Shown one piece after another: positions 1 to 64,000 of a DNA stretch of 64,000 nt. Each line of letters begins with the position of its first letter. Position 1 is the stretch's first letter. This DNA is from Candidatus Heimdallarchaeota archaeon (GTDB lineage: Archaea > Asgardarchaeota > Heimdallarchaeia > Heimdallarchaeales > Heimdallarchaeaceae): assembly GCA_030603365.1 (NCBI GenBank), contig JAUVXV010000001.1, positions 620,001-684,000 on the forward strand. Reading direction: 5' to 3'. The notes under the pieces were generated by a model. It was given only the letters and a program-made list of their open reading frames with translations. It was not told the origin of the DNA and searched no databases. Both the position numbers and the translations under genes were made by a program.

Positions 1-1
1 T

Positions 2-340
2 GGTGTAGTTAATAATTCGGACATGTTATCATTCCTAGAAGACAAAGGAATTCCACTATTAGAAGAAGGAGTTATCTATGGGTCAGTTGTAGAAGCTCTA
101 GAATTATGTCATATTCATAATTTCAGTTCTTGTTTTGCACTTCTTGCTGAATGTGATCCAAGTTCCGCAAGCTATTATGCAACAAAGCAAATACTTCAAC
201 AGCTGTCCAGTATCTTTGATATTGTCTTTGATGAAGATGAATTCAGTAAGGTAACTAATACAATTAAAGCTCGCATCGAAGAAAGTACTCGATACATAAG
301 AGAAGATATAATGGATAAAACACGAGAGAGTCATCTCTAA
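2..340 (+). CDS. PAC2-family protein, C-terminal part (5' end outside window)
   Basis: The reading frame is open to the left edge, so this is the end of a longer gene. The visible 113 residues look like the C-terminal third of archaeal PAC2 proteins (proteasome-assembly-chaperone-like, DUF75): a 'gi.ll..GvIyGs' strand-turn, a 'CFALLAECDP' segment, and a helical tail with alternating acidic and basic residues. PAC2 relatives are soluble and bind proteasome alpha subunits in eukaryotes; the archaeal role is less certain. The ATG at 23 is internal to the domain and is probably not the true start. The family call rests on motif resemblance only. Confidence 0.6.
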   Translation, partial: GVVNNSDMLSFLEDKGIPLLEEGVIYGSVVEALELCHIHNFSSCFALLAECDPSSASYYATKQILQQLSSIFDIVFDEDEFSKVTNTIKARIEESTRYIREDIMDKTRESHL

Positions 341-435
341 GTTCCGACAAAAATCTTTTTTCTTTTAAATTCTCATTTTCGATGAAAAGACGCTTTTTAT
401 CGCATTTTAAGGCCTCCGTTACAGCATGAAAAAAG

Positions 436-444
436 TTTAAATAG
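436..444 (+). promoter_or_regulatory. TATA box of the structured RNA
   Basis: An A-rich stretch (BRE-like) is followed by TTTAAATAG. The expected archaeal start site about 26 nt from its centre is near 466, just before the first G-rich element of the RNA. Confidence 0.6.
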
Positions 445-465
445 GTTGGTGGACAAAAATATATA

Positions 466-802
466 GGTCAAGGGTTAGGCTAGATTAGGGCTTAATGGTA
501 ATCTAAAAGGGAACTGCAAACTGAACAGGAAGCGAAATCCGATGTTTCAGCCCTCCCAAGGGTAATCTCGGGAACTATGGTTGAACCCCTTTTTAGATGG
601 TTTGAACCCCCATTGGGCTTAGTTAAGACCTCCTAAGCCTGAAATCCCCCAGAACCAGACTCGTGTTTGGTTTAACAGACATCTTCTGTCTGCCAGAATT
701 TCAGTGGCTTGTGGGCTACTGGAATGGAACCCCCAACCAAACCCTCGAAACATCGAGCTAGAATCTCCTTCCTGTTCAGGCAGAAATCCCTCAGGGGTTT
801 TT
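466..802 (+). ncRNA. Unidentified structured RNA of about 335 nt; its 3' end is the source of the dispersed repeat
   Basis: No convincing ORF covers this stretch, but it folds well by eye. A local 5' hairpin pairs 481-487 with 499-505. Two long-range helices close the molecule: 521-532 with 768-779 (12 perfect pairs) and 540-548 with 747-755 (9 perfect pairs), extended by 559-563/741-745 and 578-583/734-739. Inside are hairpins 615-621/634-640, 653-660/665-672 and 676-681/687-692, and a 641-645/698-702 closing stem. It starts about 26 nt after a TATA box and ends in a CCCTCAGGGG plus T-run. The long closing helix recalls archaeal SRP RNA, but no SRP54-binding GGAA/AGCA element is present, and RNase P conserved regions are also absent. 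Expression and boundaries are inferred. Confidence 0.65.
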
Positions 803-810
803 CTTCTTTT
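750..810 (+). repeat. Dispersed 3'-element repeat, copy 1 (within the structured RNA)
   Basis: Core begins gagctagaatctccttcct, followed by gttcaggcagaaatccctc, a GGGG and a T/C-rich tail. Here it is the 3' arm of the RNA's closing helix. The 19-nt start of the core is identical in all seven copies of the window. Confidence 0.9.
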
Positions 811-928
811 ATTTTTGTTTATACAAAAAAAAATGATATTTTTCTTCCTTTGAGAGAATTTGGTAAAATCTAACTTGTTTTTATAAAAAGAAAATGAGTT
901 GGGACAATAAAACTCTTAACTAATTTCT

Positions 929-2530
929 TTATTTTTTGTATCTCGTCTTAACAAGCGTAACTGTCCCAAGAAAAGACAATAGAACAATAAACAGACCAAA
1001 ATAAGATTCTTCAGTTTGTTCAGTTGTTGGTTTACTAGTTGCTTGGCAATCATAGTTGTAGATAAATGGATAAGGATCAGTCATGTTATAATTTCCATCT
1101 ATGACGTATTCTCCTTCTCCTTCAAAATCTGTCCAGAAGTTGCCTTGATCAGAATCATAGTCATACCACCTGTTGTTGTAATTACGATCATAAGCTTGAG
1201 AATAACCGTATTCTGTACCAGCTAAATTATTGCAGATAAAATAATTACCATAGACTTTATTCCAATTAGATTCAAAATCAGTTATACATACTCCATATTC
1301 TCTGTTTTCTTGGAAAGTGTTAGCTATAATCTCATTATTACTCGAATCTTCAAGTTTTATTCCATATCTGTTCTCGTTACAAGTATTGTTAAATATGAAA
1401 AAAGAACTTGAAACATACAAATTAATGCCATTAGTATTGTTATTACAAGTGTTATTGATTATCTGATTGTCTTCTCTATCAGGACGATCATGACTAACGA
1501 CATACATCCCATTATTCAAGTTATCATTACACTCATTATCTTGTATTAAACATGAACCGCTACGGCTAAAACGCATCCCATTCTCAATGTTTCTATTACA
1601 ATTATTCTGTTCAATAATTGAGAAATAATTTTCACTTAACCACATTCCATATGTACCATCAGAGCAGTTATTATAACCAATGTATAGATTGTTGCTATTA
1701 GCAGTAGATATTCCTACATAATTAAGTCTGAGGTCATTTCTATACATAGAAACATTGTAAAGTCCGTAAAAATAGAAACCATCATCTGCAAACTGAACAG
1801 TGTTCTCAATGAGAATAGAGTCTGCAATTGCATACAAATTAATTCCATATCGAGAGTTTGTACATAAATTATCATAGAGAGTAAGCTGTTTAGAATATGC
1901 AAAATTCATCCCATCAATGAGATTATACAAACACATGTTTTCAGTAATAGTAAATCGATCTAGAGCCCCCCCCATTATCCCACATTTATTATCATAACAA
2001 AGATTGTTGCTGATTACACTGTCATTGGAAATAAACACACCTATTCCACCCTGATTATAAGCGCATGTATTTTCACTAATGTTTAAATTTGAACAGAAAT
2101 AAGTATAGATCCCCCACACCTCAGTATTAATACAATGATTATTATTAATATCTAATATTTGACCGGTATTATTAACAAGATAGATTCCAACGAATGTAGC
2201 AGTTATAACACAGTTCTGAATTGCAAAATTCTTAGTTGTATCTCTTATTATTATTCCTGCATCTGAGGTAGTATCAATTTCAAGATTTTGTATTAAGAAT
2301 GGATTTGTTTCAGAACCATTCCCTGGAAAGCCATAAGATAGAAAATCATCATCTGAATCTATTAGTATTGGAGAGCTTGCGATTTTAATTGAATAATCTC
2401 GTGTTTCTGATAATTCAAATAAGAGAAGATTCTTTCCCTCGAATAAATTTGTCTCATTACTCTTATGCTCTCCAGAAGTGCTGACTATCATAAATATGAT
2501 GAAAAACAAATAGATGGTTCTAGATCTCAT
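929..2530 (-). CDS. Secreted NosD-like parallel beta-helix protein
   Basis: The 533-residue protein starts with a signal peptide (about residues 1-20). A long parallel beta-helix follows, built of short repeats of the form 'I..N.C..N..GI', typical of the NosD/periplasmic copper-binding and carbohydrate-binding right-handed helix families. About 80 residues near the end (GTEYGYSQAYD, NNRWYDYDSDQGNFW, TDPYPF) are conserved in its paralogs. A C-terminal membrane helix and basic tail (FGLFIVLLSFLG ... KTRYKK) anchor it outside the cell. It is the second gene of a reverse two-gene operon behind the gene ending at 2550. Its first ~90 and last ~200 residues closely match the 12368-14002 protein while the middle differs. 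The ligand is unknown; adhesion or glycan binding is inferred. Confidence 0.8.
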   Translation of the reverse strand: MRSRTIYLFFIIFMIVSTSGEHKSNETNLFEGKNLLLFELSETRDYSIKIASSPILIDSDDDFLSYGFPGNGSETNPFLIQNLEIDTTSDAGIIIRDTTKNFAIQNCVITATFVGIYLVNNTGQILDINNNHCINTEVWGIYTYFCSNLNISENTCAYNQGGIGVFISNDSVISNNLCYDNKCGIMGGALDRFTITENMCLYNLIDGMNFAYSKQLTLYDNLCTNSRYGINLYAIADSILIENTVQFADDGFYFYGLYNVSMYRNDLRLNYVGISTANSNNLYIGYNNCSDGTYGMWLSENYFSIIEQNNCNRNIENGMRFSRSGSCLIQDNECNDNLNNGMYVVSHDRPDREDNQIINNTCNNNTNGINLYVSSSFFIFNNTCNENRYGIKLEDSSNNEIIANTFQENREYGVCITDFESNWNKVYGNYFICNNLAGTEYGYSQAYDRNYNNRWYDYDSDQGNFWTDFEGEGEYVIDGNYNMTDPYPFIYNYDCQATSKPTTEQTEESYFGLFIVLLSFLGTVTLVKTRYKK

Positions 2531-2549
2531 TTATTTTACCTTCTAATGA

Positions 2550-3347
2550 TTAATTTTTCTTCTTTCTAAATTTCTTGGTAAGACTAGTAATTGGTATAAC
2601 AAGTATAATAAAAATTGACATGTCTGACTGAATTATGGTTGTTGTAGGAGTTGTTGAGGGAGTTGTTGTAGATGTTGGTGTAGGAGTTGGAGTTGATACA
2701 TCATAAATTTCCGTTCTATTGGTAAATTCAAAATGATAAGTGATATTGGTGTTAGTAACATCGATAAACATTCTATATGTAACTACAGGAACAGGGACTG
2801 AGCTACAATTAGTGAAATCAAACCAAAGGGTGTATTCTCCTAAAGGGAGAGTCTTTTTTCCTTCAGGATAATTTAAAATTAACATTTCAAATGGAAAAGA
2901 TTTCTTATGTACTCCCGGAGTAATAATGAGAGATCCCGCAGGCCATTCATAAATAAAAACTAACTCAAGTTCGATACTTTTATTTTCAAGATTAGTTTCT
3001 AGATGAGGGAATGGAATTGGAGAACAACCATATGTACCAGTGATGTCATGTGAGGTGGGATTTTCATATTCAAGATACACATAGGTTCCAAATATTGTAA
3101 AATTGTATGAATCTTCTTCATGAAAACCTACTGAAGGAGGAAAATCGGCATCCATAATTCTCACAATTAGATATTCCTCTTCTGAAAGAACTGGAGGAAT
3201 TGCTGTACAAAATACCAAACCTAAGAGAAGTGGAATAATAATCCCCAATACCAATTTTTGATTCATTTTTATGTTTATTTTGGTTAGTAGATTTTTAGAA
3301 ATTTTCTTACTTAAAACCTCTTCAACCGTTTTCTTCTTGGGAATCAT
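2550..3347 (-). CDS. Secreted membrane-anchored surface protein of the cassette family
   Basis: The 265-residue protein has an N-terminal hydrophobic segment (about residues 30-52), a beta-rich extracellular domain with several N-x-S/T sites, a Thr/Pro/Ser stalk (about residues 218-240) and a C-terminal membrane helix with a basic end. The domain ('YLIVRIMDADFPPS', 'PLGEYTLWFDF', 'VTNTNITYHFE') is a distant relative of the proteins at 3560, 6686 and 7483. No known enzyme motif is visible. It is the first gene of a reverse operon with the downstream NosD-like gene. The MIPKKK N-terminus and the promoter are shared with the 15529-16797 gene, which heads the other reverse operon. Confidence 0.7.
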   Translation of the reverse strand: MIPKKKTVEEVLSKKISKNLLTKINIKMNQKLVLGIIIPLLLGLVFCTAIPPVLSEEEYLIVRIMDADFPPSVGFHEEDSYNFTIFGTYVYLEYENPTSHDITGTYGCSPIPFPHLETNLENKSIELELVFIYEWPAGSLIITPGVHKKSFPFEMLILNYPEGKKTLPLGEYTLWFDFTNCSSVPVPVVTYRMFIDVTNTNITYHFEFTNRTEIYDVSTPTPTPTSTTTPSTTPTTTIIQSDMSIFIILVIPITSLTKKFRKKKN

Positions 3348-3410
3348 TCTACAAACCTAAATTCTGTGTTATAGACAAACTGTTTGTTGTAATTCAACTT
3401 ACCCACATTA

Positions 3411-3447
3411 TTTATATAAAGTACGATAAGAGTATTTCAATACAATT
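3411..3447 (-). promoter_or_regulatory. Promoter with palindromic operator for the reverse operon 3347-929
   Basis: On the minus strand, TTTATATAAA (3411-3420) is a good TATA box about 65 nt upstream of the ATG at 3347. Just upstream lies the inverted repeat gtatt-tc-aatac (3432-3443). The surrounding 19 bp (3429-3447) recur exactly at 16879-16897 in front of the other reverse operon. Confidence 0.6.
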
Positions 3448-3460
3448 CATTAGATAAATT

Positions 3461-3519
3461 TCGAGCTAGAATCTCCTTCCTGTTCAGGCAGAAATCCCTC
3501 AGGGATTTTTTCTTCTTTT
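3461..3519 (+). repeat. Dispersed 3'-element repeat, copy 2
   Basis: It matches copy 1 through the core and differs at the end (AGGGATTTTTT). It lies behind the promoter of a reverse-strand operon, so it does not sit at the 3' end of any + strand gene. A pure terminator role is therefore unlikely for this copy. Confidence 0.9.
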
Positions 3520-3530
3520 CTAAGAAACTA

Positions 3531-3538
3531 ATATAAAT
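3531..3538 (+). promoter_or_regulatory. TATA box of the 3560 surface-protein gene
   Basis: ATATAAAT lies about 26 nt upstream of the ATG at 3560, which predicts a leaderless transcript. It begins about 12 bp after repeat copy 2. Confidence 0.6.
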
Positions 3539-3559
3539 GAAAAATACTTTGTATATTAG

Positions 3560-4228
3560 ATGAAAAGACTGTTCGCAAAAATTCTTTCTTCTTGGTTAGT
3601 TATCTCAGTTTTTGTTGCTTCTGTTCCAGCTTGCTCTCAAGCAGTCGATTCTGGTTATACTATCTATACACGTATAACGAATATTGATCTTCCTCCGAGT
3701 TTAATCTTCTATGGAAGCTATCCTAATCATACTTTCTTTGAGTTTTGGTATACTGCAGAAATAATCAATCCATCAGAGAAAAATCTATACATAATGACGC
3801 CTACAACTTGTCTAACTTTCATCAATGAAAATTTATCTTTCGAGAATGAATCTTACGATGGTTTTGTGTGGGGTGATCCTAAGCTATGTGGTCAATCTAT
3901 TACTAATCACACAATTGAACCTGGGATTTTGGAAGGACAACTGACATTTGAACTCTCTGTGAATGATACATTAAAGACTCTCCCCAATGGGAATTTCACC
4001 GTCTGGATTCAGTTTCATGATTATTTAGAGGAACACGAGTATATTTATTTCAAATCAACTATTGCAGTTAATGACTCGAATATCACAATAACACATGAAG
4101 GTGCAGATGTCATATTTACCTTTCCTTCAGTGTCTGCCCTCCCCAAAGAAATATCTATTTTTCTGACATTTTTAGTTATAGGACTTCCAATAATTTTTCT
4201 TGTAAGAAAACGATCACAAATGGTCTAG
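3560..4228 (+). CDS. Small secreted, C-terminally anchored surface protein (cassette family)
   Basis: The 222-residue protein has a signal peptide (about residues 1-28), an extracellular beta-rich domain of about 160 residues and a C-terminal membrane helix ending in KKRSQMV-like basic residues. It is closely related to the protein at 6686: both have 'YTIYTRIT.I.LPP', 'PNHT.FEF.YT.EIINP', 'TPTTCL', 'LCGQ', 'TLPNGN' and a final 'ADVIFTFPSV' strand. Two cysteines about 45 residues apart may form a disulfide. Only one gene fits between repeat copies 2 and 3. No known domain is recognised; a surface or adhesion role is inferred from secretion and anchoring. Confidence 0.75.
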   Translation: MKRLFAKILSSWLVISVFVASVPACSQAVDSGYTIYTRITNIDLPPSLIFYGSYPNHTFFEFWYTAEIINPSEKNLYIMTPTTCLTFINENLSFENESYDGFVWGDPKLCGQSITNHTIEPGILEGQLTFELSVNDTLKTLPNGNFTVWIQFHDYLEEHEYIYFKSTIAVNDSNITITHEGADVIFTFPSVSALPKEISIFLTFLVIGLPIIFLVRKRSQMV

Positions 4229-4251
4229 TTCTTTAGTCTAATTGAATTGAG

Positions 4252-4313
4252 ACATCGAGCTAGAATCTCCTTCCTGTTTAGGCAGAAATCCTTCAGGGTT
4301 TGTTCTTCCTTTC
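4252..4313 (+). repeat. Dispersed 3'-element repeat, copy 3
   Basis: It lies 24 bp after the stop of the 3560 gene. It shares the extra upstream 'acatc' with copies 1 and 5, and has small changes (TTTAGG, CCTTCAGGG, TTTGTTC). Confidence 0.9.
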
Positions 4314-4378
4314 CTTATGCTTTCAAACAATATTACAGAAAGCTTTTATTTCTTCAAAAATAGTTGACCTTGATATCT

Positions 4379-4975
4379 ATGAGCAAAGATAGTATTTCTC
4401 TAAATATGCTTACCTTAGCTAGTGATCCATTAAGAATATCAATCTGGTTTGAAATCCAAAGAAAAGCTGGAATTACTGCAAAAGAAATAATTCAAAAACT
4501 TAAACTTGAAGGTACTAATATCTACTATCATCTTAATAAACTTGAAAGAAGTAGATTGATTGTATCAGAATCTAAACCCGTTCCAAAATCAAATTTGTTA
4601 GAGAAATATTATAGCATAAATGTGGCTTTTTTTGCACCCGAGGAATGGAAAGCAAGATTTGACATAGGTAAATCAACAAAACATTTGAAGGATATGATTC
4701 TATACAATTTGTATTTCAACATGTTTTTGATTAACAAACAGATTATTGACGTTCAAGAACAAACTAATGAACAGATTCAGAAGAATATTGAACAATATGG
4801 TAAATTTGTCTCTAAATTTATTTTTCTGCAAAAGGATGACTTACCAAAAGTGAGCGCGAAAATAGATGAGTTCTTTGAATTTTTAAACCAAATCAAAAGA
4901 GACGCTGATAGGGATCCAATAACCGATATCAGTGATGCAACAGATACAATTCTTATCAACCTCCTCCCACTCTAA
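4379..4975 (+). CDS. Winged-helix transcriptional regulator (ArsR-like)
   Basis: About 198 residues. Residues 10-75 form an ArsR/HTH_20-like winged helix: 'LASDPLRISIWFEI' first helix, 'ITAKEIIQKLKLEG' and 'NIYYHLNKLERSRLI' recognition helix, then a wing ending 'EKYYSIN'. The remainder is helical and probably mediates dimerisation or ligand sensing. The TTG at 4364 would add five residues; the ATG at 4379 is preferred because the domain begins there. It is the first gene of the cassette between copies 3 and 4, followed by two membrane proteins on the same strand. It is a candidate local regulator of the island. Confidence 0.75.
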   Translation: MSKDSISLNMLTLASDPLRISIWFEIQRKAGITAKEIIQKLKLEGTNIYYHLNKLERSRLIVSESKPVPKSNLLEKYYSINVAFFAPEEWKARFDIGKSTKHLKDMILYNLYFNMFLINKQIIDVQEQTNEQIQKNIEQYGKFVSKFIFLQKDDLPKVSAKIDEFFEFLNQIKRDADRDPITDISDATDTILINLLPL

Positions 4976-5072
4976 TCTCTATTTAAGAAAATACATTCCA
5001 ATATATTTGAGCGCTACAACAAATTTAAATAAGCTTAATTGTTCTTAAATATGTGTTTGTGTGGTTTTAAGG

Positions 5073-5840
5073 ATGAATAATTCCAAGAATGATCACAAGA
5101 AGTATCACCAAAGTCTGATGAGGAAACAAAAGAAGTTATACCCAAATCCAGGTGAAGTTCTTTTTGAATCAGAAACCAAAGCCAGAATAGGTAAGAAACC
5201 TTTCCGAAAAACACTCAAAATTTCTTCCAAAAATAAGATACTTTTACAGGTATGTTCTTCTATTTTATTTTTCACTCTTTTTTATGTTTATGTCACCACT
5301 CACCACTCATCCAATGCATTATTATTTTTGATTGCTTTCACCCTGCTCTATGTTTTTACTTCTACAATTCTATTCGGTTCTTTAATCAAATTTCTATCTG
5401 GTGAGCATTACTCTTTTGGAGTAATTTTTTCTGAATTCTTCTTTGTTATAGGTATTATGATTGGAACATTTAGTGCCTTGTACCTACCCATATTGCTCAT
5501 TCTTTTTGCATCTGAAAAAAGTGGTGAGTGGTTAAGATATGCTCTAACTACAGCTCTCGTAGTTGCACCCCTCTCGTATATATTTAGCGTCAGTTATGAA
5601 TTTCTTAGAAAAGAAGGATACAAAATAAGAGAAATTTTCCTGTATTTTCGAATTAAGAAGCTCAGAAGAGAGGAACTAAAGAAAGAAACACAAAAGGTAG
5701 ATATTTTTTATGAAAAGATAGGCAATATATCAGAGAACTATAAAGAAAGAATCAGTAGAACATTAACAAGAGAAGACATCATTGAGCAAAACAAAGACAC
5801 TCGAACTACTAATTCTATAAAAGAAACAAATATACAATAG
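5073..5840 (+). CDS. Four-helix membrane protein with basic cytosolic tails
   Basis: About 255 residues. A Lys-rich N-terminal tail of about 55 residues is followed by about four membrane helices between residues 60 and 185 and a charged C-terminal tail of about 70 residues with a probable helix (KKETQKVDIFYEKIG). The tail pattern 'K.E.QK.D.FY..' resembles 'RKLQKQTDQIDRFYTDMEKV' in the next gene, so the two are distantly related. The GTG at 5061 is possible, but the ATG at 5073 follows an AAGGA. The stop is 10 bp from the ATG of the next gene, which suggests co-transcription. No function is recognised. Confidence 0.65.
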   Translation: MNNSKNDHKKYHQSLMRKQKKLYPNPGEVLFESETKARIGKKPFRKTLKISSKNKILLQVCSSILFFTLFYVYVTTHHSSNALLFLIAFTLLYVFTSTILFGSLIKFLSGEHYSFGVIFSEFFFVIGIMIGTFSALYLPILLILFASEKSGEWLRYALTTALVVAPLSYIFSVSYEFLRKEGYKIREIFLYFRIKKLRREELKKETQKVDIFYEKIGNISENYKERISRTLTREDIIEQNKDTRTTNSIKETNIQ

Positions 5841-5850
5841 GTTGAAATTA

Positions 5851-6591
5851 ATGCAAGAATCAGTACTTAGCAAGACTAAAAGATTTTTCAGGAAAAATGA
5901 TATCTTCTTCAAAGTCTCTCTTTTTTTATTTCTAGCCGCGGGTACAGCATATGCATTTATTTTTGGAAACGCTCTACTTAAAATTGTAGCATCTCTATCT
6001 CTCGGAACTATGATTGCTTCATTTATCTCAAATTATGTTTTCAATTATCTTTATGGAGACGCATTCAAGCTTACACATGCAATAAATGAGATACTTTACT
6101 TGTTCCTAGGAATTCCAATAATGATCATAGCAATAGGTTACTTGCCGCTCAGTGTTTATATTCTCTTTTTTTCAACTGAAAATAATGAATGGATTGTCCC
6201 AATCTTAATTGGTATAATGGTAACAATGCAAATATCCTCTTTCATTTACATAATAAAAAGAAGGAGTAAAGAGAAAAGGAAAAATATCTTCCAGTTTATC
6301 AAATATATGTTCGACTTTAAAACAAGAGCAGAAGAGCAAAGAAAATTGCAAAAACAAACAGATCAAATAGACCGTTTCTACACAGACATGGAGAAAGTAA
6401 GGGATAGAGTAGATACCACAATGGAACGCAGTACCATAGATTTTGATGAGTTTGATTGGAAGAAAGTAAGAGGGATTAATCGAGAAGATAAAACAGAGGT
6501 AATCTGCTGGAATTGTAAAGAGACTAATAATACTAGTAATCTTGTATGTTCGAGCTGTGGAGTGGCTCTAAAGGAAAAATTATCGAGCTAG
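5851..6591 (+). CDS. Membrane protein with C-terminal zinc ribbon; stop codon lies in the repeat
   Basis: About 246 residues. Four membrane helices (about residues 20-135) precede a charged coiled segment ('RKLQKQTDQIDRFY') and a C-terminal zinc ribbon, CWNC-x10-CSSC. It is a close paralog of the protein at 17703, with long identical runs such as 'LAAGTAYAFIFGNALLKI'. The last residues differ: this copy ends KEKLSS, and its final codons TCG AGC TAG are the first bases of repeat copy 4. The repeat therefore supplies the stop codon. The TTG at 5842 is an alternative start. No function is recognised; it may be a membrane partner of the upstream regulator. Confidence 0.75.
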   Translation: MQESVLSKTKRFFRKNDIFFKVSLFLFLAAGTAYAFIFGNALLKIVASLSLGTMIASFISNYVFNYLYGDAFKLTHAINEILYLFLGIPIMIIAIGYLPLSVYILFFSTENNEWIVPILIGIMVTMQISSFIYIIKRRSKEKRKNIFQFIKYMFDFKTRAEEQRKLQKQTDQIDRFYTDMEKVRDRVDTTMERSTIDFDEFDWKKVRGINREDKTEVICWNCKETNNTSNLVCSSCGVALKEKLSS

Positions 6592-6640
6592 AATCTCCTT
6601 CCTGTTCAGGCAGAAATCCCTCAGGGGTTTTACTTCTTTC
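6582..6640 (+). repeat. Dispersed 3'-element repeat, copy 4 (overlaps a gene end)
   Basis: The tcgagctag at its left edge contains the stop codon of the preceding membrane-protein gene. The rest is identical to copy 1 until the T-run (TTTTACTTC). Confidence 0.9.
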
Positions 6641-6655
6641 TTTGGAATTAATAAA

Positions 6656-6664
6656 CTATTTAAG
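6656..6664 (+). promoter_or_regulatory. TATA box of the 6686 gene
   Basis: CTATTTAAG is centred 26 nt upstream of the ATG at 6686. It supports that start over the GTG at 6674 and predicts a leaderless mRNA. Confidence 0.6.
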
Positions 6665-6685
6665 GTCAGAATAGTGAGTATATTG

Positions 6686-7348
6686 ATGAAGAGATTTCAC
6701 AAGAATTTAATTTCCTTCTGTTTTGTTTCCCCTTTGATACTTACTTACATTGTTTCATTTACTCAGGCTTCAACTTCTGGTTATACAATTTATACACGAA
6801 TAACTGATATAACTCTCCCTCCAGAGATAGTTGAGAAAACTTTCTTCCCTAATCATACAGCGTTTGAATTTGATTATACTGGAGAAATCATAAATCCCAC
6901 GGGGATTGATTTGTTTATCTGGACACCAACTACTTGCTTAGTTCATAATACTGGAAATATAACTTTTGAAAATGAACAAAATGATGGTCACATTCTCGGG
7001 GGAGAAACCCTCTGTGGACAGGCATTCACTCAACATAAGATACCTCCTGGAATTTCTGAAGGAACATTACCCCTTTACATTTCTATAAATGGTACAGTTG
7101 AGACTCTCCCAAATGGAAATTACTCTGTATGGATTGTCATACCTGATTGTGAAGATCAACATGATTATGTTCATTATCCGTCAATTATCTCAGTTTCAAA
7201 TTCTAATATTGTAACTACTCATACTGGAGCAAATATGACTTTCACTTTCCCATCTGTACCCTCATTCCCTCCCCTTCCAGTTTATTCCTTATTTGTTTTC
7301 TTTATTTTGTTGACTATTATACATTACATTAGAAAAAGAAAAATATGA
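6686..7348 (+). CDS. Small secreted, C-terminally anchored surface protein (cassette family)
   Basis: About 220 residues. Signal peptide, about 165-residue extracellular domain, then a hydrophobic C-terminal helix and IRKRKI tail. It is the closest relative of the 3560 protein: 'SGYTIYTRITDITLPPEIV', 'EIINP', 'TPTTCLV', 'LCGQAF', 'TLPNGNYSVWI', 'MTFTFPSVP'. The two conserved cysteines and several Asn glycosylation sequons are kept. It is the sole gene between repeat copies 4 and 5. The ATG at 6686 is preferred because the TATA box lies 26 nt upstream. Function unknown. Confidence 0.75.
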   Translation: MKRFHKNLISFCFVSPLILTYIVSFTQASTSGYTIYTRITDITLPPEIVEKTFFPNHTAFEFDYTGEIINPTGIDLFIWTPTTCLVHNTGNITFENEQNDGHILGGETLCGQAFTQHKIPPGISEGTLPLYISINGTVETLPNGNYSVWIVIPDCEDQHDYVHYPSIISVSNSNIVTTHTGANMTFTFPSVPSFPPLPVYSLFVFFILLTIIHYIRKRKI

Positions 7349-7377
7349 TTTATGATCAAATGCTGTAATTTTCTTCA

Positions 7378-7439
7378 ACATCGAGCTAGAATCTCCTTCC
7401 TGTTCAGGCAGAAATCCTTCAGGGGTTTTTCTTCTTTTC
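7378..7439 (+). repeat. Dispersed 3'-element repeat, copy 5
   Basis: It begins 30 bp after the stop of the 6686 gene and includes the upstream 'acatc' shared with copies 1 and 3. It differs from copy 1 by one base in the CCCTCAGGGG segment (CCTTCAGGGG). Confidence 0.9.
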
Positions 7440-7450
7440 TTTGCCTATGT

Positions 7451-7459
7451 TTTAAATAC
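7451..7459 (+). promoter_or_regulatory. TATA box of the 7483 gene
   Basis: TTTAAATAC is centred 28 nt before the ATG at 7483. This is the same repeat-TATA-ATG spacing as in the cassettes starting at 3519 and 6640. Confidence 0.6.
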
Positions 7460-7482
7460 CTGTTTGTCAAAATTGTATACTG

Positions 7483-8127
7483 ATGATTCAATTTGATAAA
7501 ACTAAAATCTCATCGGTTTTTGTTTTTTTACTTGTATTTTTCTTCTTTGTGAATATTGTACAATCTGATCCAGAAGATATACTTTATAGTCGCATTTCTG
7601 AAATTACTATAAATACTCCTAACTATTCTTCCGAATATAATTATACAGATTTCGATTTTAGTTTTATCATAGAGTTATATAATCCTATGAATGAAGTTAT
7701 ACTTATCTCAACTCCACACTCAATTCTCTTTAATCCTCACGTCAATGTTAGTTTTGCTAATGATTCCTACTCGCTATTTTTCTTGTATGGCTATTATACT
7801 GTACCAACTGATCACTCCATCCCTCCTAATACCACAACTTATTTGAGAGATTATCCTCTTCATTTTACAGATGCAAACCTAACACGATTACCTGAAGGAA
7901 ATTATACCTTATGGTTTGAATTAGATGGACCATCACCTATCACCTATCAACCATTGTCCTCCTTCATAAATGTAAACGACACAACAATAGAAATTTCTCA
8001 TGAAGAATATAATGGTTCATTATTTGTAATTCCTGAATATTCAAGGTTCTTTGTTTATTTTGGAACAACTCATTTATGTTTGATAATATTGATGATTTTT
8101 TTCTTCAAAAAAAGAAGAAATCATTAG
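7483..8127 (+). CDS. Small secreted, C-terminally anchored surface protein (cassette family, divergent)
   Basis: 214 residues. Signal peptide (about 1-27), extracellular domain and C-terminal membrane helix with KKRRNH tail. It is recognisably in the same family as the 3560 and 6686 proteins: 'ILYSRISEITI', 'IELYNPMNEVILISTPHS', 'RLPEGNYTLWFEL', 'NVNDTTIEISHE'. The two cysteines of the closer pair are absent. It is rich in N-x-T/S sequons. It is the sole gene between repeat copies 5 and 6. Function unknown; a surface role is inferred. Confidence 0.7.
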   Translation: MIQFDKTKISSVFVFLLVFFFFVNIVQSDPEDILYSRISEITINTPNYSSEYNYTDFDFSFIIELYNPMNEVILISTPHSILFNPHVNVSFANDSYSLFFLYGYYTVPTDHSIPPNTTTYLRDYPLHFTDANLTRLPEGNYTLWFELDGPSPITYQPLSSFINVNDTTIEISHEEYNGSLFVIPEYSRFFVYFGTTHLCLIILMIFFFKKRRNH

Positions 8128-8138
8128 AATTCAATGAA

Positions 8139-8190
8139 TGAGCTAGAATCTCCTTCCTATTCAAGCAGAAATCTCTCAGGGTTTTTCTTT
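8139..8190 (+). repeat. Dispersed 3'-element repeat, copy 6 (most diverged)
   Basis: The core keeps the invariant 19-nt start, then CTATTCAAGCAG and TCTCTCAGGG. The upstream 'tcg' is changed to 'atg'. It lies 12 bp after the stop of the 7483 gene. Confidence 0.85.
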
Positions 8191-8229
8191 CATTATTTTA
8201 CTTCAAAAATGTAATTTTCTTCTTAAAAT

Positions 8230-8282
8230 GTACAAATAGTTGTACGGATTAAAGCATGCTCTGTACAAAGCATTATATTAAA
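8230..8282 (+). promoter_or_regulatory. Two palindromes and TATA box upstream of the 8330 gene
   Basis: A perfect inverted repeat gtacaa-atag-ttgtac spans 8230-8245. A second, atgct-ctgtacaa-agcat, spans 8256-8273. TTATATTAAA (8273-8282) is a TATA box about 50 nt before the ATG. The palindromes look like regulator sites just upstream of the core promoter. Confidence 0.5.
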
Positions 8283-8329
8283 TCTGTTGGAAGACTTGTG
8301 ATAATTAGTCGATAATTCAAGTGATAAAC

Positions 8330-9034
8330 ATGAGTGAAAAAGACCTTTTGGGAAAAGCAATCGCTCGTTATTTAACCAAGAATTTTGTAAAGTGGTTTAG
8401 TATTGGTTTCGGTGCAGCTCTAATTCTTGGAACTGTTATTGGAGTTAGTTTTTATTATGGTTTCAATCCCTTAACCGACCATGATCCAGATCCTGATATA
8501 CCTTTCTCAACAAGGTTGGCAGAGGAGATAGCTTCAGAGATACCTAATGTTGTTCATGTGATTATAACTGGTAATGCCACTCAAGCTATTCATGAAAGGT
8601 TAAGTTGGGCTATAATCGACCAAGAAGGTGATAACACTTCATATAGTTGGAATGTAACAGCATATGTTATGTTCCCAGCTGATGCCATTAATTTTCTCCT
8701 TTCCACAGCTGAAGTTAATGAGATTGGAACAGGACTGGTTACATCAATTACAAACACTGAAAGAGTAGGAACATTTGGGGTAGCACCTTATGGTGAAGAT
8801 CCTGAACCACCAAACATGAAATGGTCAACAGAATTGTATTTAGCTAATTATACTGTAATTTTGTTATTTATTGATATGGAAGGTTTGATTCTCTTCCAGA
8901 CATCAACTTGGCAAGGAGATTACAATATAGATGATACTGATATGCAAGGATCAGCTGTTCTTTTACCTGAAAGTGCGTTTGATGATTATATACAAGTACT
9001 AAAGGATTTGTTTACACCCCATCTACAAATATAG
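8330..9034 (+). CDS. Signal-anchored extracellular protein, unknown
   Basis: About 234 residues. A short cytosolic tail is followed by one N-terminal membrane helix (about residues 22-42, 'FGAALILGTVIGVSFYYGF') and a soluble domain of about 185 residues with alternating strands and helices. The segment 'IPNVVHVIITGNATQAIHE' and the late 'GSAVLLPESAFDDYI' are the best-defined elements. No known motif. The GTG at 8321 is an alternative start. It is the only + strand gene in the large last cassette, convergent with the reverse NosD operon. It appears to have its own regulated promoter. Confidence 0.6.
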   Translation: MSEKDLLGKAIARYLTKNFVKWFSIGFGAALILGTVIGVSFYYGFNPLTDHDPDPDIPFSTRLAEEIASEIPNVVHVIITGNATQAIHERLSWAIIDQEGDNTSYSWNVTAYVMFPADAINFLLSTAEVNEIGTGLVTSITNTERVGTFGVAPYGEDPEPPNMKWSTELYLANYTVILLFIDMEGLILFQTSTWQGDYNIDDTDMQGSAVLLPESAFDDYIQVLKDLFTPHLQI

Positions 9035-9136
9035 AAGAAATGATTATTGTAGGATTTAATAATTGTGTAGTATAATCTAAATTATTCTTGAAAAAAGAAA
9101 ATTAGTTGAGGTAATAAAACTCTTACCCATTCTTCT

Positions 9137-10729
9137 TTATTTATTGTATCTCGTTTTAACAATCACAACAGTCCCAAGGAAAGATAATAGAACAATGAAA
9201 AAACCAAAAGAAGATTCTTCAGGTGGGTCAGTTGTTGGTTCACTAGTTACTTGGCAATCATAATAGTATTCAAATGGATAAGGATCCGTCCTATTGTGGT
9301 TTCCATCAATTTGATACTCTCCTTCTCCTTCATAATCGTTCCAATAATTCCCTTCATCTGTTGCGCTTTCATACCATCTATTGTTATATCCTTCATCATA
9401 AGCTTGAGAAAAGCCATGCTCTGTACCATTTCTGTTATTGCAGATGAAATAATTGTGATGTATCTTGTTCCAAGTTGACCAATCCCAAATCTTTATCCCA
9501 TATTCTATATTTTCTTGTAAGATGTTATATGAAATTGTTGTGAAATCTGTTTCCTCAAGTATAATGCCATTTTGATTATTTTTGCATGTGTTATTGGCTA
9601 TTGTTAGTGAATCAACTTCCCTTAAGCGAATTCCAATATTGCTATCACTACAGGTATTTAAAACAATACTGGGAGTTCCTTTATAGATTGTAATTCCATA
9701 ATCAACATTTCGAATTACAGTATTGTTCAGTACTTGAGTTGCTATGCTTGTGTGAATATCAATTCCTGCATATTCATTATCATAACAGTAGTTATTTTTG
9801 ATTATTGATGCAGAATCAGCGATAATATCTATTCCTGAGGTGCTGGAATTACATGTGTTTTCTTGAATAGTCATTTCTTCAGTGTAAGCCATCCTAATGC
9901 CATAATGACTTTCAGTACAGTAATTTTTCTGAATTGTAGCTAGAGAAGAATATTGACAATAAATTCCCCAATTTGTATTTTCACAAGAATTTTCAGATAT
10001 TGTACCTAAACTAGATGAAAGAAAACTTATCCCCCACCATGAACTGGTAACAGTATTCGAAGTAGCATTGACCGAATTCGAACCTAAAATATGAATACCT
10101 GCATTGTTTGCGGAATAGCAATAATTATCTTCAATTATAGAATTGTGTGTTTGAGATAATGCAATTCCGAAGTCACTGTTATAACATTCATTATTCTTTA
10201 TTATCTCGTGGTTTGAATAGTAACATACAATTCCTACAGCACCACCACTGCACTTGTTGTTAGATATGGTTACATAATTTGTTGAATAGATGTAAATTCC
10301 ATACCACTCATCTCCATGACAAACATTATTGCTAATCTCAATATTTTCAATAGTGAGATCACTTATGCTTATTGCTGATACATTTGCATTCACTGTGCAG
10401 AATTGAATTTTGAAATGCTTTGTGACATTTGTAATAAAAATTCCGAATTCCAGATCTGTTTCTATTGTGTAGTATTCTATAAGATACGGTTCTTCCTCAG
10501 TTCCAATTCCAGGAAAACCATACGAGTCGAAATCTTGGTCATTCAGTATGATAATGGGGTCTAGATAGGACAATTTAATATTATATTGATGTTCATAAAC
10601 AGAATTACTGTATTGATCTATTGATCTTCCCCCTTGATTTGTCAATTCAAACTGTTGCATGTTTAGGATTGTTATAAGCATTAGAAGGATATAAAAGAAC
10701 TTAATAGATCTTAATGTTCTACTCTTCAT
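9137..10729 (-). CDS. Secreted NosD-like parallel beta-helix protein
   Basis: About 530 residues from the ATG at 10729, which follows a GAGGACAG ribosome-binding sequence and starts the signal peptide (MKSRTLRS...). An upstream ATG at 10765 would add 12 residues. A beta-helix of 'N.C....GI' repeats is followed by the conserved end domain (GFSQAYDEGYNNRWYES, TDPYPFEYYYDCQ), a Pro/Thr/Glu stretch and a C-terminal membrane helix. It is the last gene of a five-gene reverse operon. It is a close paralog of the next gene upstream (10772-12364), with near-identical first ~150 and last ~150 residues. Ligand unknown. Confidence 0.8.
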   Translation of the reverse strand: MKSRTLRSIKFFYILLMLITILNMQQFELTNQGGRSIDQYSNSVYEHQYNIKLSYLDPIIILNDQDFDSYGFPGIGTEEEPYLIEYYTIETDLEFGIFITNVTKHFKIQFCTVNANVSAISISDLTIENIEISNNVCHGDEWYGIYIYSTNYVTISNNKCSGGAVGIVCYYSNHEIIKNNECYNSDFGIALSQTHNSIIEDNYCYSANNAGIHILGSNSVNATSNTVTSSWWGISFLSSSLGTISENSCENTNWGIYCQYSSLATIQKNYCTESHYGIRMAYTEEMTIQENTCNSSTSGIDIIADSASIIKNNYCYDNEYAGIDIHTSIATQVLNNTVIRNVDYGITIYKGTPSIVLNTCSDSNIGIRLREVDSLTIANNTCKNNQNGIILEETDFTTISYNILQENIEYGIKIWDWSTWNKIHHNYFICNNRNGTEHGFSQAYDEGYNNRWYESATDEGNYWNDYEGEGEYQIDGNHNRTDPYPFEYYYDCQVTSEPTTDPPEESSFGFFIVLLSFLGTVVIVKTRYNK

Positions 10730-10771
10730 AATATTCTGTCCTCTATATGTAATAATGTCATTCATTGTTTT

Positions 10772-12364
10772 TTATTTTCTATATCTTTTTGTAGTAACAA
10801 CAACAGTCCCAAGAACTGATAATACAATAATGAGAAGACCAAAGTAAGATTCTTCAGTTGGTACGATTGTTGGTTCACTAGTTACTTGGCAATAATAATA
10901 GTATTCAAAGGGATAGGGATCAGTGTTGTTATCTTTTCCGTCAATCTGATACTCTCCAATCCCTTCATAATCGTTCCAATAGTTCCCTTCATCTGTAGAG
11001 CTTTCATACCATCTGTTATTATACCCTTCATCATAAGCTTGAGAAAAACCATGCACAGTACCATTTCTATTGTTGCAGATGAAGTAATTGTGATGAATTT
11101 TATTCCAGGTTGACCAATCACCAATCTTGATTCCATATTCAATATTCTCTTGTAGAATATTGTAGGAGATGGTTGAAAAATCTGTTTCGGACAGAACAAT
11201 TCCTTTTATATTCATTGCACAAGTATTGTTAGAAAGAGTAATTGATTGTACTCCTGTTATAGATATTCCAATTCTATTGAAACTGCAATTGTTCAGAAGG
11301 ACATTAGGAGAGCCTTTATAAATTGTAATGCCCGATAATTTATTCATAAAAAGCGAATTGTTTGTTACCGAAGTAGATATGCCTCTCCAGATATTTATAC
11401 CATACTCAGAATTACTGTAGCAAACATTGTTTCGAACTTGAGATTCGGAATCTTCATCAACTGCAATACCTTGTTGACAAGAATGACACTCATTTTCTGA
11501 AACATTTATCTTTCCAGTGTGCCAAAGTTCAATACCTGCAATACTATTTATGCACAAATTTCTATCTATAACTGCTCTATTTGAATATTCTGCCAATATC
11601 CCCCAAAATGTATTATTACAAAAATTATCAGTTATATAACCAAAACTGGAACTAATGAAGTCTATTCCAAAACCTGACTTATAAACTGTATTTCGAGAGA
11701 TGTTAATATAGCTAGAATACATAATGTGAATTCCAGCATAACTGTTGTGATGGCAGTAATTATCTCCAATATAGGAGTTATCGGTTTCATATAGGGCTAT
11801 ACCAAAATCATTGTAAATGCATTCATTATTCTCGATGAACTCATTATTTGAGTACCAACAAACAATCCCTACTGCACCTCCTCTGCACCAATTATCAGTT
11901 ATTATCACATAATCTGTTGAATAAATATAGATTCCATACCATTCTTCTACTTGACAAACATTATTTCGAATTTCTATATTCTCTACTGTTAGATCACTAA
12001 CGCTGATTGCTGATACACTTGCATAAACTACACAGTATTGGATTTTGAAATGCTTGGTAGTGTTTGTAATAAATATCCCAAATTCCTCATCTGTATCTAT
12101 TGTGTAGTTTTCTATAAGATAAGGCTCTTCTTCTGTTCCTTGACCTGGAAAAGCATAATAAATGAAATCTTGGTCATTGATTATAATTATAGGATCACTC
12201 ACGGTTAGTTTAACCTCATTAAATATTTCCACTGAAGATATCTGTTCAATATTATCATGTTCCATATCCTTAGAAATTTCATCGCTATTTGCATAAAAAA
12301 ACAATAAAATAATCAAACTGACGTAAATAACTCTCTTTTTTCTCTGATTCATACATTTCCTCAT
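10772..12364 (-). CDS. Secreted NosD-like parallel beta-helix protein
   Basis: 530 residues. The N-terminus is basic and then hydrophobic (KKRVIYVSLIILLFFYANS), a signal peptide. The NosD-type beta-helix follows, then the family's end domain (GFSQAYDEGYNNRWYESS, GEYQIDGKDNNTDPYPF) and a membrane anchor with KRYRK tail. An ATG at 12352, four codons in, has a GAGGAAA just upstream and is the more likely start. It is six bases from the following gene in the operon. It pairs with the 9137 protein; their central repeats differ more than the ends. Confidence 0.8.
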   Translation of the reverse strand: MRKCMNQRKKRVIYVSLIILLFFYANSDEISKDMEHDNIEQISSVEIFNEVKLTVSDPIIIINDQDFIYYAFPGQGTEEEPYLIENYTIDTDEEFGIFITNTTKHFKIQYCVVYASVSAISVSDLTVENIEIRNNVCQVEEWYGIYIYSTDYVIITDNWCRGGAVGIVCWYSNNEFIENNECIYNDFGIALYETDNSYIGDNYCHHNSYAGIHIMYSSYINISRNTVYKSGFGIDFISSSFGYITDNFCNNTFWGILAEYSNRAVIDRNLCINSIAGIELWHTGKINVSENECHSCQQGIAVDEDSESQVRNNVCYSNSEYGINIWRGISTSVTNNSLFMNKLSGITIYKGSPNVLLNNCSFNRIGISITGVQSITLSNNTCAMNIKGIVLSETDFSTISYNILQENIEYGIKIGDWSTWNKIHHNYFICNNRNGTVHGFSQAYDEGYNNRWYESSTDEGNYWNDYEGIGEYQIDGKDNNTDPYPFEYYYYCQVTSEPTIVPTEESYFGLLIIVLSVLGTVVVTTKRYRK

Positions 12365-12367
12365 TTT

Positions 12368-14002
12368 TCATCTTATCCGTTTATTATGATTCTTGTATCT
12401 CCTTTCCTTTTTATATCGCATTTTAGCAATCGACATAGTCCCAATAAATGATAATACAACAGTAAGAAGACTTAAAGAAGATTCTTCTGTTGGTTCAGTT
12501 ATTGTTTCTGTTGTTATACACTCAAAATAGTATTCAAATGGATAAGGATCAGTCATATTGTATTTACCATCTATTGAGTATTCTCCTTCTCCTTCATAAT
12601 CTGTCCAAAAATTGCCTGTGTTTGAATCAAAATCATACCACCTATTGTTATAACTACGATCATAAGCTTGGGAAAAACCGTATTCTGTACCAGCTAAGTT
12701 ATTGCAGATAAAGTAATTGCCATAGATTCTATTCCATGTAGATTCAAAATCTGTTATACATACTCCATATTCTCTGTTTTCTTGGAAAGCATTAGAAATT
12801 ATCTCATTATTACTCGAATCTTCAAGTTTCATTCCATATCTGTTCTCGTTACAAGTATTGTTAAATATGAAAAAAGAACTTGAGACGTACAAATTAATAC
12901 CATAAGTATTGTTATTACAAGTGTTACTGATTATCTGATTGTCTTCTCTATCAGAACGTTCATGTCTAAAGACATACATCCCATTGTCCAAATTGTCATT
13001 ACAGGTGTTATTCACTACTAAGCAAGAACCACTTGAACGCAAGTAAATTCCATCCCGTGTATTATTGTTGCAGATATTATGATCTATTAATGAAGACTGA
13101 CTTTGAGTTGTCCAAATTCCGTATGTACCAGCAGAACAGTTGTTATAAACAATGTCAACACCATAAGTACCATGGTTATCTATTCCAATATAAGTGAAGA
13201 CAATATTATTTCTAATCACTGTAATGTTTTTAAGATAGGAAAGAGTAAATCCATTGTCCGAATATTCAATGGTGTTTTCTGAGAGAATGGCATCTTCTAC
13301 TGAATATAAATCGATCCCAATTCTAGTGTTTGAGCAAAAATTATTTTGTAGGTTTATATTTTTTGAATATGCTTGATTTATACCAATTTTGAGGTTGTAT
13401 ACACAATAATTGTTCGTTATTATTGTGCCTTCTGCACCCCCTCCTATTATACCATATTCATTATCATAGCAGAGATTATTTACAATTTTACTATAGTTAG
13501 AATAAAAAACTCCTATACCTGCTTGAGTATAAGCACAAGTATTATTGGAAATAGTCAGGTTTGGGCAAAGAAAAACATATATCCCATAAATGGCGCTATT
13601 TGTGAAATGGTTGTTGTTGATTGAAGAATAACTTCCTGTGTTATTAAATAGATGAATACTTGTGGCACTTGCACTTACACTGCAATTGAAAATGACAAAA
13701 TTCAAGGTTGTATCTCTAATAAATATGCCAAAATCTGAATCTGTTTCAATCTCTAGATTTTGTATTAAGAATGGATTAGTCTCAGAACCATTCCCTGGAA
13801 GACCATAAGATAGAAAATCATCATCTGAACCTATTAGTATAGGAGAGCTTGCGATTTTAAATGAATAATCTCGTATTTCTGATAAATCTAATAAGAAATG
13901 ATCCTTTCCCTCGAATGAATTTATCTCTTTACTCTTGTAATTACCAGAAGTGCTGACTAGCATAAATACGAAAAGAAACAAACAGATGGTTCTAGATTTC
14001 AA
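12368..14002 (-). CDS. Secreted NosD-like parallel beta-helix protein
   Basis: 544 residues. Signal peptide (MKSRTICLFLFVFMLVSTSG), beta-helix repeats, the conserved end domain (GFSQAYDRSYNNRWYDFDS, TDPYPFEYYFEC), a membrane helix and an unusually long basic tail. The first 90 residues and the segment from about residue 330 to the end are close copies of the 929-2530 protein, which lies in another cassette more than 10 kb away. The middle part is different. It is three bases from the next gene in the operon. Confidence 0.8.
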   Translation of the reverse strand: MKSRTICLFLFVFMLVSTSGNYKSKEINSFEGKDHFLLDLSEIRDYSFKIASSPILIGSDDDFLSYGLPGNGSETNPFLIQNLEIETDSDFGIFIRDTTLNFVIFNCSVSASATSIHLFNNTGSYSSINNNHFTNSAIYGIYVFLCPNLTISNNTCAYTQAGIGVFYSNYSKIVNNLCYDNEYGIIGGGAEGTIITNNYCVYNLKIGINQAYSKNINLQNNFCSNTRIGIDLYSVEDAILSENTIEYSDNGFTLSYLKNITVIRNNIVFTYIGIDNHGTYGVDIVYNNCSAGTYGIWTTQSQSSLIDHNICNNNTRDGIYLRSSGSCLVVNNTCNDNLDNGMYVFRHERSDREDNQIISNTCNNNTYGINLYVSSSFFIFNNTCNENRYGMKLEDSSNNEIISNAFQENREYGVCITDFESTWNRIYGNYFICNNLAGTEYGFSQAYDRSYNNRWYDFDSNTGNFWTDYEGEGEYSIDGKYNMTDPYPFEYYFECITTETITEPTEESSLSLLTVVLSFIGTMSIAKMRYKKERRYKNHNKRIR

Positions 14003-14005
14003 TTA

Positions 14006-15532
14006 TTATACCTTCCAATGATGCATTTTTCTTCTTCTTACCAAAAAAGTAACCCCTAAGAAATAAAAACTTATGTAGACTAATTTTGGAGTTAGTGCTT
14101 CTTCTGTCTCTACAGGTGTCTGCGTTGGAGTTGTTGTAATTTCATATCTAAATGGCTCGGCATTAGGATAACGATCTACGAAATCTTCTCCACCATCTAT
14201 TGTATAATTTCCTTCTCCGATATAGTCTGACCAGTAATTTCCTAGTTGATTCTCTTCATCATACCAATGATTATTGAATCCTTCATCGAAACATTGAGAG
14301 AATCCAGAAAGCATTTCAGCATTATTGTTGATAAAATCGTTATAGAAGATATCATTTTGCCAACTCCAAGTTGAAAAAATACCAAAATCACTATTATTTT
14401 CCAGAATATTGTAGTGTATCGAATTATAGCTTGCATATTCTAAATGCATACCATATTCAAGGTTATTAGAAAAAGTATTATTTGCAATCATTCTTCGGTT
14501 TGCATCTTTTATCTTGATTCCAATTCCATTGAATTCACAGAAATTATTAACGAAATCTGATGGTTCGTTTACATCGAATTCATTATCAGATATTTTAATC
14601 CCATATAGGCCATTATGATTACATGTGTTATTTTTTACAAGAAGATACTCCCCTGCAACAAAACTCATTCCAACCTCTAAATTATATTCACAGATGTTAT
14701 TAGTAAAATTACTAGATATCAAACCTCTACTTGAAATCCCAGTTAAAATGCTATTTGAGAAGTTATTGCCAGATATTACTGAATTAGGGCAAGATTCAAT
14801 ACTTAATCCTACATTACAATTGATGCATGTATTGTTTAGAATCTTATTAGAGCGGGAATATTTAATTTTAATCCCATAAAATGTGTCTTGACATAAGTTA
14901 TCTTCTAAGATGATGTTTCTACTGTCACCACATACGATTCCTGCACAAGTATTATCTGTTATATTAGAGTATCCCGCACAATCAATGTCAATCTGCCCCC
15001 AAAAACAGCTGTTATTGACCACAGAAGAATACGGTACATCCCTAAGAATAATCCTACAGGATTTGTACTGAAGTATATTATCGTGTAGAACTACACCTGC
15101 TGACTCTCTGATCCATATTGCTGTATAATTGCAGTGAGTAATGGTATTATTAAGGATAGATATGGTATTGGTACCAACATTTGTCACCATTATTCCTCGT
15201 GTTCCTGTTAAGTGACAATTTCTTATAACAAAATGTTTTGTAGTATCCTGAATTAAAATGGCGTCTTGTACATAACTTATGATGTTTAGATTTTCAATGA
15301 TGTAAGGGCGAGTGTTATTTCCATACCCCGAAAAACCATAATCAGTAAAATTATCGTCTGAAATTATCCGAATCGATTCATGGTTAGAATATGCTTTAAT
15401 TTCAGGAAAACTAGTTTGAAAAACATTATAAGACTCCCCTAAAATTTGAAATTTGGATTCAGATGTTGAAATCGTGAAAATAAGCATTGATAGAATTATC
15501 ATTAAAAATAGGTTGTTTTTTTTGTTCATCAT
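14006..15532 (-). CDS. Secreted NosD-like parallel beta-helix protein (divergent)
   Basis: 508 residues. Signal peptide (about 1-26), beta-helix of 'N.C..N..GI' repeats, an end domain (GFSQCFDEGFNNHWYDEE, GNYWSDYIGEGNYTIDGG), a Thr/Pro linker and a membrane helix with RRRKMHHWKV tail. It is less like the other four NosD-like proteins than they are to each other, so it may be an older member. Its start ATG overlaps the stop of the preceding gene (ATGA, 4 bp), which shows translational coupling in the reverse operon. Confidence 0.8.
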   Translation of the reverse strand: MMNKKNNLFLMIILSMLIFTISTSESKFQILGESYNVFQTSFPEIKAYSNHESIRIISDDNFTDYGFSGYGNNTRPYIIENLNIISYVQDAILIQDTTKHFVIRNCHLTGTRGIMVTNVGTNTISILNNTITHCNYTAIWIRESAGVVLHDNILQYKSCRIILRDVPYSSVVNNSCFWGQIDIDCAGYSNITDNTCAGIVCGDSRNIILEDNLCQDTFYGIKIKYSRSNKILNNTCINCNVGLSIESCPNSVISGNNFSNSILTGISSRGLISSNFTNNICEYNLEVGMSFVAGEYLLVKNNTCNHNGLYGIKISDNEFDVNEPSDFVNNFCEFNGIGIKIKDANRRMIANNTFSNNLEYGMHLEYASYNSIHYNILENNSDFGIFSTWSWQNDIFYNDFINNNAEMLSGFSQCFDEGFNNHWYDEENQLGNYWSDYIGEGNYTIDGGEDFVDRYPNAEPFRYEITTTPTQTPVETEEALTPKLVYISFYFLGVTFLVRRRKMHHWKV

Positions 15533-16797
15533 TGAGCCACTTCCAGGCTTGAACCTTTTCTCTTTCTTCTCCTTATAACTTGAAAAAGAAATGCTGATTC
15601 AATTAGTAGTAAGCACCATAAATCAAAAGATAAAATGGATGTATGAGGTGTTGATGTCATATGTAGTATATTTTCAAAGGTCTTCAGTTTTAGTTTATAG
15701 GTCCTTTCTTCAGTTGTTGAGTTATAATATTCTTCGAAAACATAAAATGATGTTACTGGATCTGAAAGGCTATACAGTCTTAAAATTGTTGAGCCATATG
15801 GATATGTTTCCATATGTACAAGGTTACCATCAGCTGAAAAGATTTTCAGAACACACACCGTAGTTCCATGTTTAGTACTAGTTTTCATAACATAATACTC
15901 CCCATTGAAATGACAATCAAAATAATACGAACTCATTGTTTTAGTTTCCAAAGTAAAATTGTTGACCAACTCATTATCATAAGATATCTGAGAAGCAAAA
16001 GTGGGTCCATATGTGTAATTTGTGTAAATAACACTAATTCCCTTTTCATATAATGAAATTGAGTGAATTTCTTGACTTAGTTTTCTATGCCAAACAACAG
16101 ACCTATTATTGGTATCTATTTTTAATATATCATCTTTGTAAGCAACAAACAAATCTCCTTTGTGGTTTTCAGCAAATTTCCAATCTAGGAAAGGTCTTGA
16201 TCTAGTATAATTCATCGTATTTATAGTTGTGAAACTTACTTCCCAGTCATAATATCCTGTCTCATTGAATGCATAAATCGTCGTATTTGTATAGTTGATA
16301 TCATCTATTGAGAAGAAACCTTCAATTCTTCCAAGGTAGAAATTGCCTTTATTTGAAAGCCCAATCTCATTTAGATAAATAGTATCTAATGTTATTTTTC
16401 TTATTAAACTCATATTTGAATCGAATTTGATATACGTACAATTGTATTGATTAGGAGGCCAAACCATATACGTGAAAATATTCCCATCATCATCCATAAT
16501 CGGATCGTTGCTGAAATCAGCATTGTTTTTGGGAGCATTAAGTATTTCGTTCCCATTTTTGTCAAATTTAAGAAAGTGTATGTACCCTTCGTACATTGCA
16601 TCTAATGTAAGTAGTGTATTTTGATATTTATCAATTCCATGGCTTTCCATACTTCGAACAACCATATACTTGTACATTTCTCCAAACTCAATTTCCCAAA
16701 GATCCTCAGCTGTATTATCTAAAGATTGAATTGGAATAACTGAAATACATAAACAAATCAACAAGAAATAACATATAATTTTCTTCTTGGGTATCAT
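15529..16797 (-). CDS. Secreted, anchored beta-propeller-like protein
   Basis: 422 residues. Signal peptide (MIPKKKIICYFLLICLCIS), then a run of repeated beta-strands with Gly/Asp turns ('FDKNGNEILNAP', 'FDSNMSLIRKITL', 'LSNKGNFYLGRI', 'IFSADGNLVHMETY') that suggests a propeller-type fold. A C-terminal membrane helix and RRRKRKGSS tail follow. It is the first gene of the reverse operon 16797-9137, using the promoter at about 16860. The MIPKKK start matches that of the 2550-3347 protein at the head of the other reverse operon. No enzymatic motif is seen. Confidence 0.65.
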   Translation of the reverse strand: MIPKKKIICYFLLICLCISVIPIQSLDNTAEDLWEIEFGEMYKYMVVRSMESHGIDKYQNTLLTLDAMYEGYIHFLKFDKNGNEILNAPKNNADFSNDPIMDDDGNIFTYMVWPPNQYNCTYIKFDSNMSLIRKITLDTIYLNEIGLSNKGNFYLGRIEGFFSIDDINYTNTTIYAFNETGYYDWEVSFTTINTMNYTRSRPFLDWKFAENHKGDLFVAYKDDILKIDTNNRSVVWHRKLSQEIHSISLYEKGISVIYTNYTYGPTFASQISYDNELVNNFTLETKTMSSYYFDCHFNGEYYVMKTSTKHGTTVCVLKIFSADGNLVHMETYPYGSTILRLYSLSDPVTSFYVFEEYYNSTTEERTYKLKLKTFENILHMTSTPHTSILSFDLWCLLLIESAFLFQVIRRRKRKGSSLEVAQ

Positions 16798-16859
16798 TTT
16801 ACTTACCTTAGTTTTTTGAAATAGAGAAGCTATTTTCTATAATAAGGTATTTCCACAAT

Positions 16860-16897
16860 ATATATTAAAAGCTAGATGAGAGTATTTCAATACAATT
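16860..16897 (-). promoter_or_regulatory. Promoter with palindromic operator for the reverse operon 16797-9137
   Basis: On the minus strand an AT-rich TATA box (about 16860-16868) lies about 65 nt before the ATG at 16797. The inverted repeat gtatt-tc-aatac is at 16882-16893. Nineteen bases around it are identical to 3429-3447. Confidence 0.6.
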
Positions 16898-16912
16898 TGT
16901 TAATCGAATTTT

Positions 16913-16970
16913 AGAGCTAGAATCTCCTTCCTGTTCAGGCAGAAATCCCTCAAGGGTTTTTCTTCTTTTA
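16913..16970 (+). repeat. Dispersed 3'-element repeat, copy 7 (right edge of island)
   Basis: It keeps the invariant 19-nt core start and matches copy 1 except for one base in CCCTCAAGGG. Like copy 2, it sits just behind the promoter of a reverse operon rather than after a + strand gene. Confidence 0.9.
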
Positions 16971-17051
16971 TTTTGGTTTCATTTAGCTGATTACTCTTGT
17001 AAAACTAGTGAAGTGAAAATGATTTTATAGGGTTGTATTTTCTTTTTATCT

Positions 17052-17612
17052 ATGCCACTTATTGAAGATACAAAGGAACTTATCATTCTAGAAACAGATG
17101 AATGGGAAAAATTACCTGAACTTGATCTAGGTAAACTCAAAGATTTTTCATCAGGAGGAAATTATCAAGAAAGAAAGATTATCATTAAGAGTCTTAGAAG
17201 TCTTTTTGATCAGGAAAATGATGTCCTCTATCCGTATATTACCTATTATGATGAACGTGGAAAAGAAAAGACTGAAAGATTAGTTAAGTGTGATAAGATA
17301 ATTAGAGCAATTTTTGCAAAGGAGGATGGTTCTGAAGTCAAAGGAAGGTACAACAATTTTCTAGAAGTTGTTACTGCCGCACAAAGCCTTGGAGCTTTGA
17401 AACAAATAAGAATGTCCTATACTTCTGGAATATATAATTGGTATGAGAAAGCAATCAAACAGTATACTAGCTTCCCACAAGGAATTTTTCCAATGCCAGT
17501 TCTGATTCGTAAAAATATTGGTGTTACTTATGAACAACTACCTAATACTATAAGAAATTACCATGAGATATTGTCACTGGACAAAGAACCTGAATACATG
17601 GAGAGTAAGTAA
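17052..17612 (+). CDS. Hypothetical protein
   Basis: 186 residues, soluble, mixed charge, no signal peptide or membrane helix. Residues 45-95 read 'LRSLFDQENDVLYPYITYYD' then 'RLVKCDKIIRAIFAKEDGS'. The C-terminal half contains aromatic-rich helices (SGIYNWYEKAIKQY). I recognise no domain. It lies just after repeat copy 7 and before the zinc-ribbon membrane protein, so it may belong to a further cassette or to the flanking chromosome. The start is the only ATG near the beginning of the frame. Confidence 0.6.
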   Translation: MPLIEDTKELIILETDEWEKLPELDLGKLKDFSSGGNYQERKIIIKSLRSLFDQENDVLYPYITYYDERGKEKTERLVKCDKIIRAIFAKEDGSEVKGRYNNFLEVVTAAQSLGALKQIRMSYTSGIYNWYEKAIKQYTSFPQGIFPMPVLIRKNIGVTYEQLPNTIRNYHEILSLDKEPEYMESK

Positions 17613-17702
17613 TTCCCCAAAATAAGAAATCAATGAGTTAACCTCATATAACTGTAAGATATGATGATCTGGTATATCTATCATACTATGGGATTGTTAT
17701 CT

Positions 17703-18437
17703 ATGGAAGAAGCAGTACTTACAAGAACAAAGCGGTTTTTCAGAAAAAATGATATAATCTTCAAAATAGTTCTTCTAATATTTCTAGCCGCGGGTACAGC
17801 ATATGCATTTATTTTTGGTAATGCTCTACTGAAAATCATCGCCTCTCTGTCTCTCGGTGTCCTGATAATTTCATTTACCTCAAATTATGTTTTCAATTAT
17901 CTTTATGGAGAAGCATTCAAGCTTGCGCATGCAATAAATGAGATACTTTACTTGTTCCTAGGGATTCCAATAATGATCATAGCAATAGGTTACTTCCCTC
18001 TTAGTGTTTATATTCTCTTTTTTTCAAGTACAGATAATGAGTGGATACTTCCAATCTTAATTGGCATAATGATAACGATGCAAATATCCTCTTTCACTTA
18101 CATAATAACTAGAAAAAGTAAAGAGAAAGGAAAGAATATCTTCCAGTTTATCAAACATTTGTTCGACTTTAAAGCAAGAGCAGCAGAACAAAGGAAACTT
18201 CAAGAACAAACAGACCAAATAGATAGTTTTTACTCTGACATGGAGAAGGTAAAGGATAGAGTAGATACCACAATGGAACGCAGTACCATAGGTTTTGATG
18301 AGTATGATTGGAAAACAGGTAGGGGGATTAATAAAGAAGTGCGAACCGAGATTGTTTGTTGGAATTGTAAAACAATTAACGAAACAGGAACTCTTGCATG
18401 TACAAAGTGCAGTGCCCCTCTAAAGAAAGAGCAGTAG
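17703..18437 (+). CDS. Membrane protein with C-terminal zinc ribbon (paralog of 5851-6591)
   Basis: About 244 residues from the ATG at 17703; an ATG at 17661 would add 14 residues with no match in the paralog. Four membrane helices, a charged helical linker and a zinc ribbon (CWNCKTINETGTLACTKC). It is closely similar to the cassette protein at 5851 over nearly the whole length. It ends LKKEQ with its own stop and no repeat follows. Comparing the two ends shows how repeat copy 4 replaced the last codons of the other copy. Function unknown. Confidence 0.75.
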   Translation: MEEAVLTRTKRFFRKNDIIFKIVLLIFLAAGTAYAFIFGNALLKIIASLSLGVLIISFTSNYVFNYLYGEAFKLAHAINEILYLFLGIPIMIIAIGYFPLSVYILFFSSTDNEWILPILIGIMITMQISSFTYIITRKSKEKGKNIFQFIKHLFDFKARAAEQRKLQEQTDQIDSFYSDMEKVKDRVDTTMERSTIGFDEYDWKTGRGINKEVRTEIVCWNCKTINETGTLACTKCSAPLKKEQ

Positions 18438-18537
18438 TTGTGTTTTTCTTCCTTTGCACTTTTCACGATATCCAATGGCCCTTTTGTATAAATATTTAAG
18501 GAATAAAATGATAGTTTATGATTAAGGAGTTGTTTAA

Positions 18538-19371
18538 ATGGAAGAAGAATTCAAAGATGAGCTACCTGAAGAAACTGAAGAGGAGATTAATGAAGAAGTA
18601 AAAGAAGAACTTGAAGATGAGCTTGAGGAGGAAGTAGAAGAGTTCATTGATGATGAGAAAAAAGAGCTCGAAGAGGAGCTTGAAGACGAAATAGAGGAAG
18701 CTTCAGAAGAAGTGGAAGAAGAACTTGAAGAACAATCTGAGGAAGAAATAGATGAGCTTGTAGAGGAACTTGAAGAAATTGCAGAAGATGAAGAAGAAAT
18801 AGAAGAGATTGAGGAAGAAGCAGTTGAAGAAGTTGTTGAAGAAGCTGTAGAGGACGTTGTAGAAGAAATTCTTGATGAAATGGATGAAGAAGTTCCTGAA
18901 GATGTTGTAGAAGATGTTGTAGAAGATGTTGTAGACGAAGTAGAAGACGAAGTAGAAGAAGTGCAAGTAGTTTCTGAACCTATACCAGAACAGATTCCAG
19001 AGGATGTTAAGAAAATAGGTGGTAATATCCAGATTATCTTGAAAGATGTCGATGGTGATTTCATCCCATTTGGATATGAACTTCAGAAGAATAAACTCAT
19101 TATTAAATCAGATGAAGCAATGAAGGTTAAAGTGGTGTTCTCTTGGTTCTATAAATTGAAGAAGAACAAAGAAGAGATTTTTGGAGCTACCAGACTAAAT
19201 GCAGAAAAGGTTGAGAAAATACTAAGTAATCCTATTTACTTTGGAAAGGTATACTTCCAAGGAACATTTGTAGAAGGTAATCATGAACCAATATTAACAG
19301 AAAGATATTGCAAATTAAATGATATAAATGTTGATGAGGTAAAGGAAAAATATCTTTCTTCAATGGCATAA
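18538..19371 (+). CDS. Extremely acidic protein with small C-terminal domain
   Basis: 277 residues. Residues 1-140 are almost entirely Glu with Val, Leu, Ile and Asp in short repeats of the type 'EEVVEEAVEDVVEE'. This is compatible with a long single helix or coiled coil and very acidic. Residues 155-277 form a normal folded domain (GNIQIILKDVDGDFIPFGYE ... YFGKVYFQGTFVEGNHEPIL) that I do not recognise. An AAGGAG sits eight bases before the ATG and a TATA-like ATAAATATTTAAG about 45 bases upstream. A strong terminator follows. It could act as a histone- or nucleic-acid-mimicking acidic partner, but that is a guess. Confidence 0.7.
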   Translation: MEEEFKDELPEETEEEINEEVKEELEDELEEEVEEFIDDEKKELEEELEDEIEEASEEVEEELEEQSEEEIDELVEELEEIAEDEEEIEEIEEEAVEEVVEEAVEDVVEEILDEMDEEVPEDVVEDVVEDVVDEVEDEVEEVQVVSEPIPEQIPEDVKKIGGNIQIILKDVDGDFIPFGYELQKNKLIIKSDEAMKVKVVFSWFYKLKKNKEEIFGATRLNAEKVEKILSNPIYFGKVYFQGTFVEGNHEPILTERYCKLNDINVDEVKEKYLSSMA

Positions 19372-19392
19372 GATAACCAATCGAACAAATTT

Positions 19393-19417
19393 AAGGAAGA
19401 AAATACTTCCTTTTTTT
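19393..19417 (+). terminator. Hairpin terminator after the acidic-protein gene
   Basis: Perfect 7-bp stem aaggaag/cttcctt (19393-19399 with 19406-19412), six-base loop, followed by a T-run. It begins 21 bp after the stop codon. Confidence 0.6.
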
Positions 19418-19500
19418 CTAATTTTACAAAAGAACTACTCTGAACTAGATTATTTTAAGGAAATGTATATATTATGAATTCTCATAACAATTAAATTATA

Positions 19501-19869
19501 ATGTCAACTGATGATTATGGAATTTTTGTTTGTTTTGATATCTATTCTGGTAAAACTGATCCTTACTGGAAATTAACAGATGAACAAATCGAAGAGCTTA
19601 AGGTAAGACTTGAAAATCTGTCTGAAACTAAGATGGTTATTCCAGAACAGTATGTTCATCACGGATTTATCATATATAATAAAGATAAAATCCAAAAAAT
19701 GCCACAAAGAATAGAGATATTCAGAAATGTTGTATCTTATAATAAAGGACACAAAGTACTTTACTTTGAGGATCTTAATAATATAGAAGAATGGTTGTTT
19801 AGTTTAGCCGTTGAACAAGGATTTGGGGAAGTCGTAGATTGGGTTAGGGAACGTGAAGCTGGAAATTGA
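19501..19869 (+). CDS. Hypothetical protein
   Basis: 122 residues, small alpha/beta protein with no signal or membrane segment. It begins 'DDYGIFVCFDIYSGK' and includes a conserved-looking 'IPEQYVHHGFIIYNKDKI' and a C-terminal helix 'WLFSLAVEQGFGEVVDWV'. No family is recognised. It stands alone between a terminator and a zinc-ribbon gene. An AT-rich TATA-like stretch (ATTATTTTAAGG, about 19450) lies about 45 bp upstream. Confidence 0.6.
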   Translation: MSTDDYGIFVCFDIYSGKTDPYWKLTDEQIEELKVRLENLSETKMVIPEQYVHHGFIIYNKDKIQKMPQRIEIFRNVVSYNKGHKVLYFEDLNNIEEWLFSLAVEQGFGEVVDWVREREAGN

Positions 19870-19916
19870 AAAGTAAGATTTTTCTTCTTCTTCATCCATT
19901 CTTATCTTGAGGGAAA

Positions 19917-20219
19917 ATGGTAAAATATAACTATTGTAGTCATTGTAGCGCTAAGAATGATTCTTTTAATGATTTTTGCACAGAATGCGGTCAGAAGATT
20001 GACACAGCATCAGCTGCTTCACATACTATTGTTCAAGATAACTCTTCACGTGTAGTTGTGTCTGGGTCATATGATGCTATGTATGGAACTAAGGAGAAAA
20101 AACAAAGTAAGACGAAAACCAGCGTAATCCTTGGATTGATTGCCTTTGCAGTATTCTGTGGAGCGGTGTATTTATTTTGGTATCTCTACAATTCAAATGT
20201 GGTTGATTCAGTTCCATAG
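19917..20219 (+). CDS. Zinc-ribbon protein with one C-terminal membrane helix
   Basis: 100 residues. The N-terminus is a double-knuckle zinc ribbon, CSHC-x11-CTEC (residues 7-25). A Ser-rich linker, a basic stretch (KKQSKTKTS) and one membrane helix (about residues 70-90, 'VILGLIAFAVFCGAVYLFW') follow. The ribbon would face the cytosol if the basic stretch obeys the positive-inside rule. Such short tail-anchored zinc ribbons are common in archaea and have no assigned function. Confidence 0.7.
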   Translation: MVKYNYCSHCSAKNDSFNDFCTECGQKIDTASAASHTIVQDNSSRVVVSGSYDAMYGTKEKKQSKTKTSVILGLIAFAVFCGAVYLFWYLYNSNVVDSVP

Positions 20220-20343
20220 ATCCAAAGAACTCAATCTGATAATACTTGAAATATTATTCTTCTTACTGTACGAGATAGGCAAATGAAATGTGTACATAGA
20301 GAACTACTAAATTAATTGTTGAATCTGTTAAATTTGAAAAAAT

Positions 20344-20682
20344 CTAGCTTATTCCTTCTGCTAATAATTCACCTATCGCATCTGTTGTCATACTGAAAAA
20401 AGATACGAGTTCGTCTTTTGAATGAAGTAAATCATATAGATTCTTCATGGGAAGATCCTCTCCCAGCTCATCTACCAGTACAATCTCATATCCCAACCCC
20501 TTCCCTAATCTCTTTTCTTCTTTTAGCCATTCTTTTTGTTCTTCAAAGAACTGCATGAGAAAGGATTTGACATTATTGATGTTCTTAAGTTTGTATCTTG
20601 TCAGTTCCAATTTCTTTTCTTTTTCTTCTGCATAGATTTTAAAAACCAATTTCCACGTCAAATCATACACCTTTGTTTTCAC
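20344..20682 (-). CDS. Hypothetical protein
   Basis: 112 residues, helical, rich in Lys, Glu and Leu. Central segment 'SFLMQFFEEQKEWLKEEKRL', then a strand-turn 'GYEIVLVDELGEDLP' and a C-terminal helix. No signal peptide, cysteines or known motif. It is divergent from the eS30 gene, with about 160 bp between them. Function not recognised. Confidence 0.55.
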   Translation of the reverse strand: MKTKVYDLTWKLVFKIYAEEKEKKLELTRYKLKNINNVKSFLMQFFEEQKEWLKEEKRLGKGLGYEIVLVDELGEDLPMKNLYDLLHSKDELVSFFSMTTDAIGELLAEGIS

Positions 20683-20840
20683 CCCACTAATCCTGTAATT
20701 GATTTATAAACTAATGAAATACTTTCTTGTGCTTAAAAATGAATCTGCTTTTTGTAGCATTTTTGAGCTATTCAAGAACCAAAAACTATAAGTTTTTAAA
20801 GACAAGATGCTCCTCTAACATATACTAGAAAGGTGATTAA

Positions 20841-21023
20841 ATGGGTCACGGATCGCTTCAAAAAGCAGGAAAAGTACGAAAACAAACTCCCCAAGTTGCA
20901 GCAAAAGAAAGACACAGTCCTATCCCAAGAAAGGGATTGAGAAACAAATATGTTAAGAGAGTAATTCTCGGTAAATTTGCAGGGCAACCGTCAAGTATGG
21001 GTTCAAAACGTCGTGGCAGATAA
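20841..21023 (+). CDS. rps30e: Small-subunit ribosomal protein eS30
   Basis: 60 residues, extremely basic. The N-terminus (HGSLQKAGKVRKQTPQV) is the signature of eS30, the archaeal/eukaryotic protein fused to ubiquitin-like FUBI in animals. A second basic block, then GQPSSMGSKRRGR, closes it. In eukaryotic ribosomes eS30 lies on the small subunit near the decoding region. A GAAAGGTGATTAA stretch precedes the ATG and a TTTTTAAAG TATA box lies about 45 bp upstream. Within archaea eS30 is found in only some lineages, including Thermoproteota and Asgard, which informs the taxonomic guess. Elp3 follows 32 bp later. Confidence 0.9.
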   Translation: MGHGSLQKAGKVRKQTPQVAAKERHSPIPRKGLRNKYVKRVILGKFAGQPSSMGSKRRGR

Positions 21024-21055
21024 TTACTTTTTATCATTTTTACCACTGTTTTAAA

Positions 21056-22648
21056 ATGAATGACAGAGATAATGCTTTACTAGAGATTAAGGAAAAATTG
21101 CTTGATTTAGAAGAACCTACAAGAAAAATCCTTAACCAAACTAAGCGAGATGTTGCCAAGAAGTATTGCTTGAAAAATTTTCCCAAGAACAGCGAAATTT
21201 TAGCAATATGTGACTCTGAAGAAAGACAATTACTATTACCTATTTTAATAAAAAGAATCGTCCGAACTCTATCAGGAGTAGCTATTGTTGCTGTAATGAC
21301 CCGACCTTGGGAATGCCCTCATGGTAAATGCATCATGTGTCCTGGAGGACCAGATATAGAGAGACCGCAGAGCTATACTGGATTTGAACCAACAACCCTC
21401 AGAGGAATTCGAAATGATTATGATCCTTATCTCCAAGCTGAGGAGAGAGTTAAACAATTAAATGCCATAGGTCATTCAACTGAAAAAATAGACGCTATTG
21501 TGATGGGAGGAACTTTCACTAATCAACCTATTGAGTATCAGAAGTGGTTTATTCAGAGAATGTTTGATGCGTTCAACGGAGTTGATTCTAAAACCATTGA
21601 AGAAGCTCACAAGATAAATGAAACAGCTACTCAAAGGTGTGTAGGATTAACAGCTGAAACCAGACCAGATCAAATTAGTCATGAGAAAATTGATCATTTG
21701 ATAGACTATGGGGTTACGCGAATTGAAATAGGTGTTCAAACCGTTTTTGATGATGTATATGAAAAAATGCAACGAGGACATACTACAGAAGATACAATTA
21801 ACGCTTTCCAATTTATCAGAGATTCGGGTTTGAAATTAACCGTACACATGATGCCAGGTCTTCCAGGTTCTTCTATAGAACGAGATATAGAATCTTTTGA
21901 TATTCTCTTCAATTCAAGCGATTATCGTCCTGATGAACTCAAAATCTATCCCACAATGGTTATACCAGGAACAAAATTACATGAAGATTATTTAGCAGGT
22001 AACTATGAAGCTCTGACTAATGAATCGACTGCTAAATTGATAGCAAAAATCAAGGAGAATGTTCCTCCTTACGTGAGAATAAAAAGGGTACTAAGAGATA
22101 TTCCAGCTCATCAAATAGTTGCAGGACCAAATAAAAGCGATTTACGGTTAGATATTCTTTCTATTTTAGAAAAAGAAGGTAAAAAATGTAGGTGTATAAG
22201 ATGCAGAGAAGTGGGTCACTTTGTATACAAAAAAGGACAAGATATAAGCTTTGAAGATATTGAACTAGTTCATAGGCAGTATGAAGCAAGTAAAGGTAAA
22301 GAACACTTCCTTTCTTTTGAAGAAACAAAAAACGATGTAATTATCGGTTTTCTAAGATTAAGAGAATTAAGCGATAATCTAATAAGACCAGAATTTAGAG
22401 ATGTTCCAACAATTGTTGTAAGAGAACTTCATGTTTATGGTGAACTTCGTGGTTTAAGATCAACCCATAAGGGTGGCTTACAATGGCAGCACAGAGGCTA
22501 TGGTAAGGAACTTCTATCAAAGGCAGAAGAGATTGGAAAAGAAAATGATTATTCAAAAATCTCTGTTATTTCAGGAATAGGTGTTCGTGATTACTATCGA
22601 AAACAAGGTTATACTTTAGATGGTCCATACATGTCTAAAAACTTGTGA
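21056..22648 (+). CDS. elp3: Elp3: radical-SAM tRNA U34 modification enzyme
   Basis: 530 residues, the normal length for archaeal Elp3. A radical-SAM core carries the Cys motif 'CPHGKCIMCPGG' (about residues 83-94). 'GLTAETRPD' and 'GVTRIEIGVQTVFDDVY' are typical Elp3 core strands. A Cys-containing linker (CRCIRCREVGH) follows. The C-terminal GNAT acetyltransferase domain includes the acetyl-CoA loop 'QHRGYGKELL'. The enzyme makes carboxymethyl-type uridines at the wobble position of tRNAs using SAM and acetyl-CoA. Archaea have this subunit without the rest of Elongator. It follows eS30 closely and may share its promoter. Confidence 0.95.
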   Translation: MNDRDNALLEIKEKLLDLEEPTRKILNQTKRDVAKKYCLKNFPKNSEILAICDSEERQLLLPILIKRIVRTLSGVAIVAVMTRPWECPHGKCIMCPGGPDIERPQSYTGFEPTTLRGIRNDYDPYLQAEERVKQLNAIGHSTEKIDAIVMGGTFTNQPIEYQKWFIQRMFDAFNGVDSKTIEEAHKINETATQRCVGLTAETRPDQISHEKIDHLIDYGVTRIEIGVQTVFDDVYEKMQRGHTTEDTINAFQFIRDSGLKLTVHMMPGLPGSSIERDIESFDILFNSSDYRPDELKIYPTMVIPGTKLHEDYLAGNYEALTNESTAKLIAKIKENVPPYVRIKRVLRDIPAHQIVAGPNKSDLRLDILSILEKEGKKCRCIRCREVGHFVYKKGQDISFEDIELVHRQYEASKGKEHFLSFEETKNDVIIGFLRLRELSDNLIRPEFRDVPTIVVRELHVYGELRGLRSTHKGGLQWQHRGYGKELLSKAEEIGKENDYSKISVISGIGVRDYYRKQGYTLDGPYMSKNL

Positions 22649-22730
22649 TGTTTGAGGTAGTGTTTGCGTAAAAAGCTAAACTTATATTGGTTCGTCCTTG
22701 CATTAAATAAAACAAGCTAAAGTGTTCAAA

Positions 22731-23723
22731 ATGTCTCAGAAGAACAAAATAACCATTCTGACAGAAGTCGAGAGGATCTTGCATGTTACAGGTTACAGTA
22801 TAGCTCAACTCTCTTCAGGAAGCAAAGCTTGTTTTGATATAATAGCAAGAAAAAGAGAACATCTGATTATTATCAAGGTTGAACCATATATTGACAACTT
22901 CAGTAGGGATAATTCGTTTGAACTAAAGAATATAGCCACTTTTCTGAATGCTTCTCCAATGATAATCGGTGAAAGAGGTAGGCGATTTTCAGAAATAGAT
23001 GATGGTTTAGTCTTACTAAGATATGGCATTCCAGTTGTGAGCACTGAAACTTTCACTAAGCTAATCTCTCATGGTATTCCTCCTATTGTTTATTGTAGCA
23101 AAGGAGGATATTTTGTACAGATTAATAGGAAAATGCTAAGACAAGCTCGAATTGAGAAAAATCTGAGTTATGCCGATTTAGCACATCTTATTGGTGTTTC
23201 TAGAAGAACAATTTATGAATACGAGCATTCCATCAATCCTCCTCCTTTAACAGCTGCTCTACTTGAAGAAGTACTTGATACTCCAATAGCTCAAGGAATA
23301 AAAATCTTCAACATTGATATTGAAAAAGAAGAACGACCTTCTTACTCTATTGAAAATCTATCAACACTTAAAGAAGAAATCTCTGATATTCTAGAAGAAT
23401 TAGGATTTATCAGTCAATTTTGGACTCGTCAATCTCCTTTTGATGCTTTTAGTGAACAGAAGAATCTAGATATACACAGCGGTTTGAATATTCTTGTTTG
23501 TGTTGATGAATCTCAACAAAAAAAAGTCATGGAGAGAGCATCAATTACTCAGAATATAGCCTCTTTAACAAAAAGAAGAGCAATAATGATTGTAGAAGAC
23601 CTCAATCAAGATATTAGCCAAACTGTCCCAACTTTTACAGTTGATGAGCTAAATCAAATGAAAAAAGCATTCGATTTAGTTAAAAATTGGGTTAAGAAAT
23701 ATTCAGATATTAAAGAAAGTTAA
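22731..23723 (+). CDS. COG1395-type regulator: nuclease-like domain plus XRE helix-turn-helix
   Basis: About 330 residues. Residues 5-130 form an alpha/beta domain like that of archaeal COG1395 proteins ('ACFDIIARKREHLIIIKVE', restriction-nuclease-like). Residues 135-175 are an XRE-type HTH ('LRQARIEKNLSYADLAHLIG', 'SRRTIYEYEHS'). A C-terminal domain of about 120 residues follows. The family is archaeal and thought to bind DNA; targets are unknown. The ATG at 22731 is preferred to the GTG at 22722, with a TTAAATAA TATA-like box about 27 bp upstream (leaderless). Confidence 0.8.
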   Translation: MSQKNKITILTEVERILHVTGYSIAQLSSGSKACFDIIARKREHLIIIKVEPYIDNFSRDNSFELKNIATFLNASPMIIGERGRRFSEIDDGLVLLRYGIPVVSTETFTKLISHGIPPIVYCSKGGYFVQINRKMLRQARIEKNLSYADLAHLIGVSRRTIYEYEHSINPPPLTAALLEEVLDTPIAQGIKIFNIDIEKEERPSYSIENLSTLKEEISDILEELGFISQFWTRQSPFDAFSEQKNLDIHSGLNILVCVDESQQKKVMERASITQNIASLTKRRAIMIVEDLNQDISQTVPTFTVDELNQMKKAFDLVKNWVKKYSDIKES

Positions 23724-23737
23724 GATGGGAAAAAAAC

Positions 23738-24421
23738 TTATTTTTTCCCTACTATCATAATATGATCTTTTTCGTGTGATTCAAGATTTACAGTTTCTAA
23801 TACAGTTAATCCATAAGACTCTATCTTGTCCAATACTTCTTTATAGATTATTTGAGGGTCTTTTACACTGTCAATACTTCTTGATTTTACTGCTAAGAAG
23901 AAATATCCTCCATCTTTGAGATATGTTTTGACATTAGTAATTAGAATCTCTGCTTGAGATGGTTGTGCAACATCTTCGTAAACTATGTCTACTTGTGGTA
24001 CAATCATACTGTACTCTTCTGGAAATCTAGCATCTGCATGAATAGGAAGTATATTTTTTCTCCTTTCAGCAAGCGTGATTAAATCTCTCAAAGATCTTGC
24101 AGAAAATTCAATAGAATAAATGACTCCCTTGTCACCAACAATGTCTGAAACATGAGAAACTGTTGTTCCTGAAGCTGCACCCAAATACAGAATCTTGGAA
24201 TTTTCCTTGAAAGGAAAGTTTTGCATTTTATTAAAAATAGCAGCACCTAGTTTACTCTTGTAAGGATCAAAGGTTCTATACTCAACTCCTTTTTCTGTAA
24301 CAAGTCTCTCTGTATAAACCTTCTTACCGGGATCAGCATTCTTTGTTGCTAACCTAACATTGCCATCCTTTAATGTTACCCAATAAAGATTGTCAAAATC
24401 GTGATTTCTTATTTCCGCCAT
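23738..24421 (-). CDS. flpA: Fibrillarin-like rRNA/tRNA 2'-O-methyltransferase
   Basis: 227 residues, typical archaeal length. SAM-binding motif 'YLGAASGTTVSHVSDIVG' follows the N-terminal beta domain; 'DIVYEDVAQPSQ' and 'FLAVKSRSID' carry the catalytic Asp and Lys. With Nop5 and L7Ae it forms the box C/D ribonucleoprotein that methylates ribose at sites chosen by guide RNA. Its ATG shares one base with the stop of the nop5 gene (TAATG), so the two are translated together in the order nop5-flpA, as in most archaea. Confidence 0.95.
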   Translation of the reverse strand: MAEIRNHDFDNLYWVTLKDGNVRLATKNADPGKKVYTERLVTEKGVEYRTFDPYKSKLGAAIFNKMQNFPFKENSKILYLGAASGTTVSHVSDIVGDKGVIYSIEFSARSLRDLITLAERRKNILPIHADARFPEEYSMIVPQVDIVYEDVAQPSQAEILITNVKTYLKDGGYFFLAVKSRSIDSVKDPQIIYKEVLDKIESYGLTVLETVNLESHEKDHIMIVGKK

Positions 24422-25734
24422 TAGTATCGCCTCTTCTTTTGGGAGTAATTGCCTTTTTTCGGTGGATATTTTTTCTGTCCTTGTCTTGGTGGTCTTGATC
24501 CTTGCCTTGGAGGTCTTGTCCCATATCTTGGTGGTCTTGAACCTTGCCTTGGAGGTTGTTGGCTCCTGTCAATAGGTGGTTTCTTTCCTTCTGGAGGTTC
24601 TTTGTATTTTTCTCTAATTTCCTCTATTTTATTATCCACATCTTTTCTAAGTTGATCACCCATAAATTCGCCTTGAAACGCATCTATTCTAGCAGCGATT
24701 GTTAATCTCCCGGCAATTGCCCTGGAAATGTTACCTCGTTGCCACCATGGGGAGCTGTGTAATTCAGGCATTTGATAGATTATGCCGTGTTTGGGTGGTT
24801 TTGCACCAGTTTTAAGAGCACGGAAAAGAGCTTTTTCTGCTCCTAGAAGTTGAACTGTACTAGCAGGTTTCATAGCTATCTCTCTTAATCCTCCTGCTAG
24901 AGCAATCAATCGGGCTGCAATAGCTGACCCTACAATTGCTTTCATATTAGGAGCAATTCTACCCATCTCTCTTTCAATCCAAGAATCTAGACTTTCTCTT
25001 TCATCATATAGGTCAAGTGTTCTTTGTGCCATAGCTTGAAGGGGACGCAAATCTTTTTCCTCAAATTGAGCACCCATTGAGCTAGCGGCTAGTTCAGCAA
25101 ATTTCTTGCTTTTCTCGTTAGAAAAACCATAGTTTTTGATTAGATCTTCAGTGAAGCTGTCTCTCGCTCCAATTTCTGTAATAAGCTTACATAAAGTAAC
25201 ATGGTTTGGAACTTCTTTTATTATCTCTGGAAAATGAACTCCATACCATTCACGGATTCTTGATGAAAAAAGATTTGTAGTTTTATCAATATCATCCATT
25301 GACAAAATTGCGTGAACCACGTTCTTATCAATTCTTTGCGAGCTATAAGCAACGCTCTTTTTAGATAAAGCAATACTTACTTCTCGGGTGAGTTCGTTTA
25401 ACTCTACTTCATCTTTCAAGAAGCCTTTCTCTACAAGAATTTTAGGGAGTTGTGCAACTAATTCATTATAATAATCTGCTTTTGTTAATAATTCAACTTT
25501 TTTTCCAAATACTCTGATAAAATTAAGAGCATCAGCAGAATTTGTTTCGATATTTATATCTTCTATATCTGTCAGAATCTCTTTTAACTCATCTGAAATT
25601 GTGTATTTAGATAAATTGTGAATCTTATCAGCTATTTCTTCTGGGTTTTTGGAATATGCTTTGAATTCTATTAATTTGTTTTCTGAATCAAAAACAAAGA
25701 ATCCAGATATATTCGCAATAATTTTAGTTGTCAT
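24421..25734 (-). CDS. nop5: Nop5/Nop56/58 box C/D RNP scaffold with repeat-rich tail
   Basis: 437 residues. N-terminal fibrillarin-binding domain, coiled coil (about residues 115-250), and Nop domain with 'ALAGGLREIAMKPASTVQLL' and 'GAEKALFRALKTG', which contacts L7Ae and the guide RNA. After residue 375 there is a low-complexity tail of PPRQGSRPPRYG-type repeats ending in PPKKGNYSQKKRRY. The tail is basic and probably disordered, like Lys/Gly tails on eukaryotic Nop56/58. It is the first gene of the nop5-flpA pair. Confidence 0.93.
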   Translation of the reverse strand: MTTKIIANISGFFVFDSENKLIEFKAYSKNPEEIADKIHNLSKYTISDELKEILTDIEDINIETNSADALNFIRVFGKKVELLTKADYYNELVAQLPKILVEKGFLKDEVELNELTREVSIALSKKSVAYSSQRIDKNVVHAILSMDDIDKTTNLFSSRIREWYGVHFPEIIKEVPNHVTLCKLITEIGARDSFTEDLIKNYGFSNEKSKKFAELAASSMGAQFEEKDLRPLQAMAQRTLDLYDERESLDSWIEREMGRIAPNMKAIVGSAIAARLIALAGGLREIAMKPASTVQLLGAEKALFRALKTGAKPPKHGIIYQMPELHSSPWWQRGNISRAIAGRLTIAARIDAFQGEFMGDQLRKDVDNKIEEIREKYKEPPEGKKPPIDRSQQPPRQGSRPPRYGTRPPRQGSRPPRQGQKKYPPKKGNYSQKKRRY

Positions 25735-25803
25735 AGCACTTACAATAAAATTAAGAAAAATTAGAGATAAAAAAGATTTTGATGATTAATCAATAGCATA
25801 AAA

Positions 25804-26088
25804 TTATGCTTGAGCAAGTGTAACTTGTCTTTCTTTTGATTGGTCGATTAAATCTTTAAGCCCTAAGTCCATTTCTGGATTTATTCCTATTAATGATGAA
25901 CGCATATCTTCGAAATTAGCTCTATTAACTAAAATAGTTCTATCTAATAATTGTCTAACAGTATATCTTATAGCTCGTGGTTTAGTTTCCATTAAACTAT
26001 CAATTATCTCTTTTTGAGTTAGTGCTCCCTTCTCCCCAAGTAAGTCAATTACTTCTATTGATCCTTTTGGTAGTCTTTCCCTTTTCAT
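25804..26088 (-). CDS. Small winged-helix DNA-binding protein
   Basis: 94 residues. Residues 9-60 read as a winged helix: 'IEVIDLLGEKGALTQKEIID' helices, then 'PRAIRYTVRQLLDRTILV' recognition helix and wing. It has no second domain, so it may dimerise or act with a partner. A minus-strand TATA box (GTTTATATATG) lies about 60 bp upstream of the ATG, giving a short leader. It lies directly upstream of nop5 on the same strand (69 bp gap). Confidence 0.7.
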   Translation of the reverse strand: MKRERLPKGSIEVIDLLGEKGALTQKEIIDSLMETKPRAIRYTVRQLLDRTILVNRANFEDMRSSLIGINPEMDLGLKDLIDQSKERQVTLAQA

Positions 26089-26207
26089 TTTCAGTCACTT
26101 CTGAGGGTGTGCAGTTTTTTTCCTCATATGTGTATTCTCAATGCACATATATAAACCTTTTGTAAAAGGGTGTGTAGAACGTCGCACAGGCGGTTCTAGA
26201 AAAAAGA

Positions 26208-29138
26208 TTAGTTTGGAGGTGTTTTCCTAATTTGTGGTCTTACTCTAGGTATTATGATAACTGTAAGAATAATTAGAGCAGATATCCAAATTGCAGCCGT
26301 TTCAATAGTGGGTAAAGCATCCCAAAAGGGAACATTATTGAAAATTCTTATTCGTCCATCAGTCGGTGTATGGTCTACTAATTTGAGTGGTACATAAAGG
26401 AAATATTCTCCATATTGTGTAAATGTATAGGTAAATTCATACTTGTTTGATACTGCATTGAATTCCAGTTCGATATATTCGATGAGATTGTCTGGCATTA
26501 GCAGATCTGCATTAAGAACTGCTCCCCCTTGTGTGTAGACTGTACCGTTTTTGAGAGTTATTTCAATAGCAAAATCTATGGACTGTCTTATCATTATATC
26601 GACGGGATTGTTTTCAAGATATAGCTGTGGTCTATGTGTATCAATTAGCCAATCAAAAGTTTCATTCACTAGAAGAAGGTTATTTGCATCTAGTTTGAAT
26701 ATTCCTTTGTATTGAGAGCCTAATCCCACTCTTTGAGGATTTGTTTCAAGTGTATCTGGTAAGAGCCCATGATCTGTAAATGGATAACCTGAACCAAACA
26801 CCATTATTCGTCCATTATTTACCTCCTTAGCCAAAGCTGTATCAAAAATGTAAATTTTATCATTAATTATGATTTCTGGTGTTCTAGCTAATACTGTGTC
26901 ATTTGGATCATTATCTTCTGTAAAGTGAAGCATTTTACCCCAGAACATGAAAGAATCTACAGTAAGCATAGATGCCTCTTCAGTAGTGTAAACTTCGTAA
27001 GGTACATTTACAGGAACGGTCTCCCAAACCGTAATATTGAAACGATCGAGAAACTCATCACACGTGTAATAATTGCTCGATATTAATGGAGAACCCTCAA
27101 TAGATTCAACATCTATAAACCTGATACTGTCAATTAAAAATAGAAGCGAACCTCCCGTACTTACAAAATTGTAAATATCATCTATCTCTTGACTCGTAAA
27201 ATTCAGCTCTGGATCTGAAATAACTAAGATATTAACATCTGTGAAATTATAATCGCCGCTAGTATGAGTTCTAATTCTGAAACTTCTATCTTTTAGAATT
27301 CTTGTCAAATGCATATGAGTACCATAAGGTGTAGATGCATCGAACCATCTATTCAGAGTGTCGTTTTCGTGGGAAATATCAAATAATACTGTTCCTCCTA
27401 AAGGTCGTGTTATTATATCAAATAAAATGAAACTATTAATTCCTGTAAATCCAGAACCTGAAATACCCAAATGACCCTGTACATTTCTCATTCTAGTATT
27501 CATAGGAATAGTAAAAGTTACATTAATGTGATTCCAACCTTCATAGATAAAGATATTTTGTGCATATTCTAAAAATTCATCTGGGACTTGCTGATGTTCT
27601 AGTATAATCATTCCATCTGAGGATGAGATTAGTTTAACTTGAAACTCGAAACTTTCTCCCTCAACACATGCATAATAATATTCATTTTCAGAGGAAATTC
27701 TTCTTGGAAGAGTTGCGAAAATTCCAGTAGGTCCGTAAAGACTTAGAGCGTCATAAGCTGCTACTGGATTGATTATTCCATTCCCTTGATAGACTATGGG
27801 ATGTCCCAAGTCATCTGCTGAACCAATTACTGCTGCCTCATAAGCATGTGGACTCAAACCAGGGAATGCACCTATAAGAAGGGCCATTACTCCTGAAACG
27901 ATTGGAGCTGATACTGAAGTACCAGAAACCCATCTAGAACCACCATCCTCTGCATCACTTCCTTGTATTGCTATACCTGGAGCAAGTACATCAACTCCTG
28001 CTGAGAAATTCTGGTTCAAACCTTTGGAAGTAAAGATTGTTAGATCGTTCAGTCCATCTGAAGCACCAACAGAAATTACATGATCCCATATTGCAGGAGC
28101 TCCTACAGAACCTCCAGAAGGACCATAATTTCCTGCAGAAGCAATTATTGGAATGTCATTTCTAGCGGCTTCATACACTAGTTCCTCTATAGGATCTCCT
28201 GTTTCAGCGAAAGTAACTGAAGTAAGACTTGCAGAGATTAAATCAGGTGCTTGATTTATTGCTTCATCAAAACCAATTATAAGCCATTCATCTTTTCCAG
28301 ATCCTGTTTGATTTAATACTTTGATATTAATTAATCGAGCATCAGGTGCAATACCATAATCTTCAGTTTCAATAATATCTCCATTTTCATCACGGTATTT
28401 TCCATTTCCTGCAAGAATAGTGGCAACATGGGTCCCATGACCACTGAAATCTGCTTGATCTTCTAATCCTGGAACAGGTGTTATATCAAGAATTACTTTA
28501 GGTTCATCATAATTCAACAGGCCATCTAATGCAGGTACTTTAGAAGTATTCAATCCACTATCTAGAATTGCTACTATAACACCATAACCGGTATGATTCG
28601 CATCATGGATGGTATCTATTTGCAATGCTTCTCTGAGCTCTGCTAGATTGACCAATCCTGGAAATTCCATATCAATATTCATTGGAACTACATACTCGTA
28701 AGTTCCTATTGGGTAAGTATATTTAATCTCAAAATTATTGAAATCAATTTGATTGAGAAAACTATCTATATAACTAATAATAATTGCAGGGATTGATTTG
28801 AATACACGTTCTACATTTATACCGTGATTAATTGCATCCCTTGCAAAGAAATCTCTATCTTCAGTAGTAAAAAATGAGATCATTGCTCTGTTGTCATATT
28901 CGACAAGATTTGATAGGACTACATGAGTTCTTAATGATTCTGACCATCTTTGATCATGTAAAATATTTTGTGCTTTTATTATGGTGTAGGGGTTTGCTTG
29001 TTTATCTTCTACAGTTGTTTGGAATGGAGCTATTTGAAATCCAGTCGATGCATCGTTTGCACCAAATATTAGGTTATAAGTTGGGACTGGGAGAGCTAAA
29101 AATAAAAGAAACAACAAAACGAATGGCTTACTCTTCAT
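26208..29138 (-). CDS. Secreted subtilisin-like protease with site-1-protease-like C-terminal domain
   Basis: 976 residues. Signal peptide (1-26), propeptide to about residue 165, then an S8 catalytic domain with Asp193 (AILDSGLN), His234 (GHGTH), oxyanion Asn337 (SAGN) and Ser408 (GTSVSAP). After about residue 560 there is a Rossmann-like domain, 'GGTVLFDISHENDTLNRWF ... DVNILVISDPE ... STGGSLLFLIDS ... NGRIMVFGSG', resembling the non-catalytic domain after the protease in eukaryotic site-1 protease (MBTPS1). One C-terminal membrane helix (about 945-965) and a short basic tail anchor it. It is a monocistronic reverse gene. The substrate is unknown; surface or secreted proteins are likely. 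Confidence 0.85.
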   Translation of the reverse strand: MKSKPFVLLFLLFLALPVPTYNLIFGANDASTGFQIAPFQTTVEDKQANPYTIIKAQNILHDQRWSESLRTHVVLSNLVEYDNRAMISFFTTEDRDFFARDAINHGINVERVFKSIPAIIISYIDSFLNQIDFNNFEIKYTYPIGTYEYVVPMNIDMEFPGLVNLAELREALQIDTIHDANHTGYGVIVAILDSGLNTSKVPALDGLLNYDEPKVILDITPVPGLEDQADFSGHGTHVATILAGNGKYRDENGDIIETEDYGIAPDARLINIKVLNQTGSGKDEWLIIGFDEAINQAPDLISASLTSVTFAETGDPIEELVYEAARNDIPIIASAGNYGPSGGSVGAPAIWDHVISVGASDGLNDLTIFTSKGLNQNFSAGVDVLAPGIAIQGSDAEDGGSRWVSGTSVSAPIVSGVMALLIGAFPGLSPHAYEAAVIGSADDLGHPIVYQGNGIINPVAAYDALSLYGPTGIFATLPRRISSENEYYYACVEGESFEFQVKLISSSDGMIILEHQQVPDEFLEYAQNIFIYEGWNHINVTFTIPMNTRMRNVQGHLGISGSGFTGINSFILFDIITRPLGGTVLFDISHENDTLNRWFDASTPYGTHMHLTRILKDRSFRIRTHTSGDYNFTDVNILVISDPELNFTSQEIDDIYNFVSTGGSLLFLIDSIRFIDVESIEGSPLISSNYYTCDEFLDRFNITVWETVPVNVPYEVYTTEEASMLTVDSFMFWGKMLHFTEDNDPNDTVLARTPEIIINDKIYIFDTALAKEVNNGRIMVFGSGYPFTDHGLLPDTLETNPQRVGLGSQYKGIFKLDANNLLLVNETFDWLIDTHRPQLYLENNPVDIMIRQSIDFAIEITLKNGTVYTQGGAVLNADLLMPDNLIEYIELEFNAVSNKYEFTYTFTQYGEYFLYVPLKLVDHTPTDGRIRIFNNVPFWDALPTIETAAIWISALIILTVIIIPRVRPQIRKTPPN

Positions 29139-29303
29139 AAATATAGAATGAGTTTGTGACTTTTAGATTTTTCCCTAGTATTAATCGAAGATGTGATTAT
29201 TTTTGTCAGTAATAATGATATCTCCCTCTTTTTCTCTCCTAAATACTTTGAAATGGAAATGCTTATATTCAAACAAATGGGATGGCTTCCAAGGTGAAAA
29301 GCT

Positions 29304-29708
29304 ATGCCTTATCAATGGTTAAAACGTTCTCGTAGAAAATTATCTGGTGGCCTCATTCGTCGCTCATCTTCAAAGAAGAAAAGAGATATGGGAAGATATC
29401 CAGCTGAAACTCAAATTGGTCCAAGAAAATTAAAACATATTAGAACAAGAGGAGGAAACTTCAAACATCGTGTTCTTACAGCTGAGGAAGCTATTGTCCT
29501 AGATCAATCAACAGGTGTCAGTGAGAAAGTCAAAATACTAAATGTACTAGAAAACAGAGCCAACAGAGAATATGCCCGACGTCGAATTATCACAAAGGGT
29601 TGTGTTATTGATACAGCGCTTGGCAAAGCACGTGTGACCAGCAGACCTGGACAACATGGTGTTATTAACTGTATTTTGATTGATAAGAAGGAAGATAAGG
29701 ACAAGTAA
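29304..29708 (+). CDS. rps8e: Small-subunit ribosomal protein eS8
   Basis: 134 residues. Begins 'QWLKRSRRKLSGGLIRRSSS', the eS8 signature, and contains 'RTRGGNFKHRVL' and 'GKARVTSRPGQHGVINCILI' near the end, all highly conserved in archaeal eS8. AAGGTGA precedes the ATG. A TATA-like GCTTATATTC lies about 40 bp upstream. SRP19 and Gar1 follow on the same strand at short distance, forming a translation/RNA operon. Confidence 0.95.
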   Translation: MPYQWLKRSRRKLSGGLIRRSSSKKKRDMGRYPAETQIGPRKLKHIRTRGGNFKHRVLTAEEAIVLDQSTGVSEKVKILNVLENRANREYARRRIITKGCVIDTALGKARVTSRPGQHGVINCILIDKKEDKDK

Positions 29709-29749
29709 ATCTTCCAAATCTTTAATAATTAATTTAAAAAGGCTATATT

Positions 29750-30097
29750 ATGTTACGCAAAAAGCGTCACTTTGTTCTTTATCCTGAATATTTTGATAAA
29801 CAACTTTCAAGAAAGCAGGGAAGAAAAGTTCCAAAAAGTAAAGCCGTAAGTGAATGTAATTTGTCAAAAATAGCTTATGCTTGTAAATATCTTGAGTTAG
29901 AATATGAAGTTGAAAAAGACAAAAAATATTCTAAAAATTGGTGGGGAAGTGAAGGCAGGATAATAGTCAATCCTGAAGGTGTTGCTAGTAAAACCGATTT
30001 AATTAGAAGAGTATCCAATATCTCAAGAAAACTGAAGAAAACTGAGAAAACAACAAATACCAAAAAAGGGAAATCTTCAGTCAAACCTAAAAAGTAG
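29750..30097 (+). CDS. srp19: Signal recognition particle subunit SRP19
   Basis: 115 residues. The N-terminus 'FVLYPEYFDKQLSRKQGRKV' and 'WWGSEGRIIVNP' are the RNA-binding signatures of SRP19, which clamps helices 6 and 8 of SRP RNA and helps SRP54 bind. A Lys-rich tail (TEKTTNTKKGKSSVKPKK) is typical. It lies 41 bp after eS8 and 23 bp before Gar1. Confidence 0.95.
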   Translation: MLRKKRHFVLYPEYFDKQLSRKQGRKVPKSKAVSECNLSKIAYACKYLELEYEVEKDKKYSKNWWGSEGRIIVNPEGVASKTDLIRRVSNISRKLKKTEKTTNTKKGKSSVKPKK

Positions 30098-30120
30098 TTT
30101 TTACCATTAGAGGGATATCG

Positions 30121-30435
30121 ATGGAACGTGATAGAATAACAAAACTTGGCAATATCAATTTCTTTTCAGACTTAAGACTAGCTATAATAAAAGATCCTCC
30201 TAAATTACCTAAAATTAGATCTCATGTTGTAAATGAAAAAATGGAGCACATAGGTAATGTCAATGATATCTTTGGTCCTGTAAAGTCCCCATATGTTAGT
30301 ATCAGAATTAAAGAACAGTTTAGAGATATGTTATCTACTGAAACAATCCTTTATGTTCTTGAAAAACCACAACGACAAGTAAGGCAACAGAAACGTAAAT
30401 ATTCTCAGAAGAAATCTCGTTATACTAAAAAGTAG
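30121..30435 (+). CDS. gar1: H/ACA RNP protein Gar1
   Basis: 104 residues. The beta-barrel core contains 'KMEHIGNVNDIFGPVKSPYV', the Gar1 signature for contact with Cbf5. Gar1 helps substrate loading and release in guide-directed pseudouridylation. The C-terminal tail is basic and Gln/Tyr-rich and ends KRKYSQKKSRYTKK. The YSQKK-x-RY motif also closes the Nop5 protein of this genome. It is the last gene of the eS8-SRP19-Gar1 run. Confidence 0.92.
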   Translation: MERDRITKLGNINFFSDLRLAIIKDPPKLPKIRSHVVNEKMEHIGNVNDIFGPVKSPYVSIRIKEQFRDMLSTETILYVLEKPQRQVRQQKRKYSQKKSRYTKK

Positions 30436-30637
30436 AACACTTAAATTTGGAGACATTACTTTTTTTGTCGCCATTAAAGTCTAATTTTTAGAATCATTTT
30501 CATTTTGAAAAATCAGAAAAATCTTTGAGCGGTATTAACACTTAAATATGCTGTTACGGTATGTATATACAGACGATAGGGTTGTTGTATAGAGCTTATT
30601 CTGTTAGTGAATAGAATCGATGACAATCTGCTGGTGA

Positions 30638-31099
30638 ATGATTAGAATGATTCCATTGCAAAGGATAAAAACTGAAAAAAACTATAGCATAGCTTTAGGT
30701 GATGAAATAATAGAACTTATTGACAGAACTTCAAAAAAACAGTTGCTGTATAGAGAAGTCTTAGATCTTTTAGGAAATCATGATACTATCATTCACAAGA
30801 TTGACGAACTACTTTACACAAACAAAATTCTCAAAATTCCTATAGAGATAGGAAATGTAAAGGATTATGTTCTTCTTATTCCAACGAAAAAAGAAACAGG
30901 ATGGATGACAATGATATGTCCCTGTTTTACCTGCGATAGAATTGATGAATGTGCAGTTAATAACCCTGTTAATCCAGTTTCATGTAGACTGTATAATGAA
31001 TGGTTAATTGAAGAAGATGAATCCAATGCAATAAAACCTTTCAAATTCGTAGAATTTGATATACTGGATGATGATGAGATTAAGATACCAGCCAAATAA
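30638..31099 (+). CDS. Rpc34-like protein: winged helix plus Cys-rich Fe-S motif
   Basis: 153 residues. Residues 20-80 form a winged helix ('LLYREVLDLLGNHDTIIHKI', 'ELLYTNKILKI'). The C-terminal part has four conserved-looking Cys in 'CPCFTCDRIDECAVNNPVNP' plus a later 'VSCRLYNEWL'. The same arrangement (CP...C...I.P..C.Y...WL) ends the eukaryotic Pol III subunit RPC6/Rpc34 and its archaeal orthologs, where it binds an iron-sulfur cluster. Those proteins act with RNA polymerase in initiation. A TATA-like CTTAAATATGC lies about 90 bp upstream. Assignment is by motif; a generic winged-helix Fe-S protein is the alternative. Confidence 0.72.
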   Translation: MIRMIPLQRIKTEKNYSIALGDEIIELIDRTSKKQLLYREVLDLLGNHDTIIHKIDELLYTNKILKIPIEIGNVKDYVLLIPTKKETGWMTMICPCFTCDRIDECAVNNPVNPVSCRLYNEWLIEEDESNAIKPFKFVEFDILDDDEIKIPAK

Positions 31100-31169
31100 T
31101 CATCAATTTTAAAACAACGGACGTAATTTTTATCAATAGTTATTTTCAATGAATCCTAAATAACCTTAT

Positions 31170-31766
31170 GTGAACACTTTGAGTGACGATTTTTATTATA
31201 AAAAAGCCAAATACAGCGGTTTTCGATCAAGAGCATCTTATAAGTTATTAGAATTGAATGATAAATTTAAATTTCTCAAAAGAAATCAATTTGTAGTTGA
31301 CTTAGGAGCTGCTCCAGGAGGATGGACTCAAGTTGCAGCAAAAAAGATAGGGAAAGAGGGTACAGTCTTAGCAATAGATAAAGCTTACATTGAACCTTTC
31401 AAAGAGAATAATGTCATAATTCTTCATGCGGATATTTTCAATGCGAAATTGGCAACTGAAATAACCAAAACTTATGGTCTTGTTGATGTTCTCATTTCTG
31501 ACTGTGCACCCAATATCTCAGGACAATATAGTAAGGATCACTCTATTCAATCTATGTTAGTACAAAGAGCTCTTGAATTAGCAAAAGATATTCTAAGGAA
31601 TGATGGTAGTTTTGCTTGTAAGCTTTTTCAGGGAAGTGAAACACAAGACATTATTAAAGAGGCCAAAGAAACATTTGTAGTGGTTAAGTTGTATAAACCG
31701 AAAGCATCTAGAAAACGCAGTTCTGAAATCTATCTTTTTGGTTCACAGTTGAAAGGTGGAGAATAA
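31170..31766 (+). CDS. rlmE: FtsJ/RlmE-type RNA 2'-O-methyltransferase
   Basis: 198 residues from a GTG start. 'SRASYKLLELNDKFKFLK' then the SAM motif 'VVDLGAAPGGWTQVAA' (about residues 42-57). 'SDCAPNISG', 'CKLFQGSET' and 'RKRSSEIYLFG' supply the remaining K-D-K-E tetrad residues. Related enzymes methylate U2552 of 23S rRNA (bacteria) or tRNA positions 32/34 (eukaryotic Trm7). The substrate here is not decided by sequence. The stop region overlaps the next frame, so it is probably co-transcribed with trm1. Confidence 0.92.
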   Translation: MNTLSDDFYYKKAKYSGFRSRASYKLLELNDKFKFLKRNQFVVDLGAAPGGWTQVAAKKIGKEGTVLAIDKAYIEPFKENNVIILHADIFNAKLATEITKTYGLVDVLISDCAPNISGQYSKDHSIQSMLVQRALELAKDILRNDGSFACKLFQGSETQDIIKEAKETFVVVKLYKPKASRKRSSEIYLFGSQLKGGE

Positions 31767-31785
31767 AACAATTAGAGGCAAAAAT

Positions 31786-32964
31786 ATGTCAACTAATAAC
31801 AATATGTGGAAGAATGTTGAGGAAGGAAAAACAACAATCATCACATTGAACGATGCTGCAAGAATATACGATTCATTAGTGTTTTATAATCCTAGAATGG
31901 TAATTAATAGAGATTTAACCCTACTTATGCTAGAAGCAATTTATTCATTGGAAAATGAACCTTTGACAATTATTGACCCTCTCGCTGGAACTGGTATTAG
32001 GAGTTTTAGAATATTAGAAGAAATACAACCAGAAGTAATTAAACAGATTATAGTAAGTGATAAGAATCCTAAAGCAGTAGAAATTATTGAAAAAAATGCA
32101 TTAAATCTCAAAAATAAAGATAAACTTAGAATTCAGAAAGCTGATGCATATGAGTTTATTGCACAATTGATGAACGAAAGAGTATATCCTGATATTATCG
32201 ATATTGATCCTTTTGGGTCTCCTATAAGATTCATTGAAATTTCCCTCAAAGCTTTACAAAAAAAACAAGGTTACCTTTTTGCGACCGCAACAGATTTACA
32301 AGTCTTATGTGCAAAGTATTCAGATGCATGTTTTCGAATATACAATGCTCACCCAACCAGATATCATCTGTGTCATGAGGTAGCTCTAAGAATTCTGATT
32401 TACAATGCTTTGATAAGTGCTGGTAGATTGGGCGTTGCAATTAAACCTATTTTAAGCATTAATCATGAACATTTCTTACGAATTAAATTAAAGATTCTGG
32501 AAAGTAAAGAAGAAGCTAATTCTCAGCATAAGGAACAAGGGCAAGTTCATTTTTGCCCAAGGTGCTCATACTATCAAATTATTAGACTTAAAGAAAGCTT
32601 CAACTTAGATGCATGTCCAATTTGTGAATCGAATTTGGAAATAGCAGGACCTTTATGGTTAGGCACACTTCACGATAAGAAATATATCCAAGAAATGCTC
32701 AAAATAATGGATCAAAAAGATTTACCTTCACAAGATCAGATTAAGAAGATTCTATCAATAATCTTAGAGGAAGAAGACAATCCTTTTTTTTATTATCTAC
32801 CTTATATGTTAAGGCAAATTAAGAAAAAAGGTGTGTCGAGACAACAAATAATTGAAGGACTCTTAGATGAAGGATTTAAAGCATCCAGAACAATTTTCGA
32901 CCCAGAAGGTTTAAAGACAAATGCAACTTACACTGAGATATTAGAATTGATTCAAAAGTACTAA
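31786..32964 (+). CDS. trm1: tRNA (guanine26-N2)-dimethyltransferase Trm1
   Basis: About 392 residues. The SAM motif is 'IIDPLAGTGIRSFRILEEI'; the catalytic motif is 'DIIDIDPFGSPIRFIEISL'. 'LFATATDLQVLCAKYSDACF' and 'YHLCHEVALRILIYNALISA' are typical Trm1 blocks. A zinc ribbon (CPRC-x17-CPIC) starts the C-terminal domain. It methylates G26 of many tRNAs. The ATG at 31786 matches the family start; a GTG at 31756 overlapping rlmE is possible. RNase HII follows nine bases later. Confidence 0.93.
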   Translation: MSTNNNMWKNVEEGKTTIITLNDAARIYDSLVFYNPRMVINRDLTLLMLEAIYSLENEPLTIIDPLAGTGIRSFRILEEIQPEVIKQIIVSDKNPKAVEIIEKNALNLKNKDKLRIQKADAYEFIAQLMNERVYPDIIDIDPFGSPIRFIEISLKALQKKQGYLFATATDLQVLCAKYSDACFRIYNAHPTRYHLCHEVALRILIYNALISAGRLGVAIKPILSINHEHFLRIKLKILESKEEANSQHKEQGQVHFCPRCSYYQIIRLKESFNLDACPICESNLEIAGPLWLGTLHDKKYIQEMLKIMDQKDLPSQDQIKKILSIILEEEDNPFFYYLPYMLRQIKKKGVSRQQIIEGLLDEGFKASRTIFDPEGLKTNATYTEILELIQKY

Positions 32965-32973
32965 TAGTTAGAG

Positions 32974-33666
32974 GTGGAACTAATCTCAGAGAAAAATACT
33001 ATCATAGTTGGAATCGATGAAGCTGGAAGGGGCCCTGTAATAGGTCCAATGGTATTATGTGCATATGCAATTGATAAGAACAAGGAAAAAGAATTAACAA
33101 AAATTGGTGTGAAAGATTCTAAAGTTCTATCATCTAAAAAGAGAGTATCGCTTTATCCAATGATAGAGAAATTAAGTTCCAAAATAGCAGTTAAACATCT
33201 TTCTGCAGCTGAAATAGATGAATTAAGAAAGAGACATACTCTTAATGAAATTGAACAGAAAATAATGATAAAACTTGTAAAAGATTTGAAATTTATTCCA
33301 GGTGAAATATACATAGATGCTGCCGATGTTAATGCGGAAAGATTTGGAGAGGCATTCAAGAGGGAGTTCCCAAGTTCGAAGGTCATATCTAGACATCAAG
33401 CTGATAAATATTATCCAGTAGTTTCCGCAGCTTCAGTAATGGCAAAAGTGCAAAGAGATCAGGTCATAGAAAAACTATCTAAGGAAATTGGTGAGGATTT
33501 AGGATCTGGCTATCCAGCTGATCCAAAGACCAAAAAATTCTTGAGAACATATTATTCCAAAAATAAGAAATTTCCACCTTTTGTGAGAGAATCTTGGGAT
33601 ACTGCTAAAAAATTAAAGAAGGAATTCTCTCAAACCAAAAAACTCTCAGATTTTCTAGAAAAATAA
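32974..33666 (+). CDS. rnhB: Ribonuclease HII
   Basis: 230 residues from a GTG preceded by AGAGGT. 'GIDEAGRGPVIGPMVLCAY' holds the first Asp and Glu of the DEDD active site; 'EIYIDAADVN' and 'HQADKYYPVVSAASVMAKV' supply the others. 'GSGYPADPKTKKFL' is a family motif. It removes RNA from RNA-DNA hybrids and single ribonucleotides from DNA. It is the last gene of the rlmE-trm1-rnhB run and is convergent with the rhomboid gene, five bases away. Confidence 0.95.
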   Translation: MELISEKNTIIVGIDEAGRGPVIGPMVLCAYAIDKNKEKELTKIGVKDSKVLSSKKRVSLYPMIEKLSSKIAVKHLSAAEIDELRKRHTLNEIEQKIMIKLVKDLKFIPGEIYIDAADVNAERFGEAFKREFPSSKVISRHQADKYYPVVSAASVMAKVQRDQVIEKLSKEIGEDLGSGYPADPKTKKFLRTYYSKNKKFPPFVRESWDTAKKLKKEFSQTKKLSDFLEK

Positions 33667-33670
33667 CTTC

Positions 33671-34303
33671 TCAATCTGTTTCTTGGTTTCTTCTTTTTTT
33701 GAAAATTACAGGAAACAAAAATCCTGTTAAGAGTCCAATGGCATGAGCCACAACGTTTGTATTAATACCAACAGTCATTACAAGGAATATTACACCAATC
33801 CCAAGATACACCCAGAGTTTTTTATCTTTCTCTTCTTGGTAGATGATAATTACATCTGCTCCCAATAAACCAAAGACCCCTCCACTTGCTCCAGCTGAAA
33901 GAGTTCCAGCACCAAATGTGAGTGTTAGTAAACCTCCCATTAACCCAGAAATTAGGAATACAAAATAGTACTGCCATGAAAACAGATGGTCTTCTAACTT
34001 CAATCCAAAAATAAGTAAGAATAAACTATTAGAAACTAAATGGAGCCAGTCAAAGTGGACAAAGATTGAACTAATTAATTGATATACATGTCCTTGATAC
34101 ACCAGCGCATTGGCTTGACCCACTTTAATTAGTAGATCTTCAGAAATATAATAAAAGGCATCAAAATTAATATCTGAAGCCTGTACTAGAGTAATTATCC
34201 ATAATGTAATATGTACAACAAAGATGATTATCAATATATTTCTAGTAGGTAGATTAATCTTCCAGAAAGAATTAAATGAATATTTTTCAGTTTCTTCAGT
34301 CAC
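33671..34303 (-). CDS. Rhomboid-family intramembrane serine protease
   Basis: 210 residues from a GTG start, six membrane helices. 'LHLVSNSLFLLIFGLKLE' gives the H-x4-N-type helix 2. 'AGASGGVFGLLGADVIIIYQ' contains the nucleophile in G-A-S-G; 'VAHAIGLLTGFLFP' has the catalytic His. All catalytic residues are in place, so it should be active. Rhomboids cut single-pass membrane proteins within the bilayer; this genome region encodes many such anchored proteins. Confidence 0.88.
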   Translation of the reverse strand: MTEETEKYSFNSFWKINLPTRNILIIIFVVHITLWIITLVQASDINFDAFYYISEDLLIKVGQANALVYQGHVYQLISSIFVHFDWLHLVSNSLFLLIFGLKLEDHLFSWQYYFVFLISGLMGGLLTLTFGAGTLSAGASGGVFGLLGADVIIIYQEEKDKKLWVYLGIGVIFLVMTVGINTNVVAHAIGLLTGFLFPVIFKKRRNQETD

Positions 34304-34352
34304 AGTTTATAAGAAAAGAATGGTATTAAAATTGTTTTTATTGAAAAGAAAA

Positions 34353-35888
34353 TTAAGAAGAGATTTTACTCTTCTCAATTGAATAATAGACACAGGATTC
34401 TACTCCCTCACTAATTATTGCTTTTCTTGCTTTAACGAAGCCTACAATAGTACTAAAGAATAAACCTATCATAAGAAATATAATAGCAACTCCTAGTGAA
34501 ACAATTGGTCCAATTAGATGCTCTATTATAAGTTGGTTTTGTGTAAGCCCTTGAAATTGATAACTAATTCGTAGAATAGCTAGTGGTAATGTACCTAGAA
34601 GCACTATGAATGCTCCAATTATCAAACCTATGAATAGCTTAATTGGTGATAGTTTTAATGGCTTATCAGAAGCTTGAGGGAGCTCAATTCTAGCATTGTC
34701 TTTCTTAATTGCATTTACAATATTCGAAAAGGAGCTTGGTAACATAAAGGCAGTAAGATTCAGATTAACTACTATGGTTAACAAAGCTAGTCCAATACCT
34801 ACGAAAAGCAAAGCTAAACTAATTGCCCTACCTGGTTTTATAAGCATTTTAAGAGGGACTGCTCCAAGTAGTGTTTCTTGAAAAGCTTGATAGGTAGCAA
34901 TTACAAAGAAGAAAACAAACATCCACATTAATCCTGCAGAGGCAAAAGAATGTACTACTGTTGTTATTTTCAAAGGATTTTCAATTGTAGGAACATCCAT
35001 TTCGGCAATTTCCTCAACAGTTTTTCCTAATTGGGTTCTTTGCCTCCTCAACAACTTTATGATTTTTAATAACCAATAACTTATCGCAAATAGTAATATT
35101 GCTATTCCTAGAAAAATCCAAGTGTCCCATAATAACGCATTCAAACCAACAGGTGTCACATATGTTGGTGAGTAGTTAACAGCGTAGTGCATTGCTCTAA
35201 TTATAGCAACTGGTAATAGTGCAGATCCTGTAACAATCATACCTGTTATTGTAACAATCTTTGTCCATTTTGGAATTAGGTTCTTAGGTTGTAGTTTTTC
35301 TAAATCCTTTTCTCCTTTAACCAATGCTTTCAATCTTTTGGGTAATTCATTGACTTGAATACCCAAATTTAGTACTATTGTAGCTAGACCAAAAGCAATA
35401 CCTCCTATTAGAAAAGCAACCCCTAATCCTTCAATTGGGACAGTAATTATTTCATATATATGATCAGCGAATTCATTACCATTAATTCCAGCTATTATCC
35501 AAAATATCATTAAAACTGCTGCTACTAATTCAAAGAGTATTCCTGTAATAAGGAAGATTGGAAAACTTTTAGCAAAGAATGGTATCGCAGGTTTGTCTAA
35601 TTTTAGACCGGCTTTCTTAAAACTCACAGTTGCATTTTCACCTGTTTGTTTTATATTTCTCACTATTATCACAATAGCAAAACCTATCCCTAGTTTCAGA
35701 AATCCTAATCCTAATAGTGGAATAATTTCTAAGAATCTCTTCAGTACTATCTCAACTACTGTACCTTGTATTGTAGCTTCATTAATCGTTCTCCAAATCC
35801 CTAATCCCAATGATATAAGTACAAGAGAAAAACCAAAGAAAAGAATCTCTTTATATCTTTTGAACATTTTTTCCATCATTTTAATCAT
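34353..35888 (-). CDS. Multi-pass membrane protein with internal repeats
   Basis: 511 residues with about ten membrane helices. A two-helix unit appears several times: a first helix, then 'P..GLG.AFL..GI.F.L.TIV.N' (around residues 55-75, 155-175, 365-385, 460-480). Between units are short polar loops, some rich in Lys/Pro. No transporter or enzyme signature is recognised. The first ATG directly follows an AAGG. It lies upstream of the rhomboid on the same strand (49 bp gap), so they could be co-transcribed. Confidence 0.65.
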   Translation of the reverse strand: MIKMMEKMFKRYKEILFFGFSLVLISLGLGIWRTINEATIQGTVVEIVLKRFLEIIPLLGLGFLKLGIGFAIVIIVRNIKQTGENATVSFKKAGLKLDKPAIPFFAKSFPIFLITGILFELVAAVLMIFWIIAGINGNEFADHIYEIITVPIEGLGVAFLIGGIAFGLATIVLNLGIQVNELPKRLKALVKGEKDLEKLQPKNLIPKWTKIVTITGMIVTGSALLPVAIIRAMHYAVNYSPTYVTPVGLNALLWDTWIFLGIAILLFAISYWLLKIIKLLRRQRTQLGKTVEEIAEMDVPTIENPLKITTVVHSFASAGLMWMFVFFFVIATYQAFQETLLGAVPLKMLIKPGRAISLALLFVGIGLALLTIVVNLNLTAFMLPSSFSNIVNAIKKDNARIELPQASDKPLKLSPIKLFIGLIIGAFIVLLGTLPLAILRISYQFQGLTQNQLIIEHLIGPIVSLGVAIIFLMIGLFFSTIVGFVKARKAIISEGVESCVYYSIEKSKISS

Positions 35889-35979
35889 CCTTGTTTTAAA
35901 AAAACCATGTTTCCTCTCCTCTCCTCAAAAAAATAAGATAGAGAGAAAGTATAGAATTTCAATTCTTTAGTTCTTAAGA

Positions 35980-36393
35980 TTAGCGTCCGAAATTTGGTGC
36001 AGGTAATCCATTCTTCTCTGCGATTTTCTTCATTAGATTAGTTAGCATAGTGAGTTTATCTTCACCCATTTGTTGAGCAGTTTCAAGAGTAGTTTTCATA
36101 TCTACCATATGAATTTTTTCTCCAACCATTTTACCAGCTTTCATACGTCCAAGAATGATAGCATCCTTCTCTTCAGGGCTTAATCCCATTAGTATTTTTG
36201 TTCGTGTTGCAATAAATTGCTTCATTTTCTTCTCCTTTAGACTTGTAACAGCTGTTATCAGTCCAGCTAGAGATTTTACTCTTTGTTCTTCTGGTTGCCC
36301 AGCAATCATTTTCAACCTTTGAGTTAACATCTGTTGTCTTTGCTCTTCAGGAGCATCAGCCAACATTTTAATCATATCATCCATATCATTCAT
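35980..36393 (-). CDS. Small all-helical hypothetical protein
   Basis: About 137 residues, no membrane segment. It consists of repeated amphipathic helices with the phrase 'PEEQR...ML..RLKMIAGQ' appearing in related forms three times (APEEQRQQML, QPEEQRVKSL, SPEEKDAIIL), which suggests an internal duplication. It ends with 'EKNGLPAPNFGR'. The GTG at 36402 is an alternative start; the ATG at 36393 is more likely. Function not recognised. Confidence 0.6.
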   Translation of the reverse strand: MNDMDDMIKMLADAPEEQRQQMLTQRLKMIAGQPEEQRVKSLAGLITAVTSLKEKKMKQFIATRTKILMGLSPEEKDAIILGRMKAGKMVGEKIHMVDMKTTLETAQQMGEDKLTMLTNLMKKIAEKNGLPAPNFGR

Positions 36394-36673
36394 TTTAATC
36401 ACATTATAAGTAATTTTTCAAATAATACATTACCTGAATTTTTATTTAAACTATCTGGAACCACAAAATTTCTGAAAAATAAGGCCTTATCCAATTGTGA
36501 GTAACTATACTACATTTGTGGTCTCTCTTGAAGTGCTTTACGAGAAATATTGAAGAAAATAACAATAGAAAAAGATTAACATCTATTTTAATCAATAAGT
36601 GTCATACTTCATATTTCTCTTTGAAAGCATATTCAAATTAACAATCTTTTTAATGAAAACAACAAGGTTCTCA

Positions 36674-37174
36674 ATGGAGATACTTTTGGATATGAATAAT
36701 GTGCCTATAGCCAGTATTGATGAAAATGGGAAGGTTACTATTCTTAGGCATATCTACTTTAAATGCACACTTTGTTCTGACTGTTGTAGATTAAACAATA
36801 TTCCAGCTACTGACAGGGACATGGTGAGGATACTGGATGCTGGAATTGCAGTAGGCCAAGCTGTTGAAGAAATGAGTCCTGTTTTGATAGCAAGTAAAGA
36901 TTTGGAAAAAGGGTTAGTAAAAGCATATATTCTGCGAAAAAAACCTTTTGTTAACGAATGTGCATTTTTAGAAGAAAGTGGACTATGTAAAATTCATCTC
37001 TTTAAACCAATAGCTTGTGATCTGTATCCCTTTTCTGTTAGGAAGAATGATAATTGTCTCTTAGCTACAGTTCATCCTAAAAATGTTTGTAGATTCATTG
37101 AATTGGATGTTGAGAAAAATAGATCGAACACTCTAGAAATTGTTGAAGACTTATTAGCCAAACTTTTCGATTAG
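36674..37174 (+). CDS. YkgJ/UPF0153-type Cys-rich metal-binding protein
   Basis: About 166 residues. 'CTLCSDCCRLNNIPATDRDM' carries the CxxCxxCC cluster typical of the YkgJ zinc- or iron-chelating family. 'ECAFLEESGLCKIHLFKPIA' followed by 'CDLYPFSV' and a late Cys complete the family's ligand set. The role of the family is not established; a metal site is clear. The start is uncertain: ATG codons at 36653 and 36674 and a GTG at 36599 are in frame. 36674 has an AAGG at good distance, while the upstream codons would add a hydrophobic stretch foreign to the family. Confidence 0.75.
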   Translation: MEILLDMNNVPIASIDENGKVTILRHIYFKCTLCSDCCRLNNIPATDRDMVRILDAGIAVGQAVEEMSPVLIASKDLEKGLVKAYILRKKPFVNECAFLEESGLCKIHLFKPIACDLYPFSVRKNDNCLLATVHPKNVCRFIELDVEKNRSNTLEIVEDLLAKLFD

Positions 37175-37227
37175 AATCATACAACCGAATGAGAAACCTT
37201 ATCATATCTAGTTAACATTTCACCTTC

Positions 37228-38598
37228 ATGAGCTTGTTTAAAACAAACTTCATGAAGCTGGTTGAAGCATATCTACAAGATAAAGGTTTCAAAATTGAAA
37301 TGTGCAATATTTACACTCGAAATGTAGATTTTTACGAGAGTTACAAAAGAGTAATTATGTGTGCTTACAAAGATGATTTATTACTTTGTATTCGAGCAAG
37401 AAGTGGAGAGGCTTCAGACCCATTTAAGGGTACAGACGAGCAGGTAGAGTTGAAATTACAAGAACCTGCTTTGAAATTATTAAGTTGTGTTCTAGCTCTG
37501 AATTCTGGTATTGATTCAATTTACTGTGATAAATTCAAAAACATGAAGGCTGTGCCAGTTATTATCATGGAAAAATCCTCAAGAAATCACCCTCTCTATT
37601 ACTACTTTGATGGTGATGCTAGGGAATCAAAAGTTTGGTATAAAAAGAAGAATGTAGTATATTTACCTTGGGAATGGATAAAAGAATTCTGGAATGAGGA
37701 TTTTGAGATGTCTCTCATGGATCAAGGATATGAAGTAAAAGAACCACTAATTTACGAACCAGAACCACATATTAAACAAGCAGTAAATGAAATTGAGGAT
37801 ACACTTGCTTCTAGAAGAATAGGGATTTTGAAATCCGTTCATCTAGACAAACCTACTCTTCCACCTATGGCATTAACATTAACACAAACTAATCAAATGT
37901 TAATCTTCGTTGTAGATGAAGAAGATGATGATGTTCATCCTAAACTAATGGACTTTGCAGTATATCACTTTGGAACAAAAACCAAGAAGTTTCCAACAAC
38001 TGTAAGAGCTCTTTTCTTCAATATAATAAGTAAAGATACTGATCAGAGTTATCTTCAACCTTATGTTCCAAAGGATAATGAATTTGTAAAGAAACACTTT
38101 GAGCACTCTATTGTGATAAAAACTACAACTAAAGCTATAGAACTTCTTCTGGATGTTGCAACTATTGAAGAGATCTCTGCTTTATCTCAAATGAGCCCAA
38201 TTTCAAGTATGGATTTTGATTCACTCCTAAAAACATCAAATGGCTATTGGTTCTCCAAAGTATTTAATGAAGCAAAAAAACGATTGAAATCCTTCTTTGT
38301 TCCTAAATGCCCATTTTGTGAAAACACAAATATAAACCATGAAGTGCCAGAACATGTCCTTCCTAAACTTAACTTGAACATAGAATTGAATAAAGAAAAT
38401 TCATATGTTGCATTTTGTGATGACAAAAGAAGTGGTTGTGGTTTGGGATTCATAATTATAAAGGATAAGTTCCAGGGAGGAGTACATGGATTCTTTGTTG
38501 GAGTAGAACAGCAGTACTCACATGAAGTAGGAAATGCTAAATCAAAAATACAAGATCTAGGTCTGGATACCCATTCATTCTCTCACATAAAGAGCTAA
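37228..38598 (+). CDS. Hypothetical protein with C-terminal Cys-rich domain
   Basis: 456 residues, soluble. Residues 1-180 contain an alpha/beta domain that could be nuclease-like ('LVEAYLQDKGFKIEMCNIY', 'DDLLLCIRARSG'); this is weak. The middle (about 200-340) is alpha/beta with acidic loops (VVDEEDDDVHP). The C-terminal part has CPFC, a Cys at 'AFCDD', and 'GCGLGF', a probable zinc site. I do not recognise a family. It is convergent with the DUF35 gene, whose end overlaps its stop by a few bases. Confidence 0.6.
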   Translation: MSLFKTNFMKLVEAYLQDKGFKIEMCNIYTRNVDFYESYKRVIMCAYKDDLLLCIRARSGEASDPFKGTDEQVELKLQEPALKLLSCVLALNSGIDSIYCDKFKNMKAVPVIIMEKSSRNHPLYYYFDGDARESKVWYKKKNVVYLPWEWIKEFWNEDFEMSLMDQGYEVKEPLIYEPEPHIKQAVNEIEDTLASRRIGILKSVHLDKPTLPPMALTLTQTNQMLIFVVDEEDDDVHPKLMDFAVYHFGTKTKKFPTTVRALFFNIISKDTDQSYLQPYVPKDNEFVKKHFEHSIVIKTTTKAIELLLDVATIEEISALSQMSPISSMDFDSLLKTSNGYWFSKVFNEAKKRLKSFFVPKCPFCENTNINHEVPEHVLPKLNLNIELNKENSYVAFCDDKRSGCGLGFIIIKDKFQGGVHGFFVGVEQQYSHEVGNAKSKIQDLGLDTHSFSHIKS

Positions 38599-38987
38599 TC
38601 AACTGGAATAAATTTGAAACCGTATTTTATTAATCCTTCAGTGCCATCTTTGGATAGAACTCTGAGTACCATTCTAACAGGCATACCAATTTCAATAAGA
38701 CTATAATCTATATCCACTATTTGTCCAGTAACTTTAATCCCATCTTCAAGTTCTATTATTCCAATAGCATAAGGCACATTTGCCATCATATCATTTGATG
38801 TCTGATTCACTTGGGTGAATTGAATTATTCTACCTTTTTCTGCTAATTTGTACTCTTGAACATTTCCACTTCCACAGCTGGGACAAAAGCTTGTTAATGG
38901 AAACGCTTTGTAATCGCAATCTAAACATTTAACGCCAATACCAAGGTATCTTTGTCTTTTCTCTCTCCATATTTTTGGTGGCTCCAT
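38595..38987 (-). CDS. DUF35 OB-fold/zinc-ribbon protein of the thiolase-HMGCS complex
   Basis: 130 residues. N-terminal zinc ribbon CLDC-x12-CPSC (about residues 19-37) followed by an OB-fold ('GRIIQFTQVNQTSNDMMANV', 'GIIELEDGIKVTGQIVD'). In archaea this protein bridges thiolase and HMG-CoA synthase so that acetoacetyl-CoA passes directly between them. The ATG shares one base with the thiolase stop (TAATG), so translation is coupled. Confidence 0.9.
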   Translation of the reverse strand: MEPPKIWREKRQRYLGIGVKCLDCDYKAFPLTSFCPSCGSGNVQEYKLAEKGRIIQFTQVNQTSNDMMANVPYAIGIIELEDGIKVTGQIVDIDYSLIEIGMPVRMVLRVLSKDGTEGLIKYGFKFIPVD

Positions 38988-40168
38988 TATTTCTTAACCT
39001 CCTTTTTACCAAAAACATTCACGTAAGCCATAGCTCCTGTTCCAAGAACATTCTGTGTTAATCCAAAATTATGATCATCAACTTGACGTTTATCTGCTTG
39101 ACCTGTTAACTGTTCCACTATCTCAATGATTTGAGCAATCCCTGTTGCTCCAAAAGGATCTCCTCTAGATTTGAGACCACCACTGGTATTTATGCTTACT
39201 TCAGAATTGATTTTGGTTTTTCCTTCTTCAACAGCTAATCCTCCTTCTCCCTTTGGAAAGAAACCCAAATCCTCTATAGCTAAAATCTCACCTATTGGAT
39301 AGGAATCATGAACCTCTGCAACATTGATATCAGCTGAAGAAATACCAGCCATATCATATGCATTCTTTGCAGCTATTTGTGTAGCGCTTAAAGCTGTTAG
39401 ACTCTCTCGGTGGTGTAAAGCTAGATGATCAGACGCATGACCTAAACCTAGAACTTCTGTTAAATCGTTAGATTTCAGATTGTTTGAAACAAATTCTGAT
39501 GAAGCAAGTATTAGAGCACTAGCCCCATCACAATGAGTAGCAGGATCAAATCGACCGATAGGTTCTGATATTCGTTTTGCACTTAGAAATCGTTCTAATG
39601 GAATTTCTTTTTGAAATTGGGCATTTTTATTATTTACACCATTTCTATGATTCTTCTCAGGAACTAAGGCAAGTTGTTCCAGTGTGGTTTGGTATTCTTT
39701 CATATGAGCTTTTGTTAGAAGGGCATACAGACTTGTTAAAGTTGCACCCATTTCGAATTCCCATGAGTAATCTATTGTTGTTCCAAGTATTTTTTCAATA
39801 GTGCTACTATTTACAAAATCACTTAGTTTTTCCACTCCTACAACTGCTATGCAATCGAACAAACCACTTCTGATACCTTGAAAGGCTTGCTGGAAAGCTG
39901 CAGCTCCACTAGCTGTTCCAGCTTCTATTCTGGTTAGTGGGATTGATAAATTACATTCTCTAATACAAGAAGCTCCTACAGAAGCTTGAGAATTTGTGTT
40001 TGTAACTAAAGATCCAAAGAAAATTGATTGAATGAGCTCTTTCTCAAGTTGTGCATTTGTGACAGTTTCCATAAGAGCTTGAGATGCTAAAGAGCTAGGA
40101 CTCTTGTCAAAATGTTCTCCGAATTTTGTCATCCCGTGACCTATGATAAATACATCTTCATTGTTCAT
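38987..40168 (-). CDS. Thiolase-family protein (archaeal HMGCS partner) lacking canonical Cys and His
   Basis: 393 residues, normal length for the archaeal SCP2-type thiolase of the mevalonate pathway. Blocks 'FIIGHGMTKFGEHFDKSP', 'PIGRFDPATHCDGASALILA', 'AEVHDSYPIGEILAIEDLGF' and 'NTSGGLKSRGDPFGATG' identify it. Two catalytic positions differ. The nucleophile motif normally reads N/E-x-x-C-x-S-G but here is 'EAGTASG', with Thr for Cys. The usual G-H-P near the C-terminus is G-D-P. The conserved His of 'VHDSYP' remains. It is the middle gene of an HMGCS-thiolase-DUF35 operon, with a GGTGATAAG ribosome site. The normal enzyme condenses two acetyl-CoA; with these changes activity is doubtful. 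Confidence 0.88.
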   Translation of the reverse strand: MNNEDVFIIGHGMTKFGEHFDKSPSSLASQALMETVTNAQLEKELIQSIFFGSLVTNTNSQASVGASCIRECNLSIPLTRIEAGTASGAAAFQQAFQGIRSGLFDCIAVVGVEKLSDFVNSSTIEKILGTTIDYSWEFEMGATLTSLYALLTKAHMKEYQTTLEQLALVPEKNHRNGVNNKNAQFQKEIPLERFLSAKRISEPIGRFDPATHCDGASALILASSEFVSNNLKSNDLTEVLGLGHASDHLALHHRESLTALSATQIAAKNAYDMAGISSADINVAEVHDSYPIGEILAIEDLGFFPKGEGGLAVEEGKTKINSEVSINTSGGLKSRGDPFGATGIAQIIEIVEQLTGQADKRQVDDHNFGLTQNVLGTGAMAYVNVFGKKEVKK

Positions 40169-40172
40169 CTTA

Positions 40173-41219
40173 TCACCTTAACACTCCTTTGAATCTAACA
40201 TAAACACCATAATCGATGTACTTCTTTCTATTCACATAATAATCAACATTGAGAGGATAAGATTTCACTTCTTCAATCATATCAGTTACCAAAAATGAGA
40301 ATGCATCACTTCCTGCTCCACTTCCATAAGAAGTAACAAATATCCTATCTCCTGGACTAGAATAATTTAATATATTTGCTAAACCTATCATTGAAGATGC
40401 AGAATAAGCATTTCCAATTTCTTTGCATACTAAACTTAAATCAATTTGCTCTTTAGAAAAACCTAGCATTCGAGCTGCAGATAATGGGAATTTAGTGTTG
40501 GGTTGATGAAACGTGACATACTTGTAATCACTAGGTCTTGATCCAAGTTGTTCCATTAATTTTTTAGAAGCTTCGATAACATGCTTGAAATAAGCAGGAG
40601 ATCCTGTGAATCTATTACCGTGAGATGGATAAATTGCTCCTTCTCTTCGCCAAAAATCTGGCATATCAGTAGTTAGTGAATAAGTTCCTTCCAACTCAGC
40701 TATTACTCTTTTTTTTCCAATTAGAAAAGCTGCACTTCCTGCACCCGCAGTGTACTCCAAAGGATCCCTAGGACGAGCTTGACTGCTGTCAGCACCTATA
40801 GCTAGTCCATATTCAATCATATCAGATTTGGCTAAACCAAAACACATTTGCATTCCCGCAGTCCCTGCTTTGCAAGCAAATTCCAAATCGGCTGCAGTTA
40901 GAGATTCTTCAGCATCTAAGGCAGCTGCAACAAAAGTAGCTGTAGGTTTAACAGCATAGGGGTGTGATTCACTCCCCACATAGATTGCCCCAATATCTTT
41001 AACATTACCCCCCCATCTATTGATTGCATTTCGAGCAGATTCAACAGACATGGTTATTACATCTTCATCAGGACCAGGAACAGATTTACTATTAACTTGA
41101 AGCTGATTTACTATCTCTTTTGAATCCTCTTCCCAAACCTTTGCGATTTCTTCAGTTTTTATCCTATATTTTGGAATGTAAGAACCATAGGATACTATTC
41201 CCACTTTGCTCATTTTCAT
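40173..41219 (-). CDS. Hydroxymethylglutaryl-CoA synthase
   Basis: 348 residues, the archaeal length. The catalytic triad looks intact: Glu in 'VGSESHPYAVKP', Cys in 'LEFACKAGTAGMQ' and His in 'YVTFHQPNTKFP'. 'SYGSGAGSDAFSF' closes the domain. It joins acetyl-CoA to acetoacetyl-CoA in the mevalonate route to archaeal isoprenoid lipids. It is the first gene of the operon, four bases before the thiolase. Of the two nearby ATGs (41219 and 41213) either could serve. Confidence 0.93.
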   Translation of the reverse strand: MKMSKVGIVSYGSYIPKYRIKTEEIAKVWEEDSKEIVNQLQVNSKSVPGPDEDVITMSVESARNAINRWGGNVKDIGAIYVGSESHPYAVKPTATFVAAALDAEESLTAADLEFACKAGTAGMQMCFGLAKSDMIEYGLAIGADSSQARPRDPLEYTAGAGSAAFLIGKKRVIAELEGTYSLTTDMPDFWRREGAIYPSHGNRFTGSPAYFKHVIEASKKLMEQLGSRPSDYKYVTFHQPNTKFPLSAARMLGFSKEQIDLSLVCKEIGNAYSASSMIGLANILNYSSPGDRIFVTSYGSGAGSDAFSFLVTDMIEEVKSYPLNVDYYVNRKKYIDYGVYVRFKGVLR

Positions 41220-41342
41220 ACCTTGATGGAATCAATTTATCGATGTAATAGAAGTAATATTGAAGCTAAATTATCTCCTTTTAGAACAAGTATTAATCAC
41301 ACCTAATTAAAATTTTCTACCCAAATATGGATGAAAAAATAA

Positions 41343-42026
41343 TCAGTCGTTGTTTCCATTTTCAATGTTCTTTGGTACTTTAGAAATAATAACTCTAGCA
41401 GGTTTAAGCACAATGCTATCTAAGAGAAATCCTTTTTCTACCACTTCTATAATTCTGTTGTCAGGTAATTCTTTATTGTCAAGTGTATAAAGAACCTCAT
41501 GATGTTTAGGGTCAAAAATCTCGTCTTGTGGATTAATAATCTTAATCCCTAAATCGGTGAAAATATCTTTTATATTTCTAAATATCAGTTTAAACGCTTC
41601 ACTAGCAGTTTTAATGTCAGTTTCTTTAGTATTCTGTAAGTGAGTTCTCTCTATGTCTTCATAGATTGTGAAAAATTTTTGTAAGATATTTGCTTTGTTC
41701 CTGTAATTTGCGACTTCTTGATCTTTATGAACTCTTTTCTTATAGTTCTCAAATTCTGCTTGAACCAATTGAGCAGTATGAAGGTATTCTTCCTTCAATT
41801 TAATTTCAGAAGCTAGTGATTTTGAAATTTTTTGATATTTCTTAACAAGAGGATTTATCTTACCTTTGTCAATTAACTTGATTATTTCATCTTCGATTCT
41901 TTTCCTTTCTACTTCTTCTGGATCAATCTCTATTTCCTCTGTAAGAAAAGCATCTTCTGAATCTTCTTCAACGTCAACTTCAATTATCTCTTCTTCTTCG
42001 ACTGGGTCACTACTCTCCTTGTACAT
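41343..42026 (-). CDS. grpE: GrpE nucleotide-exchange factor
   Basis: 227 residues. An acidic N-terminal region (about 1-45) and long helix precede 'QAEFENYKKRVHKDQEVANY', then the beta domain 'NPQDEIFDPKHHEVLYTLDN' and 'RVIEVVEKGFLLDS'-type strand (here NRIIEVVEKGFLLDS). It releases ADP from DnaK. dnaK and dnaJ are not in the window. Archaea with DnaK systems usually acquired them from bacteria. It reads leftward; an unrelated gene starts about 215 bp to its right. Confidence 0.92.
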   Translation of the reverse strand: MYKESSDPVEEEEIIEVDVEEDSEDAFLTEEIEIDPEEVERKRIEDEIIKLIDKGKINPLVKKYQKISKSLASEIKLKEEYLHTAQLVQAEFENYKKRVHKDQEVANYRNKANILQKFFTIYEDIERTHLQNTKETDIKTASEAFKLIFRNIKDIFTDLGIKIINPQDEIFDPKHHEVLYTLDNKELPDNRIIEVVEKGFLLDSIVLKPARVIISKVPKNIENGNND

Positions 42027-42240
42027 GAGAAAACCTCTTGTTCTAGCTTGTCCCGCAGTCCATTTACTGACATTTAAAATCTTCTATCTATCCAATTAAA
42101 TTTAGACTAACACAAAGAGAATAAAATTAAAACTTGATGGATGTAAATGTTTAAGTACAAATTTATTTGGCGTTTCACATCTGTATAGGAGTCAATTGTA
42201 AGACTCTTTCAAATTAAAAAAATTCAAAAGAGGAAACAAA

Positions 42241-43461
42241 ATGCATGAAAAAGTAGGAAAGAATCCATCGAAAAATAAAGAGGAAATTAAGAGGTTAATT
42301 AAAAAACTACATGCTGGTGAAGACCCCGAAGCTGTTAAGGAAGAATTTAAGGAATTAATTAAAGGATTAACCCAAGCAGAAATCACTCAAGCAGAAGAAC
42401 AGCTTATTAAAGAAGGCATGCCTGTAGAGGAGATACATCACATGTGTGATGTTCATTTATCCGTGTTACAAGAAACATTGATTGAAGACCAGAATCTAGC
42501 TCCAGAGGGTCATCCAATTAACATCCTAATGCAGGAACATGTTATATTATTAGAAAATGTTAATAGGCTTAGAGATATCTATGCAGATATAAAAGAAAAA
42601 AGTAGTTTTGAAGAAGTTTCTGATGAAATACAAGAGATAGAAAACATCATTCAGTTGATTAAGAAATCCGAAAATCATTATTTAAGAGAAGAAAATGTTC
42701 TATTTTCCTACTTAGAAAAATACGGCGTTACTCAACCTCCAAAAATTATGTGGATCGATCATGATCGAATTAGAGATGTTGAGAAAGAGTTATTCAAACT
42801 AATCGATAAAAAGGGTAAAATGAACTATAATGAATTCGTTTCGCAATTTCATCTTAATGCTCATGGTTTAGCTGAACTGTTAGCAGGTCATTTCCCAAAG
42901 GAAAACAAAGTTCTATTTCCAACTGCCATGCAACTATTAAAAGAATCTGAATGGAAAGAAGTAAGAAAGCAATTTGATGATATTGGATATTTCCTCCTAA
43001 CTCCAGATATTGTTGAAACTGATGAAGAGAAGTTAGTGGAAGAACCCAAAATTCTAGATGCAAAAAATGTAGATTTAGGCACTGGTGTTCTTCAATTAGA
43101 AGTGCTTCAACAAATCTTCAAAACTCTCCCATTTGACACTACATTTGTAGATAAGGATGATATTGTAAGATTCTATAGTGAAGGAAAGGATAGAATTTTT
43201 GTGAGGACTCCCAGTGTTATTGGTAGACTTGTTGAAAATTGCCACCCTAGCAAAAGCGTAGATAGAGTTTTGGCAATAATAGATAGTTTCAAGAAGAACA
43301 CACTAGATAAAGCTGAATTCTGGTTAGAACTTGGAGATAAGATGGTTATGATTAGATACTTCCCCGTGAGAAACTCTAAGGAAGAATATTTGGGAGTTCT
43401 TGAAGTTACACAAGATATAACAGAAATTAGAAAGATTGAAGGTGAGAAACGCTTACTCTAA
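42241..43461 (+). CDS. DUF438-hemerythrin-PAS protein
   Basis: 406 residues. Residues 10-85 are DUF438 ('NKEEIKRLIKKLHAGEDPEA', 'LIKEGMPVEEIHHMCDVHLS'). Residues 98-240 form a hemerythrin-like four-helix bundle with metal-binding His/Glu (HPINILMQEHVILLENV, 'SENHYLREENVLFSYLEKYG', 'NAHGLAELLAGHFPKENKVL'). Residues 280-400 are a PAS-type domain ('DTTFVDKDDIVRFYSEGKD', 'REEYLGVLEVTQDITEI'-like end). The family is linked to oxygen or nitric-oxide sensing in anaerobes. A GAGGAAAC stretch sits just before the ATG. Confidence 0.88.
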   Translation: MHEKVGKNPSKNKEEIKRLIKKLHAGEDPEAVKEEFKELIKGLTQAEITQAEEQLIKEGMPVEEIHHMCDVHLSVLQETLIEDQNLAPEGHPINILMQEHVILLENVNRLRDIYADIKEKSSFEEVSDEIQEIENIIQLIKKSENHYLREENVLFSYLEKYGVTQPPKIMWIDHDRIRDVEKELFKLIDKKGKMNYNEFVSQFHLNAHGLAELLAGHFPKENKVLFPTAMQLLKESEWKEVRKQFDDIGYFLLTPDIVETDEEKLVEEPKILDAKNVDLGTGVLQLEVLQQIFKTLPFDTTFVDKDDIVRFYSEGKDRIFVRTPSVIGRLVENCHPSKSVDRVLAIIDSFKKNTLDKAEFWLELGDKMVMIRYFPVRNSKEEYLGVLEVTQDITEIRKIEGEKRLL

Positions 43462-43520
43462 TTCCTCTTTCCTTTCATATTTCAACCACTGGTTTTTTAA
43501 AGCTTCAATTTCTATAATGT

Positions 43521-43594
43521 TTGGCCAGAGCTTATCATAGACCTCTCTGAGTAATGTTATGGCTAACAGTGATGAGAGTGTGCTCTCTGGCCAA
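43521..43594 (+). other. Hairpin-forming leader before the kinase-like gene
   Basis: ttggccagagc (43521-43531) can pair with gctctctggccaa (43582-43594) with two bulged bases, and inner ctctc (43543-43547) with gagag (43574-43578). A TTTTTTAAAG about 25 bp upstream could be its TATA box. It would form a 5' leader for the 43613 gene. Confidence 0.35.
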
Positions 43595-43612
43595 TTATTA
43601 CAGGTGAGTGAT

Positions 43613-44224
43613 ATGAAAATAATTGTACTCTCTGGATTACCTTTGAGTGGAAAAACAACCTATGCAAAGATAATAGGTCCAAAATATAACATGCCATTGT
43701 ACGAAACTGGAACTGAAGTTTTAGAAGAAGTAACTGGAAGAGGTTTGGATTTTACTCCTGCCAATATTAAATTAGTAACTGATGAATGCAAGAAAATATC
43801 TGATAGTTTCTTTACTGAAAGATTGATGAAAAAAATAGATATACTTCCAGATGATGTTCCTGGAGTTTTTATTTCAGGAATTCGTGCTGTATCTGAAGTT
43901 GAAATTCTCAGGAAACAGTATGGAAATGATAATGTTTCTGTGATTGCTTTTCATACATCAATGAAAACCCGGTTTAAACGGTTAAATAATCCTGATAGAA
44001 TTGAAGAAACAAAAGGAGCTAAAGCTAAAGAAGATGAATTGTTAAGAAATTTTGATAATTTCCTTGCTAGAAACAAAAAAGAATTAGGTTATGGCGTTGG
44101 AGATGTTATTGCTCTTGCTGAATATGTGATGAGCACTGAAAATGAACTCTGGCCACATGTTTCTATGAAAATTAATACTGAAAGTTTTGAGACAATTCTC
44201 AGAGAGATATTGAATCTTGATTAG
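43613..44224 (+). CDS. Nucleotide-kinase-like P-loop protein (UPF0200/dephospho-CoA-kinase-like)
   Basis: About 203 residues from the ATG at 43613, which follows CAGGTGAGTG; an ATG at 43559 would add 18 residues that lie inside a possible leader hairpin. Walker A 'VLSGLPLSGKTTYAKIIG' is at the start. 'VFISGIRAVSEVEILRKQYG' and 'VIAFHTSMKTRFKRLNNPDR' match archaeal UPF0200 proteins related to adenylate/dephospho-CoA kinases. 'DELLRNFDNFLARNKKELGY' is also typical. The substrate is not known for the family. Single gene. Confidence 0.78.
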   Translation: MKIIVLSGLPLSGKTTYAKIIGPKYNMPLYETGTEVLEEVTGRGLDFTPANIKLVTDECKKISDSFFTERLMKKIDILPDDVPGVFISGIRAVSEVEILRKQYGNDNVSVIAFHTSMKTRFKRLNNPDRIEETKGAKAKEDELLRNFDNFLARNKKELGYGVGDVIALAEYVMSTENELWPHVSMKINTESFETILREILNLD

Positions 44225-44325
44225 TAAATCAATATCACTTCTCGTTTTTTGATTTTCTTCTTTATCAAGGAAATAAATAACTTTATTTGTTTCAGAATCC
44301 AATAGATTCTGTAAGGTGTAAGATA

Positions 44326-45282
44326 ATGGTTTTCAACCCATATGATAATGATGATTCAAAAGATGATCCTAAGAAAGCAAAATTAAGAAATCAAGCACAA
44401 CAAGATTTTATTTCACAGCTTCAACAAAGAATAGCAAATCAGTCTAACAAAATTGAAGAATTACAGATGGAAATATCCAAGTTAAACGAAATGTTACTCG
44501 TTAAGAATCAAGAAATTGAGAACTACTCATTTAAGATGCAAGAAGAGAGAGAGTTTTTTGAACAAGATAAAAAAGCACGAAGTGATAGGGAGTATGAACT
44601 TACAAAACAGCTTCAAAAAAAGGATATTGAGTTGAAGAAAAGCCAAGAGGAATCGAGTGCTTCTTATCCCCCTACTCCAGCTTCAACTGAACCAGAAGAA
44701 AAACCCCAGATCTCAGAAGATAAAACCTCACAGGTTGATAACTATTTGGAAACCTTAATGGCATATTATAAGAAACCCACTAACGATGTTTTCCTAAATT
44801 CATTAAGGGATATGATAGTTCATTGCAGTATTAATGGAACTGTTGATCAGCAAATTTTGGGTTCTCTTCTTAAAGCTGAAAAACCGCTGACTGAAGAAGA
44901 ACTGAAACAGAAATTAAGTAAAGAACCTCAGCAAATTAGTAGAGCAATATTCAGATTAGAGCAAAAGAATCATATTAAGAAAGTTGGTAGAGGTTATTCT
45001 GCTATTTCTTCAGAATTTGCAGAAATGACAGATATTTCAACTAATTGGAAAAGTCTTACAGATGAAAGAATATATGAAAATCTTCTTTCGGTTGTCTATG
45101 TTGAATCCAATAATATTGAACTAATTAAAGCCTTTACAAAAGCAAGAGATGCTTTGATGGAAATGGAAGCTCTTTCAACTATCAAAAGACATGAAATGAG
45201 TCAGATGATTGAAAAACTAAAAAGACATCCATTTACAAGTGAAGAACTTACCAATAAAATTCTTGAATGGAAAGAATCTTAG
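44326..45282 (+). CDS. Coiled-coil protein with winged-helix domain
   Basis: About 318 residues. Residues 15-115 form a coiled coil (NQSNKIEELQMEISKLNEML and on). A Pro/Ser/Glu linker (about 118-145) leads to a winged helix at about 185-240 ('ILGSLLKAEKPLTEEELKQK', 'PQQISRAIFRLEQKNHIKKV'). The C-terminus is helical. The ATG at 44326 is preferred: an AAGGTGTAAG precedes it and a TATA-like AAATAAATA lies upstream; the ATG at 44287 is an alternative. The layout resembles the 54296 protein, which also joins a coiled coil to a winged helix. It may link DNA or RNA to a larger assembly. Confidence 0.7.
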   Translation: MVFNPYDNDDSKDDPKKAKLRNQAQQDFISQLQQRIANQSNKIEELQMEISKLNEMLLVKNQEIENYSFKMQEEREFFEQDKKARSDREYELTKQLQKKDIELKKSQEESSASYPPTPASTEPEEKPQISEDKTSQVDNYLETLMAYYKKPTNDVFLNSLRDMIVHCSINGTVDQQILGSLLKAEKPLTEEELKQKLSKEPQQISRAIFRLEQKNHIKKVGRGYSAISSEFAEMTDISTNWKSLTDERIYENLLSVVYVESNNIELIKAFTKARDALMEMEALSTIKRHEMSQMIEKLKRHPFTSEELTNKILEWKES

Positions 45283-47067
45283 TTAGAATATTATCTTCAT
45301 TCCAAATGGTCCACGGAAGATAAATTTACCCTTTTTTTCTTCTACTTCAATAATTAAGTCAACAGGATATCCATTAATTGAAGATTCTTTCGAAATAGAA
45401 ACTTTTACTAGGCCTTCATAGATTTTTATTTGTCTCCCAGGACTCACATCATAAGAAGAAAAAGGTGTATTTAGAATGAGAGCAATTCTGGGTGAAAAGT
45501 AAGGATTCTTTAATAGAATGAAAGAATACATGTTCCCTTCTTTCACATATCTTCCATTGTGATAAACATAGAACCATTCTTGCAGGAAAACATTGAGTTC
45601 ATTCACGGGTATATATTCTTGTGTTACTAATCTCTGTAATTCTGTGATGTCAGCATAACTGATGACTGGTAATTCATAAACACCCAATTCTTGTAAATCC
45701 TCAATTCCTTGATAAATTTCTTCTGTACATCTTTCTTTTATAGAATAATGAAGTATTACTAACAATTCAAGAGTATCCTTTGCTAGAATCTGATCTTTCA
45801 GATTAATGGCCAGATAATGTGATTGAAGTAAGATTAATAGTGCGAGCTCAAATTGTCTTCTTTGAAGAAGAATATAACCTATCTGAATAAGAAGAGCGAT
45901 TTCATCTTTTCCATCCAAGACTGCTTTCTTATCAATTAATCCACTTTCCATAATAGTCGAAGCCAAGATTACAGCTCTTGTGAGACGAAGTAAATCTAGC
46001 CTTTCTTGTCGTTCACATAAAAACAAAAATTTCTCTGAATAGTACCCCTTTAGTCTCTCATGATTATCGGTTACAAGAAAATAAACCATCCTAAGAAAGT
46101 GCAAATCCATAAAAATGTCTGAAACAAGTGAAGGAAATATTGATGAGATCTCTGTTATAGTATTTAGATGTCCTTCAAGTTTCTCAAAATCTAATAAAGT
46201 GAATTCAACAATGCTTAGAAGATAAAGAATTCGAGCTTTCAGTCTTACAGATAATTCTTCAATATAACTCTCTTTTTCCATTAATGCTATTCTTAATTCT
46301 AAAGATAAATCAGATAAAATAGTGTACGCCTCTACAAGTTCAAATCTTAAAGTTTCTAGATTTCCAGTTTCTACTTTTTCTATGTAATTGGGGAACTCAA
46401 ACTCTATTTCATTCATCATTTCTATTAGCATATTTTCTTCTGGAAGAGTGTGATACTGAGCTGTTTCTTGTTGAGGTGAAATTTTGTCAACCTGTGTAAA
46501 CTTTTGAAGAACACTAATTGCATGTTCTTGTATTTTTTTAATTCTTGTAACAGGATCAAACATTTGACTTTTTTCTACGGAATGACGAATCTCATCAGAT
46601 AGGATGATATCATGTATTTTGTCTAAAACCTCATTATGTTCTGCTTTTAAGCATGTATTCCTTAATAGAAAAATAAAAGAAGAACTGATAAGAACAGGAA
46701 CCTCAACAGATTCGCAAGTTTTCACAAGTTTTAAATCGCTTGAAACTACAATACCATTAATTTCTTTAGCTGCGACAATGTTTGACAAATCATTAATCTG
46801 GGGAGAGGAAAGATTTTCATCTAGATTATCCTTAAATTTTCGAACATCTTTCATTGGAACTCTAAGGATCTGAACAGGGGGTTTAATTCTTCTGCGAAGA
46901 TACCAACGTATTTCTTGTAGGATGTAGTTAGTTACATACAGTTCAATACCCATATCAGAAATAATTTCAAGAAAGATTGTGAAATCAGAGGGATTTTTCT
47001 CAAATCCACTAATGAAGAAATTGGTATCTAACACGAATTTATTTGATTGAACACTATTAGCATTCAT
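45283..47067 (-). CDS. PIN-domain protein with helical-repeat C-terminus
   Basis: About 594 residues from the ATG at 47067, which has an AGGGGAAAGA ribosome site. An N-terminal PIN ribonuclease domain has acidic residues in 'FVLDTNFFISGFEK', 'VTNYILQEIRWYLRRR' and 'NGIVVSSDLKLVKTCE'. From about residue 230 to 480 it is helical, with TPR-like repeats, and the last 100 residues form a beta-rich domain (YVYHNGRYVKEGNMYSFIL, 'GRQIKIYEGLVKVSISKE'). The stop is adjacent to that of the convergent 44326 gene. It overlaps the preceding secreted-protein gene by about 11 bp. RNase activity is inferred. Confidence 0.75.
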   Translation of the reverse strand: MNANSVQSNKFVLDTNFFISGFEKNPSDFTIFLEIISDMGIELYVTNYILQEIRWYLRRRIKPPVQILRVPMKDVRKFKDNLDENLSSPQINDLSNIVAAKEINGIVVSSDLKLVKTCESVEVPVLISSSFIFLLRNTCLKAEHNEVLDKIHDIILSDEIRHSVEKSQMFDPVTRIKKIQEHAISVLQKFTQVDKISPQQETAQYHTLPEENMLIEMMNEIEFEFPNYIEKVETGNLETLRFELVEAYTILSDLSLELRIALMEKESYIEELSVRLKARILYLLSIVEFTLLDFEKLEGHLNTITEISSIFPSLVSDIFMDLHFLRMVYFLVTDNHERLKGYYSEKFLFLCERQERLDLLRLTRAVILASTIMESGLIDKKAVLDGKDEIALLIQIGYILLQRRQFELALLILLQSHYLAINLKDQILAKDTLELLVILHYSIKERCTEEIYQGIEDLQELGVYELPVISYADITELQRLVTQEYIPVNELNVFLQEWFYVYHNGRYVKEGNMYSFILLKNPYFSPRIALILNTPFSSYDVSPGRQIKIYEGLVKVSISKESSINGYPVDLIIEVEEKKGKFIFRGPFGMKIIF

Positions 47068-48703
47068 TCTTTCCCCTCTGTTTTCTACTTCTCCTAAGAT
47101 AAGAATAAGCAATTATTGAATAAAAAACTATCTGCACTATGTGAATACCAATAGATGTTTCTTCCGTCTCGGTGAAAAATGGCATTGACATATTTTCAGG
47201 TTTAGATTCTAAAAAGTAATCATAATAATAATTATCAAATGTTTCAATAATTGAAAGGTCTGTATAATCCTGTAAAAAGGAATAATAGTCTTCTTTGAAA
47301 TAGAAAGAAAATCCGTCAAGAAGACCCTCTTGTGAATAAGCTAGCCAACCTTCAGTTTCAAAGCTTATGTCTGTTACAGCATAACTTGGAATAACTTTTC
47401 TCGTATTATTAGTTATGTAATGAAGCGCTCCATGCCATAATAATTGATGAAATCCAGCATTAAATTGATATTCAAGATGGAGACTTACTTGCTTAATGGT
47501 GTACAAAGAACTTGTTACTCCAGAAAGAACAAATTCAAACCCATTAAGCTCATCTTCTATCTGTTCCCAGATACTTTTTACTAATTTTACACCACCAATA
47601 TAACTATCCCAAATTGGGATTAAAGTTGGTGGTATAAAAGAGATCCAGGAATCATGAATTGGTGATGATGAATAATAAGTTTCAGTCACATTGTTATAAA
47701 CTAGAAGGTGGGTATCAAAATCTAAACCTTCATGATAAAATAAATATCTCAATCCGAGAGTTTGGTTCATTTGATCAAACCAAAGTTTCCATTCTTCCAA
47801 TCGTTCCTCTGTAGAAATACTATTGTCATACACTTCATAATTCGCAGAGCTATTAGTTATGAACATGTTTTTTTGAGTTTGTACTAACGGAGATAAGATT
47901 TCTTCATACCCCTGAAGTGATATAATGAAAACACTACTTCTTTCCTCAAAGACAAAGTGCAATGATAGTGAAAGAAGTAATCCTGTTTCTTTATTCCATG
48001 TTGCTTTCATGTTTATTGGTGTATCTAGGTTAATATCTAGAGATACAGTAAACTCTTCATAATCTTGATTATAAACATTAATAGTAAATGATTCGTTTAG
48101 TATAAGACTAGTAAATTCAGCTTCATATCTGTTAAAATTGTTTCCAATAATGAAAGGTAAGAAATCAAAATAATTAGAATCCTTTATCAAACTTCCAAAA
48201 TTAGGTCGAGTGATATTTGTAAAAATATTAGGAATGTAAATTGTTGAGGCTTCTGGTAATTCAGCTTCTAGAACACTTGCTTCCACAGGATGATAATTAA
48301 AACCTATAAGATTGCTAAGAAATTCTCCTCCTGTATCGATACTAGCACCAATGGTGTCACCTAGAATGATATAATTTTCATAAGAATAAACTGAAACATC
48401 GGTATCTTCAAATTTATCTGATTCTATATAATATATCTCCCTTAGTTCTGTTTTCCTATTTTTAACCAGAACATTGAATTGACTACCAGTAAATGAACCA
48501 TCAATATCAAAACCTAAGATTTCAAACATCTTATTTAGATTTTCCCCTTGGATAATTTCATAGTTTAGCTGATACCCTTTGTCTTGAAAGCTGATTGTAC
48601 GGAAATCAACCTCTGAATCTGAATAGATATTGTTGGGTTTGATAAGAAGAACGAATATTAATATAAATGTCAGACATTTTGTTTTATTTTTCACTCTTAT
48701 CAC
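47057..48703 (-). CDS. Secreted, C-terminally anchored hypothetical protein
   Basis: 548 residues. Signal peptide (about 1-28, 'CLTFILIFVLLIKPNNIYS'), a large extracellular region with many N-x-S/T sequons and repeated beta segments ('LDINLDTPINMKATWNKETG', 'LLLSLSLHFVFEERSSVFII'), and a C-terminal membrane helix with basic end (YLRRSRKQRGKN). The start is a GTG that overlaps the end of the MMPL gene by about 20 bp. No known domain. It could be an exported partner or cargo of the transporter. Confidence 0.7.
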   Translation of the reverse strand: MIRVKNKTKCLTFILIFVLLIKPNNIYSDSEVDFRTISFQDKGYQLNYEIIQGENLNKMFEILGFDIDGSFTGSQFNVLVKNRKTELREIYYIESDKFEDTDVSVYSYENYIILGDTIGASIDTGGEFLSNLIGFNYHPVEASVLEAELPEASTIYIPNIFTNITRPNFGSLIKDSNYFDFLPFIIGNNFNRYEAEFTSLILNESFTINVYNQDYEEFTVSLDINLDTPINMKATWNKETGLLLSLSLHFVFEERSSVFIISLQGYEEILSPLVQTQKNMFITNSSANYEVYDNSISTEERLEEWKLWFDQMNQTLGLRYLFYHEGLDFDTHLLVYNNVTETYYSSSPIHDSWISFIPPTLIPIWDSYIGGVKLVKSIWEQIEDELNGFEFVLSGVTSSLYTIKQVSLHLEYQFNAGFHQLLWHGALHYITNNTRKVIPSYAVTDISFETEGWLAYSQEGLLDGFSFYFKEDYYSFLQDYTDLSIIETFDNYYYDYFLESKPENMSMPFFTETEETSIGIHIVQIVFYSIIAYSYLRRSRKQRGKNEC

Positions 48704-51620
48704 CCTTTTTTACTTTTGATTTGATCTTTTTTTCCTCTCTGAAGGAAACAACTACAGCAGGAGGGACAATGAATAAACGTGACACAAACACATCGATAAG
48801 TATTCCAATACCTAAACCTAAACCTAATTGTTGCATATGGATAGAAGATGTAAAGACCAAGCTTAGGTAGGTAACAGCCATGATTAAGCCAGCAACAGAG
48901 ATGTTGTTCATTGTTTGATTCACTGCAGATACAATAGCTTCTTTTGAATCTTGTTTTTCTTCAAAGATGTTCTCAAATATTCCTAAAAATAATACATCAA
49001 AATCCAAACCCAATGCTGTTAAAACCGCATATAACATTAGAGGAACAATCCAGTATATCTGACCCCCTAAGAATAAAAGTGTAATAATACTGAAGATACC
49101 TAAACTAATACCCAGCGACATTAAAATTGTTACTAACACCCTTACAGACATTAAGAAATCTCTTAAAAATAGGAGTAGAAGTGAAACTATCGCTAAAGAA
49201 GCAAACACAAAAATCAAATTAAAATCAATAATTATACCTGTTTTGGAATCATAGAGTACTGGAGCAAATCCTGTAACATAAGTATTCCATTCAGAGATAT
49301 CTCTTTCTTCAAGTTGTGCTTGGATTGTATCCCTGACAGCTTCTATTTGAACGTCAAGTTTTTCATCTCCTTCCATATACTGAGACCCTAAAACTACAAT
49401 TCCAAAAGCACTATCTGATAGGATATAGTTTTTCATTAAGATTTGAATCTCTTCTATAAGAAACAGAGAGCCATTTTCCATGCTCTCATAATATGGCGTT
49501 CCTAAAGGATGACTTAATCCTGAATCTATCTTGAGATCTGCATCTTTCCGAACTTCTTCAGTAATTGCAAGAACATGATCAATTGATTCAAAATTCAAGC
49601 TTTGGTTATCAAATAAGAATGAATCAGTTTCTGTAGATTGGAAAAGAATAATTACTTGACTTATTTGTTCAACTCCCATGTGCTCAGTTATAGCATCCAT
49701 TCCTTGTCGTGAATGATATGTTTGAGGAGCTGTTGATATTTGAGCATAATCAGTAGGAACTATAAAGAAAATTACTGCTCCAACAACTGATATAATCAAT
49801 GCAATTACTAGGATTTTCTTAGGGTTGTGAACAGTCTTTTTTACATATTTAATAATTGAAAATTTTCTTCCTTTAAACAGTTTAATATTGATTCTCCACT
49901 TTGTGAGTATGTCTGCCTTAACTAGAATTAATATGGCAGGAATTAGGGTTAGTGATACTACCATACTTGTTAGGAAACCTATAGTACCTCCTATTCCTAA
50001 TCCTGTTGCAGTGGCAAATCTACTTAGGATTAATGCTCCGAAACCAAACGCTAGTGATAGTGAAGAAATAACAATACTCTTTGAAGTACGTTTTAAGGTG
50101 ATTTTTAATGCTTCAAGCTTTGATTCTGTTTTTTGAAGATTGAGGAGATAATCTCCCATTAGGAATACACAATAATCAGTTGTAGCTCCTAAAAGGCTTA
50201 CACTCAGAATCATTAAACTCGTAGATCCTAACCCACCTATACTGGAACCTATCCCTATGAAAATCAAACGTGAAACTCCAAAGGATATTGCTAAGACAAA
50301 AATCTGAATTAATGGTAGAATGGGGGAACGGTATACCAATAAGAGGATAACAATAATTGAAATTACGACTATGAGATCTGTTTTTTGGAGTTGGGTCTCA
50401 TAATCCAATGATATTTCAACAATAAAGAAATCAATTCCCGTTACATAAATCTCTAAAGGTAAGTTTTCTTGTTGCATTTGTGGTAGTATACTAAGCATCT
50501 CAAGATATGCAGCTTTACCTTTTTCGTTTAGATGATTCAACGCTAAATTAAAAGTTATCAGAGTTGAATCAGTCTCCTCTATACTTAAATTGAAATTTGT
50601 ATATTGTTTTAGAAAAGTTTTAATTATTTCCTCTGTTATTGGGGGGATAGTTTGTTCTAATCTTAAAATTGGTAGGAGATACTTATTTTTAGCATCAATA
50701 AAGCCTTCAATGTTTCCATCATCATAGACTTCTTGGACAAAATCAACATTAGAGGATTCAGTAGAATTAAACAAGAACTCGGTAATCTTCTGATACCCAT
50801 AAGTTGAATTTTGCCATAAACTTTCATTGAAATTATCTGATATAGATAGTAGTAGTTGTTGTTGGCGATAATCTGAAGTGAACTCTTCGAAGAAACTTCT
50901 ATTACTCCTTATAATGCTCTTTGACAATTCCAGTACTTCTTCTTCATTACTAGGAACTGAGCTATTTGCAGCATCTTTGAACACTTCTGAAAAAGAACTA
51001 AAGAAATCATTAGCAGTGGATAAGTATCTAGATTCATTATAACCATCTAGAACTGTTTTTAAATAATTTTTTGTTAAGGTTTCAGAAATGTCTGTAGAGA
51101 GTTCAATATCGTTAGTAACATTATACTGAACTATCCAAGTGCTGCTAAAACATTCTAAACCACCCCATACGAAATGTATAGAAGAAAAAGCCATTTGTGT
51201 TGCAAACCATTGCAAGCTTAAAATCGATCTTAATAGATTATCCGCATCATCAAAGAGTGAGGCATAAGGTTTGCTAGGTGATAAAAAAGGACCTATCTTT
51301 GGATTGTGTGAGATATTGTAGACCAAACTAGAAATAATAGAATGCATTTCATCAGTTAAGATACTTCCATTAGGATTGAATATTAGTATTTGAAACGAAC
51401 TATTTACTTCACTGAAAGTAGAAAGAATTTCAGTACCCACAGAAGATTCAGAAGGTCTAGACGTAGAAAGGTTTGATCCTTCATCCTCAACATAATCAGT
51501 GACATTCAATATTTTGTTAATATTTATTGAGACAAGTAAAGACCAGAATAATATTATGCAAATTGCAAAAACTTTTGGTTTCTTTAACAGTTTGTCCCAT
51601 ATTTCCAAATTAATCAACAA
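48684..51620 (-). CDS. MMPL/RND-superfamily membrane transporter
   Basis: 978 residues with the classic duplicated layout: helix 1, a large extracellular loop (about 45-400), helices 2-6 (about 405-570), then helix 7, a second loop and helices 8-12 (about 805-965). 'GATTDYCVFLMGDYLLNLQ' and 'TALGLDFDVLFLGIFENIFE' are the two conserved motifs in helix 4 and 10, with the Asp-Tyr/Asp-Phe residues expected for proton coupling. MMPL proteins export lipids or hydrophobic compounds. The first gene of a tightly overlapping three-gene operon. Substrate unknown. Confidence 0.88.
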   Translation of the reverse strand: MLINLEIWDKLLKKPKVFAICIILFWSLLVSININKILNVTDYVEDEGSNLSTSRPSESSVGTEILSTFSEVNSSFQILIFNPNGSILTDEMHSIISSLVYNISHNPKIGPFLSPSKPYASLFDDADNLLRSILSLQWFATQMAFSSIHFVWGGLECFSSTWIVQYNVTNDIELSTDISETLTKNYLKTVLDGYNESRYLSTANDFFSSFSEVFKDAANSSVPSNEEEVLELSKSIIRSNRSFFEEFTSDYRQQQLLLSISDNFNESLWQNSTYGYQKITEFLFNSTESSNVDFVQEVYDDGNIEGFIDAKNKYLLPILRLEQTIPPITEEIIKTFLKQYTNFNLSIEETDSTLITFNLALNHLNEKGKAAYLEMLSILPQMQQENLPLEIYVTGIDFFIVEISLDYETQLQKTDLIVVISIIVILLLVYRSPILPLIQIFVLAISFGVSRLIFIGIGSSIGGLGSTSLMILSVSLLGATTDYCVFLMGDYLLNLQKTESKLEALKITLKRTSKSIVISSLSLAFGFGALILSRFATATGLGIGGTIGFLTSMVVSLTLIPAILILVKADILTKWRINIKLFKGRKFSIIKYVKKTVHNPKKILVIALIISVVGAVIFFIVPTDYAQISTAPQTYHSRQGMDAITEHMGVEQISQVIILFQSTETDSFLFDNQSLNFESIDHVLAITEEVRKDADLKIDSGLSHPLGTPYYESMENGSLFLIEEIQILMKNYILSDSAFGIVVLGSQYMEGDEKLDVQIEAVRDTIQAQLEERDISEWNTYVTGFAPVLYDSKTGIIIDFNLIFVFASLAIVSLLLLFLRDFLMSVRVLVTILMSLGISLGIFSIITLLFLGGQIYWIVPLMLYAVLTALGLDFDVLFLGIFENIFEEKQDSKEAIVSAVNQTMNNISVAGLIMAVTYLSLVFTSSIHMQQLGLGLGIGILIDVFVSRLFIVPPAVVVSFREEKKIKSKVKKGDKSEK

Positions 51621-51858
51621 ATGATTATTTTCATTTCATATTTATATTTGTATTTCTAATTCCCTTGCTAAAAATTTCATTTACTGAACAGAAGTGCATT
51701 TGTATAATTTTTTTTTCTTATTTTTCAATATCTGGTTTCTTTACCGAGTAATTTAAAAGCAACGGACAATAGATAGCTTAGATGACTTGAGATTTACAAT
51801 TTAAAACACTATAATAATCTCAGTAAAAATGCTCATCGTGAAGAAATTGTGTGTTAAA

Positions 51859-52530
51859 ATGACTGAAGAGGAAAATCTTGAAGAAGATACAGTTGTTGAA
51901 GATGAAAGCATCAAGAATCTAGCTATTTCTGCCGATAAACCTGTTATTATCCTATCTATGGAATTAATGGCAATGAATCTTAGATTGAATATCGAACATA
52001 TGACCGAACATTATGAATATGTTCAACAAGTTAGAGACAGATTGATGGAAGACATTCAAAATGAAAAGCGAGTGTATATCTTAGCAAGTGGTAGAAGTGC
52101 AATGGTGGGACAGATGTTTCAAACCCGTTTGGAGCATTTTGGTGTTGAATGTCGATTTATTACTAACACAAGATCTGTTCCAAGAGTAAGAGAAGATGAT
52201 ACAATAATAGTGATAAGTGGTTCTGGAACTACACCCATTATAAAAGCGATGTTGGAAACATATTTGGTTTACAATCCTTATGTGATAGTAATAACCAGCT
52301 ATCCGAGGAGTGTTATAGGCAAATTTGGGGATGTAACCGTGAAACTCAAAGGAAGAACTAAATCCGATTTAGAAAGACGAAGCCAAGGTTTGGATAGCAC
52401 ACTAGCACCTGAAGGAACAGCTTTTGAACAAGCAGCTTTAGCATTTCTAGATGGGATCGTTGCAGAATTAGCTGTGTCGTTGCATAGAGATGAAAAAAGT
52501 TTGTTGGAAGAACACAATCAAGGGCTCTAA
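51859..52530 (+). CDS. SIS-domain sugar isomerase (6-phospho-3-hexuloisomerase-like)
   Basis: About 224 residues. A short acidic N-terminus precedes a SIS domain: 'RVYILASGRSAMVGQMFQTR', 'DDTIIVISGSGTTPIIKAML', 'YVIVITSYPRSVIGKFGD' and 'APEGTAFEQAALAFLDGIVA'. These match archaeal PHI (HxlB), which isomerises 3-hexulose-6-phosphate to fructose-6-phosphate. The phosphate-binding SGSGTT is intact. No HPS partner is adjacent. An ATG at 51829 would add 10 residues. TATA-like TAATTTAAAAG is near 51750. Confidence 0.82.
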   Translation: MTEEENLEEDTVVEDESIKNLAISADKPVIILSMELMAMNLRLNIEHMTEHYEYVQQVRDRLMEDIQNEKRVYILASGRSAMVGQMFQTRLEHFGVECRFITNTRSVPRVREDDTIIVISGSGTTPIIKAMLETYLVYNPYVIVITSYPRSVIGKFGDVTVKLKGRTKSDLERRSQGLDSTLAPEGTAFEQAALAFLDGIVAELAVSLHRDEKSLLEEHNQGL

Positions 52531-52704
52531 TTTCAAAAAACCCTTTTTAGTCACTAAAATTACCTCAAATTTCCTCTAAGCTAATATGAAATTATAGCAA
52601 AGTTTAATAGATTTTCTTCTTAATGAGGACATATACCAATCAACAAAAAGGTTTTAAGAAATTACTAAAATCTTATGTAACAAACTTCTGGCGGCAAGGA
52701 ATAC

Positions 52705-53469
52705 ATGTCAAGCAAACTAACAATCAGAGATATCTTCAAAGTTGATGGTTCAGGGGTTCCTTACTTAAAACTAGTTATTTATGGTCCTTCACTATCTGGT
52801 AAAACATCTATGCTTACAGTATATAATGTTTTAAGGAAGGTAGAAGATCCAGAAACAATTTACTCTTCCCTAAAGAAAATTGATGATCCAAGTGGTAGAA
52901 CAATCTTTTATGACCAAAGTACATTCGAACTACCTAAAGGGCAAGGAGTAAGTGTTCCAAAACTACGTTATCAAGTTTGGACTGTAGCAGGTCAAAAAAG
53001 ACACTACATACAAAGAAAAGTTGTACTAGAAGGAGCTGATGGCTTAATTTTCATGTTTGATCCCAGTAAAAATATGTGGGATGATAACGTCGAAAGTTTG
53101 ACTGAACTTATTTCTCTGAAAGGAGATGTTCTGGGTAGGTCTCTTCCCTTCCTAGTTGTTTTAAATAAGATTGACTTACCTGCTGAGGAAAGAGTACCAA
53201 CAGATAAGTTTCTTGATTTACTAATCGAGAAAAAGCTTGCAAATAATAAAGGCGAAGCTTACATGAGAGTAATCGAAACATCATGTCTTCAGGCAAGAAA
53301 TGAGTTGATGACTCTTCTAAGAAGTCCAGATATAAAATCTAAATTGGATGAATATGGTAGGCTTCAGAAAGGAGCACGACCTTTGAGTGTTCAAAAAGTA
53401 GCTCAACCTATCGAACAACTAACAAGAGAAATCGTGATTATTAGAATTAAATCTACTAAACCTGAATAG
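52705..53469 (+). CDS. MglA/Arf-like small GTPase
   Basis: 254 residues. P-loop 'YGPSLSGKTSM' (about residues 26-36), G3 'WTVAGQKRHYIQRKVVLEGA' (about 92-111), G4 'VLNKIDLP' and a late 'ETSC' for G5. The insert with 'IFYDQSTFELPKGQGVSVP' between G1 and G3 and the V-A-G-Q in place of D-x-x-G-Q resemble the bacterial/archaeal MglA and eukaryotic Arf-like group. About 60 C-terminal residues lie beyond the core, with no lipid-anchor Cys. Asgard archaea carry many such GTPases. The partner is not obvious. TATA-like GGTTTTAAG is near 52650. Confidence 0.85.
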   Translation: MSSKLTIRDIFKVDGSGVPYLKLVIYGPSLSGKTSMLTVYNVLRKVEDPETIYSSLKKIDDPSGRTIFYDQSTFELPKGQGVSVPKLRYQVWTVAGQKRHYIQRKVVLEGADGLIFMFDPSKNMWDDNVESLTELISLKGDVLGRSLPFLVVLNKIDLPAEERVPTDKFLDLLIEKKLANNKGEAYMRVIETSCLQARNELMTLLRSPDIKSKLDEYGRLQKGARPLSVQKVAQPIEQLTREIVIIRIKSTKPE

Positions 53470-53511
53470 TTAAACCAGAACCTTAAAAACTTCTTTTTAT
53501 TATTCTAACTC

Positions 53512-54195
53512 GTGAAATTAGATGAAGCTAGTCATTTGATTCTTTGCCATATATTCAATACAAAGAATGTTGAACTTGATGATTTTACAACTACTAACAA
53601 AGAAAGATGTGAAAAAATTCTTAATTCATTGAATTTTGACTTATCAAGTTTTTTTAAAGAAATTTCTTTCTCAGATAAAACGAAAGGTGAAATAATTCTA
53701 AGATTAATAGAGTCAGGAACAGATATTAGAGCTATTTTTGAGTTTTTAGACTGGAAAGGTTTTGAAATCATTATTTCTACCATTTTTGATAAAATTGGAT
53801 ATACAGTTCAATCAAATTTTCGATACAAAGATGAATCTACTAAATATGAAATCGATGTATTGGCATTCAAATTCCCATACCTCTTTGTAATTGATTGCAA
53901 GCACTATAAACATCCATCACCAACAGTCATGAAAGAAGCAGTAATAAAACAGAAAGAAAGAACAGAAGTACTTTTAGAAATGTTTCCTATTTTATATGAA
54001 GAACTCATATCAAAGCTACTTCTTCCAATAAAAAGACAAATCTATCTCTATCCTTTGATAATTTCTTGGAGAAATCAAGAAGTGCAATTCCATCAAAACA
54101 TCCCCATTGTTGCTTTTTCAAAACTTTCTGGTTTTTTGCAAGAAATTGATGAATTTCGATTTAATCTATTCCACCTATCATTAGAATTAGATTGA
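53512..54195 (+). CDS. PD-(D/E)XK-type nuclease-like protein
   Basis: 227 residues from a leaderless GTG. The N-terminal third is helical. From about residue 78: 'DWKGFEIIISTIFDKIGYTV' then 'YEIDVLAFKFPYLFVIDCKH'. This gives E-x(n)-D-x(n)-D-C-K with the spacing of Mrr/archaeal Hjc-like restriction-fold nucleases (here D-x-K is 'IDCK'). The C-terminal part has strands ending 'NIPIVAFSKLSGFLQEI', also usual in the fold. It stands alone between the GTPase and a coiled-coil gene, with no methylase nearby. DNA or RNA repair is as likely as defence. Confidence 0.68.
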   Translation: MKLDEASHLILCHIFNTKNVELDDFTTTNKERCEKILNSLNFDLSSFFKEISFSDKTKGEIILRLIESGTDIRAIFEFLDWKGFEIIISTIFDKIGYTVQSNFRYKDESTKYEIDVLAFKFPYLFVIDCKHYKHPSPTVMKEAVIKQKERTEVLLEMFPILYEELISKLLLPIKRQIYLYPLIISWRNQEVQFHQNIPIVAFSKLSGFLQEIDEFRFNLFHLSLELD

Positions 54196-54295
54196 TTTTA
54201 TTCTCACTATTCTTTTTCTTAACTGCATATCTAAAAAAACTCTTATATTTAAAGCTCTAAATATCTTCTATAGGAAAAGCTATGAGCTGAACTAA

Positions 54296-55918
54296 ATGGC
54301 AGTAGAAACTGAAAGTCCCTTTAATATAGTACGCTCTTTAGTCAAGAAGTTTCTGGGTGAAATGAAAGTCATCAAAATAACTTCAGAAGAACAGGCGAAG
54401 GCGAGAGCTGAGGAAATTAAAAGTAATTCTCTAGCTCCTGGAAAAGCCCAATATTCGGTTTCTGAAGTAGATAACATCATTCGAAATTTCAAGGACAGTT
54501 ATGTGGGTCTTTTACGAGATATACACCTGATGATTGTTACAGAGAGTACTTCTAAAATTAGACAAGGTATCGAACAGGGATACATCAATGCAAAACTCAT
54601 TACTCAAGAGATGCTTGATGAACTTGAAAAGCTCAGGATAGAAGTTGCTAAAATACCTGGTCTTGAAACTAAAATTCAAGATGATGCTCTAAAAATAGAT
54701 GAACTAAATGATTTAATTGGTAATCTAAAAGCAGAGACGATATCTATACAAAACGAATTAACCGATTTACAATCTGTTCTCAAGAGTAAAGATCAAGTGA
54801 TTGGAGAATTATCAGAAAAAGCAACAACTGTTGGTGTTGACCATACCATTATTGAGGCAAGAGATCAAGTGATAATGGATAAAGATAGAGCAATTCACCA
54901 ACTTAGTCTGGAGAAGAATAACCTTCAATCTGAATTCAATAGAGTAAAAATTGAAAGAGATGCTATGAGTAAGCATGTTGAAGAAATGGAAACAAGATTT
55001 AAGTCCATGTCATCAGAAGCTCTTTCTAAGGAAGATTCCCTTTTTGAAGATATTCAGAAGCAATTAGATAATGCTCGACAAACTATCTTTAATTTAAGAA
55101 ATCAAGTTGCTGAACATGAAGATACAGTTAGAAATCAGAAAATTGATATTCAACAGAAATCTTCACAAATTGATACTTTAAAGAAAGAAATTCAAGATTC
55201 TCAAGAAAGAGATGAAGATACCGAGCAAGTAGGAGAACTAAGGCAACAGCTAAATCAAAAGGATAGTGATATGGAACGATTAGCTGAAACAATGGTTGAT
55301 TTTCAACAAGACATTAGTGGAAAGGAGCAAGAGCTTCATAAGCTTCAAACACAAGCTGATGAAATGATCTTACATTTCGCTGAGAAAGAAGCTGTAATTA
55401 AGGAATTTAGAGATCTTGCTGAAAAAGCTGATGTTGAGAGAGAGAAAGTTGAAGAACAAATTCTAGAAAAACAAGATTCTATTGAAGATCTAAAAGCTAG
55501 ATTAGAAGAATCTCAAAAGGAACTAACAACTACAAAGAGTACTCTAGAAACAATGGAAAAACAAGGTACAATCTCTTCAGAAGAAAAATATCAATATGAG
55601 TTGAATATTCAAAGGTTAAAGAAGAAAATTGATACACTGAATAAATCTCTGAAATCTGTAGAAGCTTTCTTAAATACTGATCCTAAGTATCGTATACTTT
55701 ATCTTCTAAATGATTTTCAACGACCATTGGCTAAGGAAGAATTGTCAAAAATACTTAATGTTCCTGAAGAAGTTGCTTCAAAATATGTGTTTGAATTGGA
55801 CTACTTTGGTTACATCAAACAAAACATCGAATCTGGGAAAACTTTTATTGAATCAACTGCTCTTTTAACCCCTCCTCTTTCTTATGAAGAGGAAGAAGAA
55901 GAGACTATAAAAGGATAA
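54296..55918 (+). CDS. Long coiled-coil protein with C-terminal winged helix
   Basis: 540 residues. A short globular N-terminus (about 1-75) is followed by a coiled coil of about 370 residues (to about 460) rich in Glu, Lys, Gln and Leu. A winged helix lies at about 463-520 ('RILYLLNDFQRPLAKEELSK', 'NVPEEVASKYVFELDYFGYI') and an acidic end. It resembles an SMC-like rod without ATPase heads. TATA-like TTATATTTAAAG lies about 50 bp upstream. The NYN-domain gene follows 30 bp later on the same strand. Confidence 0.75.
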   Translation: MAVETESPFNIVRSLVKKFLGEMKVIKITSEEQAKARAEEIKSNSLAPGKAQYSVSEVDNIIRNFKDSYVGLLRDIHLMIVTESTSKIRQGIEQGYINAKLITQEMLDELEKLRIEVAKIPGLETKIQDDALKIDELNDLIGNLKAETISIQNELTDLQSVLKSKDQVIGELSEKATTVGVDHTIIEARDQVIMDKDRAIHQLSLEKNNLQSEFNRVKIERDAMSKHVEEMETRFKSMSSEALSKEDSLFEDIQKQLDNARQTIFNLRNQVAEHEDTVRNQKIDIQQKSSQIDTLKKEIQDSQERDEDTEQVGELRQQLNQKDSDMERLAETMVDFQQDISGKEQELHKLQTQADEMILHFAEKEAVIKEFRDLAEKADVEREKVEEQILEKQDSIEDLKARLEESQKELTTTKSTLETMEKQGTISSEEKYQYELNIQRLKKKIDTLNKSLKSVEAFLNTDPKYRILYLLNDFQRPLAKEELSKILNVPEEVASKYVFELDYFGYIKQNIESGKTFIESTALLTPPLSYEEEEEETIKG

Positions 55919-55950
55919 TTTCCCTTCTTTTATTCTTCTTATAGGTAGTG

Positions 55951-56493
55951 ATGAAAATGTCTGATTTAGAGGAAGAAGAAGTTACACTTGAAGAACAAAA
56001 ACTTGTTGAACGAATAACGAATAGAATTTTGAATAGTTCTTATATCAGAAATTTACGTTTACGTATCTCAAGTGAGAAAAAAATTGCTGTTTTTGTTGAT
56101 GGACCAAATTTTCTTAGGAAGGTAAATAATAGACAAATTAAACTGGATGTAATTGATGAAAAAATCAAACATCTGGGAACCACAGTTTTAAGAAAAGTAT
56201 TTCTCAATGAATATGCATCAGATAGTCTAATCAAAGCTATAACAAATAGTGGTTACGAACCAGTAGTTAGTCCTCATGACCTTTATGTTATAATGTCTAT
56301 AGAAATTATCAAAACCATAGAAAAAAGAATTAGACCAGACGTTATCTTAATTGCATCAAGACATGCCAAAATCTCTCCAATTTTATTAAAAATAAAAGAA
56401 AAAGGATTAGAAACCATTGTAATAGGTTTTGAACCAGGTTTTAGTGTTGCCATTAGAAAAACAGCAGATATTGTTTTAACAATTGGACAATAA
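55951..56493 (+). CDS. NYN (LabA-like) domain ribonuclease
   Basis: About 180 residues. After an acidic N-terminus (EEEEVTLEEQ), 'KIAVFVDGPNFLRKVNN' carries the first catalytic Asp and Asn of the NYN/PIN fold. 'RPDVILIASRHAKISPIL' has the conserved region where a second Asp is usual ('D' of SGD/DxD is here replaced by 'SRHAK'). 'GLETIVIGFEPGFSVAIRKT' and 'ADIVLTIG' end the fold. These are thought to cleave structured RNA. Immediately follows the coiled-coil gene. Confidence 0.8.
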   Translation: MKMSDLEEEEVTLEEQKLVERITNRILNSSYIRNLRLRISSEKKIAVFVDGPNFLRKVNNRQIKLDVIDEKIKHLGTTVLRKVFLNEYASDSLIKAITNSGYEPVVSPHDLYVIMSIEIIKTIEKRIRPDVILIASRHAKISPILLKIKEKGLETIVIGFEPGFSVAIRKTADIVLTIGQ

Positions 56494-57714
56494 TTAAACT
56501 AGATCAGATATGCTCTCCAATCTTACATGAGTTTCTTTTTGTTCAAATCTCTTCAATAAGTAGGTGTCAGCTAGAGTTTTTAATTCATCCCTCAATCTGT
56601 AAAATGCTTTCCTTTTTACAGTTTTTTTAGTCACATATTTTCTCTCCTGTAGCAGTTTCAGATGATGAGATGCTGAGGTTTTCTGTATTCCTAGATTATT
56701 TACAATATCGTCATAAGAAATGCCAAAATCATAAGCTGTTGATTTCATAGCAATTAATGAAAGTACAAAAGTTTGGGTATTATCATTTAGGGTAACAAGA
56801 TCAAAGAATTCTTTGTTTACATCTATAGCGAGAAATGAAGTTATATCATCAACAAGTGAGGTGGAAGCTATATCTAGACCATTATAGAAGCATTCCTCAC
56901 AAACCCTAGAACAAATCTTGATGGCATTGATTAGACTACCACTTGCATTCTTTGAAATGTTTTTTAGAATTTCAAGTGAAAAGGGGTTCTGAATTTGCTT
57001 GTTTTTTGTTAGTTTTAAACTCAGTATCTCAAGTATTTCATCTTCTTTTAAGGGATTGATTTTTTGACTTGGTACCATGTGATTAATCAAATCATATTCA
57101 GAAAAAGATAACTGGTTTTTCAGTCTAGTCCATCCTGCTTGAGAAAAAGTAAATACTATGGGTGTATTTGGAAAATCTCGATCAATAATGTATCTAAAAT
57201 CTTCAAAAAACTCAGTCAAAAAATCTGCATGGTCTATTATTATAAGTGAAATAGCATCTCCCTCAACACTCTGACTTCCTATGAAATTCCTGAAATTTTG
57301 GAATGTTTTTGCAATGGAATATTGATTGTCCTCAAATTCAACCAAATCATATGCATCAGCATATACTGCATTTGCTAATTCTTTATGAAACTTAATTAGA
57401 TACTGATGAACAAGTGATATCAGGGTACTCATTCCTGATTGGCTTGAACCATACAGAACTCCATCCATAATGACATTGTGGTCCTTTTTATTTTTATTAT
57501 TCTTTTCTTTAAAACTGTTGTAAACCTTGTTGATATATTTTATAACAACCCTAAATCTCGATTCAATACATTCTTCTTTTTGTAGTTCATCAATAGTTGT
57601 TTCAAGAAATGGATTGGCATCAAAACCAAAAGAAACAAAAGGATCTTGAGGAGTATAAGAACTGCTTTTACTCTCTTCTATCGCTTCTTTAGCCAATTTC
57701 TCGAATTTATCCAT
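56494..57714 (-). CDS. AAA/ORC-like protein with degraded P-loop and C-terminal winged helix
   Basis: About 406 residues. The fold is that of AAA/STAND-type ATPases: 'GVLYGSSQSGMSTLISLVHQ' aligns with Walker A but has Met where the essential Lys should be, and 'SLIIIDHADFLTEF' stands in for Walker B with D-H in place of D-E. 'NTPIVFTFSQAGWTRLKN' matches the sensor 1 region. The last ~85 residues are an ArsR-like winged helix ('GISYDDIVNNLGIQKTSASH'). Such an ATP-independent protein would act as a DNA-binding regulator. The ATG at 57714 is chosen over the GTG at 57723. It is divergent from the ABC operon across a palindrome-rich region. Confidence 0.75.
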   Translation of the reverse strand: MDKFEKLAKEAIEESKSSSYTPQDPFVSFGFDANPFLETTIDELQKEECIESRFRVVIKYINKVYNSFKEKNNKNKKDHNVIMDGVLYGSSQSGMSTLISLVHQYLIKFHKELANAVYADAYDLVEFEDNQYSIAKTFQNFRNFIGSQSVEGDAISLIIIDHADFLTEFFEDFRYIIDRDFPNTPIVFTFSQAGWTRLKNQLSFSEYDLINHMVPSQKINPLKEDEILEILSLKLTKNKQIQNPFSLEILKNISKNASGSLINAIKICSRVCEECFYNGLDIASTSLVDDITSFLAIDVNKEFFDLVTLNDNTQTFVLSLIAMKSTAYDFGISYDDIVNNLGIQKTSASHHLKLLQERKYVTKKTVKRKAFYRLRDELKTLADTYLLKRFEQKETHVRLESISDLV

Positions 57715-57752
57715 TAGTACCACAAAATATTATCCAGACAACATCTGAATTG

Positions 57753-57794
57753 TTCGAATATTTGAACTTTTCGTATCATTCGAATAATTCGAAT
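57753..57794. promoter_or_regulatory. TTCGAA-type palindromes between divergent genes
   Basis: Near-perfect palindromes ttcgaatatttgaa (57753-57766) and attcgaataattcgaat (57778-57794) are centred about 26 bp apart. They lie just upstream of the TATA box of the ABC operon and close to the start of the divergent winged-helix gene. Confidence 0.6.
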
Positions 57795-57818
57795 TTTCGG
57801 CAAAAATAAATTTTAAAA

Positions 57819-57828
57819 CATTTATAAG
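57819..57828 (+). promoter_or_regulatory. TATA box of the ABC-export operon
   Basis: ACATTTATAAG lies about 58 bp before the ATG at 57882, giving a short leader. It is downstream of the TTCGAA palindromes. Confidence 0.5.
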
Positions 57829-57881
57829 TTTTATCTGGACAAAGAAAAAGGCTTATAGGTGCATGAAAATGCTCCAATGTA

Positions 57882-60800
57882 ATGAAGAGAGACTATAGTG
57901 GATTGAAGAAATCTAGACGTTATTTGCTTCAAAATTTCTTCATGACTTCGCGATCAGTTTTTAATACCTTATTTAATACAAAAATTAGTGATTTAGAAAA
58001 ATTTCAAAAAATAATGTACTTCCTATTATGGATCCTGTCACCAATATTGTTTGTTATACTTCCATTAGTAGATTTAATTTCTATGATTTTCTTACCTGGT
58101 TTACACCTTTTCAAACCTCTCTTTAAAGCAGGCTGGAAATATGGTTTAATCTCTTCTGTTGGAGTAACACTAGCAGTTTCTGTAATAACTCAGTATGTGT
58201 TCTTCATTTACTCCTATCAATTCCAAGCTTTTGATCTCTATTTAGCTGATATGGATAGAAGATATATACAAGTAGAAGTTGAAACAGTCACAATAGGAGC
58301 GACATATGATCATTATAATAGCTTCAAAAGAATTGCTGAGCTTGCTGTGGGTTTTGCAAATATGACTGAAAGAATACCACAGATAGACCTTTTCTTCAGA
58401 AGATCTACGTTCACGCAAACTTTTGATCCCTTGCTCAATTCTACGGTTTTACCAAGTATGCCACTATTTGGTACGCATGGGAAATTATGGACTTTTCTTG
58501 AACAGAATATAGCAAACGGAACAGCTCCTGATCCATTTTCTGATGATCAAGTTCTAGTGTTAATGACTCGTGATTTCTATAATCATTCATCTATTGAGCT
58601 TTATACTCAACAAAAACTATACATTCCTGTTTCTTTGAATATAGAAGATTCCTTAACAGATCCTGGAGCTCAAACAAGTGTAAATGTTACTGGAATAATT
58701 TTTCTAGACGATTTACCCAAGTATAATGTTTTGGAATATCAATATGGAATTCCAGTTGAAACTGTACTAGAGCTATCTGAAACAGCAGCAGTTATCTCTC
58801 TCTGGCCAATTTCTGCTAACAGATTACATGATATCGCAAAAACTGTCGGAACAGGTGATATAATTGAAGATTTATTTTACGATGTCTCTCAAATAGATGC
58901 ATTTAGGTTAAATTTAGAAATAACTTATCTCAAAATACTTGGCAATAAGTTGAAGGAGTCATATCTTACTTTTGCTTCATATCTCTCTGTCAGAATCACA
59001 TCTCCATTAATTAATTTGATAGAAAAATTCCGAGAAGAATATAATCTGTATCAAACATTTATGTTAGCATTTTTAGCTCCTATTGTTGCTCTGACCATTA
59101 TACTTACAGTTTATGCAGCTAACCTTGTTAGAAAGAAAAGAGATAGACAATTAACAATACTCGCAGATAGGGGAACGAGTAGAATTGAAATTGGTTCTTA
59201 TTTATCGTTAGAAGCATTTATTGTGGGGGCCATTTCACTAGCAGTGGGAGTTTCAGCAGGAATACCTATAGCTTCTCTGCTGACAAGAAGTTCAGGATAT
59301 TTGTCCTTCGGTAACACTTCCTTACCCTTGAAACTTGAACTTTCTTCTGTCTCTGTTGCCATATTTGGTAGTATTGGTGCAATTATCGTAATTCAGTTGT
59401 TCAATACGATGACACTCTTAAGAAAAAGAGATATTGACGATTATGGGAAGGTAGAGAAAAATCTACCAGGATTCTATAAATATTATATTGATGTTGCACT
59501 TGCTATTATTGGTGTTGCTCTTTGGTATGTATATGAAATGCCAGCTCTTAATGCATTTAAGTATAAAACGGCTCGATATGTTGGGATACCAGCAATTGTA
59601 GTACTGCTTTTTGGGTTAATACTACTATCTCAAAGACTCTTACCATTGTTCTCAAAAATGCTCATAAAACTTAGTATAAAATTGAAATGGGATATTCCCT
59701 CACTAAGTTTGAGAGAAATATATAGATACCAAAAAAGTTACTCTAGATCCTCCATTATCTTATGCTTATCATTTTCTCTTGTTGTAACGTCAATAGTTGT
59801 TCCGTACACGTATCAAGATTTTAATTACGAAGGTGCGCAATATGACCTAGGAACGGATATTTTGATTAGGAACTTCCCAATTGAGGATTCAATATTGAAG
59901 AATACCTTAGAAGATATGATCCAAGTAGAAGCAACATCAATTGTACGTTTTATTAATATTCGGGATCCTCAAGGAGTATCAACGATTGTATCGATTCTAG
60001 CAATTAATCCTGAAACGTTCAAAAAAGCGGCTTTCTTCAGATCAGATTTCAGTAAAGCATCTCTTGATGAATTATTGGCGGATCTAACTTATGCTCGTGA
60101 TGAAAATTCTACATCTGTAATTGGTCAGGTTGATGAACTTTCACTTTTTAATTATGTCGAAGGTAGTGTAATGAAAATGACTTACTGGGCATATAACGAA
60201 AGCAATAGAAATGAATTTGGGTCACCATTTTTCTATACTGATGTAACGTTTACATTTCTAAATACCTACAATGTATGGCCATTGTTTCTAAAAGAATTAA
60301 TACTAGATAATGTAAGAGCTTCATATTTCCATTTTGTTGCTCCATTGAATATTATGGACTTTATACAGTATAATTATTTGAGTTCAATAAATTACTTGTA
60401 TGTGAAAGTTAAGGATGGATATGACATCTCTGATACCGCTGATGAAATCAAACCTTTAGTAGGTAGTAGTCCTGTATTTGATGTTGAAAGACAATTATTT
60501 GTAAAACCTGATAGTCCTAGATCATCTATTTTGTACTCTGCAATCAATTCCACATTACTGATGTCTTTTGCGATAAATGCAATAATACTAGGTTTATTTG
60601 CTTCTATACAACTAATCGATAAGAATAAAGAGTTAGCTACAATGAAAGCAATAGGAATTTCTTCAGGACAACTAAATAAATATTTCATTTCAATTTATAT
60701 TACAATGCTTGCATTCTCAACAATTTTAGGATTAATAATCGGTTTCATCGCTTCTTCTATGTTGATGTCTATCCTTTCAATTAGTAGAAGTATGCCATCT

Positions 60801-60938
60801 TACCATATGAACTTTCCAATAGGTCAGATAGCATTAGTATTATCAATTCTACTAGTAACTTCATTAGCAGGAGCCACGATACCAACAATGACAATGTCAA
60901 AGAATGAAGTAGGTACTGAATTAAGACAATCTGCATAG
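57882..60938 (+). CDS. FtsX/MacB-type ABC exporter permease
   Basis: 1018 residues. Two hydrophobic segments near the N-terminus (about 40-110), a large extracellular domain (to about 385), three helices (about 390-510), a further helix pair (about 540-585), a second extracellular domain (about 630-880) and a last three-helix FtsX unit (about 890-1010) with 'KELATMKAIGISSGQLNKYF' and 'IPTMTMSKNEVGTELRQSA'. This is the layout of archaeal two-FtsX permeases. The LolD-like ATPase follows eight bases later. Such pumps export or pull peptides and lipids from the membrane. Substrate unknown. Confidence 0.87.
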   Translation: MKRDYSGLKKSRRYLLQNFFMTSRSVFNTLFNTKISDLEKFQKIMYFLLWILSPILFVILPLVDLISMIFLPGLHLFKPLFKAGWKYGLISSVGVTLAVSVITQYVFFIYSYQFQAFDLYLADMDRRYIQVEVETVTIGATYDHYNSFKRIAELAVGFANMTERIPQIDLFFRRSTFTQTFDPLLNSTVLPSMPLFGTHGKLWTFLEQNIANGTAPDPFSDDQVLVLMTRDFYNHSSIELYTQQKLYIPVSLNIEDSLTDPGAQTSVNVTGIIFLDDLPKYNVLEYQYGIPVETVLELSETAAVISLWPISANRLHDIAKTVGTGDIIEDLFYDVSQIDAFRLNLEITYLKILGNKLKESYLTFASYLSVRITSPLINLIEKFREEYNLYQTFMLAFLAPIVALTIILTVYAANLVRKKRDRQLTILADRGTSRIEIGSYLSLEAFIVGAISLAVGVSAGIPIASLLTRSSGYLSFGNTSLPLKLELSSVSVAIFGSIGAIIVIQLFNTMTLLRKRDIDDYGKVEKNLPGFYKYYIDVALAIIGVALWYVYEMPALNAFKYKTARYVGIPAIVVLLFGLILLSQRLLPLFSKMLIKLSIKLKWDIPSLSLREIYRYQKSYSRSSIILCLSFSLVVTSIVVPYTYQDFNYEGAQYDLGTDILIRNFPIEDSILKNTLEDMIQVEATSIVRFINIRDPQGVSTIVSILAINPETFKKAAFFRSDFSKASLDELLADLTYARDENSTSVIGQVDELSLFNYVEGSVMKMTYWAYNESNRNEFGSPFFYTDVTFTFLNTYNVWPLFLKELILDNVRASYFHFVAPLNIMDFIQYNYLSSINYLYVKVKDGYDISDTADEIKPLVGSSPVFDVERQLFVKPDSPRSSILYSAINSTLLMSFAINAIILGLFASIQLIDKNKELATMKAIGISSGQLNKYFISIYITMLAFSTILGLIIGFIASSMLMSILSISRSMPSYHMNFPIGQIALVLSILLVTSLAGATIPTMTMSKNEVGTELRQSA

Positions 60939-60946
60939 GTGATAAT

Positions 60947-61792
60947 ATGGCATATATAGAAATTAGAGATTTAATAAAAGTTTACCAGGCAAAGGAGACT
61001 TACTATAAAGTTCCAGCCTTACGAGGAATAGAATTAGAAATAGAACAAGGGGAATTTATCTCAATAATTGGCCCCTCTGGTAGTGGTAAAACTACTTTAC
61101 TTCTTATTCTCTCTGGTATGGCTGAACCCACTGCAGGTTACGTTCGTATTGGAGATGTAAGGTTAGACCAGCTTAGTGAGGAAACTAGAAATCTCTACAG
61201 AAGAACAAAAGTAGGTACTTTGTGGCAGATTCCAAATCGAAACCTAATTTGGGAAATCAATATTCTACAAAATGTAGAGATTCCTTTAAGATTGATGGGT
61301 CTTCAAAGAGAAGTAAGAATTAAACGAGCCCGAGAATTATTGGCGGAAGTTGGTTTAGAAAATAGAGTGAAACATCGCCCAAGTCAGCTGTCAGGAGGAG
61401 AGGTTCAAAGAGCAGGATTAGCATGTGCATTAGCTCATGAACCTGAACTACTTCTAGCTGATGAACCCACAGGTGAACTTGATTCAAAAACTTCTGGAGA
61501 GTTACTCAAGTATTTTCAAAGCTTAAATGAAACCCATGGAATAACTGCTATCATGGTAACTCATGATTTTGATGTAGCCAAAGCTACAGATAGACTTATT
61601 CAGATTGTTAATGGAAGAATCTCAGGTTATTCTCTAACAGGAGATCTAAAAACAATTAGAGATATGCACGAAGTGTATTTAGACAGGTTTGGTTCAATAC
61701 AGTTACCAAGACATATAGTAGATAATATGAAAGTTCAAAGAAGAGTAAATATTGAACATCAAGATGGTAAAGTTATTCTAACTCAGGAATAA
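60947..61792 (+). CDS. LolD/MacB-type ABC ATPase
   Basis: 281 residues. Walker A 'IIGPSGSGKTTLLLILSGMA', signature 'LSGGEVQRAGLACALAHEPE', Walker B 'LLLADEPTGELDSKT' and H-loop 'VTHDFDVAKA' are all intact. About 55 residues beyond the usual end (LKTIRDMHEVYLDRFGSIQL and on) may contact the permease or regulate it. An AGGTGATAAT ribosome site precedes the ATG. It energises the 57882 permease. Confidence 0.95.
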   Translation: MAYIEIRDLIKVYQAKETYYKVPALRGIELEIEQGEFISIIGPSGSGKTTLLLILSGMAEPTAGYVRIGDVRLDQLSEETRNLYRRTKVGTLWQIPNRNLIWEINILQNVEIPLRLMGLQREVRIKRARELLAEVGLENRVKHRPSQLSGGEVQRAGLACALAHEPELLLADEPTGELDSKTSGELLKYFQSLNETHGITAIMVTHDFDVAKATDRLIQIVNGRISGYSLTGDLKTIRDMHEVYLDRFGSIQLPRHIVDNMKVQRRVNIEHQDGKVILTQE

Positions 61793-61858
61793 TTACCTGC
61801 ACTTAGAAACAAAACTATTAAATAAAAATAAATTCCTGCTAAATTGAAAGTGTCTCTG

Positions 61859-62116
61859 ATGAGCGAAACCAAACCCCCAAAGACAAAACAGAAGCCAGAT
61901 AGGCAGTTTGATCTTGTTGTAATCAAAATGATGGGTGCACTCGCATTAAGTGTAGCCTTATTGTTTGGGGGTGGAGCGATTCTTATATATGCCGTAGCTG
62001 GAAATATAGCAATCGCAGGATATGAAAATACTGTTGGTACAATTCTAGGGGTACATATTGCAACATTGATGATATTCTATGCATTTGCAATGTTCAAATA
62101 TATTGTAAGTGATTAA
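61859..62116 (+). CDS. Small two-helix membrane protein
   Basis: About 85 residues from the ATG at 61859. A basic N-terminus (SETKPPKTKQKPDRQFD) precedes two membrane helices (about 20-45 and 60-82). A TATA-like ATTAAATAAAAA lies about 40 bp upstream, so it may have its own promoter. It ends one base before the next ATG. Function unknown; probably tied to the export operon. Confidence 0.7.
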   Translation: MSETKPPKTKQKPDRQFDLVVIKMMGALALSVALLFGGGAILIYAVAGNIAIAGYENTVGTILGVHIATLMIFYAFAMFKYIVSD

Positions 62117-62117
62117 T

Positions 62118-62909
62118 ATGCGATTCTCTCTTAAAAGTAAAAAGGAAGATAAAACCGATTACCTAAGTCTTACTTTTAAAGATAAAGTGAAGAAAATAGC
62201 ATGGTTTTGTTTAAAGTGGGGAGGAGGCATTCTATTAGTTGAGATTCTAATATGGGTTTTAGTTGACACTTTAACAAGATCTTGGTTTACTGAAGTTGCA
62301 GGAATTTATTTCTATACGGGAATACCTGCTGTTCTACTAATTATTGGGGGATGTATGGGAGGTTTAAGTAGATATAATGCTCCACCAAAAATGAGAATAA
62401 TTGAACCAGATGATCAAGCAGTAACTCCAGAAAATTTTCAGATAAGAGTTAGATATGATAAAAACAAAGTCTTGAGTCAAACAATTGAAATTCATGTAAA
62501 TGATAAACCCATTCCACATAAGATAATAGATGACTCAGGAATAATTACAATCCCAAAGATTTTCAAGATACCTCCAAAAAAAGCTGCTTCTTTAATAATT
62601 TCTGTTGTTGGTAAGAATAATCAACAGAAGGAAATAAAGGATAAAATAAGAGTAATCTGTGACCCAGAATCAGATGAAGAAGACTACTTAGACTATTGGG
62701 AGTTTAAACGTGATGATGAGACTTATTGGGGAAAAGAAATGCTTTCAGCCTCAAAACATGCTAAAAGAAGTCTAAATTCTAGTAAAATGATTGTACTCGC
62801 TGTATTACTCTTTATTGCCAATTATCTTTTTGGTATAATATACCAAGCTATATTATTTGCTCTTTATACAGGTGTTTATTCAATACTTAATTTCTTATTT
62901 TTCTTCTGA
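62118..62909 (+). CDS. Membrane protein with beta-sandwich-like soluble domain
   Basis: About 263 residues. Two membrane helices (about residues 28-48 and 60-78), a soluble domain (about 90-190) with 'IIEPDDQAVTPENFQIRVRY' and 'TIEIHVNDKPIPHKIIDDSG' that reads as an immunoglobulin-like beta sandwich, then a helical linker and one or two C-terminal hydrophobic segments. The ATG at 62118 is preferred; the GTG at 62109 overlaps the previous gene. Function not recognised. Confidence 0.65.
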   Translation: MRFSLKSKKEDKTDYLSLTFKDKVKKIAWFCLKWGGGILLVEILIWVLVDTLTRSWFTEVAGIYFYTGIPAVLLIIGGCMGGLSRYNAPPKMRIIEPDDQAVTPENFQIRVRYDKNKVLSQTIEIHVNDKPIPHKIIDDSGIITIPKIFKIPPKKAASLIISVVGKNNQQKEIKDKIRVICDPESDEEDYLDYWEFKRDDETYWGKEMLSASKHAKRSLNSSKMIVLAVLLFIANYLFGIIYQAILFALYTGVYSILNFLFFF

Positions 62910-62977
62910 TTTAATTTTTGCTTGATTGTTAACATTTTTAATGTTTTGTACACTAAATATGCTAAGAGGTCAATATA

Positions 62978-64000
62978 ATGAATAAAAAAGCTAGATTTCC
63001 AGTTTATTTACTAACGACATTTATGTTATTACTTATGGTGAGTGGAGTTTATATTAACAATAGCTCTGCAATAGAAAATTCAGAAAGAAATGCCTATTAT
63101 GATGAAATTGCAGATACTCTGTTTAATGAAGATCCAACAAATCCAACTCAAATTCTAAGATATAGGTTACTGGCGGAAAACCCAGATCTAATGAAAGATA
63201 AACCTACTATCAAAACAGCTGTTTTTCAGGCAGAAGAAGACGTAGGTGATGTTAATGATTTCTACATTATCGAATCTTTTCTTGTTTCTACTTATGTATA
63301 TGTGTTAGAACCAGCTAAATTATTAGCAAAAGGAACTAATAGTTATGTATATGTTCTCAATAGTGTAATAGATTCTCAAGGAGAATCAAGTGCAACAACT
63401 AAAGCCGAGCTCTGGAGAGATGAATTTGAGAGTAAAATTTATCCGAATGATATTCTATATTTCGGATCTCCAGATGGAAATCTAGGAGATATAGATGGTG
63501 ATTCACATGTCACAATTTTAATGGCTAGTTTCGATGGTGGAGTAGCAGGATATTTTGATATGAGAAATGAACTAGATGTACTAAACTCAAACAAAAGAGA
63601 AATGGTTTATGTTGATTATCTAGCTACTTATGGTGTATTGGCACATGAATTTCAACATTTAATACATTATAATAATGACATCAATGAAAGATGGTGGGTA
63701 GATGAAGGTTGTGCTGAATACGCAAAGTACCTAAGTGGGTATGATGTAATTAACAATCTTACAGCATTTGCTAGTGATTATTTTGCTCATTATCCTGATG
63801 ATGGTCTATTGTATTGGAATTATCAGAGTGAAGGTGGAAGGGATGTAAGAATTGATTATGGTAGTGCTTACATGTTCATTTTCTATCTCGCAGAAAAATA
63901 TGGTATTAGTGCTATCACAAACCTAGTTGCAAGTACAACAGTTGGCGCAGCTGGTGTGGAGGCAGCATTAAGTTCAGTGGGTGTAAGTATTGGGTTTAAT
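62978..64000 (+). CDS. Secreted zinc metalloprotease (M6/M30-like), 3' end outside window
   Basis: The frame from the ATG at 62978 runs 341 codons to the right edge without a stop. A signal peptide (VYLLTTFMLLLMVSGVY) is followed by a propeptide-like region. The zinc site 'VLAHEFQHLIHYNNDINERW' has HExxH, and 'WWVDEGCAEYAKYLSG' supplies the downstream Glu, as in hyicolysin-type (M30) and M6-like peptidases. 'DGDSHVTILMASFDGGVAGYF' is also typical of this group. It follows the export operon by about 70 bp and may be among its products or cargo. Confidence 0.85.
   Translation, partial: MNKKARFPVYLLTTFMLLLMVSGVYINNSSAIENSERNAYYDEIADTLFNEDPTNPTQILRYRLLAENPDLMKDKPTIKTAVFQAEEDVGDVNDFYIIESFLVSTYVYVLEPAKLLAKGTNSYVYVLNSVIDSQGESSATTKAELWRDEFESKIYPNDILYFGSPDGNLGDIDGDSHVTILMASFDGGVAGYFDMRNELDVLNSNKREMVYVDYLATYGVLAHEFQHLIHYNNDINERWWVDEGCAEYAKYLSGYDVINNLTAFASDYFAHYPDDGLLYWNYQSEGGRDVRIDYGSAYMFIFYLAEKYGISAITNLVASTTVGAAGVEAALSSVGVSIGFN

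What the first reader, a model, noticed from the sequence alone, without database searches (positions are those of the whole stretch)
466..16970. Cassette array delimited by copies of the 3' end of a structured RNA
Seven direct repeats of about 55 nt, all on the + strand, begin with the same 19-nt core. The first is the 3' end of an intergenic structured RNA; the other six split about 16 kb into units of 0.7 to 8.7 kb. The units hold genes of either orientation, nearly all secreted or membrane proteins. This is the pattern expected from repeated integration at the 3' end of an RNA gene, each event leaving a copy of the target, as with islands at tRNA or tmRNA genes. The units are integron-cassette-sized, carry no recombinase, and the repeat lacks attC symmetry. 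This would be a trans-mobilised cassette system anchored on a non-tRNA gene.
Basis: partly seen in the sequence, partly recalled or inferred. Interest (0 to 1): 0.88.

Follow-up and report, generated by a model that had tools for sequence, protein, structure and literature searches.

The report
Gene array behind an RNA gene
In Heimdall-group Asgard archaea, the end of a previously undescribed structured RNA gene is an insertion hotspot where small gene cassettes, each closed by a copy of the RNA's last ~45-55 bases, pile up and differ from species to species, much as mobile islands pile up at tRNA genes but with no integrase gene in the array.

Summary
Seven + strand copies of the last ~43-57 nt of an unlisted structured RNA lie at window 745-16979 and nowhere else in the 3.65 Mb genome. 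The RNA is genuine: it has its own promoter box, occurs in all three genera of its family, and shows compensatory changes, above all in the closing helix whose 3' strand is the repeated piece. Flanking genes are conserved in order; only the interval from the RNA 3' end to a conserved 109-aa gene and S30e varies (0 to 6 units). Outgroups and some congeners are empty. Sister species G019 lacks the 16 kb exactly between first and last repeat. Two sisters carry two shared units in different order, with breakpoints at repeats. Repeats match the RNA of their own species and decay when old, so they look like attachment-site scars. No recombinase gene lies in any array. A truncated serine-recombinase DNA-binding protein often sits beside it and two intact serine recombinases are conserved elsewhere; tyrosine recombinases are patchy. 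Best reading: accretion by site-specific integration at the RNA 3' end, enzyme supplied in trans (identity unknown).

The parts
435..443 (+). TATA-like promoter box GTTTAAATA of the RNA gene
   Evidence: GTTTAAATA or a close form (ATTTATATA, GATTTAAATA) stands at this place in the relatives aligned and in G021
466..800 (+). Structured RNA gene (ends approximate); its 3' end is the presumed attachment site
   Evidence: Not in Rfam; found in 19 of 57 relatives; covariance model hits in all 3 genera of the family; compensatory pairs
514..532 (+). 5' strand of the closing helix (CUGC AAA CUGAACAGGAAG)
   Evidence: Pairs with the 3' strand at about 766-781, which is part of the repeat
753..795 (+). 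Repeat copy 1 = 3' end of the RNA (43-nt core)
3461..3503 (+). Repeat copy 2
4255..4297 (+). Repeat copy 3
6583..6625 (+). Repeat copy 4
7381..7423 (+). Repeat copy 5
8138..8180 (+). Repeat copy 6 (most diverged in this array)
16912..16954 (+). Repeat copy 7, last; its right flank is the right flank of the empty site in sister G019
796..3460 (.). Unit 1: NosD/beta-helix protein 929-2530(-) and a distant c14 relative 2550-3347(-)
3504..4254 (+). Unit 2: single gene 3560-4228, c14 family (secreted, BsuPI-like fold, weak)
4298..6582 (+). Unit 3: HTH_20/ArsR-type regulator 4364-4975 and two membrane proteins 5061-5840, 5842-6591
6626..7380 (+). Unit 4: single gene 6674-7348, c14 family
7424..8137 (+). 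Unit 5: single gene 7483-8127, c14 family
8181..16911 (.). Unit 6: 8321-9034(+), four NosD-like genes 9137-15532(-), 15529-16797(-)
17052..17612 (+). c32 gene; directly follows the RNA in sister species G019
18538..19371 (+). Acidic protein with C-terminal PF07508 recombinase DNA-binding domain, no catalytic domain
   Evidence: PF07508 over cut-off; homologous to the C-terminus of the conserved serine recombinases (hhalign probability 96)
20344..20682 (-). c7, conserved right-hand boundary gene in the genus
20841..22648 (+). Conserved right flank: S30e (starts 20841) and Elp3 (21056-22648)
   Evidence: S30e directly follows the RNA in G021 and G022

Best explanation
The 3' end of a family-specific structured RNA gene acts as an attachment site. 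Gene cassettes of about 0.4-9 kb, each carrying or acquiring a copy of the RNA's last ~43-57 bp, were inserted there by site-specific recombination, so that the RNA gene is rebuilt at the left junction and a copy is left at the right. Repetition gives an array of cassettes separated by same-strand copies; older copies decay. The recombinase is supplied in trans by something not resident in the array. Shown: array anatomy, RNA identity and structure, conserved flanks, empty sites, species-specific repeats, different order in two sisters, decay. Inferred: that integration is enzymatic and conservative, that the crossover lies inside the repeat, and that the enzyme acts in trans. An identity block that runs to the gene's 3' end and restores it resembles tyrosine-integrase sites at tRNA 3' ends more than serine-integrase sites.
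For: Copies only here, one strand, all downstream of the RNA. Left and right flanks conserved genus-wide with 0-6 units between. Ancestral empty state in two other genera, RNA directly before S30e. Sister G019 empty with matching right flank. Shared units in different order in G002 and G005, breakpoints at repeats, core flank 88.9% identical. 13 of 15 copies nearest or tied nearest to the RNA of their own genome. Orthologous repeat at graded decay, 49.9, 22.8 and 13.7 bits in G011, G020, G016. Unit-unit identity 65-83% but near-identical repeats. Single-gene c14 cassettes in four species at different array positions.
Against: No enzyme identified: no PF00589 or PF00239 gene in any array, no copy of the core beside any other gene of this genome, none in viral contigs, phages or plasmids. 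No circular form or within-species polymorphism could be examined. Decay does not rise strictly with distance from the RNA (G002's first copy is decayed). Gene conversion could also keep the repeats alike.
Confidence: 0.7

Rival explanations
1. The array grew by tandem segmental duplication and is reshuffled by ordinary homologous recombination between the repeats, without any dedicated recombinase.
For: Several units are paralogous: units 2, 4, 5 (c14 family) and units 1 and 6 (NosD genes 75% identical; the upstream stretches next to repeats 2 and 7 are 74% identical). Direct repeats of this length can support homologous exchange, and the G019 empty state could be a deletion.
Against: Repeats beside units that are only 65-83% identical are themselves 89-100% identical, although repeats decay in other genomes, so they were not duplicated together with the units. 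Cargo is unrelated between species. It does not explain how 43-57 nt of the RNA end reached so many places in the first place, always downstream and on one strand.
Confidence: 0.15
2. The resident enzyme is one of the two serine recombinases conserved in the genus, aided by the acidic PF07508 protein beside the array; the array is then a host-run gene-capture system.
For: Catalytic serine recombinases of ~243-249 aa recur across the genus in recurring neighbourhoods, while tyrosine recombinases are patchy and absent from G002. The array-side protein is homologous to their C-terminal part. The repeat has a short symmetric core CTTCCTG-TT-CAGGCAG and a species-variable dinucleotide GAAT-NN-CCTTCC matched between RNA and most copies.
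Against: The acidic gene is elsewhere in at least five genomes. Serine integrases usually need only a 2-bp shared core and do not rebuild a gene end. The symmetric core is also forced by the RNA helix. No functional link is shown, and the recombinases may be general resolvases.
Confidence: 0.2
3. The copies are functional RNA-level elements (terminators, decoys or antisense segments pairing with the RNA's 5' strand) kept by selection.
For: The repeat contains the strand that pairs with the RNA 5' end, and a terminator-like inverted repeat.
Against: Copies lie in divergent as well as co-directional intergenic gaps, decay freely in other species and are absent where there is no cassette.
Confidence: 0.05
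4. It is an integron cassette array without integrase (CALIN).
For: Single-gene cassettes separated by repeats; integrons are enriched in Asgard archaea (PMC9668308).
Against: The repeat does not fold like attC as single-stranded DNA (z -0.9 to +0.9), equals an RNA 3' end instead, has no GTTRRRY core site in the 43 nt, and genes face both ways.
Confidence: 0.02

Closest known systems
Tandem accretion of CIMEs/IMEs at the 3' end of tRNA or housekeeping genes (reviewed in PMC5704250)
   Different: Target is a new non-tRNA structured RNA; units are mostly 0.4-2.7 kb with one to three genes, no integrase-bearing member found in 18 loci, no transfer genes seen
Archaeal integrated elements at tRNA genes (e.g. 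ArcVen-P3 with 55-nt repeats, PMC4158269; Heimdallarchaeum elements at tRNA genes, PMC8813620)
   Same: Repeat length, repeat overlapping the 3' end of an RNA gene, archaeal host of the same group for the second
   Different: Those are 9-44 kb elements with an integrase and viral genes; here small cassettes without either
Integrons and CALINs, found in Asgard archaea too (PMC9668308)
   Same: Array of small, functionally mixed, often single-gene cassettes behind a fixed site; [quoted passage not shown]
   Different: No IntI, no attC fold, genes in both orientations, site is an RNA 3' end
dif (pdif) modules of Acinetobacter (PMC6449649, PMC12907356; search listing only)
   Same: Cassettes without own recombinase bounded by short sites and thought to be moved by a host recombinase
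   Different: Those use Xer sites, mainly on plasmids; here one chromosomal locus, longer sites, one orientation, and no conserved tyrosine recombinase

Membership tests
Site-specific accretion at the 3' end of a gene (CIME-like array) | Direct repeats of a target-gene end flanking each element, target gene intact | tested here: met
Site-specific accretion at the 3' end of a gene (CIME-like array) | Empty site in relatives with matching flanks | tested here: met
   G019, G006, G018, G003 and outgroups G021, G022
Site-specific accretion at the 3' end of a gene (CIME-like array) | A related element at the same site encoding the cognate integrase | tested here: not met
   No PF00589 or PF00239 gene in any array contig; no core in phage, plasmid or viral collections
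Site-specific accretion at the 3' end of a gene (CIME-like array) | Excision as a circle or transfer | not testable with these tools
   Needs reads or experiments
Integron / CALIN | attC sites with conserved hairpin fold | tested here: not met
Integron / CALIN | IntI tyrosine recombinase next to attI | tested here: not met
   No PF00589 gene near the RNA in any genome
Serine-recombinase-driven array | Catalytic serine recombinase encoded in the genome | tested here: met
Serine-recombinase-driven array | That recombinase acts on the repeat | not testable with these tools
   No sequence link found; only homology of an array-side DNA-binding protein
Known RNA family (Rfam 15) | Match at or above the gathering score | tested here: not met

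The most novel reading that the evidence does not exclude
A resident gene-capture platform of Asgard archaea: a dedicated structured RNA gene whose 3' end is the fixed entry site for recombinase-less cassettes, often single genes drawn partly from host gene families, moved by a host-encoded serine recombinase with the acidic DNA-binding protein beside the array, possibly with the RNA itself taking part by pairing to the repeat.
Probability: 0.2. Interest if true: 0.9.

Novelty: new variant of a known kind. Interest (0 to 1): 0.74.

Why it matters
It describes a new structured RNA in Heimdall-group archaea, a clade discussed as near to eukaryotes, and shows that its 3' end is a genus-wide hotspot of gene gain with integron-like small cassettes. 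If cassettes are moved in trans, this is a gene-exchange route in Asgard archaea that searches based on tRNA genes or attC sites would miss, and it supplies a clean 43-57 bp site with which to hunt for the enzyme.

Tried and rejected
Rfam identification of the RNA: nothing. tRNA or tmRNA in the window: none. Core in viral contigs, phages, plasmids: none beyond chance. Exact 20-nt core in GTDB genome contigs: Heimdall-group/Asgard records plus one 'Proteobacteria' contig, not followed. The G012 and G019:C55 near-matches to the 19-nt core lack the rest of the repeat and read as chance. attC folding: rejected. Inverted repeats at cassette ends: none consistent. A recent source copy of unit 3 in the own genome: only the 83% paralogue right of the array and remote relatives. 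RNA outside its family: not detected among 228 phylum genomes with strict filters. The own tyrosine recombinase of this genome (C11) has no copy of the core beside it and no tRNA near it. Literature search for a conserved structured RNA in Asgard archaea: nothing relevant.

Full report
Check of the observation. The window comes from a Heimdall-group Asgard genome: the exact core occurs in 'Candidatus Heimdallarchaeota' and Asgard records. Seven + strand copies of one repeat lie at 745-16979. The 19-nt core occurs seven times in the 3.65 Mb genome, only here and only on this strand, with a reversed-pattern control of zero. Around the anchor CCTTCC the part shared with the RNA 3' end runs from about -14 to +28 in nearly all copies and further in the freshest ones, so 'about 55 nt' is right for recent copies and 43 nt is the lasting core.

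The RNA. Nothing in Rfam matches. A BLAST search of 57 genomes finds the RNA in 19. The alignment shows a TATA-like box and a very conserved body of about 270 nt. The first and last parts pair in a long closing helix, CUGAACAGGAAG with CUUCCUGUUCAG. With the other genus G021 included, five pairs change on both sides. In G022, a one-contig genome of a third genus, the closing helix changes at several positions and stays paired. A covariance model finds the RNA in all three genera of the family and in no other of 228 genomes of the phylum, with strict filters. So it is a real, family-specific structured RNA, and the repeated piece is the 3' strand of its closing helix with the preceding internal loop and the terminator-like end.

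The locus across species. Gene maps show a fixed left side ending in the RNA and a fixed right side starting with c7 (109 aa, minus strand), S30e and Elp3. Only the interval between them varies. It is essentially empty in G006, G018 and G003; there is one unit in G014, two in G011, at least one in G004 and in G017, at least three repeat copies in G005, five further copies in G002 and six in G000. In G021 and G022 the RNA stands directly before S30e, so the empty state is most simply ancestral. In sister species G019 the RNA is followed at once by the gene that in the window follows the LAST repeat, and the right flanks align (677 nt at 76.7%). The 16.1 kb from first to last repeat is thus absent there as a block, by insertion in one lineage or deletion in the other.

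Mobility and order. G002 and G005 share left flanks that are 88.9% identical over 8.3 kb. They share a SecY-paralogue unit (78%) and a TPR unit (85%). In G002 the TPR unit is first and the SecY unit near the end; in G005 the SecY unit directly precedes the TPR unit. The shared stretches begin or end at repeat copies. Cargo differs in kind: NosD beta-helix proteins, an HTH_20 regulator, a SecY paralogue, a metallo-beta-lactamase-fold protein, a RING-finger protein, a TPR-like protein. One family, c14, recurs as repeat - single gene - repeat in G000 (three times), G004, G011 and G002. It is a large host family with 18 matches in G000; its model weakly resembles the BsuPI proteinase-inhibitor fold.

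Repeats are scars matched to the local RNA. Thirteen of fifteen copies are nearest, or tied nearest, to the RNA 3' end of their own genome among 15 genomes. A matrix scan finds the repeat that follows the c18 gene at 49.9, 22.8 and 13.7 bits in G011, G020 and G016, against null maxima of 2.1-4.4. Copies therefore decay when old and are not held by selection. Paralogous units in the window are only 65-83% identical while their repeats are 89-100% identical. Joint tandem duplication of unit plus repeat does not fit that; separate insertion of already diverged cassettes does. Gene conversion between copies could also keep repeats alike and is not excluded.

The enzyme. No PF00589 or PF00239 gene lies in an array. 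Tyrosine recombinases are patchy and not found in G002, which has five further copies. Two serine recombinases of about 243-249 aa recur across the genus in recurring gene neighbourhoods. Right of the array, 18538-19371 encodes an acidic protein with a PF07508 domain homologous to the C-terminal part of those recombinases. It is next to the array in roughly nine genomes but elsewhere in at least five. The anatomy, an identity block that runs to the gene's 3' end and restores it, is that of tyrosine-integrase sites at tRNA genes (established knowledge; compare the 55-nt repeats in PMC4158269, and the CIME accretion model in PMC5704250). I favour integration by a helper integrase in trans, leave the enzyme open, and list the resident serine recombinase as a live alternative.

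Membership. It works like tandem accretion at a gene 3' end and partly like an integron array. It is not an integron: the repeat does not fold like attC and no integrase gene adjoins it. It is not filed under any named island family, because no integrase-bearing relative at this site was found.

Verdict. Observation confirmed and interpretation largely supported. The anchor, a new RNA, is new, and the array is a new variant of a known kind; a host-run, trans-acting capture platform is the most novel reading that the evidence leaves open.

Noticed in passing
window 18538-19371; also G002:C75:4242-4775 and G012:C206:18443-18937: A family of proteins with an acidic or charged N-terminal part and a serine-recombinase DNA-binding domain (PF07508) but no catalytic domain, about one per genome in the genus.
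   Followed up: partly
G000:C2:49040-49798 (L135), G000:C15:328335-329066 (L136) and orthologues: Two ~245-aa serine recombinases recurring across the genus in recurring gene neighbourhoods, while tyrosine recombinases (PF00589), found in all 14 control genomes, are missing from more than half of the 23 family genomes.
   Followed up: partly
L037 (G002:C94, SecY-like gene) and L050 (G005:C209): A SecY paralogue (PF00344, E 2e-51) carried as array cargo in two species.
   Followed up: no
window 3560-4228, 6674-7348, 7483-8127 and 14 other places in G000: A secreted, membrane-anchored family (c14) with 18 members in this genome and a weak structural match to the BsuPI proteinase inhibitor.
   Followed up: partly
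window 17661-18437 versus L045, L046, L041: The c13 membrane/zinc-ribbon gene right of the array lies on the opposite strand in G010, G016 and G020, so the old end of the locus also rearranges.
   Followed up: no
L099 (JAKBBG010000039.1) 3885-3904: Exact 20-nt core match on a contig binned as Proteobacteria; chance or a mis-binned contig.
   Followed up: no
L039 4924-6183 (G003:C63): A 419-aa gene that reads like a TnpB/IS605-type protein sits between c7 and Elp3 in G003 only; identified by eye, no family search run.
   Followed up: no
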